In this document: positions 1 to 64,000 of the stretch, one piece after another | Layout of the letters: each line of letters starts with the position of its first letter | Position numbering within the stretch: the first letter of the stretch is position 1 | Origin: Prorocentrum cordatum | Lineage: Eukaryota; Sar; Dinophyceae; Prorocentrales; Prorocentraceae | DNA length: 64,000 nt | Assembly (NCBI GenBank): GCA_963575745.1 | Contig: CAUYUJ010005703.1 | Coordinates: forward strand, 269,501-333,500 | Reading direction: 5' to 3' | Translations under genes and position numbers: made by a program | The notes under the pieces: generated by a model | What the model saw: only the letters and a program-made list of their open reading frames with translations | Databases searched by the model: none | What the model was told of the DNA's origin: nothing

Positions 1-224
1 GGATCTGCAGTCGCCGCTGGGGGGGATAGTTCGCCTGTGCACCTGGCGGGGGGGCTGCGTTGATTCCTTCGATGGGTTCGGCTCGACTTTCGCCCAGCAA
101 ACCCTCCATGGCCCTTCTGTCACTGTCCGTTTCGTTCCTCGGCATTGCGTTCGGTGCGGGGGCTCTGCCCTGAGCCGTAGCAACCGAGGCTCAGGGAAGA
201 GAAAGTGGGGGTGCGCGAAGCGTC
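1..224. other. No recognisable feature
   Basis: GC-rich single-copy-looking sequence at the window edge. No motif or credible reading frame was seen. Confidence 0.5.
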
Positions 225-1505
225 CAGAATAATCATCAGAACCATCCCCGTCGTCATCATCATCGCCACCATCGCCAGCATCAGCATCATCATCATCAGC
301 ATCACCAGCATCACCATCACCATAATCGCCATCATCGCCACCATCAGCATCAGCATCTTCAGCAGCATCACCATCATCAATATCGGCATCAGCGTCAGCA
401 TCACCACCAACATTATCAACATCGTTAGCATCATCATCCTCATGACCACAACCATCAGCATCATCATCGTCACCGGCCGCAGCATCAACAACCGCACCAC
501 CAGCAGCAACAGCCGCAACAACCTCATCCACATCAGCAGCATCATGATCAGCATCACCAGCATCAGAAGCATCAGCAGCACCAGCATCACCATCATCATC
601 GTCATCATCATCAACACCATCATCATAATCAGCATATTCACATTCACCATGAATAGCAGCATCATCATCAACATCACCACCACCATCATCAGCATCATCA
701 TCACCAACATCATCATCGTTATCACCATCACCACCATCATCTTCACCGTCATCATCAGCATCCGCATCGCCATCAACATGCCCACCACCATCACTATCAC
801 CAGCATCATCGCCATCATTGCCGTATCATCCGCATGATCGGAGCAGTCATCACCATCATCAGTATCATCATCACCATACTCATCATCACCACCATCATCA
901 GTATCATCATCACCAAGATCATCCTCACCAACATCATCATCATCGTCACCATCATCAGCATCAGGACCATAGTAGTCATCAAAACTCGTTTCCATCATCG
1001 TCATCATCATCAGCACCATCATCAGCAGCATCGCCGTCATCACCATCACCATCGTCACCATCGTCACCATCACCTCTTCATCACCACCATCATCACCATG
1101 ATAAGCATTAGCGTCACAGTCATCGTCATCACCATCAGCATCATCATCAGCAGTAGCATCATCAACAATAACATCATCATCGACACAGAATCTGCCGCAA
1201 TCGTCGTCGTTGCTGTCGTCGGCGTCGTTATGATTGTCGTCGCCATCATCATGTGCATGATGACCACTATCCACTTTCATCATCATCATCAACAACATCC
1301 GCATCATGACCATCCGCATCATCATCACCACAACCAACCTCAATGTCAACACCGACAGCAACAATATCATCATCACCATGAGCATCACCCGTCACAGACT
1401 CAACACCATTACCGCCATCATTTTGAATATTGGCACCACAGGCGCCATCGCAATCACTACCACACCATCACCGCCACAACCATCACCAACACCACCACCA
1501 TGAGA
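225..1505. repeat. Long imperfect ATC/CAT trinucleotide microsatellite
   Basis: About 1.3 kb of interrupted CAT/ATC/CAC triplets. Open frames on both strands (Met/Asp/His/Ile/Ser runs) are by-products of the triplet repeat and are not called as genes. Interruptions such as GCAGCATCA suggest an old, mutated array. Confidence 0.95.
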
Positions 1506-1566
1506 AAGAAGTGAAGTGAAGTCCTGTCAAGGTGGCCCGCAAGGGGCAGGACCCTACGCGAAATCC

Positions 1567-2997
1567 TCAGGAGTGGAAGTGCGACTTCACCGAATATGAA
1601 AGAAAATCAGCCGTTAGACTTGCCCAATGATCTGCGCCCCCAGCAAGAAGTTGCCACTCCCCCAGCCCTCGGTCTCGGCAAAATTTTCTCACCGAGTCCT
1701 CAAAACGCATCCACCTGCAACTTGGCGGACGCGTCGGGCGAAGCGAGCCCCACTCGCCAGAAGCAGCCTGCCAGGAAGAATCTCTCCACGTTGCGACACC
1801 ATTCAACCAGTCGATGGCGCTCGCCCGGGCCGCGCGCCCTGCCCAGAGCCATTTCCTTCGGAAATGTTCCGGCGCCCGCTCTTTGGGACCAGTACTTTCG
1901 GCGAAGCGGCGCACTCGCCGGGCGGCCCTTTGGACCCAGTCAACCCACGGCTCCCCGTCGGCGCGGCCGCAGCCAACGATTCTCCGCAGCATCAAATTCC
2001 GAGCCACGTTCAGCTTCCTGAGCTCCTCTGCCCTGGGCGCCCACGACTCGCATCCCCACAGAGCGCATTCTGCGACAGTAAAATTAAATAGACGTAATCT
2101 TTTCCCCAAAGAATATGACCGGTTTGGAAGCAACCTCTTCGTTGCCCAAAACTTGCGCCACCCGCAAGCGACGCGATGCTCCACTTCCTGGCCCGTCGGG
2201 TCCTCGAGAGAAACGCTGGCGCCCAAGAGTTCGAGATGTTCGCCCGGCTCCAATATTTCTATGGAGAAGCCCTCCGTCAGCACGGCGGCGCCCCTGCGTG
2301 TGAACTCGGCCCGGTTCGTCTGGACCTTGCACTTGGCGGGATGTAAGTTCAGGCCCACCTTCGCCAGAGCGTCCCGGAGCATTAGAATCATTCTTCTCAT
2401 GGAGATCCAGCTTCTGGCCATGAGCGTCTGGTCATCTGCAAAAGCTACGCGCGCGAGGCACTTGCCGTTGATGCTTTGCCCCACCAACGCGCCATGCCCT
2501 CGGCGATTCCACGTGCTGCTCACTTCGGAAAAGACCTTGTCCAACACCAGATTAAATAATGCCGGAGATAATGGGCCCCCCTGCTTCACACCCCGCTGCG
2601 CATCAAATGGTCTGCTCTCTGCCCCGTCCCATAAAGAAACATATCCTCTGACTCCGTGATACAGACGTCTCAAAACACAAACTGTTGAAATCGAAATACC
2701 CGAATCCAGCCAGGCAGAAAATAATGCTGAATGGTGCGCGCGATCGAAAGCTTTCTCAGCGTCGAGAGTAGCGACCCAAAGTTCCTCTCCCCATTCAAGT
2801 GATTTTTCAATCGCCGTTCTCACTATGTGTTTTGCGTCTTCGCAACCACGCTGTGGTCTGAACCCGAACTGCTCTCTGGATAACTTCGAATCGATCGCGG
2901 CCGCAAGCCTGTTGTACAACACTGTGCTGAACAACTTCGCCATCACGGGCAATATTGCTATAGGTCTGTAGTTTTTTTGGTAGGGACGGATCCCCCC
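1567..2997 (-). pseudogene. LINE-A reverse transcriptase and C-terminal region
   Basis: RT motifs appear in order: YRPIAILPVMAKLFSTVLYN, QFGFRPQRGCEDA, TLDAEKAFDRAHH (motif A Asp), GVKQGGPLSPALFN (motif B), and VAFADDQ (motif C, FADD at about 2,428-2,439). A thumb/C-terminal region follows with GWRKFWATKRLL and WGCESWA, as in other LINE RTs. The catalytic Asp residues are present, so this block looked functional until the upstream frameshifts. It ends at a stop at 1,567. No RNase H domain follows. Confidence 0.88.
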
Positions 2998-3807
2998 TCT
3001 TGAACAACACGCGAAATTTGGTAAGCTTCCATTCTTCTGGCGGGTCCAGAGCCCCATTTAACACTTGCGAGAAGACTTCTGCGATGACACAAACCAAATG
3101 TGCATGCCCTGTCTTCAGCATCTCTGCTACCAGCCCATCGTCTGCCCCAGTTCTGCCGCCCTTCAGTTTCCTCAGCGCTTGTCGAAGTTCTGTTTCCGTC
3201 ACGCCTTCGTTGGCAGTTTCCTTCAATGGGGGCTCGATGGCGACAGTGGTATTTCGATACAAGTTTTCATAAAACTGCGCAAAAACCTCGCTGATTGATG
3301 CCTGGTCTGTCTGCGTGAAACCGCTGTGGTCTTGGATCGCAAGAGTTATTTCGATACCCTTGTGCTTCTGCTCAAACCGTCGAAGTGCTCCCAGGCCAGC
3401 CCCTCTGACGACAAGTTGTTCCAACTCCAAATCTTGTTTTTTACGTCGTTGTCGTCGCAATGCCCTCCAGAGCTGCTTCGATAGGGAACGCCGTCTGTCT
3501 GGGTCCGTCTCATCCCGGCGCGCGTCAAATAAGCGCTCGACTTCCGGCCCATGTTTTGGACTGGACGTTGCCAAACGGTTGCGCTCCCCGGTCTCCACAG
3601 CCGCCTCCACCACCTTGGGGGTTGGGTCCAGGTCGAAGTCGTGCTCAGCAAGGGCGCCGTCAAGGCAGTCGTGAATCTCGTTCGGGTTGCCGTCTGGCCC
3701 CCGGCGCGGCTTCCATCCCACTTGCAGTTTCTTTGTTTTCCTTTTCTTCGGCCGCTCCGTAACCTTCAAAGTTGTCGAAAACGCCCTGTGGTCCGACTTG
3801 CCGTCCA
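2998..3807 (-). pseudogene. LINE-A linker and RT N-terminal part
   Basis: This frame starts with the endonuclease SDHRAF motif and runs through a basic linker into the RT 0/1 region (KGGRTGADDGLVAEMLK, then EEWKLTKFRVLFKRGD). The frame is lost at a run of six C on the plus strand near 2,990-2,997. The continuing RT is read in another frame, so a single homopolymer indel explains the break. Charged Arg/Lys-rich stretches are typical of the endonuclease-RT linker in this LINE type. Confidence 0.8.
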
Positions 3808-4310
3808 AAGAATGTGCGATACCCAGCTTTGGACTCCTTTTGCTGCAATTTCGTCAACCAAGACATAATTTGTTTGTCGTCGTTCCCCGGTGTTCCACAG
3901 CTGATGTGTCCATGCTTCGTCAAAAGGTTTGTCGATGAACGTGGTGGCCGCTGCAGGCTTCGCCCCGTGTAGCCATTCCGTGAGCATGTGACCTCTCCAA
4001 CATTTTCTGCCGTGGCCGCTGGGCCCTATGATGTCTGGGGAATCCGTGCCATTCGGAATCCCAATGACAGCATTGGCATCCGTTCCGACTATGTTGGTGC
4101 AGCCCTTCCTCCGCCCGTCTTCCACCACATTCGCCAGGAGCTCAAGAAGTTCGTCATATTCATCATATGAGCGGTCTCTATGAGGAAAATGACAAGTCAC
4201 AAGGCGGAGCTTCATGCTACCTGTCTCCAAATCAAGGCATGCAGCGCGCCTCCCAAACGCAGAGAAAACCAACCCAGCTCCTGACGTCACCAAAACCAAC
4301 CAGCTCCAAA
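3808..4310 (-). pseudogene. LINE-A endonuclease domain, N-terminally truncated
   Basis: Residues resembling LVTCHFPHRDRSYDEYDELL are followed by IVGTDANAVIG, matching the D-x-N metal/DNA-binding motif of the exonuclease-endonuclease-phosphatase family. Next comes WTHQLWNTGERRQTNYVLVD, the usual T-W...R..IDY block. The final SDHRAF motif (catalytic Asp-His) is read in the next frame just past 3,807, so a one-base frameshift splits this domain. The first third of the domain, with the catalytic Glu, is absent. It would have nicked target DNA to prime reverse transcription. Confidence 0.8.
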
Positions 4311-4564
4311 CCACCACCGTGACAAAGAGCAGCAGCCCGACCGGACAAAAAAAAAAACGGGAAGCGCAGCGTTTGCCCACTCGCCTCGTAAGACAAAACA
4401 ACAAGTAATGTAATGGATCGGAGGACGACAGGAAGGCGGGAGAGGAAGAGGAGGAGAACAGCACGGCGGACGAGGGGAAAGTGAAGAGGCCCCGGAGGAC
4501 TACAAGGAAGAAGACAAGCACAAGGACGAGGAAACTGAAGAATGACAGAGGTTGGGCAGAGGTT

Positions 4565-4690
4565 GACCAGGGTCTGGAAGAGGCGGAGGAGGAGGAGGAG
4601 GAGGAGGAGGAGGAGGAGGAGCAGGAGGAGGAGCAGGAGGAGGAGCAGGAGGAGGAGGAGGAGGAGGAGGAGGAAGAGAAGCAGAAGGAC
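4565..4690. repeat. GGA/GAG microsatellite
   Basis: About 125 bp of near-pure GGA triplets on the plus strand. It lies in a wider purine-rich stretch (about 4,430-5,650) rich in GAGGA and GACGA. Confidence 0.95.
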
Positions 4691-5690
4691 GAGGACTGGT
4701 TGCGTCGGCGGCTGGGCAGAGGTCGTCTGCGCTGGCGGAAGAAGCCTACTAAACGGGGGCACCGTTGTAGCGAACTGGCCAGCATGCGAAAGGAGGAAGA
4801 GGGACGGAGCGGGCGGCCGCAAGGAGGGGGAAAAGCGAGGGCCACTCAGAGGGGACGGGTCACTCCCTGAGTGAGCTGGCGCGGCCAGCCCCGCCAACAG
4901 GGACTGAGGCGGCTGGTGCGCCGGGGTTCCAGCTGAGGCGGGGCCCAGTACGGCACTGCGAGTCAAACGTCACGAAACCGACAAGAAGCACGAAGCGCAA
5001 GGCTGGCGGGCCGCGCGCCGCCCAGGTGGGTGCGCGGAAGGCGCGGCAAGTAGAGGCGCACCAGGGGTGGAGTGCATCCAGCAAAATACTGGGCCAGCGT
5101 GGGGTGGCGGGCGGCGAGACCAGGCCCAGGTCCCCGGGCGTGGCGGCTGCAGGTCGCAGCCCAGGCGCCATCGACGAAAACTGAAAACAAAGACGAGAAC
5201 GAGGAGGACGAGAGATAGACGAAAACTGAAAACAAGACAAAGACGAGAGGTAGGAGAACGGCAGAGTGGAATATGAGGGCAACGTGAATGTGGAGGGGGA
5301 AGAGCGGGGGGAATGAGGATGAGGACGAGGCTCACGAGGAGGAGATCGACCAGGAGGACGAGTAGGACAAGGCGGTAAAGGACAAGGACGACGGGGAGGA
5401 ATACTAAGAGAAGAAAAAGTGAAGAACAGCGTGGAGGACAATAAATTGGACAGTAAGGCGAAGGCGAAGGCGAAGGCGCCGGAGTCGGGCACACTGGTGT
5501 GCCCGTGCCCTTTTGGGCATGGCGCAGGAGGCCGTGGCCTCACATCACGTGCGACAATAAGTTGGACAGTAAGGATGACGAGAAGGAGGAGGACGACGAC
5601 GAAGAGAAGAGGGACGAGGAGAAGGACGAAGAAGTGGGGGCCATTGGTACTTCTCGGGGCTGCGATGGAGACTACCAGAAGCGTATGAGG
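4691..5690. other. Purine-rich filler, no gene seen
   Basis: GAGGACGAG-like purine-rich sequence with short duplications, for example two copies of AAACTGAAAACAA around 5,178 and 5,223, and two copies of AATAA(G)TTGGACAGTAAGG near 5,440 and 5,557. No coding sequence recognised. Confidence 0.6.
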
Positions 5691-6410
5691 CAGTCTTCGA
5701 GCCTCCGCGGGGCCTTTTAGAAGCCTTTTGGGCGCTTCTTGGGAGCCGATCGGGCTTATATAGGGGACGTCGGGGCCTTGTTTGACTTTCTGGGCGTGTC
5801 TTGGGGAGCTGTTGCGGTTCTCTGGGATCGTCTTTGCGCCCCATTGGGCCCCAAGAAGGCTGCAAGAGAGCCAGAAGAGGCCCCGAGCGCGGCCCCACAG
5901 CGGAGGCCAGTGGCAGGTAGGGCCCGATATGGCCCCAAGCAGCCGCAAGACGCCCCATGATGACACCAAGGTTGCCGAAGATGGTCCAAGACAGCCCCCA
6001 AGAAACCTCCAAGGGGCCCCAAGATCATCCCAAAGTGGGCCAATGTTGCCAGGATCATGAAAAAATGTTATGTGATTGTGGTGTTCCTCCTTTTGCGGGC
6101 TCCAATGGGCCCCAAGAAGGCCCCAACGAGCCATGAGAGCCCCAAGAGGATTCGATAGCGGGGACCAGGGGTAGGCAGGCACCAAGATGGCACCAAGACA
6201 GCTCCAATAGGCTTCGAGATGACCCCAAGGTGGCCCAAGATGGTCTAAGACAGCCCCAAAAATACCTCCAGTTAGTCCGAAATGATCCAAGACGGCCCCC
6301 GTGAGGCCCCAAGGGTCATCTCAAAGGCCCCCAGGAAGCCTCCAGAAACCTCCCAAAGACGCCCAATAATCTCCAAAGATGCCCCGACAATCCACGAAGG
6401 GACCTCCAAA
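5691..6410. repeat. Degenerate CCCCAAGANGGCC short-period repeat block
   Basis: The 10-12 bp motif CCAAGA(N)GGC(C) recurs with drift over about 700 bp. An A/T-rich insert near 6,050-6,085 corresponds to the A-rich core of the longer repeat unit best seen at 36-37 kb. The ORFs in it are repeat translations (GLLGA, WGPLG patterns). Confidence 0.85.
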
Positions 6411-8892
6411 TTGTCTTCTCGTGCTTTCGGCCTTTCGATGGCGAGACTTGGGTGGGGGCGTGTTCCGATAAGTATTGCACCCCGTAACAACAAGCGATGC
6501 CTTCTCCCCCGCGCCAGTTTTGCATGACTGTTTGGGCACCCAACAGCTTCCCAACGCACACGAGCACGCAAGCAAACGACAAAGACAATACAATATGGGC
6601 CGGCGGAATGCGCACTCGGTTGAAAGTAAAACCCTGTAACAGTTACAATAATATAGGGCGACTCCTTTTCAAAATGAGGCTCTCGCTTGAGACTTTATTA
6701 GGTGATGGCCAGGAATCTAAAACTGTACAAAAGCTGGACGGATGGCGGGCTGGCGCTGGCCACTCCCTTGAACTTGATAACCCCACCTTGTCGCAGTCCG
6801 TCTAGCTCAAAGGACGGAAGGCGGTCTCTTTCAAACGGAGCTCCCGTCTGAATTGCGGCGGAACCCTGAGGAGCTCGTAGAGACTTGGGGCTCGTGAGTG
6901 CTCATAGGGACTGATGAGGAGGAGACTTGAGGCGGGGAGGGTGCATTGCAGCATCGTGTATACATCTTGGGCTTACTCCTCTGGGGGGGGGAACATACCG
7001 CTACTTCAGACCTCTCATGCGATTCTGACCAGGATTTCGAGGCCAACCCAGCCGTGATTCCTCCTCTGCTCCTCCTCCTCCTCCCCATCCTTCCCCTCCG
7101 CCCCCTCCTCCTCCTTCTCCGCCTCTCTCCGTCTGCTGTTCCTCCTCCTCATGCTCCCTGCTTTTCTTCTACCCTCGAGGCCTCGAGGCCCGCTCCGTCT
7201 CTCTCCACGGTGGAACACGACTCGGGGAATGGGCCAGGAGTGGACCCGGGGAGGGGACCTACTTTTCCCCCACTCAGACACACACACACCACCACCACGG
7301 ACACAAGCCGCCATCGAAGAGTACTACTCCTGGGATGATGAGATCACGGAACTGGCGTGCGTTAAAAGACCAGCCGGCACACAATGGCCCAGGGACGGAT
7401 CTGAGGGCCGACTTCGATCGGGTTTGGGGGGTCAGGGGCACGACAAGGAGGGCGGCCTTCTGAGAAGGGACCCGGCCCCTTCCTGGAGGCTTCCAAGAAG
7501 GCCCCGCCGGAAGGCAGGGGGGCGTCCAAGAGGCTGGCTACAGGCAAGAGTGAACATGGGCAAGAGTGACCGTGGGTGCGTGGCCTCAGCGGGGCCTGGG
7601 GAGGCCAGATCCAGACGCGCACACCACTGTTGAGAGGGACCCATGCAGGCCAGCCCCAATGTCACTTTTACACGTAGCCGACCCGAGCTCAAAAAACGCC
7701 CCCCCACCCTGCCCCGCACAAGGTTATAGAGGAACGTTCGGGGATCCTCGCGGATTTCTTGGATATATGTGCTGAACCCGCCTCCCTGGTGCGCTCCGCG
7801 CGAAAATGCGCGGCGCAGGAGGCACCGCCAGCGGGGGGGGGGGGGGGAACGCCGATCCAAGAACTCTGCGCGGCCCTCCGAGAAAAAATGGTTTCGCATT
7901 CTTTTGTTTTCGAGGTTGGCACGCCGCAGGCCTGGGTTTCTTGACCACCACTCTCTGGAGCACCTCGGTGCTCCCCTTCTCGGTTGCTGGCGGAGGCGGC
8001 CCCGGCCCGAGGCGGCCCACGCTTCTCGACCGACCCGCCCTCGGCAACCCCCGAGGGCGCCTGGGCCCCATTGCGGGTGCCCAGGAGCAACTCATGGGAG
8101 ATCTCCGCGAGAACGCTCAGCAGCTATTGAGCCCGATCTCGGGGCCACTAAGCGGTATTAGCCGATTAGCCCCCGGATTCAGCAAGATTCGGCGGGATAA
8201 ACCGGGGGATGAGCGGGATAAAGCTGGGTGAAGCCCAGATTGACCGGGATGATGCCAGATTAGGCCCGTTTTCGACCACGGATATGCCAGCGCCGACGCA
8301 GAATTTGACATCCAAGGAGTGGCACCATGCTTTGGGGCCTCCCTGGGAAAGCCTGCAGGCCGCCTTCCCAGACCTCCGGCGGACTGGTCCCTTCAATCCA
8401 CCGGCACCCAAAGGTCTCGACGCAATCCCTGGGGGCACCTTTGCGTCCAGGGTCCGCTCGTGATGGTCTGGGGCCCGCAAGCGGCCTCCCGAAGCCGAGC
8501 TTTAGGAAAACCGCCAGGCTTCCAAGAGAAAATGCCGGATGTCTGAGCTGGGCCAGCGCCACCCCTGGCAACACCCGACCTTTAGCCTCGCTGTGAAGCT
8601 TGCGCCCCTCGTGGTCTGCTGCGTCAGCTGCTTGCCCGCTTCCACCGTGCCCACCTCGAAGACCCCCAAACTGCACAAGCACCAACATTCGGGGTCTGCG
8701 CGGATTTCGTGGGTCGGCGCTGGACACTCCCTGACGGCGCCTCCAGCGCCGCCCTGGCGCGCTTCGCGCGGTCTGGGCCGACCTCCGAACCTTTATGCTC
8801 ACAGCCATCGTGCAAACATGAAAAGCGCCACATAGGGAACGAAGGGACTCTCATGGCCATGGCGAGCCCCAGCCACGAATGAGTCGTCCGAC
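6411..8892. other. No gene recognised
   Basis: Mixed unique-looking GC-rich sequence. It holds a CTCC-rich tract (7,063-7,150), a G homopolymer (about 7,835-7,848), and the palindromic word GGCCTTCTGAGAAGG near 7,455 that recurs near 21,673. A VQFG-like peptide at about 8,670 (minus) was weighed as a cyclophilin exon and rejected. Confidence 0.5.
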
Positions 8893-9111
8893 CTAGACCC
8901 AAGGAGCGGCCCGAAAGCCAGATCCGCCTCCTGAAAACGAAGTGGTCCATGTTTCAGCGTCTCGAGTGTATGCCGCTTGTTGTTCTTCAGCCACCAGCTC
9001 TTCTTCCTCCACGGGCGAACCAGGGATTTCCTGCTCGGCGTTGCCCGTGATCGCGCAGCTCTCGAAGTATTCGAGGTTGGGCCACCCCTTGAGCAGGTAG
9101 TCGAGCCCGTC
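8893..9111 (-). CDS. Cyclophilin-like PPIase, last recognised exon
   Basis: Begins after the pyrimidine tract CTCCCACCTCCCTCCAG and reads DGLDYLLKGWPNLEYFESCA, then ITGNAEQEIPGSP and an acidic tail. This is the C-terminal cyclophilin block (G..YL...FP.L(D/E)YI..C.I). It joins exon 4 in frame (MEKE-DGLDY). The frame stays open to a TAG at 8,893-8,895. However, from about 8,966 downward the sequence matches an interspersed repeat also found at 41,247-41,308, so the real end is probably a stop or donor before 8,967. Confidence 0.78.
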   Translation of the reverse strand, partial: DGLDYLLKGWPNLEYFESCAITGNAEQEIPGSPVEEEELVAEEQQAAYTRDAETWTTSFSGGGSGFRAAPWV

Positions 9112-9119
9112 CTGGAGGG

Positions 9120-9310
9120 AGGTGGGAGATGAAAAAGAAGGGGGGGGGAGAAGGGAGGGAGGGAGGATAGGGAGAGAGGAAGCAGGACGGCCACGGGCGG
9201 CGACGCGGCGAAATCTCGGCCGACCCCCCAAGTGGGCGGCAACGAGGCGGCCACGAGGCGGCCACGGGAGGCGACGCGGCGAAACCTCGGCGCATCCATC
9301 CAACTCCTTA
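9120..9310. repeat. GA-rich tract and GGCGACGCGGCGAAA repeats
   Basis: GGGAGGGAGGGAGGAT-type purines on the plus strand (the pyrimidine tract of intron 4 on the minus strand). They are followed by two copies of GGCGACGCGGCGAAAYCTCGGC separated by AACGAGGCGGCCACGAGGCGGCC. Confidence 0.75.
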
Positions 9311-9439
9311 CTGACAGAAGTAAGAACACCCAACTGCAGGCAGTGTGTTGTGTAATTGTTCATGTATGTATCTATGTATACACATACATGCACAGATCCC
9401 CCAAACAGTGCTAGCACTTATGGTCTTACTTGTGACTAC

Positions 9440-9745
9440 GGAACTAGGCCTGTCTGCGGTCTTGCGGTTATGTTGCCGCCGTCGCCGCCCGCCCCGTCTC
9501 CGCCTCGTCGCCGCCCGATGTGTGGGCCTGTCTGTCGGTCCCGCGGCTATCTTGCCGCCGTCGCCGCCTCGTCGCCGCCTCGTCGCCGCCCGTCGTCCAA
9601 GCCTGTCAGTCGGTCGCCGCGCTTGCTACGGCCGTCGCCGCCCCGTTGCCGCCCCATCGCCGCCTCGTCGCCGCCCGTCGTCTGGGCCTGTCTGTCGCCG
9701 TCTTGGGCCGTCGTGGGGCAGTGTCGGGGCGGTAAGGCCACAAGG
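9440..9745. repeat. GTCGCCGCC repeat region with 72-86 bp higher-order unit
   Basis: The words GCCTGTCTGTCGG and GCCTGTCAGTCGG recur near 9,450, 9,527, 9,600 and 9,685, with GTCGCCGCC runs between them. Confidence 0.75.
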
Positions 9746-9899
9746 GCGATAGTCGTGCGGCGCTCGGGGGCCACCCTAAATCTGAATCCATAACATCCCA
9801 GGCAGGCCGCTATCCGCCCCCGCCCCATCATCCTCTGCAGTAAAAATACTACGCACCCATACCCGCTAATGACAACTCACTAGTTCTCAATAACCCCTT
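9746..9899. other. No feature seen
   Basis: Short unique stretch inside intron 4 of the cyclophilin gene. Confidence 0.4.
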
Positions 9900-10490
9900 G
9901 CAAAACATGGGACGAAATGCGCACGCGCGCGTCGTCACGCGTGCATGCCGAAATCCTTCCAAGACCTTGGGTTTTGTACGGGTGTCAAAACCGAATGTCC
10001 CGAATCTCCTCTTTTTTAACAAACAAAGATTCGCAACCATACTGTTCAAACAAAACTTGCGCCCGCGCTCCTGCGAATCCTGAAGCACACAATAAGTTTA
10101 CGCAACATGCTCATAATATGCTGCCAAACGGGCCTCTCGCGCGCACGCATGTCGGAATCGTTCGAACGCCCTTGCGCGCGTGCTGTCGCATGAACCCGTT
10201 TGCAAAAGATGGCACGAGGTGCACACGCGCGCGTCGTCGCGCGGGCATGCCGAAATCATGCAAAAAAACGATGGGTTTCCAACCAATGTGAAACTGTAAT
10301 GTCCAGAAACATGTATACAAAAAATGTCCGCAACAAGATTGTCAACGCAAAAAAAACGTGCGTTCGCACTCCTGCGAATTGAACAAAATGCCTGAAGTGT
10401 TTTAACATGTTCACGAGTTGCTGCCACACGGGCCTCTCGTGCGCGCGCATGTCGGGATCGCTCGAACGCCCTTGCGCGCGTGCTGGGAGG
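9900..10490. repeat. Two-copy tandem repeat, about 301 bp
   Basis: Copy 1 starts near 9,900 (AAACATGGGACGAAATGCGC) and copy 2 near 10,200 (AAAGATGGCACGAGGTGCAC). Both contain GCGCGCGTCGTC, an A-rich middle, CTCCTGCGAAT, and CGGGCCTCTCG followed by CTTGCGCGCGTGCT. Divergence is clear, so the duplication is old. Confidence 0.85.
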
Positions 10491-10555
10491 GGGGCACGAT
10501 CCGCATCAACAAATACCATGCAGGCCACTCTCGCGCGTCGGCCGCGCGCGCATGT

Positions 10556-10716
10556 ATCTCCTCCTCCTCCTCCTCCTCCGTCTCCTCCTCCCGCTCCTCC
10601 TCCTCCTCCTCCTCCTCCTCCTCCTCCTCCTCCTCCTCCTCCTCCTCCTCCTCCTCCTCCTCCTCCGCCTCCTCCTCCTCCTCCTCCTCCTCCTCCTCCT
10701 CCTCCTCCTCCTCCGT
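10556..10716. repeat. CTC microsatellite
   Basis: About 160 bp of near-pure CTC triplets immediately before LINE-B. The poly-Pro, poly-Ser, poly-Leu, poly-Glu and poly-Arg ORFs over it are artefacts. Confidence 0.95.
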
Positions 10717-11049
10717 CTGGTAGGCACTGATAAGTGGTTCCCTGCGCGGCCCCCTTGGCCCCCCCGCTGCCGTTTTGCCCGCGGGGGCGCGGGGGCCCGC
10801 CGCGGGCGGGGGGGGGCGGCCCCAGGAGCGCCCTCGTGCCTGGCGCGACGCGGCTGCAGCGGGCCAGCGCCCGCCGCGCGGCTGCTGCCACCCTGGCCGC
10901 TTGCGCGAGCCGAGGGGAGGCCCCGCTGCCCCAGCGTGACGCCTCATCCCGAGGACGGTCGCGCGCGCCAGCTTGGCACCGCCGATTGCGCAGGCATCGT
11001 GCCGTTGCGCGTCGGCGCCTCCGCCTCTCCTCCGACGTGAGCCCGCTCG

Positions 11050-11600
11050 CCCAGCACCGCGGCTCGCGGCTGCCGATGGGCCGAGGAGGACGAGGCAGAG
11101 GCACACAGGATGACCGCAGCGATCAGCCCCGCTGGCCACGCGCGGCCACTCGCCAGCGCGATTTTCCGCGCAATTACAGCACCAACGACAGGCGCTACAT
11201 GTGCGGCCGGGATCGCCAGGGCAGAACAGATCCCAGTGGGGCCCCAGCAGCGGGCGCCCGTGCGCGGCGCAGGTCGACTTCGGCCCTCAGGCACAGCGCT
11301 GGCGCCACAGCGGTGGAGCGCGATGACAGTGACGAGGTCACGACGCCAGGAAGGCCGTTGCAGCGTTGCGACGGCTGCAGCTTGGAGACTCGGATTCCCT
11401 GGTCAGCGCCAAGCGCGCGCTGGCGGCAGAGGAGAAGCGCGAGCGTGCTGGCCGCACTCCTGACAATATGCTGCGGCGCGCCCTGGACCGTCAGGCGACG
11501 AAACCGAAGGAGCACGACGCACCCGCCTCCGCCGTCAGCGACCTCCAGCGCGACCTCGCCGCCAAGCAGACCGAGCTGCAGCATTGTTACTGAGCCTGGC
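11050..11600 (+). pseudogene. LINE-B ORF1-like remnant with coiled coil
   Basis: At 11,366-11,593 the frame reads SLVSAKRALAAEEKRERAGR, then TPDNMLRRALDRQATK and SDLQRDLAAKQTELQ. This is a helical, coiled-coil-forming segment like the one after the zinc finger of dinoflagellate LINE ORF1 proteins. The upstream part (Arg/Gly-rich, MGRGGRGRG) could be the N-terminus. The expected C-x2-C finger is not clearly preserved. Confidence 0.55.
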
Positions 11601-11839
11601 AGGGCGGCAACGCCGACTGGGGCCTTCATTGGGATGGTTAATACTGCTACTGTTGCTGAAGCTGGTGAGTCACGAGATAATGCAGAGTCCCCTGTTCAGG
11701 CGCTCGCAGCCGGGCTGCCTTGCGCTCCGATCGTTGAGTCGTCGTCTTCTCCTCCAGCCCCACTGACACATGCTCGTGCTACTCGTCCATGGAGGAGGGC
11801 AAAGAAGAGGAGCAGGAGGAGGCCACTGCACGTTGCTAC

Positions 11840-12570
11840 TTTCACTGGAAGCGGCTGGCCTCACATTTGGGATTGCTTGGATCGGACGCAGAATGATTTG
11901 ACGCTGTGCGTGCCCAAGTAAAACCGATGATGGTCTCGCTCGCGCGCGTGAGTGGTCGATTGCTCGGGGCTGGAAACCTTTCATAGCACCAGCTGCGCGT
12001 GGAGGAGGGCGGAAACTGACTGCAGGTGCTGCCATTTCCGCTCGCAGTTGCACCGGCACCACCCTCCACTAATCATGGACGGAACGCACGCCTTCTTGCC
12101 CCAGCGCATGCGGTCGCTGTCGTCGTTCATGCTGGGCCTCGCCATGGCTTCGTGCTCTACTCGGTCTATCTCCTGCAATGTGGAAGTTGAAGGGCCGCAC
12201 TGCTGACATTATGCAGCGGTTGGGTGCCTGTCTTTCTTTCTATCGTCTGCATTGCCTGGTTGGGGGCGATTGGCATAACAGTCCAGACGTCATCGGGTCC
12301 TGCCATCCCAAACAGACTCCGTGCTCGCACTGTTGCGTCTAACGTTAGCTCGCGCCGAGATCCGAAGACAAGTCGCGTCGCGAATATTGACTTTTGGATG
12401 GCAAGTGACTGCGCTGCACGTGCCATGGACTCGCCCACCAGGGTGGCGGAATTTCCTCCTCGCAACCACTACGTTATGCGGGATTTGCTGCATGCTACAG
12501 CACGGGCGCATAATGTTACAATCGTGCGTGGTCCTCAGCCTTTCCCTGCTAATCCCGTTGCTCGCGTTGT
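11840..12570 (+). pseudogene. LINE-B endonuclease remnant
   Basis: Pieces in different frames: FTGSGWPHIWDCLDRTQNDL (N-terminal block), LVGGDWHNSPDVIGS at 12,256-12,300 (the GGDWN.SP metal-site block), and IDFWMASDCAARAMDSPTRV (the IDY block), followed by RNHYVMRDLL where SDH would be. The order is right for the exonuclease-endonuclease-phosphatase fold. At least two frame changes are needed. Confidence 0.7.
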
Positions 12571-13389
12571 CCCTGATCAGGATGAAGAAAATAGGAAGGC
12601 TCAGTTTGACCGCCCGCGGGGGGAACCAGGCGGTGACTGGATGGCAGTCATGGGTGATGACTCTGCGCTTAAGATGGGAAGCCACGACCAGCTCCGGCAG
12701 CGTCTCGATACCATTGCCTCCGCTCTTCGCTCAGGTGCTGAGGCCGAGCTTGCGGTCTGCGCCCAATGATGATGATGATCCCAGCAAGCGCGTCGGCCGA
12801 GCTGCAAGTCCCACTTATTGCCGGTCTACTGCAGGCGTTGCGCTCGCAAGGCACTGCATACTCAAGGGCACGTAGACTTCTATAATTACGAGCGCATGAT
12901 GTACATACCGCTGCAAGCAAGGCCATGCGCACAGTCACGCGTGCATGGCGTTACTTGAATTACTTCATGGCTGGCGAAGGTCGCGACGGTCGCATGCGTC
13001 GTCACATCCCGCATGAAGTGCGTGCCATCATTGTGTACATGCTTAAAGCTACATGCACACAGCACACGTCCAACTCCCAGCACATGTTGAGATTTGCGGG
13101 CGGCTGCCTCGAGCGGTTGGCAGACAAGGAAGATCGCCGTCTTGCTTTTGCACGCTCGAAATCGTTCACTCGCTGGCTGCGCTCGCATTTGGGGGGGCCC
13201 GTCGGGGCCAATGCATCGATGGTCTAAACAGCGTGGCTGGTGTCTCTCACAAGTTGATACTGCCCTCGGGCCCTCCAGCCTTCCTGGGGGCGTTTGCAAT
13301 GTACAATGTCCTGGCCGCAGGTTTAGGGGGGGGGCCGATGACCCACGTGCTTTGGCTGGCCTTTACGTTTATTGAGATCTGGACGACGA

Positions 13390-14300
13390 TGCCGGCCTCC
13401 AGGAGATGGGGCACCTCTGCGCGGAAGGGCCCAGGCTTCCTCCTCGCGGACTTGCGATCTGCAGCGGCGCAGTTTTCTCGCAGGACCGCTGTAGGACTTG
13501 ATCACTTTCGCCCTCGCCACTGGTCTCTCGTTTCCAACGGCGCACTGGCAGTCTGGGAATATGTTCTCGATGCGCGTGAAGTGTTTGGTTGCTGGCCCGC
13601 CTGACTCGCACTGAGAGATAGAATAATGATGGGGAGCCAATAGGCGGGCACAGACCAATTGATCCCTTAACTCTATCTATCGCGCATGGGTCACGGCTCG
13701 TTTGACCTGGGTCAGACAGCGGGCGAGCCAGCTACATCGGCCTTTCTGGGCACTGGGAGCGCAGCGCTCGACCACAGACGTTGCCGCTCGTGCCCTTGTC
13801 AGTGAAGCTGCTGGCGCCAGCGTGGACCCTATCGTCTCGGTGCATGCCATCGTCGACATCGCGAAATGTTTCGACAAAGTCGGGCGGGGACTGTTACTGA
13901 GATCGGCATCGCTCCACGGTTTTCCAAGACCGAGCCTCGTTCTGGCGTTTCGAATGTGCATGGGGGCTCGTCGCGTCGCTCGGGGCAACTGCTACTCGTC
14001 CAAGGCATGCGCGACGTGGGGTTATACCTGGCTGCGCCTGTGCTACGTTCGCCCCGCAGAGCATTATGCTCGCGCCGATCGATGCCTTTCACTATCGCAC
14101 TTCGCACATGCCGCTCACCATAGACCTGCAGGCAGACGATAGCACGGTCTCTATCATGGGGCCTCCTCAGCAGCATTGGTTCTCGGGCGATCTAGGTTCT
14201 CAAGTTGCTCCTTCACGTCTTGGACGGCCTCGGGCTGCCTCCTGCTACGCACGCAATGAAAACCACCTCAAGCCATCCTCTCTTGGGTAGACGTCTGGGA
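13390..14300 (+). pseudogene. LINE-B reverse transcriptase remnant
   Basis: TAVGLDHFRPRHWSLVSNGA, with REVFGCWPA (pre-RT/motif 0 region), lies at about 13,490-13,602. VDIAKCFDKVGRGLLLRSAS, then LHGFPRPSL (motif A with Asp), lies at about 13,850-13,940. DLQADDSTV at about 14,123-14,149 is motif C (ADD). Stops and frameshifts separate them. Motif B is not clearly legible. Confidence 0.75.
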
Positions 14301-15480
14301 GGCCCTTGGATGCATGTACGTCAGTGCGTTGGAGGTTCTTGGCATTGAGGTGGGCTCTGGCCGGCCTCGCACGCGCGCGAGGGTCCGAGGAGCAGCCCGT
14401 AGAACCCCGAGGGCGCGAGCCGTCCGCAAAGCTGGTCCTCTGGTGAGTAGATTTGCGAAACAGGCCCTGCCCTCGCGCATGGAGCACGGCCTAGGCATTC
14501 ACAGAGCGACTCCTTCACTCGTTGCTCAGATGCGCGCGGCGCAGCGTTAAGCGCATGGATCGACCAGCAGCTGCTGGACCACGGCATGTTCACATGGGTC
14601 GTTGCACACCGACCCGCAGGTCTCAGCGTGGCCTCACTGTACCATGATCGCGCAGTGCAAGCAGAGATCCTTCAGAGCGCATGGGGTCAGCAGACCAGGA
14701 AGCTGCACCCTTTCTAGCTCCCCGTGGAGGCACGCTGCTGGTCCTGCTGGGGTCACGCTCTCGGCGCTTCGGGGCCTTCACTGGGGCTTCACCGCATGCC
14801 ACATTTAGAAGACTGATCTCGGTGTACATCTGGATTTGTTGAAAGAGGCGCCCTCCGCTTTCCGAATGCTGGCTCTGGAAGCCGCGGTTCGACGCATTGA
14901 GGAACAATGGGCCCGGCGACCTGCCCTCCCTGGGGATGCCGAAATCGTCGAGGAGCCTCTCGGGCATTGCTCGGAGCCCATCATCCACCCCCTCACCCGC
15001 ACCCCCGCCCCTGATGAGCCGCAAGAGCCTGGGGACTCCGACGGGGAACCTCCTGAGCCACCTGAAAGACCAGATGCCGGCGCGCGCAGTAGGTGGATTC
15101 CCAGTTACAAGGAGGCAAGGACGTTGAGAACTTTAAGAGGGGGGACTTTGGACACCAAGACGACTGGCGAGATGCGGGCATCAAGACACTGCGCAATGCC
15201 CACACAGCCAGCAAGATGACTGCGATGCATCTCACATTGCATGGAGGCGCCCGCCCCTTGGCACCGAGAGGTGACGACAACTGCAAGACATCGATCTTCG
15301 CGGCTTCCCTCCATGTGCCCCTGACTCCCTTTTCTGGCCTCGTGGGCTGACTGGGCGATCGCGCTTCCCACCGCTGCCGCCGAGAAATGATTATTCGCAG
15401 TTGGTCATTCAGCACGGGGGCCCCCAGGGCATCGCCGGGCGGGTCTAAACTGACGGGGCCCGTCGGAAGATGCGGCGCCG
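14301..15480 (+). pseudogene. LINE-B post-RT C-terminal region, heavily decayed
   Basis: Short segments such as EHGLGIHRATPSLVAQMRAA and QQLLDHGMFTWVVAHRPAG resemble the region between RT and RNase H in dinoflagellate LINEs. No single frame stays open. Confidence 0.5.
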
Positions 15481-16150
15481 GCCTGGGCCCTCGCGCGCGG
15501 GTCGGGGCCTCGCCCAATCAAGAGACCCGGGGTGCAGTTGAGTCGGCGTCTTAGTTCACGGGGCCCTGCCTGGGCCCACGCAGTCCTCGCCCAGGGCCGA
15601 ACTTTCTGCTTTTCTCCGGGTCCTCCAGGTCTGCGCCCTGCCCTTTGTTGCGCGCGCCGATTCGAAGGGCCCGTGTGACGGCCTCGATTCTGGGCCAGAG
15701 TGGCGCCCCGCTCTGAGGCGGCAAAACGTTGACCTCTGGGAGCAGATCTGGGTTAAAATACGCGACCTCGGAGGATTGGAGCGCGCGTTGTCGGTCCAGC
15801 TGGTCAAGGCCCACCAGAAAGGCGCATCCCTCGACGCGACTGGTAACCGATGCGCGGCCCTGGGCGCTGGGAACGGCCGAGATGCACACATGGCCCCCAA
15901 GCGTCACCGCCATGCCATGACTATGGCTCGGCGCAACTGCTTGAGGGCACTTGAGTGGACAGCTAAGGCGGCCCAGCTTTTTGCCAGAAGTTCCATGGTC
16001 GACACTGGACCCAGGAACAAGGCCCGACGGCCGCCTGGGGCAAATTTCCCCGCCGAGGCCTCGCAGAAGGCCATGGAGTCGCGACGCGCGTTCTCCCAGG
16101 CGCAGAGCACAACTTGTTGGAGGTGTACTTTTTTGCAAGGAGGAGGGCTC
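15481..16150 (+). pseudogene. LINE-B RNase H domain
   Basis: One frame from about 15,594 to 15,920 stays open. It reads RAELSAFLRVLQVCALPF (catalytic Glu helix), VARADSKGPCDGLDSGPEW (central Asp), NVDLWEQIWVKIRDLGG, VQLVKAHQ (KxH block) and GNGRDAHMA (final Asp of GN..AD). This is the RNase H fold of LINE ORF2 proteins, which removes RNA from RNA:DNA hybrids. The D-E-D residues look preserved, making this the best-conserved domain of LINE-B. Confidence 0.75.
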
Positions 16151-17075
16151 GAAGACTGAGAAGTCGTGTCTTCGTCTCTCCCTCCTCACCTGCCCCACTC
16201 GCCCGCTTGCCTCCGCCGCTCCCCCGAGGGGGCCTTTAGGCTCGAGGGTTGGGCCTGGGTGGCGGCCGCCCTCTCGCGGACGCGTTGGGCCCTGCGACAG
16301 CGGATGGCGCTGCCCCTGTGGCCTCGGCGGTGCCTGAGCTTGGCACTGCTGAAGCTGTGGCGCGACCGTCGGCCGTTCACTCGCTGACGGACGGCGACGC
16401 TGGGGGCAGGGGTGGGCCTGAGCCCCACCAGAGGCAGAGTGACGGTGCGCGCAGTCGCCCTGCCTCCCCCCTCGTCGTTTCTGGTCGTTCGGTTCGGGTT
16501 CGGTTGGAGGGCCGCGGTCCCGATGGGGCCATGGGCCCTGACCCCCTGGACCTCGGCGCCTCGGACTCGGGCGACTCCTCGCGCGTTCGGTCGACTCGTC
16601 GTCGCGTCACCTTTGGGCCCATCGTCTAAGTTCGAGCGGCAGGAGCCGCCGAGCTTAACACCGCGGTGGTTGCGTTCAATGTTCCTGACGATCTGGCCCC
16701 GCTTTCGTTCCTGGCAAGCGTAGGCGACTTGATGCTTCTTCCCGCAACAACCGCCCTGCCACTGGGGCATCTACGGCTCCTGCCAGGATTTTGCCCTCCT
16801 CGGGAATCTTTCCTGCGGAGGCCTCGAGGGACCATCGCTTTGGGGTTTTCCTCGGAGCACTGCGCGTTGTGCGTTCCATGCGGTTATTATTCCACGGATT
16901 CCGCGGGGCACCTGCTGGTGGACTGTGTTCCCAAGGAGCGCACATCCGAGCGCGCCACCAGGAAAAGGAAGTTTTTTCTTGCAGGGCGGCAACGCGCTGA
17001 TGAGGGCCGCTACGACGGGAGGGCGATACCTTGTCCTCGCCCTTTGTCCGTGTCTGACCCCAAGGTGTTTTAAGT
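16151..17075 (+). other. Probable 3' part of LINE-B, no domain recognised
   Basis: GC-rich sequence after the RNase H block. A Cys/His-containing segment (CALCVPCGYYSTDSAGH) near 16,860 could be a degraded zinc-knuckle-like tail, but I cannot support it. Confidence 0.35.
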
Positions 17076-17367
17076 TCGGCTCCTCGTGGAGCCTAGTGAT
17101 AATGGTGGCTAATTGCACCACGAGAGAAGAGCACCTCACGATGTGCTCCCCGTGGCGAACACGTGTCCTGAATGCCACCACCTTTTTCCATAAGAATTGT
17201 GTCTCTCGCTTGCTGCCCTGGCCGTGAATTTCGGTGGGTCGTGCTGCTTCAATAGCGAGGGGAGGGCCAGTTTTCTGGGCCTCACACCTAGGGTGGGCGT
17301 CTTGGCACACTGCGCGACGACCTCCCCCACAGCGCCGTATACTCCTCCGCCGGATCTCCCCCGCCAC
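17076..17367. other. No feature seen
   Basis: Unique-looking intronic sequence. Confidence 0.4.
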
Positions 17368-17520
17368 CCTCCCCCAAGCGTTCCCCGAAGGGTTTCCACA
17401 ACAGCTGGGGGACCACATGGTCCGATAGCTTGGCAGAGCTCTTGCCATAACGCCTGGCCACATGGGCGATTCCAAAAGGCGGGGACGGCGGTGATTCGCC
17501 GTAGGCGTCTTCGATAATCG
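17368..17520. repeat. Dispersed repeat family 1, copy 1
   Basis: About 150 bp sharing CCCCGAAGGG(T/C)TTCCACAAC, GCTGGGG.A and TGTGATTCGCCGTAGGC-like words with 21,277-21,420. The copies are 3.9 kb apart in the same orientation. Confidence 0.8.
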
Positions 17521-17749
17521 AAAGAGCCCCAAGAAGCCTCCAAAAGGCGCCCAAGAGGCCCTCTGGAGCAACCCACAACAACCGCCAGTCCAAAAAAGGG
17601 GCCGCTGGTGTGGCGTAAGCCTGGGAATCCCGATAATATTTCAATCAGTAACACGACCATCGATCTAACTATGTTCTGACTAGTCTCACTGTCACTATAT
17701 CGATGGACCTCGCTAGGTATTGATCGGTGCAACTGTCGACGTATAGAAG

Positions 17750-18110
17750 GGACAGCCGCAGGACAACCACTCGATTTCCGCGGGGCAGCTGCGGGAAAAT
17801 CAAGGGACAACCACGGGATTACCACGGGGCAGCCGTAGGACAACCACGGGATGCCCGCAGGACAACCACGGGACAACCACGCGACAACAATTAGAAAACC
17901 ACTGAACCACAGCGGGGCGACCGCAGGACAATCGCAAAACAACCACAGGAGAACCGCTGGACAACGACGGGACGATAGCGGGACAACCACGGGGCAACGA
18001 CGGGACAACCGCGGGCCGCGGGACAACCACGGTACACCAATGAAGAACCACGCACAAACCAAGGGACAACCACGGGACAACCACAGGACTCACCGCCTGC
18101 GCAACTTCCC
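17750..18110. repeat. GGGACAACCACG short tandem repeats
   Basis: An 11-12 bp motif, GGACAACCACG(G), recurs about 30 times with drift. Confidence 0.9.
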
Positions 18111-18213
18111 GAAACCGAGATCCTGGTTGGGGGTCTCCGCTTCCTGTCGATCTCCCCCCCAAACTCCTCCTCCTCCTCCTCCTCCTCCTCCTCCTCCTCT
18201 TCTCCCTGGCGTC

Positions 18214-18325
18214 CTCCTTCTCCATCAGCTGCGGGTCTGGGGCGCTCCCGTTGAACGCGGCCAGGTCGCCGTACTCGGTGTTAATGTCGTCCAGCGCGTC
18301 CAGACCGTCCCTGGCCTGGCCCAGT
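18214..18325 (-). CDS. Cyclophilin-like PPIase, exon 4
   Basis: Encodes LGQARDGLDALDDINTEYGD, then LAAFNGSAPDPQLMEKE. This fits the G(M/L)D.(L/V)D.I...YGD...NG.(D)P segment of divergent cyclophilins. Upstream on the minus strand is a long pyrimidine tract (C-rich, about 18,326-18,360) typical before an acceptor. The alternative GC-AG junction begins the exon at 18,315. The 3' edge GAGAAGGAG is followed by GACGCC and a GAG microsatellite. GGAC is shared with the start of exon 5. Confidence 0.82.
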
Positions 18326-18759
18326 GGGGGAGGGGGGTGGGGGGGAAAGGGGGGAAAAAGGAGGCGGACGGGTAGGGCGAGCGAGGAGGGCAAGAGGGGA
18401 ACAGGGGAGGTAAGAATTGGACGAAAACGGTGTCGTGATACGATCGACTCAAGATGCATTCCAGGAGTGCCAGAGTATCCAGCGGCCCTCGTCTCTGCAG
18501 CCCGTGTGGAACATTTGGAAATCTTGGAGTTCCTCGAATCGTGGCACGCATTGTTATCACTAGTTACCTCTTACCCCTCCGAGGCAAAGCGGAAGCGGCC
18601 GCGGCTGCGCAACAGAGAGGCTGTCGGCACCCGGCGGCGGCTGCCAGCTGGCGGCGGCTGGCGGCACCGCCAGCAAAAGACAAACTCTTTTCGGTTCTCC
18701 GCCCAAGCCTTCACGGGTGCGGTGCCATGGCGGCAGCCGGGCGAGGCGCGATCGGGGGG

Positions 18760-19200
18760 GAGGAAGAGGGAGGAGAGGGGGGGGAGTTCGAGGAATGACG
18801 GGGGAAGAGGAGGCGGAGGAGGAGGAGGAGGAAGAAGAAGATGCAGGAAGAGTAGAAAAGATAGACGAGAGAGGCAAACAAAGTGCGCTCGCGCCGCATC
18901 TAATGTCCGTCCCTCCCATGCCTTCCCATTACGTTGTTCCTGGATCTATCAGCGGACGCGTCTCAGAGCCAACCTGTAACTCCAGCAAGAAGACCCCGTC
19001 GTGTTATGTGCAGCTGGATAAAGGAAGCTGCGTGCACAGGAGGAGGAGAAAGAAAAAAGGTGGCCGTTGAGCAAAATATGTTCAAGCGGAAACGGAGGAG
19101 GATGTGGAAGGGGGAGGGCGAGGACGAACAGCAGTAGCAGGAACTGGAGTGGAAGGAGCGGGAGGAGCAGGAAGGTCAGGGGAAGGCGGACAAGGGGAAA
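18760..19200. repeat. Purine-rich and GGA/GAG tracts
   Basis: GGAGGAGGAGGAGG at about 18,806-18,830, and further GGA-rich blocks near 19,040-19,200. No coding sequence. Confidence 0.75.
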
Positions 19201-19850
19201 GATAGGGGGCGAGAACGATCAACAAAACAAACAAGTCCAGAATAGTGGCCCACGGTAGGGCGAGAAGCGATTGTGAACGACGGAAGCAAAACGCCCATCC
19301 GAAAACAAAGCCCACGCTGCAGCGGGACCGCCAAATTGAAACACCAAAAACAATCAGAAAAACACACACACACCAGAAACAAGCACTGCAATCCTGCGTA
19401 TATAAACCAACACGCGTAGAGGACCAGAGATCTTCTGGGCAGTGTCAAAGGAGAGAGGGGAGTAGCATTGACATTGTGCAATGTAGTAGAGAGGAGGAGG
19501 AGGAGAAGGAGGAGAATAATGGAATTGACGCCTCAAGGCAACAGGGACAAGACAAGCCAGCATGGGAGTGCAGCGGGATAAGGCACGAGCCCTGCAGGGA
19601 GGGGCGGTATCCACATGCTCTCCCACGCCAATCTGTGCTAGCTCACACGCGGCGAAAGTCCAAAGCAACAGCGGGCTCCAGCACCTTGGCTGGCCAGGAA
19701 GAGGTAAGTGAACGAAGCAAAGGAGGAGGGAGGGAGAGGAGGAGGGAGGAGGAAAGAAGGAAGGAGGGAGGGGGAGAGAGAGGGAGGTGGAAGTGGAGTG
19801 GTCTATCAGAGGAGCTGTCCCTTCATCGCTGATGCCGCATTGCCATCGCT
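19201..19850. other. No gene recognised; GGA/GGGA tracts
   Basis: Purine blocks at about 19,490-19,515 and 19,718-19,800, with otherwise unassigned sequence in intron 3. Confidence 0.5.
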
Positions 19851-21224
19851 GCCGCAGAGGCGCCCAAGAAGCCTCCAAGAGACCCCCAAGAGACCACAAC
19901 AGGCCCCATAGAGGTCCCCCAAAGGTATCCCAAGAGACCCCGAGAGACCTCGGTGGCGGGTGCGCCGAAGGCCAATCGACATACATATACGTACGATAAC
20001 AAACTTGCTGCAAGAATTATAGGGACCCATGTTTCGCTAGTCTTCGAACTTCTTAGGAGGCCCCAAGACTCCATTGAAGTCCCTGGGGTCACCCGCTGGC
20101 AGGTCAAATTCTTACTTGATGTGCCTTGCATTGTATTGAGCAAGAGCGTCCGCGTTGCGGTTGCAGAGTTCCCTAGCAGCGCATGGCGCGTCCAAGCTCT
20201 GATGTCCAAAAGCAGGCAAGAGATGACGACAGGGAGTGCAACCGGGAAGAGGGAGGAGGAATGAGAGAGGGACAGAAGGAAGGAGGAGGCATCCAGAGAC
20301 TTCCAGAAGAGGCCCCAGGCAGTCCCCCAAGAGGCAAGGCATCCGAGAGGACTCTGATCCGCAACCCAGGCGCGGTGGTGGGATGGACCGAAACTTGCCA
20401 CAAGCGTGCACGGCGTACCGAATGTCTGGCAAATGGTTGGTTCGCTTCGATGGAACTCCCTGTGGGGCTTCAACCCAGCCCGCCAGCCACCCGGAAAGCC
20501 AGGGAAAACAAAGGTCCCCGTTGCCCAAATCACCTCGAAGACGGCCAAGATAGCCCCACATTGCTTCCGAGATGCCTCCAAGACGGCTAGGATGGACCCA
20601 AAAGAGCCCAAGATAGCCCCAAGATGGCCACCAAGACGGCCCAAGATGGATCCAAGATGGCCCAAGACGGCCCAAGAGGCCCCCAAGAGGTACCAAAAAC
20701 GGCCAACAAGGGCCTCCAGGAAGGCCCGCAGAGGCCAAAATCATTGATATTCCATCGGTTGTTGAAGGATTTTGGCAGTTGCTTTTTTTCGGCCTTCTGA
20801 CGGCCCGAGACGGCCTAAGAGACCCCAAAGACCACCTCAAGATCGCACAAGAGACCTCCAAGAGGCCCTACCACGACCCAAGAGGCCCCCAAGACGGCCC
20901 CAAGAGGACCCCACGACGGCCCAAGAGGCCCCCAAGACATCCCCCTCTTCCCAAGAAAGCCACAAGAAGTCCCTGAAGCGTCCCAAGAGGGACCCATGAC
21001 GGCCCAGAGAGGCTCCCAAGACGGCTTCCGACGGCGTCAGACGGGCCAGGAACGCCGTAAGACTGCCAAAGAGGCCCCCAAGAAACTGTCCCCAAGAGGC
21101 CCAAGGAGGCCCCCACGAAGCCCCCCCAAGAGCCCCCCAAGAGGCTTCCCAGAGGCCCCCGGGAAGCTCCCAGGAGGCCCCAAAAATGACCCAATAAGCT
21201 CCCGAGAGGTCTCCTCATCCATCT
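19851..21224. repeat. CCAAGANGGCC-type degenerate repeat block
   Basis: CCCAAGA(G/C)(G/A)CC words are dense at 19,860-19,960 and 20,540-21,190. They are interrupted by an A/T-rich core (20,735-20,790, AAAATCATTGATATTCCATC) like the core of the 365-bp unit at 36-37 kb in reverse orientation. A less repetitive island lies at 19,960-20,540. Confidence 0.85.
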
Positions 21225-21276
21225 CCTCATCCTCGTTTGCCCTCCCTCTCATCATCCTCCTTTTTCCTCCCACACG

Positions 21277-21420
21277 TGTTCCCCGAAGGGCTTCCACAAC
21301 GGCTGGGGGAACGCATGGTCCAATAGCGTGGCCAAACTTTATCCAAACGTTTGGCCACATGGGCATATCCTGAAAGGCAGGGGCGGCTGTGATTCGCCGT
21401 AGGCATCTTCGATGATCTCA
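21277..21420. repeat. Dispersed repeat family 1, copy 2
   Basis: Same family as 17,368-17,520: CCCCGAAGGGCTTCCACAAC, CATGGTCCAATAGCGTGG and GTGATTCGCCGTAGGCATCT. Preceded by a CTCATCCTC-rich tract. Confidence 0.8.
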
Positions 21421-22085
21421 ATCCCCAACCCTCGACGGACCCGAACCTCTGACATCGTGATTGGTAACTGTCAGGACGTGGGCCCGGAATCTCTCGCCTC
21501 ACCCGTGGGAGCCAGCTTTCATCCTGGATCGCTGCGTCGATGGCCCCGGAGCCTGAGAGCCGCCCCCAGTGGCCCAGAACTCCCGCAAACCTCACTCTTG
21601 ATGCTTCGAAACGTTTGGGCCCTGGGCAGGCAGGGGAGGCGCGCACAAGGGGGTCGGCCGCTCGAGGGGGGCGGCCTTCTGAGAAGGCAGGGAACCTCCT
21701 GTGAGCATCGGTTGGCCGATCCCAAAGTCCCCACTGGCATGGCCCTGGCAACGCTGGCCGATCTGCCCCCCAAGATCGGGACATGTTCCCTTCGAGCTTC
21801 CAGGTGCATGTCCTCAATTGGGGGGTGGGATGGCGGGGCTGACATATCATGGCCCAGTGGGGACGGGGATGGGTTCAACGATACTGATCTCAGACGCCCC
21901 TCCTGGCTCCCAAGAAGCATTCGTAAAAGCCTCCGGGCCCTTCTAAGAAGGCCCCCGCCTTCTAAAGAAGCTCACCACCGACTTAGAAGGCCGCCTCCAT
22001 CGCGCGACCCTCGTGTGTGCGCCGCCCGGGGAGGCGGAGACGGGCGGCCTGGATGTAACCGATCGGGGGCTGGATGTAAATGCTC
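21421..22085. other. No gene recognised
   Basis: Intron 3 of the cyclophilin gene. Contains GGCCTTCTGAGAAGG (about 21,671), shared with the 7.45-kb region, and AGAAGGC words nearby. A 546-codon plus-strand frame crossing here is antisense to exon 3 and rejected. Confidence 0.5.
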
Positions 22086-22198
22086 GGGGTCTCCAACGCC
22101 TGGTCGCCAGCCACACCGTCCGCGAATACAATCCACATCTGCGACGTGCGGGACTCGCCGCTGGAGCCCGCAAAAGCCACGGTGCCGCGCCGCAGGGG
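22086..22198 (-). CDS. Cyclophilin-like PPIase, exon 3
   Basis: Encodes PLRRGTVAFAGSSGESRTSQ, then MWIVFADGVAGDQALETP. This is the diagnostic RGT(V/L).(F/M)A....SRTSQ(F/M)(F/W)I core of cyclophilins; the Gln is kept and the following active-site Phe is Trp. It joins exon 2 in frame within an 8-bp direct repeat (GCAGCCCC). The 3' end is uncertain. The homology-guided end (ACCCC, joining CCCC-A at exon 4) keeps ETPLGQARDGL, like the usual ETPxGxVxxG. A GC-AG alternative ends at 22,100 (CCAG then GC), is also in frame, and would drop eight residues. Confidence 0.85.
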
Positions 22199-23130
22199 CT
22201 GCAGCCAGGGCCTCGATCGGAGATCGCGGATCCCTCAGATCTGGGCGTCGCAACAATATCGTGACACGACCCGTTTTTCGAAGTGCTCGGTCTCTGCTGG
22301 CTTGTTCCTGGCCCAGGACCTTCAGAAAACGGCTCAGGTTGAAAAGCTGGCCACGGGCAAGGGGTCGAGATCACTGGGCGTCCACGTCACGAACAAAATG
22401 CGACGTCGAAGGAGAGAGGGATCGAGGTTCGAAGAATCAAGGCCTTTGCGTGTTTGGGGTCATTCTTGGGCCTCCGATCGGCTCCGGGAACCTCTGCGGA
22501 AGCCTCGGTTGGCCTCTGGGGGGGACCTCTGAGCGCCTCCAGAGATGTTCGGGTAATTACGTCTGGGGCGGTCGTCGTCGTCGTCGTCGTCCTCGTCGTT
22601 CTTCGGTCGTCGTTTCTCGCTCGTTGTTCGTCGTTCGTTCATCGTCAATTTCGTTCGTTCATTCATCGTCGTCCTCGCGCGCGTCGTCATCGGGATCGAC
22701 GCCGCCTCGGAGGACCAGAGCGCCACCCACACCGACCTTGGCAAGGCAAACGCTGGGCCCCTTGGGTTGGTGCACACGCCCTCCGAGCGGGCATGGAAGG
22801 AGGGCGCACCGCCAGGAACATTTGCGCGCGGGCATGAGTTCTCCGCGTAGCGCTGCTGGCGGGGGCGAAGGCGGGGAACACGATGGTTTGGGCCCCACAG
22901 GGGCTCAAGATCTGGCCGAAATCGGCGCGTTCCCCGAAACGCCGACCACGTCTTCCCCTATGACATTTCAACCGACCGACCGAAACTGTTGGCCAGCGCC
23001 CACCTACATCCTCAAGTTAGCCGGCGCGCACACGGGAGTTGGGCAAGGTTAGGTGGGTGGCCTTCCAGGACGGCGGGGAGCTTCTGGGACACCCTCCTGC
23101 CCTCGAGGAGACCATCTTAGAAGACTCCGA
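22199..23130. other. No gene recognised; GTC microsatellite
   Basis: Start of intron 2 territory as read from the 3' side. GTCGTC and CGTTCGTTCATTCATCG short repeats lie at about 22,570-22,690. Confidence 0.5.
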
Positions 23131-23133
23131 CCC

Positions 23134-23192
23134 CTTGAGGGAAAGGAGGAGGAGGAGGAGGAGGAGGAGGAGGAGGAGGAGGAGGAGGAGCG
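23134..23192. repeat. GGA microsatellite
   Basis: About 58 bp of pure GGA triplets. Confidence 0.95.
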
Positions 23193-23479
23193 CCACCACA
23201 CCCAGGTGCATGCCGCCAGCAGCTGCTGGAGTCCTGCCCTGGAAGCTGCCAGAGTCTGCCCTGGATCGCTGGGGAACGGTGGACAGAGGCGCTTTGCCGC
23301 CCTCGAGGGCCGGCTGACATCAAGGCTCTTTCGTCTGGCCGCGGGACCCTAACAAAAACTGCACGACGCGGCGAAGAAACGATCGCGGAGATGAGATCGA
23401 GAAGCGGAACGTTCGGCGGGAACCGGCTCAAGGAGGGAAATCCGCCGACCCTGTCGGCCTGTGGAAGACGTATCCTGGT

Positions 23480-23715
23480 CTCGTCATCTTGCGTGGGTCG
23501 TCGTCGCCCACGAGACCGTCACGTCGGCTCCAAGAGGGGTGGTCGGCTCCCCTCGGGGGAGGGGAGCTGCCCACGACACCGCCACGTCGGCTCCAAGAGG
23601 GGGAGTGGTCGACTCTCCCCGGGCGAGGGGAGCGGCCGCGGCCGCGACCCGGGGGGGAAGCCAATCTGAGCAACGTCGTAGCTTACTCGAAGGGAAGCCC
23701 CCTTCCCTTTTATTA
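23480..23715. repeat. G-rich satellite family, isolated copies
   Basis: Tandem CGTCGGCTCCAAGAGGGG units (23,521 and 23,582). They are followed by the signature GGGGAAGCCAATCTGAGCAA continuing into CGTCGTAGCTTACTCGAAGG, which is repeated five times at 38.3-39.3 kb. Confidence 0.85.
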
Positions 23716-24540
23716 TGAGGGGGTTCCCCCAACGATGATCACCCCGATGCGGCGGCGACGGGTCCGTCGGGGACAGATGCGCAAAAACGATCTGTCCGCC
23801 GCACGGAACTATTGAGAAGTTATTGTAAAAAGTTGTGCGATGTGCGATGGGCGCGCCGTGGACAGTGAAGTTCAACCATGTGTGGCGCGCAATTTTTTCG
23901 GTGCGACGGCGACGGCGGGTGGCCAGACAGATGCACAGTACGTAACCAAGCACGTTCGCCGACGGTGCGACAGCGACCGGCGAGCCCGCGACAGATAGAC
24001 AGTTCGTTTGTTTCCGGAGAACTCCTAAGATAGACTGTGGGAAGGATGGGGAAACCATTCTGCTTCACCCTTGGTGCCTTTGCAGGGCCGCTTGGGGCCG
24101 TTTCGCCTGAGACGTCGTCGCAACATGGAGACGTCGGCCCGAGAAAAGCCAACGTGGCCTTCACCATGCACACACATCTCTGCAGCGCACGCAATGGCCA
24201 AAACACAATATAAAAATCCCACCAGCCCTTTGGGCGTGAGTGGTTTAAAGAGCCCTCTCTGTCCTCAACCCCCTTCTTCCCCTTGGGGGAGGGGTTTACC
24301 CCTCCCCCTACCCCCTCCCCCTGGGCCTGGAAGGGGCGTTTCGCGGGTCGTTGGGTCACCGAAGATGGCCTAAGATGGCGCCAAGAGGGCCCAAGAGAGC
24401 TCAAGGTGACCTCCAAGATCGCTCAAGATAGCCCTCGATGACTCAATATAGCTCCCAACATGCGTACAAGACGCTCCAAGACCGCCCCAAGACGGCTCCA
24501 CGTTGTCACGGGGTTCCCGATGCATCGTGTAATTGTTTTA
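23716..24540. other. No gene recognised
   Basis: Contains two degenerate copies of GGTGCGACGGCGA...AGACAG (about 23,900 and 23,964) related to 38,110-38,240, and short CCAAGATGG words at 24,360-24,490. Confidence 0.5.
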
Positions 24541-24544
24541 TACC

Positions 24545-25588
24545 ATCGGAGGCCATGTTAAGTTCAAAACTCAATGGTCAAAACCCAATGTAAATATTCA
24601 CTATCTGGGCCCAAGAGGCTGCCACATAAGCGTGGGAAATATACAACCAATACAATATGCGAAGCGCGCGCGCGCTGGTGACCCGCGCGGGGCCGGGTCA
24701 CCCGCGCGCGCGATGCATCCTGTATTGGTTCTATTCCATCGGAGGCCATGTTAAGGTGAAAACTCAATTGTCGAAACCCGATGTAAAAATTCATTCTCTG
24801 GGCCCAAGAGGCGGCCATATAAATGTGGGAAATATACAAACCAATACAATATGCGAAGCGCGCGGGCGCGCTGGTGACCCGCGCGGTGCCGGGTCACCCG
24901 CGCGCGTGCGCGATGCCTCCTGTATTGGTTTTATACAATCGGAGGCCATGTTAAGTTGAAAACTCAATGATCAAAACCCAATGTAAATATTCATTCTCTG
25001 GGCTCAAGAGGCGGCCATGCCAACGTCAAATATAGAAAACACAATACAATAAGCGAGACGCGCGGGCGCGCTGGTGACCCGCGCGGTGCCGGGTCACCCG
25101 CGCGCGTGCGCGATGCCTCCTGCATTGGTTTTATACCATCGGAGGCCATGTTAAGTTGAAAACTCAATCATCAAAACCCAATGTAAATATTCATTCTCTG
25201 GGCCCAAGAGGCGGCCATGCCCACCTCAAATATAGAAAACACAATACAATGGGCGAGGCGAGCGCGGGCGCGCTGGTGACCCGCGCGGGGCCGGGTCATC
25301 CGCGCGCGCGCGCGATGCATCCTGTATTGGTTTTATACAATCGGAGGCCATGTTAAGGTGAAAACTCAATTGTCCAAACCCAATGTAAAAATTCATTCTC
25401 TGGGCCCAAGAGGCGGCCATATAAATGTGGGAAATATACAAACCAATACAATATGCGAAGCGCGCGGGCGCGCTGGTGACCCGCGCGGCGCCGGGCCACC
25501 CGCGCGCGCGCGATGCCTCCTGTATTTATACATTCGGAGGCCATGTTAAGTTGAAAACTCAATGATCAAAACCCAATGTAAATATTCA
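24545..25588. repeat. About 200-bp satellite, five-plus copies
   Basis: Units start with ATCGGAGGCCATGTTAAG at about 24,545, 24,738, 24,938, 25,138, 25,340 and 25,533 (period 193-202). Each holds AACTCAATG.TCAAAACCCA, TTCATTCTCTGGGCCCAAGA, a GCGCGC run, and the hairpin GGTGACCC-10 nt-GGGTCACC. A second array lies at 37,570-38,005. Confidence 0.95.
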
Positions 25589-25628
25589 CTAGAACCACGC
25601 GCGCGCTGCGCGCGCGCTTTGGTTCTAG
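25589..25628. repeat. 40-nt palindrome closing the 200-bp satellite array
   Basis: CTAGAACCA at the left and TGGTTCTAG at the right flank facing GCGCGCGC arms. It would form a strong hairpin or cruciform. Confidence 0.85.
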
Positions 25629-26400
25629 CAAGATGCGGCGACGGCCTAGGGTTCGCAGCATCGGAGAGCAGAAAGACTTCTATCAATCATGATCAATCAG
25701 CAAACCGCACCATCCCTCTATGCCCCCACGGATGCACGCCATGAGCCCCAGTCGACCTTAATCCTGCATTCTCCTCTCAGCAAACCCTCTCAATCCCTTT
25801 CCTTTCCACACCCTTTTTGGCGGACCAATGGAATCACATTCCACGCGGCAGAGGAGCTGTTGCGGGCGCGGTGGACGAATTCCACTCGGCATGCAACGCG
25901 AAAAAGTATGTTCGTTGTCGACGCGGTGGACGTGTTCCACTCGGCGTGCAACCATGAAACATACAGACGGCCGCAGGTCGAAATAGGATTCCGCATGATC
26001 CCATTTCAGCTGCCTACATACCCTTTGTTTCATTCCCAGGAGGGCGCCTCGAGAAAACAACTCACACACGTACAGCAGCAGCAGCTCGTGTGTCCACAGG
26101 GGGGAGGAGGGGGGGCGGGCCCCAGTGCTTAATCAACCCGGTTGAAGCAACCACTTTAAGCAGCCAAGATCTGGTCTTTGGGGAGGAGGGAGCGGGGGCC
26201 CGCGCCGATCGGCGAAACAAGACATAAGAAACAGCTACGTACCTCTCAAGACGGCTCAATGGGCCCGATTTCGGCACACCCCTCACGCACTCTGAGCCTA
26301 TCCAAGGCCAAGACGACCCAGAGCGTCCAAGGCCCCGCGACGAAAATCTTTACAACGATGGGCTGTCGTGAAGGGTTCTATGGTGCGCCCACCTTCGTCG
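25629..26400. other. No gene recognised
   Basis: Less GC-rich, unique-looking sequence with two ACGCGGTGGACG-like duplications near 25,868 and 25,920. Confidence 0.5.
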
Positions 26401-26800
26401 TGCAACCACCGCGCAAAATTTGCCAACACTGGGCCACCCTGAAGGTTTGAACGGTACGCGCCAATAAAAAAAATCGACAACGAAATGATCGATCCGACGG
26501 TCTTCCCAGTACCGCGGCGACTGCCGGGACTGATCCGAGTATTCGCTTCCTTCGTGGCGGCCCTGAAAAAAAGTACACCCACCTCAAAAAGCCAACGTCT
26601 CGCGTGAGATATCCCCGAATGCTGACCGCAAGTGGGCAAATGTCCCACCCCGTGGTCGCTCCCCATTGTGGCGCCCAGCAACGCTTGTTGCGACATCGCG
26701 AACACCACGCGGCCCTGAAAAAGACGCGCCTACATCCGTGAAACAAGCGAACCGCTGGAGACATCCCCACAATCTGGGCACGAACCGTTAAGTGTCCTAA
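26400..26800. repeat. 152-bp satellite family, about 2.5 copies
   Basis: GCGGCCCTGAAAAA recurs near 26,552 and 26,706. CGTGAGATATCCCC and GCTGGAGACATCCCC lie 153 bp apart. The same unit length and the core AAGCGAACCGCTGGAGACAT occur at 51.8-52.5 kb. A further fragment (GCTGAGACATCCTCACGATT) is at 27,277-27,298. Confidence 0.8.
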
Positions 26801-27415
26801 TCATCCCCTGGCGGCACCCCCTTGTGTTGCCCAAGTGCGAGGCCTGTCACATCGCGATAATTCTAATCGTGATATGGAAAAGGAGGGAGGAGGAGGAGGA
26901 GGAGGGAGTGAGTAGACGGAGGCGCGACACGGATAACAAGAATTCACGACGCAAAACACGGAAATAAACGCCGCAACATATTCCACGAGACGTGCAACTG
27001 CCTGCACAATGATCCGTTATCACCGTCGCACCCTTGATCCGCACGCGTTCGACGGAAACTGGCGGCAATCAAACTGGCCCAATCTGCCAGGGCATCGCTC
27101 GTGGGGGGAGGGCCTCCTCGCCTCGGGCTGCTCTCCCGCAGCCGCGCCCCGCCGTCGACGGCGAGCGCGCGCCTTGTGGGTGCCCTGACCGTCCCGGGCG
27201 GCCGCCGCAGGCCCGAACGTGCGTTTGATTCGCCCATGTCGTCCAGCCCGCCCATCTGAACCAAGAAAGCCGGTTTCTGCTGAGACATCCTCACGATTCG
27301 CTCTTAAACTTAAGCTGGCCACGGCGTGCAGGTGACGCTGGCGGTGTGCTGCCCGCGCCGAGGCGAGAGCGCCGTTTGGACGGACTTTCGGCCATTGTAC
27401 GGTTCGGCCCGCATA
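26801..27415. other. No gene recognised
   Basis: Contains a GGAGGAGGAGG tract (26,885-26,910) and otherwise unassigned intronic sequence. Confidence 0.45.
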
Positions 27416-27419
27416 GTAC

Positions 27420-27715
27420 GCTATGTTATCAATGCGAGGCTAAGCTATGCGGTGTGATGCGATGCGATACTATGATGTGCGATGCGATGCTATGCTATGC
27501 TATGCTACGCCATACTGTGCCATGCGATGATCTGCTAGTATATGCGACGCGATACGATGCGATGCTATGACATGCTATGCGATGCGATGCTATGCTATGC
27601 TATGCTATGCTATGCTATGCTATGCTATGCGATGCTCGTCTATGCTGTGCTGTGCGATGCTATGCGATGCTATGCTATGCTCTGCTGTGCGATGCAATGC
27701 TATGTTGTAGCTCCA
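27420..27715. repeat. TATGC pentanucleotide microsatellite
   Basis: About 300 bp of TATGC/GATGC units, purest at 27,588-27,630. Confidence 0.95.
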
Positions 27716-27800
27716 GTTGGTTCCCCTTCCTCACCCCCACCACCACACGCACAACCTCTTTATCACCCGAAGGGTGGTCGTACATGTAGGTATACACTGG
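27716..27800. repeat. Dispersed repeat family 2, copy 1
   Basis: TTGGTTCCCC...TCACCC, then CTTTATCACCCGAAGGGTGG and TCGTACATGTAGGTATA. This matches 51,388-51,450. Both copies sit directly after a microsatellite. Confidence 0.8.
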
Positions 27801-27879
27801 CAGGATCTCGCGGCCAGAGATACAACCGCCTCGCGCACACTTGCCTGGAGCGGGGAGGGATGGGGAGGAATCTGGGAGG

Positions 27880-29095
27880 AGCGGGGAGGGGTGCAGAGTG
27901 AGGTGTCTTGTGGGCCTCTTGGACTGTCTCAGAGCGCTCTGGGATCCACAGGCGCCTACGGAGGTCGTCTTGGAGGGCTCTGTGGGACGTTTTGGGGCGA
28001 TCCTGGGAGCTTCTTGGACCGTCTTGGAGGCCTTGTTGGGATGTCTTGCGGCGCTCTTGGGGTTCTCTGAGGCCGTCGTGGACGCTATTAATACAAAGCG
28101 CATATGCCCAAAATAGACGCTTCCCAAAGGAATTAGGGCGATGTGTGTTCCTTGCGGCCCTCATAAGTGTCCTCTTGAAGCCCTCTTCAAGCGCTTGGGG
28201 GGCCTCTCGGGCCGTCTTGAAGCCATCATGGGCGTCTTGACGAACTCTTGGACCGTCTCGGAAGCCTCCTGGACCGTCTGGGGAGCGCCTTCGGGCCCTC
28301 CGAAAGCCCCCCGAAGGACCCCGAGGGACACAGTGGGCACCGCGGGGGGAGGGGGGAGTTTGGGAAAAGTGGGCAGCCTCGGGCCCCAGGGGTCTGGTCG
28401 CGGGGTCCGCATGGTGATGGGCAACTATGATGAGCGCTTGCGCGCTGCAGTCAGATCCACCTTGAGCCAAAATGGCTACGGATGCTCGTGGGGCGTCTTT
28501 GGGGGCTCCTGTGGGGCCTCGTGGAGCCTCTAGGAGGCCTCTAGGGGGCCTCTTGGGCTCTCTTGGGGTCTCTTGGGGCCTCCTGGAGGCCTACTGGGGC
28601 GGAAGGCTCGAATTGTCGGTTCGTGTTCCCCCTCTTGAGCCCCTCTTGGGGCCCTCTTGAGGCGATCTTGGGCGCCTCTAGGGCCGCCTTGGGGCACTTT
28701 TTGGGCCATCTTGGGGGCTCTCTCTATTGCGCCGTCGTGGCGCCCTCTTTGGGTGCCTCTTGGGCCGTCTTGAGCTGGTTTCTGGGGCCTCATGGGCTGT
28801 CTTGAACCGTTGGAAGCACGAAACAGCGAGAACACGAACAAGCTTCAAAAACCATGGAGGAAACCTACTTGCTTCGCCTCCTGAGTGCCTCGTGGGAACA
28901 CTTTTGAGGGCATCTTGGCAATATTGAAGCTCTCTTGGGCTGTCTTCAAAGCCATGTTGGACCAATTTTGGAACGCTCTTGTGCGGTCTTGGGCTCTCTC
29001 GGACCGGTCGTGGGCCATCAAGGCGCCCTCTTGGACGTCTCTCGGCCCCTTTTGACGTTTTTTGGCGCCCCCCGCTGGGCCCGAAACGGTAAGAC
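27880..29095. repeat. GGCCTCTTGGG-type degenerate repeat block (reverse orientation)
   Basis: TCTTGGGGCC and TCTTGGGCCGTC words recur every 10-12 bp. Two A-rich cores lie at about 28,088-28,130 and 28,812-28,870. It surrounds a spliced-leader copy at 28,461-28,482. Confidence 0.85.
28461..28482 (-). other. Dinoflagellate spliced-leader sequence, perfect 22-nt copy
   Basis: The minus strand carries T followed by CCGTAGCCATTTTGGCTCAA and G, identical to the conserved dinoflagellate trans-spliced leader, then GTGGATCTGACTGCAGCGCG. Either a relic left by reinsertion of a trans-spliced mRNA, or an SL RNA gene (GT follows directly, as a donor would). No Sm-site-like T run was seen in the next 60 bases, so a relic is favoured. 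A short ATG frame begins at 28,424. Confidence 0.9.
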
Positions 29096-29129
29096 GAAAA
29101 ATCAGTGCACTTCGGAGGGCCCAGGACCC

Positions 29130-29161
29130 CCTACCCATTATACGTATATATATATAACACT

Positions 29162-29205
<44 letters not shown>

Positions 29206-29237
29206 CTATAGATTATGCATACAAAATCCAGCACAGC

Positions 29238-29269
<32 letters not shown>

Positions 29270-29525
29270 ATGTATGTATATATATATGTGTGTATATGTA
29301 TGTAAAAATGTGTACAAATACATGTTCATATATACATACATACATGCATACATACATACATACATCCATGCATGCATGCATGCATGCATGCATGCATGCA
29401 TACATATCTACATACATGCATACATACATAGACACATATATACATACATGCATGCATGCATGCATGCATGCATGCATGCATACATACATACATACATACA
29501 TACATACATACATGCACATACATAC
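29130..29525. repeat. TA, CATG and CATA microsatellites
   Basis: TATATA runs at 29,145-29,290, then CATGCATGCATG and CATACATACATA to 29,525. The Tyr/Ile/His/Met ORFs here are artefacts. Confidence 0.95.
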
Positions 29526-29529
29526 ATTT

Positions 29530-30115
29530 CGGAGGGCTCTTGGGCTGTGTGTTGGCCATGTTGGGCCCATCTGAGGCCACGTTCGGGCCGTCAGGGCCGC
29601 CTTGGGGCCTCCCGCTCCCGCTGTGGGGCCCAGCATGGGCCTGTCCTGGGGCTCTCTTGGGCCGTCTGAGGCTCGTCCCAGGCAATTTTCGGGCTCCCTT
29701 GGGCAATCTTGGTGCTCTGCTGGAGGTCTTTTCGGCGGTTTCGGGGCGTCGTCGGCTGTCGTAGAGCGCCGGGAGGTCGAAAACGCGAGACACCGAAAAA
29801 CATTTCAAAAACCAACGGAAATCAAGGATTTGAGCCTCTTCGGGCTCTCGGGATGCTTCTCGGAGCTCTCTTGAGGCCTCTTGGAGGCCTCTTGGGCTGT
29901 GTATTTGCGGTCTCGAACCCATCCTGGACCACGTTAAGGCTATCTGGGCTGTCTTGGAAGGGCTTGTCGAAGTCCCCGAGGGCTTCTGGGAGCTCTCTGG
30001 GACAGTCTGGGAGCTCCAGGGCCGCTCCGGGGTGCTCTGGGAGCGGACTGGGGAACCCTGGTCCTCCCATGCCCTGTCGTGGTCGCGGCCCCGGTCGCCC
30101 GGGCCTCGTGCACGG
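29530..30115. repeat. TCTTGGG-type degenerate repeat block with A-rich core
   Basis: Same family as 27.9-29.1 kb. The A-rich core at 29,778-29,830 reads GAAAACGCGAGACACCGAAA and continues AAACATTTCAAAAACCAACG. Confidence 0.85.
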
Positions 30116-30124
30116 GGATATCTA

Positions 30125-30125
<1 letters not shown>

Positions 30126-30169
<44 letters not shown>

Positions 30170-30915
30170 GTATGTACGTATATATATGTATACACATCGA
30201 CATATACATATACGTCTGCATATACATATACATTTCCATATGCATCTACATCTACATCTACATCTACATCTACATCTACATCTACATCTACATCTACAAA
30301 TGACATACATGTAAATATAGATGCACATATTCATTTACATCTACATCTATATATACATATACGTATACGTATACACATACATATACATGCCCATGTGTAA
30401 ATACATATACAAATGCAGATACATCTACGTATACATATACGCATACATACACATATACATAAACATAAGCATATGCACATACGCATACCTAAACCTATAC
30501 ATATACATACACATATACATATAAGTATGCATACGCATCTGCATGCATCTATATTGAAAATAAAATCATACCTATACAAATGCATATGCCTATGTACAGA
30601 TGCACCTATACACAATATTTTGCATATATATATATATATGTATACATATGTATACATATTCACGTGCAGTACATGTACATGTACATGGATATATACATAT
30701 ACCTATACAAATACATGTACATCAACATGTGCATACACATATACTTGTACATATGCATGCACATGTACATGTACATATACAGATGCAGATATATATATAT
30801 ATATATATATATACATACATATACATACAAACATACATATGAATATGCATATGCAAATACATATACATTTACATATACATGTACATACGCATATACATAT
30901 ACATGTGCATATACG
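30126..30915. repeat. TC, CATCTA and CATATA simple repeats
   Basis: TC dinucleotides (30,126-30,160), CATCTA hexamers (30,244-30,298), then imperfect ATACAT/ACATAT repeats to 30,915. Confidence 0.95.
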
Positions 30916-31009
30916 AGAGAGCGTGATCCACCGCCGCTTTACTGTGGAAAATTGCCAACCTTTTCCTCCGGAACCCAGGGGTCTCCCCCCCCCCTCCGAA
31001 AATCCCCCC

Positions 31010-31740
31010 CCCCCTGCTGTATTGGGGCCCTCTGGAGCGCGTCCTGGGCCGTATTGGGGCGGTCTCGGGAGCTTCTGAGGTCGTCAAGCACGGACCGACA
31101 GCGAAAACAAGCAATATGTTGAAAATATACGTTTTACAAAGAGAATGGGGCTATTTTGGCCCCTTGGGGCTCTCTTTGGGGCCCTATTGGGGGTCGCTTG
31201 GGGTGTCTTGGGGGCTTCTGAAGCCACCTTGAAGGCCATGTTGGGCGTCTGGGAGCGACCTTCGGGCGTCCCGGGTCTGTTCTGGAGCCTCTTGGGGCCT
31301 CCTTGGCGCCTTCTGGCGGCCTTCTGTGAGGCCCCGGGGCTCCCCGAGGGCCCCGGGGCCCACATTTGCGGTCGTCTTGGGCCCTTCGTGGGCCGTCCTG
31401 GAGCTCTCTGGGGCTGTATTGGGGCCCTCTGGGGCGCGTCCTCGGCCGGACCGACAGCGAAAACAAGCAATATGTTAAACATATACGTTTTACGAAGGGA
31501 ATGGGGATATTTGGGGCCCTATTGGGGGTCGCTTGGGGTGTCTTGGGGGCTTCTGAAGCCGCCTTGGAGGCCATGTTGGGCGTCTGGGAGCGACCTTCGG
31601 GCGTCCCGGGTCTGTTCTGGAGCCTTTCGGGCCTCCTTGGTGCCTTCTGGCGGTCTTCTGTGAGGCCCCGGGGCTCCCCGAGGGCCCCGGAGCCCACATT
31701 TGTGGTAGCGGCGCCGGCCCCGGGCGCACGGACCTGGTGC
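31010..31740. repeat. 356-bp tandem repeat, two copies, TTGGGG-type
   Basis: CGGACCGACAGCGAAAACAA starts at 31,091 and 31,447. Each copy has an A-rich core (AATATGTT.AA.ATATACGTT) followed by about 300 bp of TTGGGG(C/T)-type repeats ending GGGGCTCCCCGAGGGCCCCG. Confidence 0.92.
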
Positions 31741-31754
31741 GCCGTCATATGAAT

Positions 31755-31945
31755 AAATACGTATGATGTTTTACCATGCGTATACATACACATACGTGAG
31801 ATGTTACACCATGCATATGCATACACATACGTAGATGTGATACCATGCATATGCATACACACACGTAAGCATTGACACACTGCATGTACATGCACGCACG
31901 TAAGATGCTGTACCATGCATGTAGATACATGTCCGTATGATATGA
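31755..31945. repeat. About 43-bp tandem repeats with CCATGCATATGCATACACAT
   Basis: Four degenerate units: CCATGCGTATACATACACAT, CCATGCATATGCATACACAT twice, and a drifted fourth copy. Confidence 0.8.
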
Positions 31946-32254
31946 GGTCACAGATGTTCATAGATATACGTGTGCTGTGGTCTCAGATATACAGATATAC
32001 AACCATGCCCCCCTAGCTGAAAATGATACCTATGTGTGAATCATACAGGGCGCGCATGGGTTAACATCACACATGCATAGGGCGGTGTGTCCCGACAGGC
32101 GGCTCCACAGCCGGACAATTGTTTCAAGGGTTTTGTTTCAAGTTGTGTTTCAAGTTTTGTTTCTGGGGCGTTTCGGATTTTGTCTCTGGGCCCTGGCCTG
32201 GTTTTGTTTCTGGGCCCTGGCCAAGAGTGCCCAAGAGGCCCCCCCGGAGGCCCC

Positions 32255-32700
32255 AAGAGGTCAGAGTTGTGAGGATGCCTCAGGCGGTAGTGGCCAGACC
32301 ACCTGCTCAGGGCATCTCGCAACTCAGAGTGGCGAGGGTCTCAGGCGGAAGTGGCCAGACCACCTTGGGGCAATGTATCTCCGAGGTCAGAGCTCAGTGC
32401 ATCTCGGAACCCAGAGTTGCGAGGATGTCTCAGGCGAACGTGCCCGGACCACCATGGGGCAGGGCACCTCCGAGGTCAGAGATCGCAGGATGTCTCAGGC
32501 GAGATCGGAGTGAACACCTCACCTCAGGGCGTCTCGGAACCCAGAAATGCGAGCGTGTCTCAAGCGAAAGTGCCCGGACCACCGTGGGGCAGGGCACCTC
32601 CGAGGTCAGAGTTTCGAGGATGTCTCAGGCGAAAGTGGTCTGACCAACTCAGGTCAGGACGTCTCGGAACCCAGAGCTTTGAGGATGTCTCAGGCGAACC
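32255..32700. repeat. About 65-bp tandem repeats with GAGGATGTCTCAGGCG
   Basis: Seven units with GATG(T/C)CTCAGGCG(A/G) at about 32,274, 32,338, 32,425, 32,489, 32,554, 32,620 and 32,685. Most are followed by GTG.CC(A/C)GACCACC and GAGGTCAGAG. The core is the reverse complement of the GAGACATCCTC core of the 152-bp satellite. Confidence 0.88.
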
Positions 32701-33030
32701 GGGCCTCCTCCTGCGCTTCCTCCTCTTCCTCCTCCTCCTCCTCCTCCTCCTCCTCCTCCTCCTCCTGCTCTTCCTCCTCCTGCTCCTCCTCCTCCTCTTC
32801 TGCCTGGATGCTGCGCCGGTTGCGAACGCCTGCTCCTCCACGAAATTAGTCCTCATCCGCCTCCCCTTGCCCATGTCCCTCCCCGCCTCCTCGCTCTTTC
32901 TCCCCCTCCTCCTCCTCCTCCTCCTCCTCCTCCTCCTCCCTCCTCCTCTCCTCCTCCTCCTCGTCGTCCTACTCCCCCCCTGTCCTGTCTTCATCCTCCC
33001 ACTCCTCCTCCCTCCTCCTCCTCCGCTGGC
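32701..33030. repeat. CTC microsatellites flanking a non-repetitive island
   Basis: CTC runs at 32,722-32,800 and 32,898-33,025. The island between (about 32,805-32,895) reads on the minus strand GRDMGKGRRMRTNFVEEQAF and ATGAASRQ, which could be a small exon. I could not tie it to any gene. Confidence 0.7.
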
Positions 33031-33289
33031 CGAGCCGGGCCGGGCCGGGCCGAGCCGAGCCGGCGGAGGAATAGTCTGATTATGGAAGGGAGGGGGAAGA
33101 GAACGAGCAGGAGGAGGAGGAGGAGGACATGGATGAGGTGCTTTTTCGAACGGCCGAAACGGTCCTCCCGGTCCCCTCCACCTCCTACTCCTTCTGGCTC
33201 TACCCTCGGCTCGGATTGCGCTGGACGCCTGCCCGACGTTCACTCCTCCTCCTTCTCCTCCTCCTCATCCTCCCTCCTCCTTCCCGGGT

Positions 33290-33365
33290 GCCCGGGGGAT
33301 GCCCGGATGCCCCGGTGCCGGGGTGCCTGAGGTGCCCCGGTGCCCGGGTGCCCGACAGGGGGTCT
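33290..33365. repeat. GGTGCCCGGGTGCCCG minisatellite
   Basis: About eight units of an 8-10 bp motif. It truncates the Helitron-like remnant on its 3' side. Confidence 0.85.
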
Positions 33366-33397
33366 TCCGTGCGGGTCTTCCGTGCGGCGACAGTGCT

Positions 33398-33630
33398 CTC
33401 GCTGTTGAAGGATGCGAATCCAAGGGCGCAGTTGTACGACCGAATGTGCTGCATGAAGTGGTCGTGGGAAAGACCCGGACGAAGGAGCTGAGCCATTTCG
33501 GCCGGAGCGGGAGGCAGCAGGGGGATGCCAGCCAGGGCTCCGTACCTGCAGCACGCGCCGAAGTCCTTTTTCTGCGTGCTGCCGGGCAGCGCGCGCGTTC
33601 GGCGAAGAAGTGCAGCGCCCCGCACGTTGC
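33398..33630 (-). pseudogene. Helitron-like replicase, N-terminal conserved block
   Basis: On the minus strand, TCATCGALHFFAERARCPA (about 33,630-33,575; C-x2-C-GALHF..ER) is followed after a one-base frameshift by DFGACCRYGALAGIPLLPPA (33,565-33,506) and LSHDHFMQHIRSYNCALGFA (33,472-33,413), then SFNSE. This is the order seen upstream of the Rep domain in Helitron replicase/helicases: C..C.A.H....R, F..CC..G...L..L, F..(H/N)IR.YN.A.(A/G)FAS. The Rep HUH and helicase domains are missing, cut off by a minisatellite. Inference: a truncated rolling-circle transposon on the same strand as the host gene. Confidence 0.75.
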
Positions 33631-33689
33631 GCAGGTTCCTTGAAAGTGGCCGGTCGGAGAGAGCGACGCTTTCGGAACGCGGTTGCTGC

Positions 33690-34310
33690 ATCATTCGTCT
33701 GTCGACCACCAGCCGGCGCGGTGGCCGGTGCGTACGCCAAGAGAAGTCCCAGGCACGGGTTCTGCGAACCAGTTCCGATGCGCTGCGCAGGCGGGCGGAC
33801 AGCTGGACGAGTTCGGAAGTGCTACGCGGGTGGACTTGAAGCGACACCACGGCACGGAACATTTCGGCGAGTCACGTGCTCGGAGGTACATGCGGACGGC
33901 TGCCCCCACCTGCTTGCGGAGTGCTTGCAGCGGATCGCTACGTGGACGGGCGTGTGGGGCACCAGAAGACCCCCACGTCGGAGGATGATGGGACCCGGCG
34001 GCGGCGGTGGCTACCGCGGCGTGTCGGACGTGGTCGGGGCAGTATCCGGTGGCGTACATTGCTTTCGTCAACTTTCTGTCGCACAGTGGGAAGGAACATG
34101 TGAGTTTAAAGCAACGTTCGCACATGCCGTTGTTGTGCGGCACTGCGCGTCGCACGCCATGGCGGGCGGGGGCGCGGCAGCCGGCCTTTCCGGGCCCCTG
34201 GCAACGGGGCCCCGCGAGGCAACAGTGCCTACATTCCACCACGGTGCCGAGAGGGCCCACGCGAAAAGCGCACCCAATGGCACGATTGCTACATGGCTTC
34301 CCTTTTCCGA
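33690..34310 (-). pseudogene. Cys-module array, third segment
   Basis: Minus-strand frame with at least four modules: ECRHCCLAGPRC, CQGPGKAGCRAPARHGVRRA ending CERC, CSFPLCDRKLTKAMYATGYC ending CPDH, and CSVPWCRFKSTRVALPNS ending CAAH. Pattern: C-x4..6-C-x11..18-C-x2-(C/H). It leads into the Helitron-like block. A one-base frameshift separates it from the preceding segment near 34,265. Confidence 0.7.
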
Positions 34311-34699
34311 ATGCACGCGATGCATAGGCCGTCGGACGACTTCCGTTAAGCTACACCGTTGCACCCAGACGAGCTACAAGGGCGTTCGGCTTGCTCGTAG
34401 GATCGTTTGGAGAGGGATGGTAGTGGTTGTGGTGTGGACAGCCCACACGTTCGACATAGGCCTGCTGAACCAGGGGTGGAACGGCCGTCGCACCTACGCG
34501 TCGCGCATGGGAAACAAGACGAAGTGCAAAGACAACACAAGGTGTCATCTGGCGACTCGACTACGTTCGTACACGCGGGCGCGCGGCAGAAGTGGAGCAG
34601 GGCGGGCGGTTGGCAGACGAGGCAATGCTGTCCGTGTTGTCGAGGGACGCGGAAGTTGCAGGTGGCCGTAGCGCAAGGAAAGACCCCGACGATGCACAT
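34311..34699 (-). pseudogene. Cys-module array, second segment
   Basis: Minus-strand modules with tight spacing C-x4-C-x10..11-C-x2-C: CATATCNFRVPRQHGQHC ending CLVC; CRAPACTNVVESPDDTLC ending CLC; CATRRCDGRSTPGSAGLC ending CRTC; CSSSGCNGVA, then an in-frame TAA, then RKSSDGLCIAC. The stop inside the fourth module shows decay. The spacing resembles C-x4-C...C-x2-(H/C) zinc modules that are common as tandem arrays in dinoflagellate proteins (family recollection). Confidence 0.72.
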
Positions 34700-34751
34700 G
34701 GGGCATGGCGCGCCCGTTCGAGATGTGCTTTCTTGCCCTTTCGGAGCGCTA

Positions 34752-35449
34752 CATCGCGAGGGCGTAGATGCAAGCGCCGTCGAAGACTTGCGCTGGAGCG
34801 GCTAGAGAAGGGCTGGCGGCTGGGCTGGCTCCGCCACAGTGAGCGCGCAGATCTGGAGTTCCGGGCGCTCCTCGGCGCGAGAAGCACACTGTGCACGGTC
34901 GACGTCCGGCTTGGCATGGGACGCAAGTGCTGCGGGCTGCATCGCTCCGTTCCTCATGGCAGCCAGGCGATGCGCAGGCGAATTGCCGACCAGGGTTGTA
35001 GGCGCAAGAATGGTTGTTGTGATGGTTAACGCATTGCGGAAGCCGGCCTGATGCATTTTTGACCTTTTGCCGGACGTGGGAAGGACACCCCAGCACCGCG
35101 AAGCGACAGGGCAGGGAGCCTTCAGAGCACGGAAAGCACGGGCCAGATGATTTGTCGGTTGTCAGAAAGCGGCAGCCGACGCGGGCGTTCCTACACAAGT
35201 TCCACTCACGCGTGGTATTGTGGCATGGGTCGGAAAAGTGCGTTGTGCAGAAAATAAGCGTGACATGTGTTTTTGGCCGTCGGAAGGGTGGAGCTACAGG
35301 AGCCTCGCACTGGGGGTGGGCACACCGTGCATCTGCCGAAAGGCACCGCTTGCAAAATCTGTGACGTTCTCGTTTGTTGGTGCCTTCGACTGGGATCTGA
35401 GCTTGGAGTCCACTGCAAATTGCATAGTTATGACACTGTGTCGCGGCCT
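34752..35449 (-). pseudogene. Cys-module array, first segment (long open frame)
   Basis: A 230-codon open stretch on the minus strand holds about eight C-x4..5-C and C-x2-(C/H) pairs. Examples are CHNYAIC, FCKRC, CAHPQC, FCTTH, CRNARVGC, CFPC, CRFAVLGC, CVNHH, CASPGC and CVPC. There is no start codon at its 5' edge (a TGA lies just upstream), so either an exon edge or decay. The Cys density is far above that of the antisense frames. Likely role: DNA- or RNA-binding part of the Helitron-like protein. Confidence 0.7.
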
Positions 35450-35800
35450 CTCAGTAACAGCTGGAGCCATGACCACGAATACGGAGGTGCAGGGAGCGGC
35501 GGCTCGACCCGCGATATGGATGGCAGCCTGCAATGCCGTAAAAGTAAGCAGGAGAATACTGACTGGTGACTGCGGAGGCAGCAGCATCATGTCTTCAGCC
35601 GATATGGGGCACGGGGTCGGTGGAGCAGGACGCGGAAGTGCAATTCGGAGACCTTGTTGGAAGCTCCGGGAACAGCCTCGGCGCTGACCTGGGCCCCGTC
35701 ATGGCTCCATGGATGGGCCAATGGCTGTGCACGGAAACGGAAAGAGCGCTGAAGGAACTTGCCCGAGACGGCTCATGGCACCCTTCGCTCTTGGGAGCGT
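35450..35800. other. No certain gene; possible 5' continuation of the Cys array
   Basis: On the minus strand a C-x4-C pair (NCTSASC) occurs near 35,640 in a frame broken by a stop. Otherwise unassigned. Confidence 0.4.
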
Positions 35801-35829
35801 AAATGTTAAGGGCTGGTTACGTCACTGCT

Positions 35830-36055
35830 CCCCGTCCTCCTCTCCTCCTCGTCCTCCTCCTCCTCCTCCTCATCATCATCAGCCTCCTCCATGTCCCCCC
35901 CGCTCTCTTCAATCTGCCGTTCCTTCTCTTCCTACACCTCGTTCTCGTCCTTCCTCACCTCGAGTCACTCCCCAGTCCTCCTCATCCTTCGCTCCCCTTC
36001 CATCCTTGTCATCAGCATCCCTCGCCACCATTACTTACGCCTCCTCATCATCATA
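35830..36055. repeat. CTC/CAT-rich tract
   Basis: CCTCCTCCTCCTCCTCATCATCATCAG and flanking pyrimidine-rich sequence. Confidence 0.85.
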
Positions 36056-36059
36056 ATGT

Positions 36060-37385
36060 ATGGTGTGGCTCTCGCGTGGCCATCATTGGGCTGTCTTGGG
36101 GCCTCGCATGACCCTCTCGGGGTCAATTTTTGGAGGCATACTGGAAGTCTCTGGGGCGTATTGGGAGGAGTTGTTGGGCCTCTTGGGAGCCTCCGGGGAG
36201 CCTTTTGGGGGGCGCTTGGGTGGCCTCGGGGGGTTTCTTGCGGCCTCGTGGGGCCCTCTTGGGGTCCGCTGGGCTCGCTTAGGCAATCTTGAGGCCATGT
36301 CGGGGCCCTCCTGGGGCCGTCTTGGGCGACTCCTGCGCCGTCCTGGGGCGCTCTTGGACCGTCTTGGGACGCCTTTGGGGGCGTCTTGGGCCGTCTTGGG
36401 CCCGGCTTAAGGGTCTCTTGGGCCGTCCTGGGGCTCTCTTGGGGGCCTCTTGGGCCGTCTTGGAGCGTCGGAAAGCAAAAAAAGCAAGAACGCGAAAAAC
36501 ATCGAAAGAACCAATGACAAATCAGCGTTTGTGGCCTCTTGGGGTTCTCTTGGGAGGCCTCTTGGAGGCCGCTTGGGGCGTGTTGGTGGCCTGTGGGCTC
36601 GTCTGGAGGCCATGCTGGCGCGTGTTGGAGGCTCGCTGGCCTTTTAGGCAGTCGTCAGGCCATGTCGGGGCCCTCCTGGGGCTGTCTTGAGCGGTTCCTA
36701 GGTTGTCTTGGGGCTCACTTGGGCAATCTTGGGACGCCTTTGGGGGCCTCTTGGGCTGACTTGGGGCCGGCTCAGGGGCCTCTTGGGCCGTCCTGGGGCT
36801 GTCTTGGGTGCCTCTTGGGCCGACTAGCAGCGTCGGAAAACAGAAAAAGCGAGAAGGCAAAACAAATATAAAAAACAATGAAAAATCAACGTTTGTGGCC
36901 TCTTGGGGCTCCTTGGGAGGCCTCTTGGAGGCCGCTTGGGGCGTGTTGGTGGCTTCTGGCCTCGTTTGGAGGCCATGCTGGCGCGTGTTGGAGGTCCGCT
37001 GGGCTCGCTTAGGCAGTCTTCAGGCCATGGCGGGGCCCTCCTGGAGCTGTCTTGGGCGGCTCCTGGGCCGTCCTGGGGGCCTTTTGGGCCGTCTCGGGAC
37101 GCCTTTGGGGGCTTCTTGGGCCGTCTTGGGGCCGGCTTAGGGGCCTCTTGGGCCGTCCTGGGGCTCTCTTGGGGGCCTCTTGGGCCGTCTTGGAGCGTCG
37201 GAAAGCAGGAAAAGCGAGAAGACAAAAAACATTGAAAAAAACAATGAAAAAAACAACGTTTTTTGCCTCTTGGGGCTCTCTTGGGAGGCGTCTTGGAGGC
37301 CGCTTGGGGCGTGTTGGTGGCCGCTGGGCTCGTCTGGAAGCCATGCTGGCGCGTGTTGGAGCGCTCGCGGGCTGTCTTGGCTGGG
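36060..37385. repeat. 365-bp higher-order tandem repeat, three-plus copies
   Basis: Units begin GCGTCGGAAA at about 36,466, 36,832 and 37,196 (periods 366 and 364), with a partial copy before and one after. Each has an A-rich core of about 55 bp (AAAAGCGAGAA, AACAATGAAAAA, CAACGTTTG) and about 300 bp of TCTTGGG(G/C)C words. Related cores recur at about 6.05, 20.75, 28.1, 28.8, 29.8, 31.1, 31.5, 43.15 and 49.65 kb. Confidence 0.93.
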
Positions 37386-37505
37386 CTGGAGCCCGCCCTG
37401 GCGGTCTCTGGAGCCGAACGGGAACCCTTCCGAGCGGCCCCGGGGGCCCTGCACCCCCATGCGCCCCCGAGGTCCTTGGGCTCGGCCGGGGGACATCGTC
37501 CCCCA

Positions 37506-37506
<1 letters not shown>

Positions 37507-37570
<64 letters not shown>
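37507..37570. repeat. TA dinucleotide microsatellite
   Basis: About 62 bp of TA, directly abutting a unit of the 200-bp satellite. Confidence 0.95.
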
Positions 37571-37571
<1 letters not shown>

Positions 37572-38005
37572 TCTGGGCCCAAGAGGCGGCCATGCCAACG
37601 TCAAATATAGAAAACACAATACAATATGCGAGGCGCGCGGGCGCGCTGGTGACCCGCGCGGTGCCGGGTCACCCGCACGCGCGCGCGATGCCTCCTGTAT
37701 TGGTTTTATACAATCGGAGGCCATGTTAAGTTGAAAACTCAATGATCAAAACCCAATGTAAATATTCATTCTCTGGGCCCAAGAGGCGGCCATGCCCACG
37801 TCAAAAATAGAAAACACAATACAATGGGCGAGGCGAGCGCGGGCGCGCTGGTGACCCGCGCGGGGCCGGGTCACCCGCGCGCGCGCGCGATGCATCCTGT
37901 ATTGGTTTTAGACAATCGGAGGCCATGTTAAGTTGAAAACTCAATGATCAAACCCCAATGTAAATATTCACCCTCGAGGCCCAAGAGGCGGCCATGTAAA
38001 CCTTG
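37571..38005. repeat. About 200-bp satellite, second array
   Basis: Two-plus units identical in structure to 24.5-25.6 kb. ATCGGAGGCCATGTTAAG lies at about 37,713 and 37,915, each unit with the GGTGACCC/GGGTCACC hairpin. Confidence 0.93.
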
Positions 38006-38084
38006 GCAGGTCTTAGCAGCATTTCCATTCCCCTCCGTTTGGGCAACTGGAAGAAATGGGCCGCCACCAATGGATAGACGCCCC

Positions 38085-38250
38085 CCGCCAATCAAGCCGC
38101 GCCGAGGGTGCGACGGCGCCCGGGGGATGGGCAGATAGACGGACAGAAGATGCGCAGACGTATCGGTGCGACGGCGCCTGGGGGGATAGATGTAGATACA
38201 TGGATACGCCGCGCCAGCAAAGCAAAGCCGACGGTGCGGCGGCGAACGCT
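38085..38250. repeat. About 70-bp repeats with GGTGCGACGGCG
   Basis: Units at about 38,106 and 38,175, and a drifted third at 38,230. Related to 23,900-23,990. Confidence 0.75.
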
Positions 38251-38284
38251 TTTTGAATATTGACCAGAACGGAGATCAATACAG

Positions 38285-39330
38285 GGGGAACCCCCTTATC
38301 TTTTATTCCTTCCCCCCGAGGGGGGGGGGGGGGGAGGGGGGAGGGATCACACCCGGATACGCGGGGGGTGGGGGGGGCACCCGGGCGGCTCCCTTTGGGA
38401 GAGGGGAGCGGCCGCGAGGCGGAGGGGAGCGGCCGCGACCCGGGGGGAAGCCAATCTGCTCCCCCCGGGACACGGGGGGGAAGCCAATCTGAGCAACGTC
38501 GTAGCTTATTCGAAAGGAAGCCCCTTCGCCTTAGCTGCCCCGATACGCAACACGCAACACGTATCGTATTGATACGGAGCTCAACACGTGGGCTGAAAAC
38601 GTAGGTACGACGCGATACGTTCGCCAAAATGTAAGCCAATACGTGGAGCCAACACGCAACGTATTGACACGGACGTCTTGAACACGGGACGTTTTGCGTA
38701 TCGGAACCGGCGTATCGAGGCAGCCAAGCCCTTCCCATGTACCCCTTCCCCCCGAAGGGGGAGAGGGGAAGAGGGGGTCACACCCGGATACGCGGGGAGG
38801 GGGGGGGGGGGGGCCCCCGTGCGGCTCCCTTCGGGGGAGGGGAGCGGCCGCGACGCGGACGGGAGCGGCCGCGACCCGGGGGGGAAGCCAATCTGCGCGC
38901 CCCCAGACACGGGGGGGAAGCCAATCTGAGCAACGTCGTAGCTTACTCGAAGGGAAGCCCTCTTCCCTTTTATCCCTTCCCCCGAGGGAGGGGGGGGAGG
39001 GGGTCACACCTGGATGCGCGGGGGGCGGGAGGGGGGGACGGAGGGGCACCCGGGCGGCTCCCCTCGGGGGAGGGGAGCGGCCGCGACGCGGAGGGGAGCG
39101 GCCGCGACACGGAGGGGGAAGTCAATCTGAGCAACGTCGTAGCTTACTCGAAGGGAAGCCCCCTTCCCCCCTTTTATCCCTTCCCCCCGAGGGGATGGGA
39201 GGGGGGGGGTCCCACCCGGATAATTACCCAGGGGGGGGGGGGACCCGGGCGGCTACCTTCGGGGGAGGGGAGCGGCCGCGACGCGGAGGGGAAGCCAATC
39301 TGAGCAAAGTCGGTGTTCACTCGAAGAGGG
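38285..39330. repeat. G-rich satellite array
   Basis: Units of variable length (about 440, 204 and 172 bp). They are built from CCTTCCCCCCGAGGGG, TCACACCCGGATACGCGGGG, GGGGAGCGGCCGCGA and AAGCCAATCTGAGCAACGTC. The last word is at about 38,475, 38,916, 39,119 and 39,291. Confidence 0.9.
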
Positions 39331-40156
39331 GGGGGTCCTGGAAGGGGGTCCCAAGGGGGGGTCCCGGGTCAGAATACCACCCTCCCGGGGCCCATGGCCC
39401 GCCCTCTCCCTCCCATTTCTGTCGAGGGCAGAGGCCTCCAGGGTCGGCGGCACTGGCCGTAAGGCCTTAGCAAGATCAATTTGGAATCAGAATATGTCGC
39501 CGACAGGTCAAAGACAGGCGATAGGCCCACGATAGCGAACCCGCAAGGTCCTGGGCTGGGTGTGCTGGCGGGCCCCTGTCGGCGATGAAACGGCGATTGG
39601 GCATAGATGACCCCCTGAGTCTGTTCCCCCTACCGTTGCCCCTGACCTCTGGGTGCCCACGTCGTGAAAAAGTCACGACGTCGGAAGTCTCTGGGCTGGG
39701 TCGGTGCAACTAGGCGGATGATTGGCGCCGCCCCCGAGGGCCTGGGCCGGTCGTCCTTGATGGTGGAGTTGCCGAATCTGTGAGGCTGGAAAGTCGCCAC
39801 CCAGATCTCCAGCGATGTGAGTTGTTCAATCCCAGCGTTTTTTCTCGAGCTCGGCTTCTGAGGCCCCCCTATTGGGCCCCCGGGCCATCGAACATGACTC
39901 CCGGACACCAAAAAAACTACCCCTGGGAAGTGGGACGAGACCCTCGGGGCCGCGCAGTTAAACAACACATCGTCTGGGCACGCAACCCAGGGAGGGAGGA
40001 GGGAGCGGGAGGGCAAGAGGAGGGAGGGGGTAGAGCGAGGAGGAACGGAGCGGGGAGGGAGGGGGGGAGGGAGGGAGGGGAGGGGGGGGGGGAGGGACGG
40101 AAGAAGAGAGGGAGAGAACAGGAACAAATATATGGTAAAAGCGCGCGCGCCCGGGG
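39331..40156. other. No gene recognised; GGGA/GGAGG tract
   Basis: 5' part of cyclophilin intron 2. Purine tract at 39,985-40,120 on the plus strand. GTCGTGAAAAAGTCACGAC (39,661-39,679) is a perfect 7-bp inverted repeat. Confidence 0.5.
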
Positions 40157-40226
40157 CTGCTCTCCAGTCTCTGGGAACCTCTGCTGCAGGGTGCTGTTGT
40201 GGGAGACCCCGAACTGCGCCAGGAAG
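40157..40226 (-). CDS. Cyclophilin-like PPIase, exon 2
   Basis: Seventy bases encode FLAQFGVSHNSTLQQRF and PETGEQ. Joined to exon 1 they give GFLAQFG, the cyclophilin GF(M/L).Q.G active-site block; Phe and Gln are kept and Met is Leu. The phase fits: exon 1 ends in GG and this exon supplies the C. The exon edge is AG then CTTCCT, repeating the CTTCCT at the end of exon 1. The 3' edge GAGCAG then CCCC repeats at the start of exon 3 (GCAGCCCC). Confidence 0.83.
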
Positions 40227-41876
40227 CTCCGTGGTCGAGCTGGGCACCCCAAGAGCAAGAGGGGTCCAGGAACCAAGAGGGCCAAGGATCAGAGAAAACC
40301 TTGAACAGGTCTTAAAACCGAAGGCAGGGCAAGGAACACATTGAAGACGAATTGGGAATCTCCGAGACCCGGTGAGTCTGGAGGATGAGTCTAGCGCCGC
40401 GGCCGTCCCAGAGCATTCCAGAACGCGCTCGATGCATTCTGATCCTAGGCACGCCAGATCTCTGGATCCTCCACTCGGGCACACGTCCACATGAATCGGG
40501 GAAAGTACCCCCCCCGAAGCATGAAGCCAATAGCGCCCGATCTGGCGACGGGTCGCGCAGATTCTGTACGAAAGCAGCGCCCGTCGCCAATCCACGCGAC
40601 TTAGATCCCCGCTTGCGCTTCCTCGGTCCAGCCCCGCTACTCGATCCTCCCCCGGGTCCCCGCTCAGCCCACCGACCGGTCACGCCGATCGACGCCACAC
40701 CTCGCGCGGTGGACCTGAGCCTCCGACGTCGTGACCGTGACCTGTTCGATGCCAGCGGCTTCTCCGTCGCGGTAGTGTTCGGAACGCCAAGAAAGGAACG
40801 AAAGGGCCTCTCTTGCGAGGCGGGAATTGATCCATATCCGCCGCCTCGGAATCGACGTCCTGGTGCCCCAGCGGGCGGTGGATGTGGATATATTTCGGCC
40901 CCCGGGAGCCCGAATATGTCCATATCCACCGCCTGCCGAGGCTCCGAAAACTGACCCTCCAGGCGGTGGTCATGTATAAATTCCCGCCTCGGATCTCTGG
41001 CCTCGGAGGGCTGCGGCCACGGCCAGATTCCACGACCCAGATGTACGGTCAGGAACGTTTGCTCAGCGTGTCGCGCCGGCGGCGGCCCTGGCGACACGCT
41101 ATGCCTTGCGAGGTGATTGCGTGTCGCTCCGCTCCTTGAGGGGGGAGGCTGGGAAGATCTCGGGACGTGCAGATAACTGGCGGGCGCCGAGACGTGGAGG
41201 GCCAGAAGCGGCGGAGCGACACGCTAAGCCAAAGTCACGACCGTAGGGAGCGGCCCGAAAACAGGAGCCCCTCGTGAACCCAAAATGGCCCTCGTTTCAG
41301 CGTCTCGACTGCAGATCTCGGCCTCTGGAGGCCCCCTCTGGGCCATGGGGCCGTCAAGAGGCAAGAGCATGAAAGGCAGTGCACAGGGAGGGGTCCAAAG
41401 CTCCAGGGGCCACGTGCTGGCGAATGTCATGGCATCGGAGCTCAGAGGTCAGACACCACCCCCATGCTAATTTACCAAGGCAGGGCACCATGACAATTAG
41501 CGGGGAACCCAGACATCAGACGTCGTGCTTTTTGTCGCAACGTGGCTCCACTGAGGGCTGGACGCCTTCCCCAGGACCTGCTCTTCATCCTGAGCGCCGT
41601 TCCTTGACAGTCCTGGAACCCGGTAGGGGGGGGGCCCGAAAACCGAAAATCAACGTTTATCGTCCGTGGTTTTTGGTTTCGACGCGAGGCGATTTCCTGC
41701 GGGGGCAATCTCCGACCACTGCTGGGAACCCCGTGTCGAAACGCTGCTCCGGAAGATCCAGCAAAGTCAGCTGAAGATTGACCGACACCGTTGCTCACTG
41801 GCCACCAGGCGGTCTGCGCGGCTGCTCTTGGGCCCCCGCTGCCCACCACGAGGTGCCCAGCCGACCGCGGAGGAAG
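40227..41876 (-). mobile_element. Intron 1 with terminal inverted repeats: introner-like element
   Basis: The intron ends carry inverted repeats. CTCCGCGGTCGGCTGGGCAC at the 5' end (41,852-41,872) pairs with CTCCGTGGTCGAGCTGGGCA read inward from the 3' end (40,227-40,248). A second matching block, CCCAAGAGCA, follows on both sides. The element sits inside a CTTCCT direct repeat. Internal inverted repeats occur at 40,874-40,892/40,915-40,933 (19 bp, 2 mismatches), 41,065-41,074/41,091-41,100 (10 bp perfect) and 41,119-41,132/41,211-41,224 (14 bp perfect). Inference: a DNA-transposon-like insertion used as an intron. Confidence 0.75.
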
Positions 41877-42065
41877 CCCTTCACCGCGCGGAAGATGCTG
41901 GTCCCGTTGAAGAACCCATGCTTCACCAGCTCGAGGAAGTGCCCAGACCCTATCGGCGCCCAGTCGGTTCGCACGGTAATGTTGAACTCTCCTCGCACCT
42001 GCAGGTCGTTTTTGAGCTCCTCGGCTGTCTGGACGGCCTTGCCAGAGCGGCGGCCGAAGCGACAC
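41877..42065 (-). CDS. Cyclophilin-like PPIase, exon 1 (first recognised)
   Basis: Reads SGKAVQTAEELKNDLQVRGE, then FNITVRTDWAPIGSGHFLEL, then VKHGFFNGTSIFRAVKG. This matches the start of a cyclophilin domain: a beta strand ending in the WAP(L/I)G turn, an amphipathic helix F..LV..GFF.G, and F(H/F)R. The FR corresponds to the catalytic Arg of cyclophilin A. The 5' edge is placed after CCTCAG, since an in-frame TGA lies 24 bases upstream of that edge. The exon then enters with one base of a split codon. The 3' edge is AAGGG, followed by CTTCCT, which also begins exon 2. More N-terminal exons must exist and were not found. Confidence 0.85.
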
Positions 42066-42885
42066 CTGAGGCTGGGACATCCACTTTTTCATCCGCGGGA
42101 CGCGAGCCTTTCAATTGCGCTCTGCCTTGAAGATGGAAAAGCCGAACTTAGTTGAGAGCGGCGCGCGGGCAATGCAAACCCAACTGACCCGCAAACCTGC
42201 AGAAAAGGCATCCTGGACGGCCACACACATGTTTTACTCCAGCGCGCCGATGGGATGCAATCGGCGGATGCGGGCCTCGGTCAGGATAAGTTGGCAACCT
42301 TGTGTGGGCCACACGCACCATTTACTTCGTAGGCGCCACTGCCTCAGGGGCCCGAAGGACCCCCACCCTTTTGCGAAATGAGCCACTGCAGTATGGGCGC
42401 TACTCAATGTTGGACCAGCAGCACAGTACAACACAGACCGATGAGCAAGGACCCCCCCTAAGCGAAATGGCAGCGTGTGAACACGCACACACACACATAC
42501 TTCTCCAGAATCACAGCGAGTACCAAGGCGGGGCGCGCTTAGCTCAAGTGCCACCTGACGTTGCAGATGGGGGTCTGGACAGAACCAAACGCATGCAGGT
42601 AAACGCGAGACCACGGGTGCACATGGAAGACGCCGAATACGGCATGCAAGTGCCGAAGCGCACGGAGCACAATAGAGCGTTGCTCCATTTTTCGCCATAG
42701 CGGCCGTTACCACCCCTGGCGCCCCCCCTCCTGGTAACGTCACGATTTGTGCCGGCGCCGTCTGGGAACGCCTACGAATCTGCCGACGTGCCGCTGGGCA
42801 CGGACTGGGCGTGTCCTCGGGTCCTTTGCGTAATCCTCAGAGCCTCGGTCCTCAGTCCGCGGAGTCTTCAAGAGGCCCGGACCCC
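42066..42885. other. No gene recognised
   Basis: The region 5' of the first recognised cyclophilin exon. The missing upstream exon(s) may lie here or beyond. I found no credible candidate. Confidence 0.45.
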
Positions 42886-43525
42886 AAAATGCCAAATATC
42901 CCGGCGCTTGTCTCGTGCCCTCTGGGCTCCCCCGCGGCTTCCCGCATGACTTTTCTCGGCACAAGAAGTCCCCAGGACGGGCCGAGAGGGCCCCGGAAGG
43001 CCCCGAAGACGGTCCAAGAGAGCCCCGAGTTGCCGAACGATCGCTCCAAGACGCTCAAGATGGCACCCAGACGGCCCAAGAAGCCTCCAAGACGCCCCAA
43101 ACGCCTCCAAGAAGCCTCCCAAGAGGCCAAAATCATTTATTTGTCCACAGGGTTTTGAAGGGTTTGGGCGTTCTCACCTTCTCAGCTTCCCGACGCTCCC
43201 AGACGGCGGGCCCCCAAGATCACCACAAGACGGCCCAAGAGACCTCCAAGAGGACCCCACAACGGCCCAAGAAGGCCCGAAGACGGCCCAAGAGGCGCCC
43301 AAGACTGCCCCGAAGACGTTTCCAAGAGGGGACCCAGATGGGGGATCCGAACGGACACTCCGAGCCCTCGGCCCCGAGGGGGCCCCAGGAGGCCCCAAGA
43401 GGCCCCCAAGAAACCCCCAAGAAACCCCCAAGAGGCACCAAGAGGCCCCGAAGAGGCCGAAAGAGGGCCCCCAGAGGCTCACAAGAGGCCCCAAAACTGC
43501 CCCATTGTGAGGCCCCCGAGAGCGC
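42886..43525. repeat. CCAAGANGGCC-type degenerate repeat block
   Basis: AAGAGGCCCCAAGA-type words recur every 10-12 bp. The A-rich core is at 43,128-43,175 (AAAATCATTTATTTGTCCAC). It is interrupted near 43,340 by GATGGGGGATCCGAACGGAC. Confidence 0.85.
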
Positions 43526-44740
43526 TCCGAAGAGACCCGAAGAAACATCCCTGAGGAGAAGTCTGAACCGCAAGCAAGGCACGATGGCGGATGGGGCGAA
43601 AGCCATAGAATAGCCAAAGAACCTCGGAGAGCAGGTACGTATGCGGATACGTTACAGCAGAGCGTGCACCATGCTATGGATACGCCAAGGCCTGCGATTG
43701 ATAGCTACGGATAGCTAACCGCAGCGCAGGGGATTGCTGGGAATAGAAAACGGTTCTCATCGATCCCATCATTTCCCTCCTCCACCTCCTCCTCCTCCTC
43801 CCTCCTCCTCCTTCTCCTCCTCGTCGTCCCGTCGTCAACGTCCTCCACATTGCGTGGCAAGGTGCTTTACACAAGGACAGGAAAGATGAAGAAGGGAGCC
43901 GATACGACCTCTCTGATTACATTCCTGTTATCGAATCGTGCTCTGGAAGGGGTCTGGGCGCCCCTGACCAGAAAGAGGAACTGGCATCGTCGATGTCATC
44001 CTCACCTTCCTCTCCCTCACACTCCTCCTCCTCTTGTCGTCCAACTCGTCCTTACTGCGTTGCAAAATATTTGACTGCAAACGTCGTGCGCACCACATCG
44101 CTGGGGCACACTGGGGGCGTGCGGAATGGCGTAATCCCATGAGATACACGTGGGCAACTTCCTGCTCAATCTTACCAACAGCGCGCTGAAACCTTTTTTC
44201 TTTAGTTTTCAGCTGGATGTGTTCAGCAATCCAGAAGGCTGGAAACACACGCGGTTGAAATCACATGCGGAACATGCGGAGGCCAGTTGCTGGATTAACG
44301 AGCGGATGGCTGAGGCACTTAGCCACACGACGGCCGAACCCTGGAAAGGCATGCGGCCACATGTTCATCCAGCTCTCGCCCAGGCTCGTCACGTCATGTC
44401 TATACAGGTTTCTGGTAAGAAGCACTCAAGACAAATGTCCCGTCTTGTTGGGCACTATATTCCCAACTTGGCAGGAACACGACGACGACGGCGACGACCA
44501 CCACGACGACGGAGGAGTAGGAAGAGGAGGAGGAGAAGGAGAAGGGAGGCGCTCTGCCGTAGCATGTTCCTATAGGTTTGCGCGCGCTCTGCCGCAGCAG
44601 GTCCCTGTAGACATCTACTATCCGATCTCTATGGTTATTCTTAGGCAGTCCCAGACGGCGCCGGCGCGAAACGTGACATTACTGGGCCCCTCCTCCCCCC
44701 CTCCCCCACTCTACGGGTAACGCCCGTGATCGCCAGGGAA
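43526..44740. other. No certain gene
   Basis: Lower-GC, unique-looking sequence with a CTCCTC tract at 43,775-43,825 and a CGACGACGG/AGGAGG tract at 44,475-44,555. A minus-strand 106-codon frame (FWIAEHIQLKTKEKRFQRAV) at 43,928-44,248 is the best-looking small ORF, but it matches nothing I know. Confidence 0.35.
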
Positions 44741-44744
44741 TAAA

Positions 44745-45095
44745 AAACGCTCCCCAACTGGAACGCAGGAGGAACAAACATGCACAAAACTGTCCTTCGC
44801 AGCCCACTTCAGGGTGCGACGTGAAGACAGCCACTGCAGCATAAACGCAGGAGGCCGATGTAGAGCAGATGATTGCGGCCAGCAGCCTGGCTGTACAGGG
44901 CGAGGCGCCTCGTGCGAATGAGGGCATGAGAAATGCATACAAAACCAGGAAGGGAAAACCAGCGCGGAAACTTTCCTCGCAGCCCATTTGAAGGCACGCT
45001 GTGGCACCAGTGCAGCAGCACACGCAGGGGGGCGAGGGAAGCGATAATTGCGGCCAGCCCAGCTGAAAGGGCGACGCGGCCCGTGCGAAAACAGC
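44745..45095. repeat. Old tandem duplication, about 170 bp, two copies
   Basis: TCGCAGCCCA.TT.A.GG, GTGC(G/A)AA.A and GCGGCCAGC(C/A)..GCTG(A/T) recur in order in 44,745-44,925 and 44,926-45,095. On the minus strand the copies read FARGASP and FARAASP. Confidence 0.7.
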
Positions 45096-45137
45096 ACGGG
45101 AGCTGGATGAGGTCCGCCGCCGACGATGCAGAGGCGG

Positions 45138-45190
45138 CAGCCTGGCGCAGCCTGGCGCAGCCTGGCGCAGCCTGGCGCAGCCTGACAGCG
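45138..45190. repeat. CAGCCTGGCG decamer, four copies
   Basis: GCAGCCTGGC repeated in perfect tandem, followed by a mutated copy. Confidence 0.95.
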
Positions 45191-46250
45191 GGCGCACGGC
45201 TAAAGCCAGCCGATGCCAGAAGGACGCGCGTGGCCGGCGGGACAACTGCGCCTCGCCTGGGTACGCCGTGCAGCGCGGCTCGGCCGCGAGCTCGCGCCGG
45301 ACCCACTCACGGGAGCCCCACGGCGGGGTGGGGCTGGGCAGGGCGTCTGCGCCCTAGCCAAGCCTCGGAGGGCGCCAGTCTCCGGGAGAGCTGCAAGCGA
45401 CGGGTGCGACCGGGCGCCCGAAGGCGAGACCAGCCCCAGAGACCCGCCGCCGAGTGGCCACGCGCAGGCACCCTGACCGCAAGGGGGACCAGTTCTCTGG
45501 CCGGGTGCCGAGCAAAGCAGAACACAATCGGCAGACGGCTGGCTGGCGCGTGACCAATCCGGGCGCCTGAGGCACCCCCAGAGCCAGGAGGATCGCGCCG
45601 AGAGACGGCGCGCCGCGCATTCTTGGAGGAGGGCGGGCTGCACCCCGAGGCGGCAGAGGAGAGCCAGCGCGAGTGAAGTTCTCCAGGGAGGGGCCTCCAG
45701 CAAGCGGGCGCAGAGTGAGCAACGTGAAGACTTGGCGTGGCAAAGAAAACGCCAGCGCTGGTCCCGGCACCTGCGCCGTGCAGACGGGGCGCAGGCGTGC
45801 ACCGCACCAGGGGAGGGTACGCCAGCCACCCCGAAATAAAGGCACAGGCCAGGGCTGGGCGCCTTCACAGCGGGCGTCCCTCAGGTCGGGTCAAGCGATC
45901 GAGCGCCGCTGGCGAAAGCCAGCCTTGCCAGCAGAAAAGCACGTGCCCCAGACGTGCGACGTCCTGATTTTTTCATCAGGCGGTTCCCCAAGTCGGGTCC
46001 CAACCCTCCAGGAACAGTTTTTCATCCTGAGTCGTTTTTGCCACTGTCCCGAGGCCCTGCGATAGCCCCCAGACGCCGAAAACGGCGAATAATCTCCCCT
46101 CGTGTTTTTTTCTCAACGCAAGCATGACTGGGCGGCCATGCCACCAGAAAGGCAGGTGCCACGACTGGAGGGCCAAGAGCGCGGCAGGCAGGTCCAAGGT
46201 CACCCCTCGGCGCGTGCGACAATGGATTTCTTGTTGCCCCTCGCTTCTGG
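45191..46250. other. No gene recognised
   Basis: GC-rich. Long open frames in several phases are expected from the composition. None shows a known motif. Confidence 0.4.
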
Positions 46251-46254
46251 GCCG

Positions 46255-46350
46255 TCTGCGACGGTCTTCGGACGGTTTTCAATTGTCTTTGGCGGTCTTT
46301 GACTGTCTTTGGCGATCTTCGGCCGTCTTCTGACGGTCTTTGGCGGCCGT
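46255..46350. repeat. GTCTTTGGCG short tandem repeats
   Basis: A 10-12 bp motif, GTCTT(T/C)GGCGG/ACT, repeated about eight times. Confidence 0.85.
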
Positions 46351-46836
46351 CGGCGCGAAAGCTGGATGGTCGCGTTCAACTCAGGGTCCATGCTCGGACA
46401 TCTAAGCTGGGCGCCCACTAGAGCAGAGGTGACCCGAGGCGTGCGAGGCGGCGCCGAGGAACTGCTGGGCCAGGGCCCCAGAAGGGCGGGTGGCCAGGTG
46501 CGGCGACGGACGTGGATCCCAGGGAGCGAATTCGAGAAACCGGTCACAAACACAATCCAGACATGCCCGCGTTGTGAAAAAATCTGGACGGGTGGTGTGT
46601 CGCCGTGTTCGGCCTCTGGGGCTCTCACCGGGCCCTGGTGCCGTCAAAAAAGACGCAGGAACAGAAACCTGCCCCAGGGAAAAATTCGGGATTTCCCAAG
46701 AGCCCGTAGTGAATAAATCAGGACATCGCATGTCTTGAAGGCAGATTCGAGAAAGCGGCCGACAGCCCACGACCTGTCCAGAGGTAGCCACCCCTAGTGC
46801 GGTGGCCACTCACAACTAGCGAGGACAAGCCGCGCA
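46351..46836. other. No gene recognised
   Basis: Unassigned GC-rich sequence. Confidence 0.4.
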
Positions 46837-47270
46837 TAGATCGGGCTTGGCCTTGCGGACCCCAGACGGATTAGAGCGGGACTTGCTAGCGCCACTGGCT
46901 CTCGAACCTGCGCTCGAGAAGTGAAGGGGGCGCAGATACTCGGGCAACGTAGTTGGGCGCGCGCGCCTCAGGGCCCAGGGCGCGTCGCCCCAATGGCCAG
47001 GCGACCTGGCGTAGCAGTCCAGCAAGTGGCCCACGACGCTTTCGCGACCCAGGGTGCCCACCCCGGGGGGGGCGCCCGCGAGTAGAGGACAGCGAAGGCA
47101 GCAAAGCAAACTCGTCTTGCCTGAGCCGGGTGGGCCTTGAACCGCAGCCCAGAGGCACGCGGCCGAGCGCCCAAGCGCCGCGGCGACCTCCTGGATAAGC
47201 TGCGGCGAAGGGAACGGCTGGCGGGAACCTGCGGCATACCGATATGGGGGCGCGTCGCCCGTCAAGCGGG
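46837..47270 (-). pseudogene. Possible P-loop NTPase fragment
   Basis: A minus-strand frame reads FPSPQLIQEVAAALGRSAA, then LWAAVQGPPGSGKTSLLCCL, with a perfect Walker A GPPGSGKT at about 47,113-47,136. VGHLLDCYARSPGHWGDAPW follows. No Walker B or other family-defining motif was found. A plausible N-terminal continuation lies in another frame at 47,290-47,515 (MAPPTLPLSIQLRIASVAYR), which would need a frameshift. The long antisense frames mean chance cannot be excluded. Confidence 0.4.
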
Positions 47271-48295
47271 CGCGAAGGCCCGCCGGGGCCACCGGGGGCG
47301 GCCGCAAGGTCGGGAAGGGCAGGAGCGACCATGCCAGGAAGCTCCCAAGGAGCCTTATTGGCAGGGGCCACTGGAGGCGGGCCTATCCAAGGGACAGGGA
47401 GGGGCCCAGCAGCCATCTGAGCGAGGGCCGACGACTCGTTCGGCGAGGCGATCCAGCACGAGCGGTAGGCGACAGAGGCGATGCGCAGCTGGATCGAGAG
47501 CGGGAGCGTGGGGGGCGCCATGAGCACCAGCAAGGGGGACACCACTAAGTAAGCCCGAAGTGGCACGGTCGTCGTGGTAAGTGTCGAATAACGAGTGGAC
47601 GCTGCGCCCAACCCTGCGGCGTTGGACAACGTAGGACGGGGCGTCGACCTTCATAGGGGCGTGGTGGTTGGGGTCGAGGCCCGGACAGACGCCGTGGTCC
47701 CATTAGAACAAGGGGCGTGCAGGGGCGCGAACAGCGTCCTCCAGCGCACGGGGGAAGGCGGCCTTGGCTTGGCTGATGCAGTCGTCGAGTGGGAATACGT
47801 AAAACATGGCGACGCGCAGGGTCCTCGACGCGATCGCGTCCGAGGCTCTACGCGACGCCAGGGAACGGTTCTGGCAGGGAGAGCTCCCAGAGCTGCCACT
47901 TCGTAGAGACGCGTCTCCGCCAGCGGCGGGCCATGCATGCAACACAATACATTGCCAATACTGCCGGGCGCGCGCTCGGCCAAGTGACCGAAGCTAGCTG
48001 CGCACACGGCCCAGCAGCTCATCACATTGCTGCTGTGCACGTAGAATTTGACCATTCAATGGTTGAAATTCGCCGGCCCAGCGGGCCAGAGGCGTGCTAA
48101 GATCTCCGGGAACTGTCAAACAATATTTTACTTCGCGCGCGCGCGTGGCGGCCCCTGGGGGTCCCCGGACGAAAAGTACCCCGACCGATCCCCGGGCGAT
48201 CCCCGGCCAGGATCCCCCAGAAAGCTCCAGGGGAGGGCCATTTTTCGACACCCCTCACGAGGATCGTGGCCTCCCAGGGGGGGGCCGCAATCGAC
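47271..48295. other. No certain gene
   Basis: Coding-looking words in both strands, for example plus-strand MATRRVLDAIASEALRDARE at 47,806, but nothing recognisable. Confidence 0.35.
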
Positions 48296-48430
48296 TACCT
48301 CCCCCTCCCGCCTCAAGAGGCCCCCAAGAGCCCCCCAAGAGGCCCCAGGGGCCCCCAAGACGCCGCCAAAGAGCCCCAAGAGGCCCCCAAGAGGCCCCCA
48401 AGAGGCCCCACAGAGCGCTCCAGGGCTGGC
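48296..48430. repeat. CCCCCAAGAGGCC short repeats
   Basis: About ten copies of a 10-12 bp CCCCAAGAGGCC-type motif. Confidence 0.85.
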
Positions 48431-49560
48431 GGAATGAGCGAAACGATTAAATAATTGAGCAGCTCTGCCAGGGCCGCACCGTAACTCTCTGAAAAGCATT
48501 GTAATGAGTAACTGTAAACTCGGGATGGCAAAACCTACGGAAACGGCTTCAAGACGAGCAATCCCGAACCGAGCGAGAATAGAATCCGTTCTCTCGCCGG
48601 GCTAGGGCCTGAAAATGGCAAGCGCCGTTCCTGAAGCGAGCTGGCGCTCATCCTCGAGGTTCTCGAGCTTGGCGCTAGGGAGAAACATAATATATATATA
48701 TATATATATATATATGTACGTATGACAAGGTACATGTGGGTTCCTTGTTTACCTACGCCGTAGCTAACGATCTGCAATGGGATCCGCATCGCGATAGTGC
48801 GAGCTAACCCACGTAGCCCACGCTGCAGGCAAACAGCCAGTTGTTGTGGTGTTATGCGGGCGCTAGTGGCATGAAGCCACACATGAACGCCTGAAGTGAA
48901 CTCGAGAAAAGATACGCCCCCCGCGGGGTCCCAGCCAGGGCCCCCGGTGGTGTTGTCACCTCCGTCGCTGTGATTACAAAGGCGTATGTAACCAAAAGCA
49001 CAACCGATGTATAACTGGACAATACCCAGTCAAAAAGCTTCACATAATGCTTCCATGTTGGGCCGTAGTCCATAATGGTGAAGCATTCCTGCGCACGCGT
49101 AGTTGATATAGTAATTTGTTCCCCAACACATTATGAATCGGAGCGTAGTGGCGTAGAGCCGTGGCGTATGCGCTGTTGCTGGTAATCAGGCGGGCGTCAC
49201 AAATTATGGAAATAGCGTTCCCGCTATTGACGGCCCCGCCTGCTAGCCAGTAGTCACGCTCTGACGCTCTGACAATGCAGTGGTACTAGCGGCATACCAT
49301 GCCGCGCCGTGGCGTAAGAGTGCGAGAGACAGAGCTGACCACACGCGAGTGAGGGCAGTTTCGCTACCAAGCAACAAACGAGGTAGACATCGTGAGATGT
49401 GGTATTGGTGGTAAAAAATAATGTGGAACGCTATCTTCCAGAAGTAAGACTCGCTTCCGATACAAAAGCGGATCGATAGCTGAGCTTACGATCCGGGCAA
49501 ATAAGGCGCCGGCCGCTTGAACAACAAACGGCGGCGCAGACGCTCGCTACGCTCGCTTAC
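48431..49560. other. Lower-GC island; TA microsatellite; no certain gene
   Basis: TA run at 48,690-48,714. A 73-codon minus-strand frame (MDYGPTWKHYVKLFDWVLSS, then a hydrophobic YTSVVLLVTYAFVITATEV) at 48,852-49,073 could be a small membrane ORF but has no support beyond openness. Confidence 0.35.
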
Positions 49561-49564
49561 ATGT

Positions 49565-50040
49565 TACCCAGCCCTCTGACCTACGGTCAGACTCAAGAGC
49601 CGTCCCAAGAGGGCCCCGAAAGGAAAAACGCAATGGTTCCCCTTGGGTGTTTCAATGTTTCTGGGGTTATCGTCTTCTCGAGCTTCCGACGCTCCAAGAC
49701 GGCCCAAGAGGCCCCCTAGACCGCCCCCAAACTGCCCAAAAGGTGCCCACGAGGGCCTCAGGACAACCCAATAGGGTTCCAAGACGGCCCAAAGAGGAGC
49801 CCCAGACGGCCAACGATCGCCCAAAGAGGGCCCCAAGAGAGGCGAAGATGCAGAACACGAACCAACAATCCAATCTTTCCGCCCCAAGAAGGCGCCCAAA
49901 GGCCCCAAAAAGCTCCCAAGCGGCCCAGAAGAGACCCCCAATGAGCCCCAAGAGGCCCACAAGAGGCCCAAAAGCGGCCCCAAAAACAGCCTCCAAGAGG
50001 CTCCGCCACGCCCCCCAGCAGCTCCCAAGACGCCAACAAT
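49565..50040. repeat. CCAAGANGGCC-type block with A-rich core
   Basis: The core at 49,622-49,680 (GGAAAAACGCAATGG, TTTCAATGTTTCTGG, GAGCTTCCGACGCTCC) is the reverse complement of the 365-bp unit core, followed by AAGAGGCCCC words. Confidence 0.85.
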
Positions 50041-50214
50041 TATTCACTGCGTGGAGCTCCCCATATGTGCATCTATTCGTATGGACCTGTCCGCCGCGAG
50101 CGTCTAGGCGCAAGAGCTTTCGAATATAGACGGGCTTCAGTTGTGGTGGTCTGGTCATGAATCTAACTGCGAATGAATTGGAGTGTGAATGAGCCTCAGT
50201 AGTACGAGCGCGTC
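50041..50214. other. No feature seen
   Basis: Short unique stretch. Confidence 0.4.
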
Positions 50215-50335
50215 TCTGCGCATGAGCCTGGGGCCTCCTGGGGCCTCCTGAAACCTACTGGGGCTTCCTGGGGCCTCCAGGAGCCTCTTGGGGCCTCCTG
50301 GGGCCTCCTGGGTCCTCCCAGGGAGGCTTCGTGCC
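50215..50335. repeat. GGCCTCCTGG short tandem repeats
   Basis: CTGGGGCCTCCTG words every 10-13 bp. The same family is at 51,520-51,770. Confidence 0.88.
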
Positions 50336-50344
50336 CTTGGAGAG

Positions 50345-50515
50345 TGACCGACGTACGTAAAACATTACGGATTGGAGCCACGGGAGAAGGGCAATATATA
50401 GGAACACACGTAAAGCACCAAGGACTCGTGCCCCAGGAGAGGCCCAACATCTAGGAACATAAGTAAAACAGTTAGGATTGTTTTCACAGGAGAAAGACAG
50501 TCTATATAAACATCG
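50345..50515. repeat. 53-bp tandem repeats
   Basis: TAGGAACA(C/T)A.GTAAA and AGGAGA.GGCC recur at about 50,398, 50,452 and 50,505. One more unit is at 51,475-51,525 beyond the GAT microsatellite. Confidence 0.82.
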
Positions 50516-50694
50516 GAGGTGAGGGGGTGAGATCGAAGTGGGACGGAGAGCCCCCCTACCGGGAAATCGATTTCGGTTTCGTGTTCGTGCGTGCCGTGCG
50601 GGCGAGGCGAAGCTGCGTGGGCGGGCGAGAGGAAAGTCTCCTGTGGCTGAGGCGCGGCCGGACCAAATGATTCTCCGCCGGGCTGCCGGTGGCG
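50516..50694. other. No gene recognised
   Basis: Contains the first of two copies of TGTGGCTGAGGCGCGGCCGG (50,641 and 50,741). Confidence 0.5.
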
Positions 50695-51070
<376 letters not shown>

Positions 51071-51074
51071 GTCG

Positions 51075-51387
51075 ATTGTGAGATCGATTGTGACATCGAT
51101 AGTGAGACCGAATGTGAGATCGATTGTGAGATCGATAGTGAGATCGATTGTGAGATCGATCGTCAGATCGATTGTGAGATAATGATGGTGATGATGGTGA
51201 TGATCGATTGTGAGATCGATCGTGAGATCGACAGTGAGGCCGAATGTGAGACCGAATGTGAGATCGATTGTGAGATCGATTGTGAGATCGATAGTGAGAT
51301 CGATAGCTAAATCGATAGTGATATCGATAGTGAGATCGAATGAGAGATCGATTGTGAGATCGATAGCGAGATCGATTGAGTGATAGG
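51075..51387. repeat. 12-bp GATCGATTGTGA tandem repeats
   Basis: GATCGAT(T/A)GTGA repeated about 25 times with drift, abutting the GAT microsatellite. Confidence 0.95.
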
Positions 51388-51450
51388 TTGGTTCCCCCTC
51401 CCCCCTCACCTCCTTATCACCCGCAGGGTGGTCGTATAGGTACGTATAAC
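51388..51450. repeat. Dispersed repeat family 2, copy 2
   Basis: TTGGTTCCCC, then CCTTATCACCCGCAGGGTGG and TCGTATAGGTACGTATA. Matches 27,716-27,800. Confidence 0.8.
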
Positions 51451-51519
51451 GTCAAAGCTTCATTCTCCAGGTGAGGCCCAATCTATAGGAGCATACGTAA
51501 AACACATGGGATTGGAGCC

Positions 51520-51775
51520 ACTCCTGTTGCCTTCTGAGGCCTCCTGTTCCTGGGACCTCTCGGGGCCTCCTGTTGCCTTCCGAAGTCTCCTGGCGCTTCC
51601 TGTGGCCTCCTGTGGCTTCCTGAGGCTTCCTGGAGCTTCCTGGGGCCTCCTGGAGCCTCTTGGGACATCTTGTGGCCTCTTGAGTGTTTCTGTGGCCTCC
51701 TGATGCCTCCTGGGACCTCATGTGGTCCCCAGGGGCCTCCTGGAGCCTGTTGGAGCATCCTGTGGCATCCTGACG
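51520..51775. repeat. GGCCTCCTG short tandem repeats
   Basis: CCTCCTG(T/G)(G/T)GCCTCCTG words throughout. Partner block at 50,215-50,335. Confidence 0.88.
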
Positions 51776-51799
51776 AGAACCTGTGCCCACGAGTCTGGC

Positions 51800-52497
51800 T
51801 GCCAAAACAAGCAAACCGAACGAGACATCCTCAAAATCTGGCCCACCTGGGGGGTGAAAATGAGCGCCTCGCTCGAGGCATCCTCCAAATCTGCTCCGAA
51901 AACGAAGGATGCTGGGACAGAAAACAAGCAAACCGCTTGAGACATCCCCACAAAACCGCCGCGAACGGGACCGTGTCATACCCCTCGGCGGCCCCCCTTA
52001 GGGGCGTGAAAATGGGCGCCTCGCTCGAGACATCCTCCAAATCTGCTCCGAAAACGAAGGATGTTGGGACAGAAAACATGCAAACCGCTGGAGACATCTC
52101 CACAAAACGGCCGCGAACAGGACCGTGTCATACCCCTCGGCGGCTCCCCTTGGGGGCGTGAAAATGGGCGGCTCGCTCGAGACATCCTCCAAATCTGCTC
52201 CGAAAGCGAAGGATGTTGGGACAGACAACAAGTAAACCGCCTGAGACATCTCCACAAAACGGCCACGAACGGGACCGTGTCATACCCCTCGGCGGCTCCC
52301 CTTAGGGGCGTGAAAATGAGCGCCTCGCTCAAGACATCCTCCAAATCTGCTCCGAAACCGAAGCATGTTGGGACAGAAAACATGCAAACCGCTGGAGACA
52401 TCCCCACAAAACGGCCGCGAACGGGACCGTGTCATACCCCTCGGCGGCTCCCCTTAGGGGTGCTGAAACCAGCGCCCAGCCTGAGACATCCTCACGA
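51800..52497. repeat. 152-bp satellite, four-plus copies
   Basis: TGAAAATG(A/G)GCG(C/G)CTCGCTC starts at 51,854, 52,007, 52,159 and 52,311, and a variant at 52,462 (period 151-153). Each unit contains GAGACATCCTCCAAATCTGC, AA(A/C)CATGCAAACCGC and GGACCGTGTCATACCCCTCG. Related to 26.4-26.8 kb. Confidence 0.95.
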
Positions 52498-52570
52498 TGA
52501 GTAGGAGTAGGTCTGAGTATGAGTAAGTCTGTGTATGAGTAAGTCTGTGTATGAGTAAATCTGGGTATGA
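52498..52570. repeat. 18-bp tandem repeats (GTATGAGTAAGTCTGT)
   Basis: Four units of TGAGTAAGTCTGTGTA with drift. Confidence 0.9.
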
Positions 52571-52946
52571 GGAGGAGGAGGAGAAAAAGAAGAGGAAGAG
52601 GAATAAGGAGTAGGAGGCGTCCAAGTAACAACAAGAACCCCATCTTAGGATATGGGGAATAATCACGCATGAAGCCCCAGAAGCCCTCGACGCATCAACC
52701 GTGGACTCCATGCTTGTTCTGGGGGTCGGCGGAATGGCGTAAGCCTCTTGAATAAAGGAGGGACGACGACGACGACGACGACGACGAAAACGGCGTGAAC
52801 GGCGAAAGAGGGGGAGGAGGGGAAGGAGAGGAGGGGAAGGAGAGGAGGGAGGGGGAGGGGGAGGAGGGAGAGCAAAGGGAGGAGGGGGAGGAGGGGGAGA
52901 GGGTGGAGGAGGGGGAAGGGAAACAGGAGGACAACGACAACAACAG
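52571..52946. repeat. Purine tracts (GACGAC, GGGGAGGAGG)
   Basis: CGACGACGACG at 52,765-52,790, then GGA/GGGGA repeats to about 52,930. No gene seen. Confidence 0.8.
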
Positions 52947-53063
52947 CGAACTCTTTGCAAGATCGCCCCAGACTCGCCTGACTTGCACGACATCCTCTGG
53001 CTTCCTGCCAGGCAGCGGAGGCCAGGGAGGCTTCTTGGACTTCACCCAGAAGATGTCGACGTC
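52947..53063 (-). other. Exon-like segment of unknown function
   Basis: A minus-strand segment after GGGAGCAG reads DVDIFWVKSKKPPWPPLPGR, then KPEDVVQVRRVWGDLAK. It is non-repetitive, protein-like, and bounded by purine/pyrimidine repeats as cyclophilin exons 4 and 5 are. It does not complete any domain I can name (a faint likeness to a WVK....W PWWP-type start is not enough). Confidence 0.3.
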
Positions 53064-53365
53064 CTGCTCCCTCCTCCCTCCTTCCTCCTCCATCCTCCTC
53101 GTTCATCCATCATCATCCCTCTCCCTCTTAGTTGTTTGGTCAAACGCTAGGCTCTCCCTGACCCCAGGAATGCGGGGGCCCGTCTTCCCCTGTCCTTGCT
53201 CCTGCCTCTGCCTGCTCTCTCCCGCTTCCCCCTCTGGGGCTCTAGCCTTTCTGGGCCAAGCTGGGGGCCGGCCTCAGGTGGCCCAGGCCAGGGCGTTCCG
53301 GAGGCCCACTCCGGGAGCCCGAAAGATCCCGGGGTGACCCGGGAGCGCCCGAGCGCGGCCGCGCC
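53064..53365. other. Region upstream of the membrane-protein ORF
   Basis: CTCC-rich to 53,130, then GC-rich. No promoter element recognised and no spliced-leader relic seen. Confidence 0.4.
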
Positions 53366-55450
53366 ATGTCGCTGCGCGGGGCGCCCCTCGGCTGGGGGGC
53401 AGCTGGGCTGCCGCTGCCGGCCGTGGCTAGGCGCGCGCGGAAGGGAGGTCAGCGGCGTGCGGCGCCGGGGACCCCCAGCCGCGCGCTGCTGCGGGCCGCC
53501 GCGCTGCTGGCCACGGCCGCGGGCTGGCCCACCCCGCAGACACTGGGGGACTACGGCCCGTCGTACTACGACGACGAGGACCACCACCCCCAGTTGCGGA
53601 AGGGGTATCGCGGGAGCCCAATGATAGGGGGCCCCGGGGTCCCAGCGGGGTCAGGGTCAGGCGAGCATGGGTTGCCGCCGGCGGGGGTTGTTCCGCCTGG
53701 CGTCCCCCCTGCGCCGCCAGCCGCCCCGCCCAGGAAGGACGCCACCCAGCCTCCCTCCCCCAACGGCACTTCAGACACCTCCTGGATTGGGGGGTGGGGC
53801 CTGGGCTACCTCAGCTGGGAGAACCTGGGGAACCACACCTGGTCCTGGAAGGCCGAAGGGATGGGGGGCTGGGCAGACTCGTTTGAGAACCTCAAAGGCG
53901 CCTTCTCGACCCAACAGGATACCGGCTGGCTGCGTTCCGACGGCGGCTGGGTCCTGTACCTGACCGACAGCTGCGGCGTGCGCCTGTTTGGCGCGGCCTG
54001 GCCCATCGTCGGCTGGACCCTCATCACCCTGTGCTGCACTGGCATGCTCGCCCTTGCGGCGCACAACCTGCGGACCATCTTCGCGCCGTGCGCCTGGGTG
54101 TGCTGGGTCATCGGAGCAGCCGCCGGCCTCTGCCGTGCGTGCTGCTGCTGTGCGCGTAAGCCGCCTGGCGAAGCAGAGGTGGATCGCCTTCTGCCGCCGG
54201 CGTCGCCACAGCCCATCACGGTCGTCGACCTTCTCGTGAAGCTAGACGGGCACGTGGCGCGGGTCGGACTCATCTTCGACGAGCTGGAGCGGGTCGGCAA
54301 GAAGGGGCTCTGGGTCCAGTACAACAAGATCAAGGGAGCGAGCAGCAGGGCCCTCAGGCAGAAGCTCGAGCAGGGGAAGTGGGTGCACCTATGCCGCTGC
54401 GGGGACTGCCAACCCCAGGGCGAGAAGGAGCTCCACTGCGTGGAGTACGCGGCCCTCGACTCGGCGGCCATCGTCGACATCGGCGCGCACGCTCGGCTGA
54501 CCCCCTGCCGCTTCTGCGTCCTCACAGGGCGGACCCTCACCAGTGGAGTCCGCCTGTTCGTCACCTGCGTGATGTACTTCTTCTACTTGGCCTGCTGCTG
54601 CGGGCGCTGCAGCCGCCGGCGCCGCCGCCGCCGTGAATCGGCAGGCGCAGCGGAGCCAGGCGTAGCTGGGGGAGTGGCAGAACTACTGGATCAAGAATCC
54701 GAGTCTGAGGTCGAGATCGAGGAGCGTCCCTGCGAGGCCGTCAAGGTGGGCGTCCTCATCAAGGGCGCGATGAGGCCCTTGGCCCCAGGTGGGTGCCGCG
54801 ACGCTGCCGACACGACCCCCATGACGCTGCTCTGGGAGGACGGCCAAGCCTCGGACCTGCCCCCCCCGGTCGACGGCAAGAACGCCACGGTCTGCCTCTG
54901 CGAGCACCACAAGCAGGTCTACCAGGCTACCCGGCTCGGCGACAAGTGTTCGATCGTCAACTGCTTCCACCAAGCAGTCGGGTCTTCGGCCGGAGTACCT
55001 CTTTGCCTCGTCCATCTTGGTGGAGAAGCCGGCCGTGCTGCCGTCCGCTCCGCCACGACAGCCGCTCCCCCCACCGGGGTGTTCGCCGGCATTCGACGGC
55101 GAGTGGCTCGGGGTGGACGGAGCCCGGGAGCCAACGCCCCCGCCGCCCAGGCGAGCGGCGGGTACACTACACCCCCCAGGCGAGGCTCACCTGCTCCAGC
55201 AGGGGGCCTCCGCCTCCTCCTCCTCCTCCTCCTCCTCCTCCTCCTCCTCCTCTGCCTGCATAGTCCCTCCTCGTCCCTGTTTCTTCGTATCCTCCTCTTC
55301 CTCCTCCTCCTCCTCCTCCTCCTCCTCCTCCTCCTCCTCCTCCTCTTCCTCCTCCTCCTCCTCTTTTCTCCTCCATCCTCCTCGTCCATCCTTCATCCTC
55401 CCGATCCCTCTTCCTCCTCGTCCTCCTCCTCCTTCGCCTCCTCTTCCTGA
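53366..55450 (+). CDS. Trp/Cys-rich membrane protein with zinc-module-like C-terminus
   Basis: ORF from ATG 53,366. Residues 40-53 are hydrophobic (signal or anchor). Residues 60-135 are Pro/Gly-rich. Residues 139-200 form an aromatic block (YLSWENLGNHTWSWKAEGMG). Membrane segments lie at about 206-232 and 237-262 (ending CRACCCCARK) and 396-413 (FVTCVMYFFYLACCCGRC). Residues 510-550 hold CLCEHHKQVYQ...CSIVNCFHQ...LCLVH, that is C-x2-H, C-x4-C, C-x2-H. After about residue 614 the frame runs into CTC repeats (poly-Leu/Ser), so the true end is likely near 55,175-55,200, perhaps at an AG-GC donor. It reminds me of recurrent dinoflagellate ORFs of unknown role, possibly element-borne. Function unknown. 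Confidence 0.7.
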   Translation: MSLRGAPLGWGAAGLPLPAVARRARKGGQRRAAPGTPSRALLRAAALLATAAGWPTPQTLGDYGPSYYDDEDHHPQLRKGYRGSPMIGGPGVPAGSGSGEHGLPPAGVVPPGVPPAPPAAPPRKDATQPPSPNGTSDTSWIGGWGLGYLSWENLGNHTWSWKAEGMGGWADSFENLKGAFSTQQDTGWLRSDGGWVLYLTDSCGVRLFGAAWPIVGWTLITLCCTGMLALAAHNLRTIFAPCAWVCWVIGAAAGLCRACCCCARKPPGEAEVDRLLPPASPQPITVVDLLVKLDGHVARVGLIFDELERVGKKGLWVQYNKIKGASSRALRQKLEQGKWVHLCRCGDCQPQGEKELHCVEYAALDSAAIVDIGAHARLTPCRFCVLTGRTLTSGVRLFVTCVMYFFYLACCCGRCSRRRRRRRESAGAAEPGVAGGVAELLDQESESEVEIEERPCEAVKVGVLIKGAMRPLAPGGCRDAADTTPMTLLWEDGQASDLPPPVDGKNATVCLCEHHKQVYQATRLGDKCSIVNCFHQAVGSSAGVPLCLVHLGGEAGRAAVRSATTAAPPTGVFAGIRRRVARGGRSPGANAPAAQASGGYTTPPRRGSPAPAGGLRLLLLLLLLLLLLLCLHSPSSSLFLRILLFLLLLLLLLLLLLLLLFLLLLLFSPPSSSSILHPPDPSSSSSSSSFASSS

Positions 55451-55533
55451 ATAGTCCCTTCGCGTCCCTCCTGATTATTATCCTCGCCTCCTCCTCCTCC
55501 TCCTCCTCCTCCTCCTCCTCCTCCCCCTCCTCC
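55200..55533. repeat. CTC microsatellites
   Basis: CTC runs at 55,208-55,252, 55,290-55,368 and 55,488-55,530. Confidence 0.95.
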
Positions 55534-55556
55534 TACGTAGCCATTTTGGCTCAAAG
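55534..55556 (+). other. Spliced-leader relic at the 5' end of LINE-C
   Basis: ACGTAGCCATTTTGGCTCAA matches the dinoflagellate spliced leader apart from one substitution (CC to AC) and one extra A before the final G. The LINE-C 5' region follows directly. Inference: the LINE transcript was trans-spliced and then reverse transcribed, so this is the original 5' end of the insertion. Confidence 0.85.
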
Positions 55557-55605
55557 TTTTGTGTCCCCCTGTGGACAACGTGGATACCGCTAGTCCGCGG
55601 CCAGT

Positions 55606-56665
55606 TTGAGTGACGTTGTGAGCTCCTGCTGGAGCAATGATGTTTGCTCCTCGGAACGCTCTCGCATGGGCCGTGGCAAGCATGCGTTCACCACGTGGTC
55701 GGCGTGCGGCAGCTGGGCGTGGGACTGGAGCCTCAAGCGCCAGCGTGGTGCCTGTGGTGTGCGTGGCACGGTGCAACCAGGCTGGCAGTCCTCTCAGAGT
55801 TGCACGTGGTATGCGCCGTGGGCTTCCTCGCAGGCTGGTGCGTCGGGCTGGGGTCGCTCTGCTTCCCCGCCGTCGACCTCGACGTCCCTCGAGGATGCCA
55901 TGGCAAGGGTGCTGCAGGTCGCTGGCATCGACTCGGACCCTGAGGCCAAGAGGCCGGCGTCGGTGCAGTCCCTGGCGGTCGCGAAGAAGGTCCCCGCCGC
56001 GGTCAGCAAGCCCGCATACACCGTGCTCAAGGGGGCCTCGTCCGAAAGCTCCTGCAAGAGGAGGCCCTCGACCGTGCTGCCAAGCAGGTGGAGGCCGCCC
56101 GGTGGCACCTCGAGCGTGCCAACGAGCGCTTTGAGCTGGCGACGGACGAGATGGTCGAGGCTGAATTCAACCGCCTGCAGGCTGAGAAGGCGCTGGGCAC
56201 GGCGCCTGACACGAAGTCCACTGACGGCCTCAATGCTTCGTCGTGGACCGCGAGCTGTTCGAGACCCTTGACGAGCTGGACGTCGATGACAAGAAGGCGC
56301 TGGAGACCTTCCAGAAGCAGCTCGACACCATCACGAAGCAAGCGCGCGACAAGCAGAAGGAGTTCCAGGTGCTGCTGGACAAGGCCAGGGCGGCGCACAA
56401 GCAGGCGGCGCCCAAGCGCAGGCGGCGCGACGAGGACGGCAACTCCGCCCCGGGTGCCCCGCCTTCCTCGGCAGAGGCGGCTCCCAGCGGAGCTGCAGCG
56501 GCCTCCTCGGCAGCCCCCAAGCCTTTCCCCGAGGAGGAGAAAAAGAAAATGCGCGCCAGGTTCTTGGCTGAGACGTGTTTGCAGGCGGCCAAGCAGGCCA
56601 AGGGTGTTGGCAAGGGGCCGTTCCCTGAGTGCCCTGCTGCTCCTGCCGCTCCGCCTTTTTCCTGA
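55606..56665 (+). pseudogene. LINE-C ORF1 (zinc-finger-like N-terminus, coiled coil)
   Basis: TTWSACGSWAWDWSLKRQRG, then ACGV, is a degraded W.C.CG...W...... C..CG finger (ORF1 hallmark in dinoflagellate LINEs). LEDAMARVLQVAGIDSDPEA follows, then after frameshifts near 56,035 and 56,235 a long helical region: AAKQVEAARWHLERANERFE, EAEFNRLQAEKALG, and DRELFETLDELDVDDKKALE. KRRRRDEDG and a Pro/Ala tail end it at 56,665. Expected role: nucleic-acid-binding chaperone. Confidence 0.72.
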
Positions 56666-56689
56666 TCCTCAGGCGCGCCCTTGTCGCTG

Positions 56690-57512
56690 GGGGTGAGGAA
56701 GCGGCCGACTATGTACCGCATGAGCCCAAGGACGGCACGTCCCTGGACATCTTCTTCGGCAACATCACGGAGTGGGGCCCGCAGACCGCGCGTTTCCTCC
56801 CCTAGGAGCAGGAGCGCAGCGTGCTGGCCCTGGTTGAGACGGTTGAAACGCACAAGGGGGTGGATGCCATGCCCGACATCTGCACCTCCTTGGACAAGGA
56901 TGGCTCGAGGTTCGTTTTCTCGGCGGCTCGCCCGTCAGGCAAGTCGGAGTGCGGGCTCTCTGGAGGTGAATGGAGTCTTACTAAGAAGCACATTGCGACG
57001 ACTAGCTTTGAGAGCGCTCGTACTGCTGCCCGCGCTGCTGGCCGTCACCTGCTGCGGGTTCGTCCCGACGGTCTCGAACACCAAGGGCGGCAACCTGGTG
57101 CTGATCGCGGCCTACCTCCAGCCTGGCTTTGGGGTCAAGGGCTGGAACAATGACGTGCTGGTGGCACTGGGGTCTTTTACCAGGGCTCTGGCCGACCCGT
57201 GGATCGTGCTAGCTGACAGGAATATTGAGCCAGACAAGGTGGGCGTTCGTACTTGCACGCCGTCCTGCGCCGCCACTTGCGATAAGGGGCCAGGGCGCAT
57301 GTATGATCATGGGTTGGTTAGCAAGGGATTTTCCCGAGGCCGCTATGATCCCCGAGGTGGCTGTCCCTTGGAAGACACATTGTGGAGTTTCGGTCCAGGT
57401 CAATGCAGTGCGCACGCACAGATGGCACAAGCATCTCGCTCTTCCCCGTGACTTGTTTGCGCGTGACCGAGCCAAAGCTCTCCCCGACCCGCTCAGCATG
57501 AGGCCCATGTAG
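56690..57512 (+). pseudogene. LINE-C ORF2 endonuclease domain
   Basis: In three frames: SLDIFFGNITEWGPQTARFL (N-terminal N..(S)WG block), VLALVETVETHKGVD (where QET/LVQETK with the catalytic Glu sits), and NLVLIAAYLQPGFGVKGWNN. Then DPWIVLADRNIEPDKV follows (D-x-N, usually ADWN.(E/S)P), RMYDHGLVS (the IDY block) and VPWKTHCGVSVQVNA (final His). The order and spacing are right for the LINE endonuclease; frame changes at about 56,805, 57,000 and 57,330 break it. Confidence 0.72.
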
Positions 57513-57620
57513 CACGAGGAGAAGAGGCAGCGCCGCATGCACGACCTGCCTGACGAGCACCAGGAAGCCTTTGACGAGTCCCACCAGCCCTCTGGGCGTA
57601 GGTGGTTTGGGGAGTTTCCT

Positions 57621-57837
57621 CTTCCCTTTCGGGGAGGGGGGTTATCACTGTTCCCTATTAACAAACACACCCTCCCCCAGGCGACCGGTAGCCAACCAGG
57701 AACCATGACGGCACCCCCCCACCATCTCCAGAGAAAAAAAAAACAAAAAAAAACACATGATGCCTCCAAATTCGGAGCATGCGCAGCAAACCCGACGCGG
57801 CCTCCCCCCGTCATCCGTCAAAAAACCATACAGAGTA
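57621..57837. other. No feature seen
   Basis: Junction between LINE-C and the GGC microsatellite; A-rich stretch near 57,728-57,752. Confidence 0.4.
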
Positions 57838-58272
57838 CACTTGGCGGCGGCGGCGGCGGCGGCTGCGGCGGCTGCGGCGGCGGCGGCGGCTGTGGCGGCT
57901 GCTGCGGCGGCGGCGGCGGCGGCGGCGGCGGGCGGGGGCGGCGGCGCCGGCGGCGCGGCGGCGGCGGCGGAGGCGGCGGCGCCAGCGGCGACAGCGGCGG
58001 AGGCGGCAACGGCTGTAGCGGCAGCGGTTGCGGCGGCGGCGGTTTGGCAGTGGGGGGCGGCGGCGGCGGCGGCCGCGGCGGCGGCGGCGGCGGGCGGCGG
58101 GCGGCGCGACGGCGCGCGGCGGTGACGGCGGTGGCGGCGGCGGCGGCGGCGGCGCGGCAACGGCCGCGGCGGGCAACAGCGGCGGCGGCGGCCGCTGCGG
58201 CGGCAGCGTCGGCTGCGGCGGCGGCGGCGGCGGCGGCGGAGGCGGCGGCGGCGGCGGCGGCGGCGGCGGATT
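57838..58272. repeat. GGC microsatellite
   Basis: About 430 bp of interrupted GGC/GCG triplets. The poly-Ala, poly-Gly, poly-Pro and poly-Arg frames are artefacts. Confidence 0.96.
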
Positions 58273-58855
58273 GACCCCCAGTTGCTGCCCATCCAAAGAC
58301 GATTGCTGAATATGATGAGGCTCGGGCCAGACTCGGGTGTTCCGTATGTGTCGGGAGGGCGGGTGGGAGTGAGCGAGACGGCTTGCGGGCGGGGAGGGCG
58401 CCTTGACCCGTCCCCCAGTTCGAAAGGGGTTGGGAGGCCCAACCAGCAGCTTCGCCTTGGGCGAAGCCAAGCTCCAGTTCTGTTGTACCGTAGTAACGAT
58501 AGTCCCAGTAGTAGGAGGCGAGCCATCTCCAGCAGTTTTGGTATCGATGGCAAATAATACACCTCGCGCTGAGGTGAAGTCAGATCTGGGCGGCCAGCCG
58601 CTTTGGGCCAAGCAGCCGCGGATGCACGTTCGTTCCCACTCACATGCAACGCCCAGCTCACTTTAGAGTCGGGGGGGGAAACGAGGCGTGAATCCGCCGC
58701 CTCTACACAGCAGGTACAGCAGCGACCATTTACAAAAAAGGCAGCTAAAGAGCGGGGCCGTAAGGAAGGTGGACCCGCACGCAAGTTGCCGTGCCTGCAC
58801 AATTTCGTGCATACGAATACTCCTCAGGCGGCTACAGAATAGGGGGTATGACCCT
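58273..58855. other. No gene recognised
   Basis: Moderately GC-rich, unique-looking sequence between the microsatellite and the copia element. No LTR could be identified by eye. Confidence 0.4.
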
Positions 58856-58856
58856 T

Positions 58857-59735
58857 CTAAGTTATGTTTGAAGGATTGTTGTACCTCCCATAACCTGTAG
58901 GAGCATATCTCTGTCGACGCCCGCCTTGGTGTGACCGCCCGCAGTCATATCGCGGGTGTCGCACCACTGAATACTGCGCACGATTCCTCGCTCCAGCAAC
59001 TGTCGTATCCCGCTGATGTGTCTTAAAAGGGTACACACAGTCGGCTTCTTCAAGTCCTTTTGCTTGATAAGGACTTAAAACAGACTCAGCATCTATGGCC
59101 AAAGTGACCTTGATCCAAGTATGTCTTTCAACTGAGTGGGAGTTAGCGGCCCTGCGTGAAGCTCGTGCAGAGTCACGATCGTGGGATAACTGTCCTCAAA
59201 GTTGTGGACAGCTGCTAGTGTCTCTTCTGAATAGCTCGAGCGGGCCTGCAAGTGGTGAGGCTTGCAGTACGCATCGATCAAATGGACGACGGGCTTGCCA
59301 AATGGCGCGCTTCCACGCCGTAGCAGGTTTGCCCCGCGAATACCATCGCCTTTGACTTCGTCATCGGCGTCTCCACTCAGGCGTCGGCAACCTGAGTCGC
59401 TGCGCAGGTCGACCTCGCCCGCAGGGGTCATCGCCTGGTAGACGATAGTCTTAGGGCAGGCCTGCAGTTGCCTGGTGATCGCGCTCAGTCGTCGCACGTG
59501 TATGTTGGTCGGCCCTTGGGCACGCTGTAGAGAAACAACATGCGCCATCAACCGCACCTGGGTGATTCATGCATGCGCCAGCGTGCCTCTAAGACTGACG
59601 AACATGTCTGCAACCATTTTGGATGTCCGAACGTCAGCGTCGGCGCCGGTAAGTTCGGGGCGCTTATAGGACGGGGTTGCTGGATGTGTTCGTCTTGGTC
59701 CAAAGTAACACTGCCGTCCTCATCCTTGGTATATA
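58857..59735 (-). pseudogene. Copia RNase H region
   Basis: Pieces in several frames: MIYTKDEDGSVTLDQDEHIQ, AHVVSLQRAQGPTNIHVRRL, YQAMTPAGEVDLRSDSGCRR (RNase H D.D), RRLSGDADDEVKGDGIRG, SSYSEETLAAVHNFED (Glu helix), and at the end IQWCDTRDMTAGGHTKAGVD. This is the copia-type terminal RNase H. Confidence 0.8.
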
Positions 59736-60960
59736 TCACAGCACAATTGGCGCATGTGTGCGTGTTGAATTTACACTTACCAAAAGTGTATTCGACGCAC
59801 TTGACAGACTTGTCGTGTCAATGGTGTCTTCAGTGCCGGCCACATTGATATCACCAACATGTTTGGTCGCAAGCAGGTTACTGCTCGTCTGGAACTCCTC
59901 GTCGTGAGACGTGGGTCTGAGACCATAACCTCTCGTGGTCCTTCTGAACTTTAGTGAAACAGCTCGGGGCGCGTCTCTGGTGCCAGTGCCTGGCCCAAGG
60001 CACTGCAAGGAGTGCTTTGACTCGTCGCTGCGTTCGAATCCTGGGGGGGTTCGAAGCGTTCCAGGCGGCAAAGTTAAACGCGCCACACGTTCCTGTTCAC
60101 CAGTTGCCTCAGCAAGTTCCTGGTAGGCCAACCCTTGCAGGAAGGCCATGTTGATGTCGAGGGAGGCAATGATCCATTGCTTCTTGCGCGCTGCCGTGCT
60201 CGCGAGTAGTCTCTGGTTCGACCGCCGCGCCGATCCCGAAAAACCTTCCACGCCGAAGGCTTCAAGATCCATGAAGCCTCGAAGCACCAAGCGCAATCCG
60301 ATGGCACGCTCCTTCTCACCCTCCTCGGTCTTCACAAACTTTAATTTGTGCGCGTGCCTCGAAGTCATGATGTTCGACGCTTTCGATACGTCTTGCATGT
60401 TGAAGCACTTGTTGTCAAACCATGCATTGAGTTCGGTGTAGAGGGTTTTCGATACTTTCTCGGGATTCGCCTGGACGCCGGCCTTCGCGAGGAGGTCGCC
60501 TTCCCTGACGACCGCAGCTCGCTTTGCAGCGGCGGCAACAGATACTCGCATGGTGGTCGCACGGTCAGCATCAAATATCCTGCGCTGTTGTTCGGACAGG
60601 ACAATCTTTGACACTTCTGCCGTAAAGCAGAGTTCTACATACTTCCCATGTTCGTCTGAGCCCAGTCCGTAACTGCAGTATTCGACCGTGGAGCACAGTG
60701 GAACATGATACGTCTCCTCGATGTCGGATTCGCGCGGGCCCCCAATTCGGCAGGTGTCCCCGCTGTTCTTCAGCTACAGTGATCAGCGCACTACTGTCTG
60801 AAATCATCTGAGTGGGTATTGCGAAAAGATCCTCTAGTGGAGTTGCCTCCAGTAGTCCCCTTTCCATCTTGTAGTTCTGTATACCACGCCTCCACGGCGT
60901 GCGCCTCGAAGTCAGCCTCCGATTCCTCATGCATCGTGGGAAGCCGTCCATCCTCCTGTG
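59736..60960 (-). pseudogene. Copia reverse transcriptase
   Basis: The open frame at 59,736-60,614 has ELNAWFDNKCFNMQDVSKAS, GLRLVLRGFMDLEAFG (R.RLV.RGF), IIASLDINMAFLQGLAYQEL (the LDV..AFL.G motif with catalytic Asp), LPPGTLRTPPGF (PPGF), GTRDAPRAVSLKFRRTTRGY (the L.DAPRA block) and KHVGDINVAG. The last is the YVDDI motif with the first Asp changed to Gly (codon at 59,853-59,855), which would abolish polymerisation. An upstream continuation in another frame (MHEESEADFEAHAVEAWYTE) reaches 60,945. Confidence 0.85.
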
Positions 60961-61370
60961 GGATCCCCCCATCCCCCGACGCACGCGCGCACCCCGCGGC
61001 GCCGGCGCCGGCGCCGGCGCTGGCGGCCGCCAGCAGCGCCGACGGCGGGGACGCAGCAACGACGACAAGAGGCAGCCCGCGGGGGGAAGGCCCAAAACTC
61101 CCCCCGCGCCAGCGCCGGCCGCCAGCGCGAGCGGCGGCCAGCAGCCCCAGCGGACGGCGTGGACGCAGCGACGATTACCAGAGAGGGCCCAGAGGCCGCA
61201 GAGGGAACACACAAATCCCCACATCGAGCCCTCGCCCCCCAAGAAGCCACCGAGAGGCCCTTAGGACCTTGGGAGGGTCCACGAAGCTTCACGCGCGCTC
61301 CTCAGATGCCCCCGAGACCCTTCTGACGAGACCTAAGCACCCATTTAAACTCTGAACCAAAGCCAAAGCA
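60961..61370. other. GC-rich region with GGCGCC repeats, no gene seen
   Basis: GGCGCCGGCGCCGGCGCTGGCGG and duplicated CCAGCGCCGGCCGCCAGCG words at 61,005-61,140. Two copies of GACGCAGCAACGACGA/GACGCAGCGACGATTA lie about 110 bp apart. Confidence 0.5.
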
Positions 61371-61382
61371 CGGTGGCGGGAA

Positions 61383-61490
61383 GAGCCGAAGGTCACACCA
61401 CCACCACCACCACCGAACAACCACCACCACCACCACCACCACAACCGCCACAACCGACCACCACCATAACCACCACCATCCACCAAAATT
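61383..61490. repeat. ACC microsatellite
   Basis: ACCACCACC and ACCGCC triplets over about 105 bp. Confidence 0.95.
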
Positions 61491-61554
61491 AGCCTGGCGA
61501 AGGACCCAACCACATGCAGTTGTGAGTACCGCAAATGTGCTTGCATTCTTCAAT

Positions 61555-61640
61555 GGCGCTCCCTATGGGGCCACGAACCGCACGAGGGGCGTGCCGAATT
61601 GCGCGGCGGGGTGCACAACGCGAACGGATACGATTGGTCA
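61555..61640. repeat. Single unit of the 90-bp repeat family
   Basis: GGCGCTCCCTATGGGGCCAC and CGAGGGGCGTGCCGAATT match the tandem units at 63.12-63.40 kb. Confidence 0.8.
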
Positions 61641-61654
61641 CACCACGAGGGACT

Positions 61655-61710
61655 GAGCGCGGCTGAGTCTGAGCGCGGCTGAGTCTGAGTGTGAATGAGT
61701 CTGCGTGCAA
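61655..61710. repeat. TGAGCGCGGCTGAGTC tandem repeats
   Basis: 16-bp units, about three copies. Confidence 0.88.
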
Positions 61711-61929
61711 GTTAATATCTTTGCATGAATGCGAGCGTGGCCACGCCTGGTGCAAATGTATATTAATGTAAATGGTTCACGCATACCTGTGGCCGCCGCA
61801 GGAGGCTTCCCCGGACCCCCGACGGCAGCGCTCGCGCGCCGCGACGCCCATGCCGGCACGCTCCCCGCGAGGATCGCGCCCGCTTCCTGCCCGTTATTTT
61901 TGTTGCCTCTTTGCCCGTGCGCGCCGATG

Positions 61930-62235
61930 TCCATGGCGGCGAGCGCGGCGCCGCGCGGAGCCCCCGCAACGCACGCCGGTCGCCCCGAAGGGGTCCCGGC
62001 GACGCGCGCGCGTCGTCCGCTGCGCGGAGCAGAGAGAGCTAGCTGGCTGGCTGATAACGGGCGAGGCTGCGGCCGCTGGGCAGAGCGACGACGGGGGCGA
62101 GCGAGGCGCTGGGGGGCGCTGGGCAGAGCGCAGCGCGGAATTCCCGCGACGCGCGCCGGTCGCCCCGAGAGGGCCCCAGCGACGCGCGCGGGTCGCCCGC
62201 GGCGCGAGGCCAAACAGTCAGACCGTCGAGAGACG
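61930..62235. repeat. GCGACGCGCGC...GGTCGCCCCGA repeats
   Basis: (C/G)GCGACGCGCGC followed by CGGTCGCCCCGA recurs at about 61,965, 61,998, 62,147 and 62,180, with GAGCGA/GCGAGGCG words between. Confidence 0.75.
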
Positions 62236-62389
62236 GCGAGGCTCGGGCGGGCCGCTCCTCAGATCAAGCCTCGCGGATAAACTCGGCGAAGCCCAGCTCC
62301 CTAGCCGAGGGAGCAGCGCGCCGGACTGCCGACGGCCCAAGGCGAGAGCCCACGGGACCGAGAGAAGGTCTGGATGCGGACTGCTCGCG

Positions 62390-63110
62390 CCCAGCAGGTC
62401 CGGCCGTCAACTGCCCCAGAGCGATGCCCCCTCGCCCCGTCGCCTTCGCGCATGGCGCGCCCCTGGCACGCCACCGTGGCGATGGCCCTGCCGCGCGAGA
62501 AGGGGGCGCCCGTTCGGGCGACCCTCGGAAGCGCGGAAGGTGAACGGCTCCGACGCGCGAGGCTCGATGAACACCAGCTTGCCCGCGAGGTCCCCCGTGA
62601 GGCTCTCGTCGCGGCGCTCGAGGTCGCCCACGAAGGGCGCGCTCGCGTGCTTCTCCATGTGCGCCCAGAACCCCGGCGGCAAGTGCTTCAGGTAGATCCC
62701 CTTCTCCCCATCTCTCTCGGCCTTGCCGACGTCGCCCCGATCTCGAGGGCCCACGACGATGCGCACGATCCGCCCCTCGGCATCCTTGACGAGGCCGCTC
62801 TCGAGGTCCAGCGCATCCAGGAGCCGGCCCCGCATGCCCACGTGCACCGAGCAGTCCGTGCATGTCACCGGTGTTCTTCGGGCCGGCACAGTTCATCATC
62901 TTGGCGGCGTCCTTCCTGCTCATCGTCGGGGCAGACCTGTCGGCGGCCTGCGCTGGGCACGCATGTTCATCCAGCGCGCCACGGTGCCCCAGTAGGACCC
63001 AATCATGTGGCCGTTCTGGAACCTTTCCCCCCGAAGTCTACGATCATCGGGTTTCAGCTGCATGGCGTTCCACGCGGCCCGGATGGCCAGCGGGACCTGC
63101 TTGCCATGGG
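62390..63110 (-). pseudogene. PIF1/Helitron-type helicase C-terminal fragment
   Basis: Minus strand. Segments are YWGTVARWMNMRAQRR (62,930-63,010), AAKMMNCAGPKNTG (near 62,895), VGMRGRLLDALDLESGLVKD then AEGRIVRIVVGPRDRGD (the 'G.RV.L..N.D...GLV.GA.G.V' block), KGIYLKHLPPGFWAHMEKHA, and AGKLVFIEPRASEPFTFRA. After a one-base frameshift, TGAPFSRGRAIATVACQGRA follows (the terminal helicase motif, Q-G). Family match is by memory of helicases encoded by Helitron-like elements. It is frame-broken, so a pseudogene. It could be another piece of the family whose N-terminus lies at 33.4 kb. Confidence 0.62.
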
Positions 63111-63400
63111 GACCTGCTTGCCATGGGGCCACGAAAGGCGTAAGGGGCGTGCCGAAATTGGCGCGGTGCCCGCATGCGAACGCAGCCGCTGGGGCCCTCG
63201 GCGGAGCTCCCTAAGGGGCCACGAAACGCGCAAGGGGTGTGCCGACATGGGCGCGGTGCCCGCATGCGAACGCAGCCACGGGGGCCTTCGGTGGAGCTCC
63301 CTACGGGGTCACGAAACGCGCGAGGGGCGTGCCGAAATCGATGCGGCGCCCGCATGCGAAAGCAGCCACTGGGACCTTCGGCGGAGCTCCGCATGGTCAC
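63110..63400. repeat. 90-bp tandem repeats, three copies
   Basis: GGGGCCACGAAA(C/G)GCG starts at 63,125 and 63,215, and a variant at 63,305 (period exactly 90). Units end CGGTGGAGCTCCCTA. A separate unit lies at 61,555. CCATGGGGACCTGCTTG is also duplicated at 63,090-63,125. Confidence 0.92.
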
Positions 63401-64000
63401 CTCTGACCGGAATTCAGAAAACATTGATCAAACTGCTTCGTCGTTCGAAGGGTCGCCCGACCCTTTGGCAAACAGCGCGGCGCCCTTTGCGCGAAGGCCG
63501 CTTTGCACAGATACGCGCAATTGAAACTCGTCACGAACCCGCGGCGCCGCCGTTTGTCCCAAACGAAAAACAAGCACGCAGAAGCTGGCAACGGGACATT
63601 TGCACTGGCAGTGGCGTCGCGAACAAACAACTCCACGCGCGCTACACCATTCCATCCAATACATTAGCACGAGCGCGGCAGCGCGGGAAACCCGCGGACG
63701 CTGGGCCGCCGACGCAAGGGCGCGGCACTGGCGAGGCGCGCGCGCGTGCAAAAGAGCGCGGCTGAACAAATTGTTCCACAATCGAGGGGGGAGCACGAGC
63801 AAGATTGGCGCAACGGCGAAATGCAGACGATCTTGGGCGTCGTCGAAGAAATGCTTGCGACGCAGCGTCGCACTTGGCCCCGCTACCACTGCCAGGGCGC
63901 ACCCCGCAAACACACAGCGCAGTACCCGCGCCAGCGCTGGGCTCGTTGCCCAAAGCCTTGGCGAAGGCGCAAGCAGGGCTTGGAACCAAGGCTGCAGATA
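63401..64000. other. No gene recognised
   Basis: Open frames on both strands, none with a motif I can name. The sequence runs off the window. Confidence 0.4.

Follow-up and report, generated by a model that had tools for sequence, protein, structure and literature searches.

Architecture of the cyclophilin gene

The analysed stretch of 64,000 nucleotides (the window) is part of contig C5703 (545,035 bp) of the 4.13-Gb assembly of Prorocentrum cordatum, a bloom-forming alga, and carries nine exons (X7–X15) of a cyclophilin gene. Traced with the proteins P0004, P0005 and P0021 as guides, the gene comprises 17 collinear minus-strand exons (X0–X16) of 36–189 nt spanning 162,350 bp, with a coding total of 1,533 bases (0.94% of the span). 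Start exon X0 is found 77 kb past the window and the stop codon 21 kb ahead of it; the 16 introns average 10.1 kb, the longest reaching 32.0 kb (Table 1).

Table 1. Gene features within the window (a slash marks the exon border).
Feature	Position	Strand	Splice sites	Support and remarks
Exon X7 (DVDIFWVKS...VVQV), 86 nt	52978..53063	-	acceptor GCAG/GAC, donor TCAG/GC	tblastn P0002 E 0.017, P0005 E 1.8e-8; also present in P0021
Exon X8, 189 nt	41877..42065	-	acceptor CTCAG/G, donor GGG/CT (non-canonical)	cyclophilin domain start; alone against PF00160 E 1.2e-5; also contained in P0021
Exon X9 (FLAQFGVSHNSTLQQ), 48 nt	40179..40226	-	donor GAG/GT	P0004/P0005 scores 65/63, next best on minus strand 27/28
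Exon X10 (FGNSTIKDDRP), 36 nt	39742..39777	-	acceptor CACAG/A, donor CCAG/GC	tblastn P0004 E 0.004; score 52, next best 26
Exon X11, 163 nt	22049..22211	-		21-bp tandem duplication at 22,049-22,089
Exon X12, 102 nt	18214..18315	-	GA donor	
Exon X13 (DGLDYLLKGWPNLEYFESCAIT...EEEEL), 117 nt	8995..9111	-	GT donor	
Exon X14 (VGTVEAGKQLTQQTTRGASFTARLK), 75 nt	8580..8654	-		tblastn E 6e-4 and 3e-7
Exon X15 (GSTEVLQRVVVKKP), 44 nt	7932..7975	-		P0005 score 53, next best 31
Intron X6/X7, in-window part (18.9 kb overall)	53064..64000	-		weak RVT_2 match and high-copy repeat inside
Intron X7/X8, 10.9 kb	42066..52977	-	GC...AG	
Intron X10/X11, 17.5 kb	22212..39741	-	GC...AG	
Intron X15/X16, in-window part (29.0 kb overall)	1..7931	-		RVT_1 open frame inside
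RVT_1 open frame, intron X15/X16	1,570-3,057			Pfam scan
RVT_2 match, intron X6/X7	59,739-60,614			Pfam scan, below cut-off
Open frame overlapping high-copy repeat	53,366-55,447	+		

Exon uniqueness, scored on the minus strand of a 273.6-kb stretch, speaks against a chance series of matches. With P0005 as the guide, all 16 peptides of X1–X16 fall at a single best place, the short exons X2 and X16 having the lowest scores (37 in each case, against next-best values of 29 and 28), and with P0004 this is true of 12 of the 16 (X3, X4, X5 and X16 are not unique). The X2/X3 and X3/X4 borders were set with P0021, and the start of X11 was set once X10 was known. A run of 100 Ns lies inside intron X0/X1, so that the distance and join between X0 and X1 depend on scaffolding; the only N run from X1 to X16 is one of 5,000 bases in intron X4/X5, which we regard as sequence deliberately withheld, although it could be an assembly gap.

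The initial annotation had recognized five minus-strand segments and read them as a single cyclophilin gene of five exons in 33 kb, with introns of up to 18 kb and less than 3% coding sequence. Re-reading of the sequence confirmed the strand, order and translations of the segments; joined, they match the Pro_isomerase profile PF00160 at E 4e-13 (50.3 bits against a curated cut-off of 21.7), and used as a query they retrieve two relatives (E 1.6e-62 and 4.0e-41). Each of the four segments other than the first, searched alone against PF00160, gave no match at E 1. The idea of one gene with very long introns and a small coding fraction is upheld; its dimensions had been set too small, the length by a factor of about five, and X7, X10, X14 and X15 in the window and eight further exons outside it had been left out. 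Of the four proposed joins, two were misplaced. That at 18,214/9,111 was placed correctly, and the one at 41,877/40,226 produces the relatives' residues but leaves CT...AG ends. The join at 40,157/22,198 passed over the 36-nt exon (39,777-39,742), the preceding exon ending at 40,179 and the following one starting at 22,211, and that at 22,086/18,325 is replaced by 22,049/18,315, which leaves a GC...AG intron. Position 8,995 marks the end of the last segment, and the stop near 8,893 is intronic.

A predicted secretory-pathway cyclophilin and its relatives

The predicted protein has 510 residues. It opens with a stretch resembling a signal peptide, continues through a linker rich in Lys, Pro and Gly and a short, conserved, strand-rich segment to a divergent cyclophilin domain, and closes with a conserved C-terminal segment whose last residues are -SEL. 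The order of segments is the same in the relatives P0002–P0008; in the two full-length ones, P0004 and P0005, the start looks like a signal peptide by eye and the end is -SEL, and P0002 and P0004–P0008 share 46-74% identity with the traced gene. Exon X11 differs from all seven relatives in its 21-bp duplication, which adds seven residues provided that both copies are exonic.

Fold comparison (VIA-align) assigned the cyclophilin fold. Relative to the catalytic residues R55, F60, Q63, W121 and H126 of human CypA, the stretch FRAVKGFLAQ retains the catalytic Arg, Phe and Gln (by eye on the alignment), and the places of His126 and Trp121, which lie beyond the aligned stretch, appear changed by eye. 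The C-terminus, SSEL, does not fit the ER retention (KDEL-type) pattern, C-terminal [KRHQSA]-[DENQ]-E-L; all seven relatives end in EL, with varying residues before it. As judged from sequence, the gene probably encodes a cyclophilin that is secreted or located in the ER and would most likely aid the folding, or bind proline segments, of secretory-pathway proteins.

The fold comparison hardly covered the segments flanking the cyclophilin. These flanks looked alike by eye, and the idea that they form a VHL-like beta domain split by the cyclophilin was considered and rejected: in Pfam, five constructs gave KR as the sole match, unrelated and weak (0.051), and a PDB profile search returned two matches (E 0.9 and 1.2), neither of them VHL. 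Speculatively, the cyclophilin may be inserted mid-way in another, unnamed strand-rich domain.

Junction X8/X9 and the probable unity of the gene

Fifteen of the 16 introns have GT/GC/GA...AG ends; the published P. cordatum splice ends are GT, GC or GA donors with AG acceptors mostly before G (PMC10666404). The exception is X8/X9, where the cut that gives the relatives' residues leaves CT...AG, with a 7-bp direct repeat at the ends. Near this junction, 20 in-frame combinations of standard ends were found, one of which (GC, 41,890/40,239) keeps the length but turns RAVKG into PRPRS, losing FRAV, and the other 19 of which alter the length. A close paralogue by which to settle the matter was sought and none was found in the genome, L020, L022 and L024 being of no help.

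The public record for this gene parts from the traced version at the same point. P0021, a GenBank-derived entry of 383 aa ("unnamed protein product, partial [Prorocentrum cordatum]"), is identical letter for letter over X0–X8, which bears out the assignment of the gene to a dinoflagellate, and then continues 26 residues past the X8 donor into intron X8/X9, reading to 41,798 and ending at the first in-frame stop of the intron (41,797); it therefore contains neither the remaining half of the cyclophilin domain nor the C-terminus. None of the listed P. cordatum protein records includes the second half of the gene. The expectation that annotation would miss every exon is not borne out for the first of the five segments, which is present in P0021; the other four are in none of the listed records. 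This suggests that public annotation halved the gene at a non-standard splice site, so that protein counts and domain lists of such genomes may be biased.

We regard it as highly probable that these exons form one very long protein-coding gene of 17 exons, nine of them in the window, whose exons would all be joined in one transcript; splicing of the ~162-kb pre-mRNA would follow the rules customary in dinoflagellates (a GT, GC or GA donor with an AG acceptor). The absence at X8/X9 of a standard splice pair yielding the relatives' residues, together with the public model's stop inside that intron, could instead indicate a gene interrupted there or a pair of transcription units, X0–X8 encoding a truncated protein and X9–X16 being either a gene of their own or a remnant in decay. 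We think this improbable: the frame of X9–X16 is open through eight exons, all seven introns within it have standard ends, its exons align to the relatives with much the same quality as those of the first half, and a cyclophilin domain that ended with X8 would presumably not fold. An assembly from exons of several cyclophilin genes or pseudogenes, adjacent by chance or misassembly, draws on the many cyclophilin-like places in the genome (89 matches with E no higher than 0.001), yet the exons all match one set of relatives, in order, the 10 of 17 joined-query matches that lie outside C5703 are all distant (30-53% identity), and the N run in intron X4/X5 is the only one between X1 and X16; we give this explanation very little credence.

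Within the single-gene reading, the way in which X8/X9 is spliced admits a variant that we rate at somewhat below even chances, namely that a standard site is used and the protein is altered there, or that an assembly error hides such a site. The 20 in-frame combinations offer it examples (two residues fewer with GA...AG, four more with GC...AG, eight more with GT...AG, or five exchanged with GC...AG), but all six relatives covering this place (P0002, P0004–P0008) have FRAV with the length unchanged. A bolder version of the single-gene reading, which we consider unlikely, holds that 17 tiny exons of a 162-kb unit are joined accurately despite nearly sequence-free donors, the cut being guided by insertion-duplicated exon bases (2-9 bp left) rather than a fixed donor motif, so that even the CT...AG intron with its 7-bp repeat would be removed, and that the cyclophilin may sit inside an unnamed strand-rich domain. 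X8/X9 offers a single junction for a direct test of the rules of splice-site choice.

Intron origin and comparison with known systems

A Pfam search of 20 open frames for genes nested in the introns returned only the RVT_1 frame and the sub-cut-off RVT_2 match, and Rfam at gathering scores gave no match in the window. Mobile elements and tandem repeats may, at least in part, have lengthened the introns. Direct repeats of 2 to 9 nt at the intron ends sum to 82 nt over the 16 introns, against 55.8 +/- 4.4 in shuffled sequence (0 of 20,000 reaching the observed sum), an excess that applies to the introns as a group only. Such short repeats, placed where exon and intron meet, are in keeping with introns that would have arrived as insertions with target-site duplication. 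Introner elements, for which work on Amoebophrya (PMC7789003) and a 2024 review (PMC11453091) describe similar short direct repeats at intron ends and occasional non-standard ends, differ in their inverted repeats, which are expected to be 8-20 nt long and to lie close to both ends: here, an inverted repeat of at least 8 nt occurred in just 2 of the 16 introns. Introner enrichment has been described for P. cordatum genes (PMC10666404).

The function and splicing style of the gene are ordinary; its size is not. It shares the Pro_isomerase domain with the other cyclophilins of the genome, of whose 89 matches 31 span at least 130 of the 159 profile positions in one frame, whereas in the traced gene the domain is split over six exons (X8–X13) and 33 kb. 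For P. cordatum, PMC10666404 describes long introns and a genome GC content of 59.7%, with a mean gene of 24,462 bp and a mean intron of 4,709 bp; compared with these means only, the cyclophilin gene is far longer and its mean intron about twice as long. It provides a concrete case of dinoflagellate gene stretching: about 1% of 162 kb is coding, and two introns measure 29 and 32 kb, against the intron of 26,372 bp singled out as notable in the 2024 review (PMC11453091).

Reconstruction of the cyclophilin gene

The initial annotation joined five minus-strand segments into one cyclophilin domain; its translations were reproduced as written, and the segments joined at its coordinates do match the Pfam Pro_isomerase profile PF00160 (4e-13, 50.3 bits vs a cut-off of 21.7), while tested singly only the first matches (1.2e-5). 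Among 5.8 billion proteins, a 178-residue join found two relatives, P0002 (1.6e-62) and P0003 (4.0e-41), from 73 candidates; P0002 as query returned 19 proteins including these two, with P0004–P0008 as additional close ones. In tblastn searches of the window with P0002/P0003, four segments came up clearly (E between 2.4e-22 and 3.7e-9 for P0002) and the short second segment weakly (0.002), while two further exons emerged, one at 8.65 kb (6e-4) and one at 53.06 kb (0.017). An exon at 7.98 kb gave a weak match (1.3, P0003 as query), and a 36-nt exon at 39.78 kb was added via the full-length relative P0004.

Exons outside the window were sought by scanning the contig flanks for still-missing peptides (contig coordinate = window coordinate + 269,500). 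This located exons at 72.02, 72.6, 104.8 and 107.7 kb, a candidate at 121.7 kb, an exon for the signal peptide at 139.06 kb (scoring 133 against 34 for the runner-up) and the last exon, EFVQLSAPVSSEL plus stop, at -21.03 kb. P0021, a GenBank-derived P. cordatum protein of the same gene, confirmed the 121.7 kb candidate and revealed the start exon at 141.28 kb; as P0021 is marked partial and has extra residues ahead of the modelled ATG, the start codon is a choice.

The resulting model (exons X0–X16 in transcript order) comprises 1,533 coding bases and 510 residues over a span of 162,350 bases (0.94% coding; mean of the 16 introns, 10,051 bases), of which the window holds nine exons with 860 coding bases over 45,132. 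Intron X4/X5 contains a 5,000-N run. Since the published assembly used transcripts for scaffolding (excerpt of PMC10666404) and a 100-N run lies between X0 and X1, these two exons may have been brought together by a transcript. The 3' end of X11 carries a 21-bp tandem duplication, adding seven residues beside the splice donor that are absent from all seven relatives.

Exons of the cyclophilin gene and features within it, in window coordinates (contig C5703)
Feature	Position	Strand	Following intron (bases)
X0 (from ATG)	141282-141231	-	2167
X1	139063-138965	-	17219
X2	121745-121666	-	13929
X3	107736-107637	-	2768
X4	104868-104717	-	32023
X5	72693-72592	-	569
X6	72022-71978	-	18914
X7	53063-52978	-	10912
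X8	42065-41877	-	1650
X9	40226-40179	-	401
X10	39777-39742	-	17530
X11	22211-22049	-	3733
X12	18315-18214	-	9102
X13	9111-8995	-	340
X14	8654-8580	-	604
X15	7975-7932	-	28956
X16	-21025 to -21067	-	
X11 tandem duplication	22049-22089		
100-N run (X0/X1)	141,054-141,153		
RVT_1 frame (intron)	1,570-3,057	-	
RVT_2 match (intron)	59,739-60,614	-	
High-copy repeat (X6/X7)	53,800-55,300	+	
~200-bp tandem units	24518-25588, 37568-37996		
ARAGORN tRNA-Thr (cgt)	56883-56969	+	

As a control, the P0005 or P0004 peptide for each of X1–X16 (an earlier version of the borders, with X3 corrected) was scored across 273,600 bases (30,100 N) on the minus strand, the plus strand and both reversed sequences; the peptides came from an alignment of the assembled protein, which biases the control toward the exons. 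With P0005, all 16 exons are the single best minus-strand place and exceed the highest scores on the plus strand and on the reversed sequences; X2 (37 against 29 for the next place and 34 on the plus strand) and X16 (37 against 28) stand out least. With P0004, 12 of 16 are single best on the minus strand; the others have places at least as good (X3, 209 including its own; X4, 5; X5, 2; X16, 3). GC at the three codon positions of the exons is 60, 46 and 85% (introns 61%), a coding pattern. Codon-usage ranking of the window alone would have missed the gene, its best exon ranking 25th, counting from 0.

Splice sites and repeats at the intron borders

Fifteen of the 16 introns have standard ends with an AG acceptor, their donors being GT (3), GC (7) and GA (5); published P. 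cordatum donors are GT 24.7, GC 51.4 and GA 23.8% in the excerpt of PMC10666404. The sole exception, X8/X9, reads CT...AG. Pairing donors between 41,914 and the in-frame stop at 41,797 with acceptors between 40,328 and the conserved AQFGV codons gives 20 in-frame combinations with standard ends. Only one of these keeps the length (GC, 41,890/40,239), and in it PRPRS replaces RAVKG; among the rest, the closest change the protein by -2 (GA), -3 (GC) or +4 (GC) residues. All six relatives that cover this place have FRAV, with length unchanged. P0021 follows X0–X8 and then runs for 26 residues into the X8/X9 intron, to 41,798, just ahead of the stop, and we infer that the gene finder ended the model there because a standard splice site was missing. 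No P. cordatum entry for X9–X16 appeared among the matches listed in three protein searches (~98–822 residues), the third of which scored only the best 8,000 candidates by shared words.

Direct repeats, counted as exact letters shared by exon end and intron end plus those shared by intron start and next exon start, measure 2 to 9 nt at each join and sum to 82 nt over the 16 introns, against 55.8 +/- 4.4 nt when donors and acceptors are re-paired at random (0 of 20,000 reach 82). The excess persists without X8/X9 (75 vs 55.9 +/- 4.0; 2/20,000), without X8/X9 and X6/X7 (66 vs 51.5 +/- 3.6; 4/20,000) and with earlier versions of the borders. Some borders were picked by eye for standard ends, a choice that may favour shared letters. 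Such repeats are widely reported at intron borders (excerpt of PMC11782384) and are therefore not special to this gene. Inverted repeats of the introner type, 8 nt or longer, occur in only two of its 16 introns.

Contents of the introns

Two matches to reverse-transcriptase profiles lie within introns, an open frame with RVT_1 (1.7e-30) and an RVT_2 match under its cut-off. The high-copy repeat of X6/X7 includes a long open frame of unknown family and matches at least 79 pieces across the genome, itself counted (40 of 515 candidates scored); in several other copies (e.g. on contigs C8297, C18286 and C14066), query position 427 is followed by ~86 additional bases, a stretch that the window copy is without. 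Tandem arrays are many; two blocks of ~200-bp units in the 17.5-kb intron have a partly common consensus sequence. The tRNA-Thr (cgt) call is probably spurious, and its place has no Rfam match at gathering score.

Genomic context and comparison with known genes

The genome examined comprises 4,128,499,153 bases in 21,875 contigs (C5703, 545,035 bases); for strain CCMP1329 the excerpt of PMC10666404 gives 4.15 Gb, 22,724 scaffolds and 59.7% GC. Seven similar two-piece cyclophilin copies (C18269, two places; C2321, C1507, C8435, C8665, C15372) cover profile positions 2–80 and 80–158 or 76–158 with near-equal scores, and are perhaps a recent gene expansion. Among 15 of 59 literature matches on dinoflagellate cyclophilins, one title is on cyclophilin B in Cochlodinium and none on this P. 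cordatum gene.

Both the function and the style of the gene are ordinary for P. cordatum. It is ~6.6 times longer than the published mean gene as excerpted, a comparison with a mean rather than a distribution. Long introns are a known kind, since a 26,372-base intron is singled out as notable in Crypthecodinium (excerpt of PMC11453091) and a table of an Amoebophrya paper, apparently its intron part, gives maximum lengths reaching 177,825 bases among the compared genomes (excerpt of PMC7789003).
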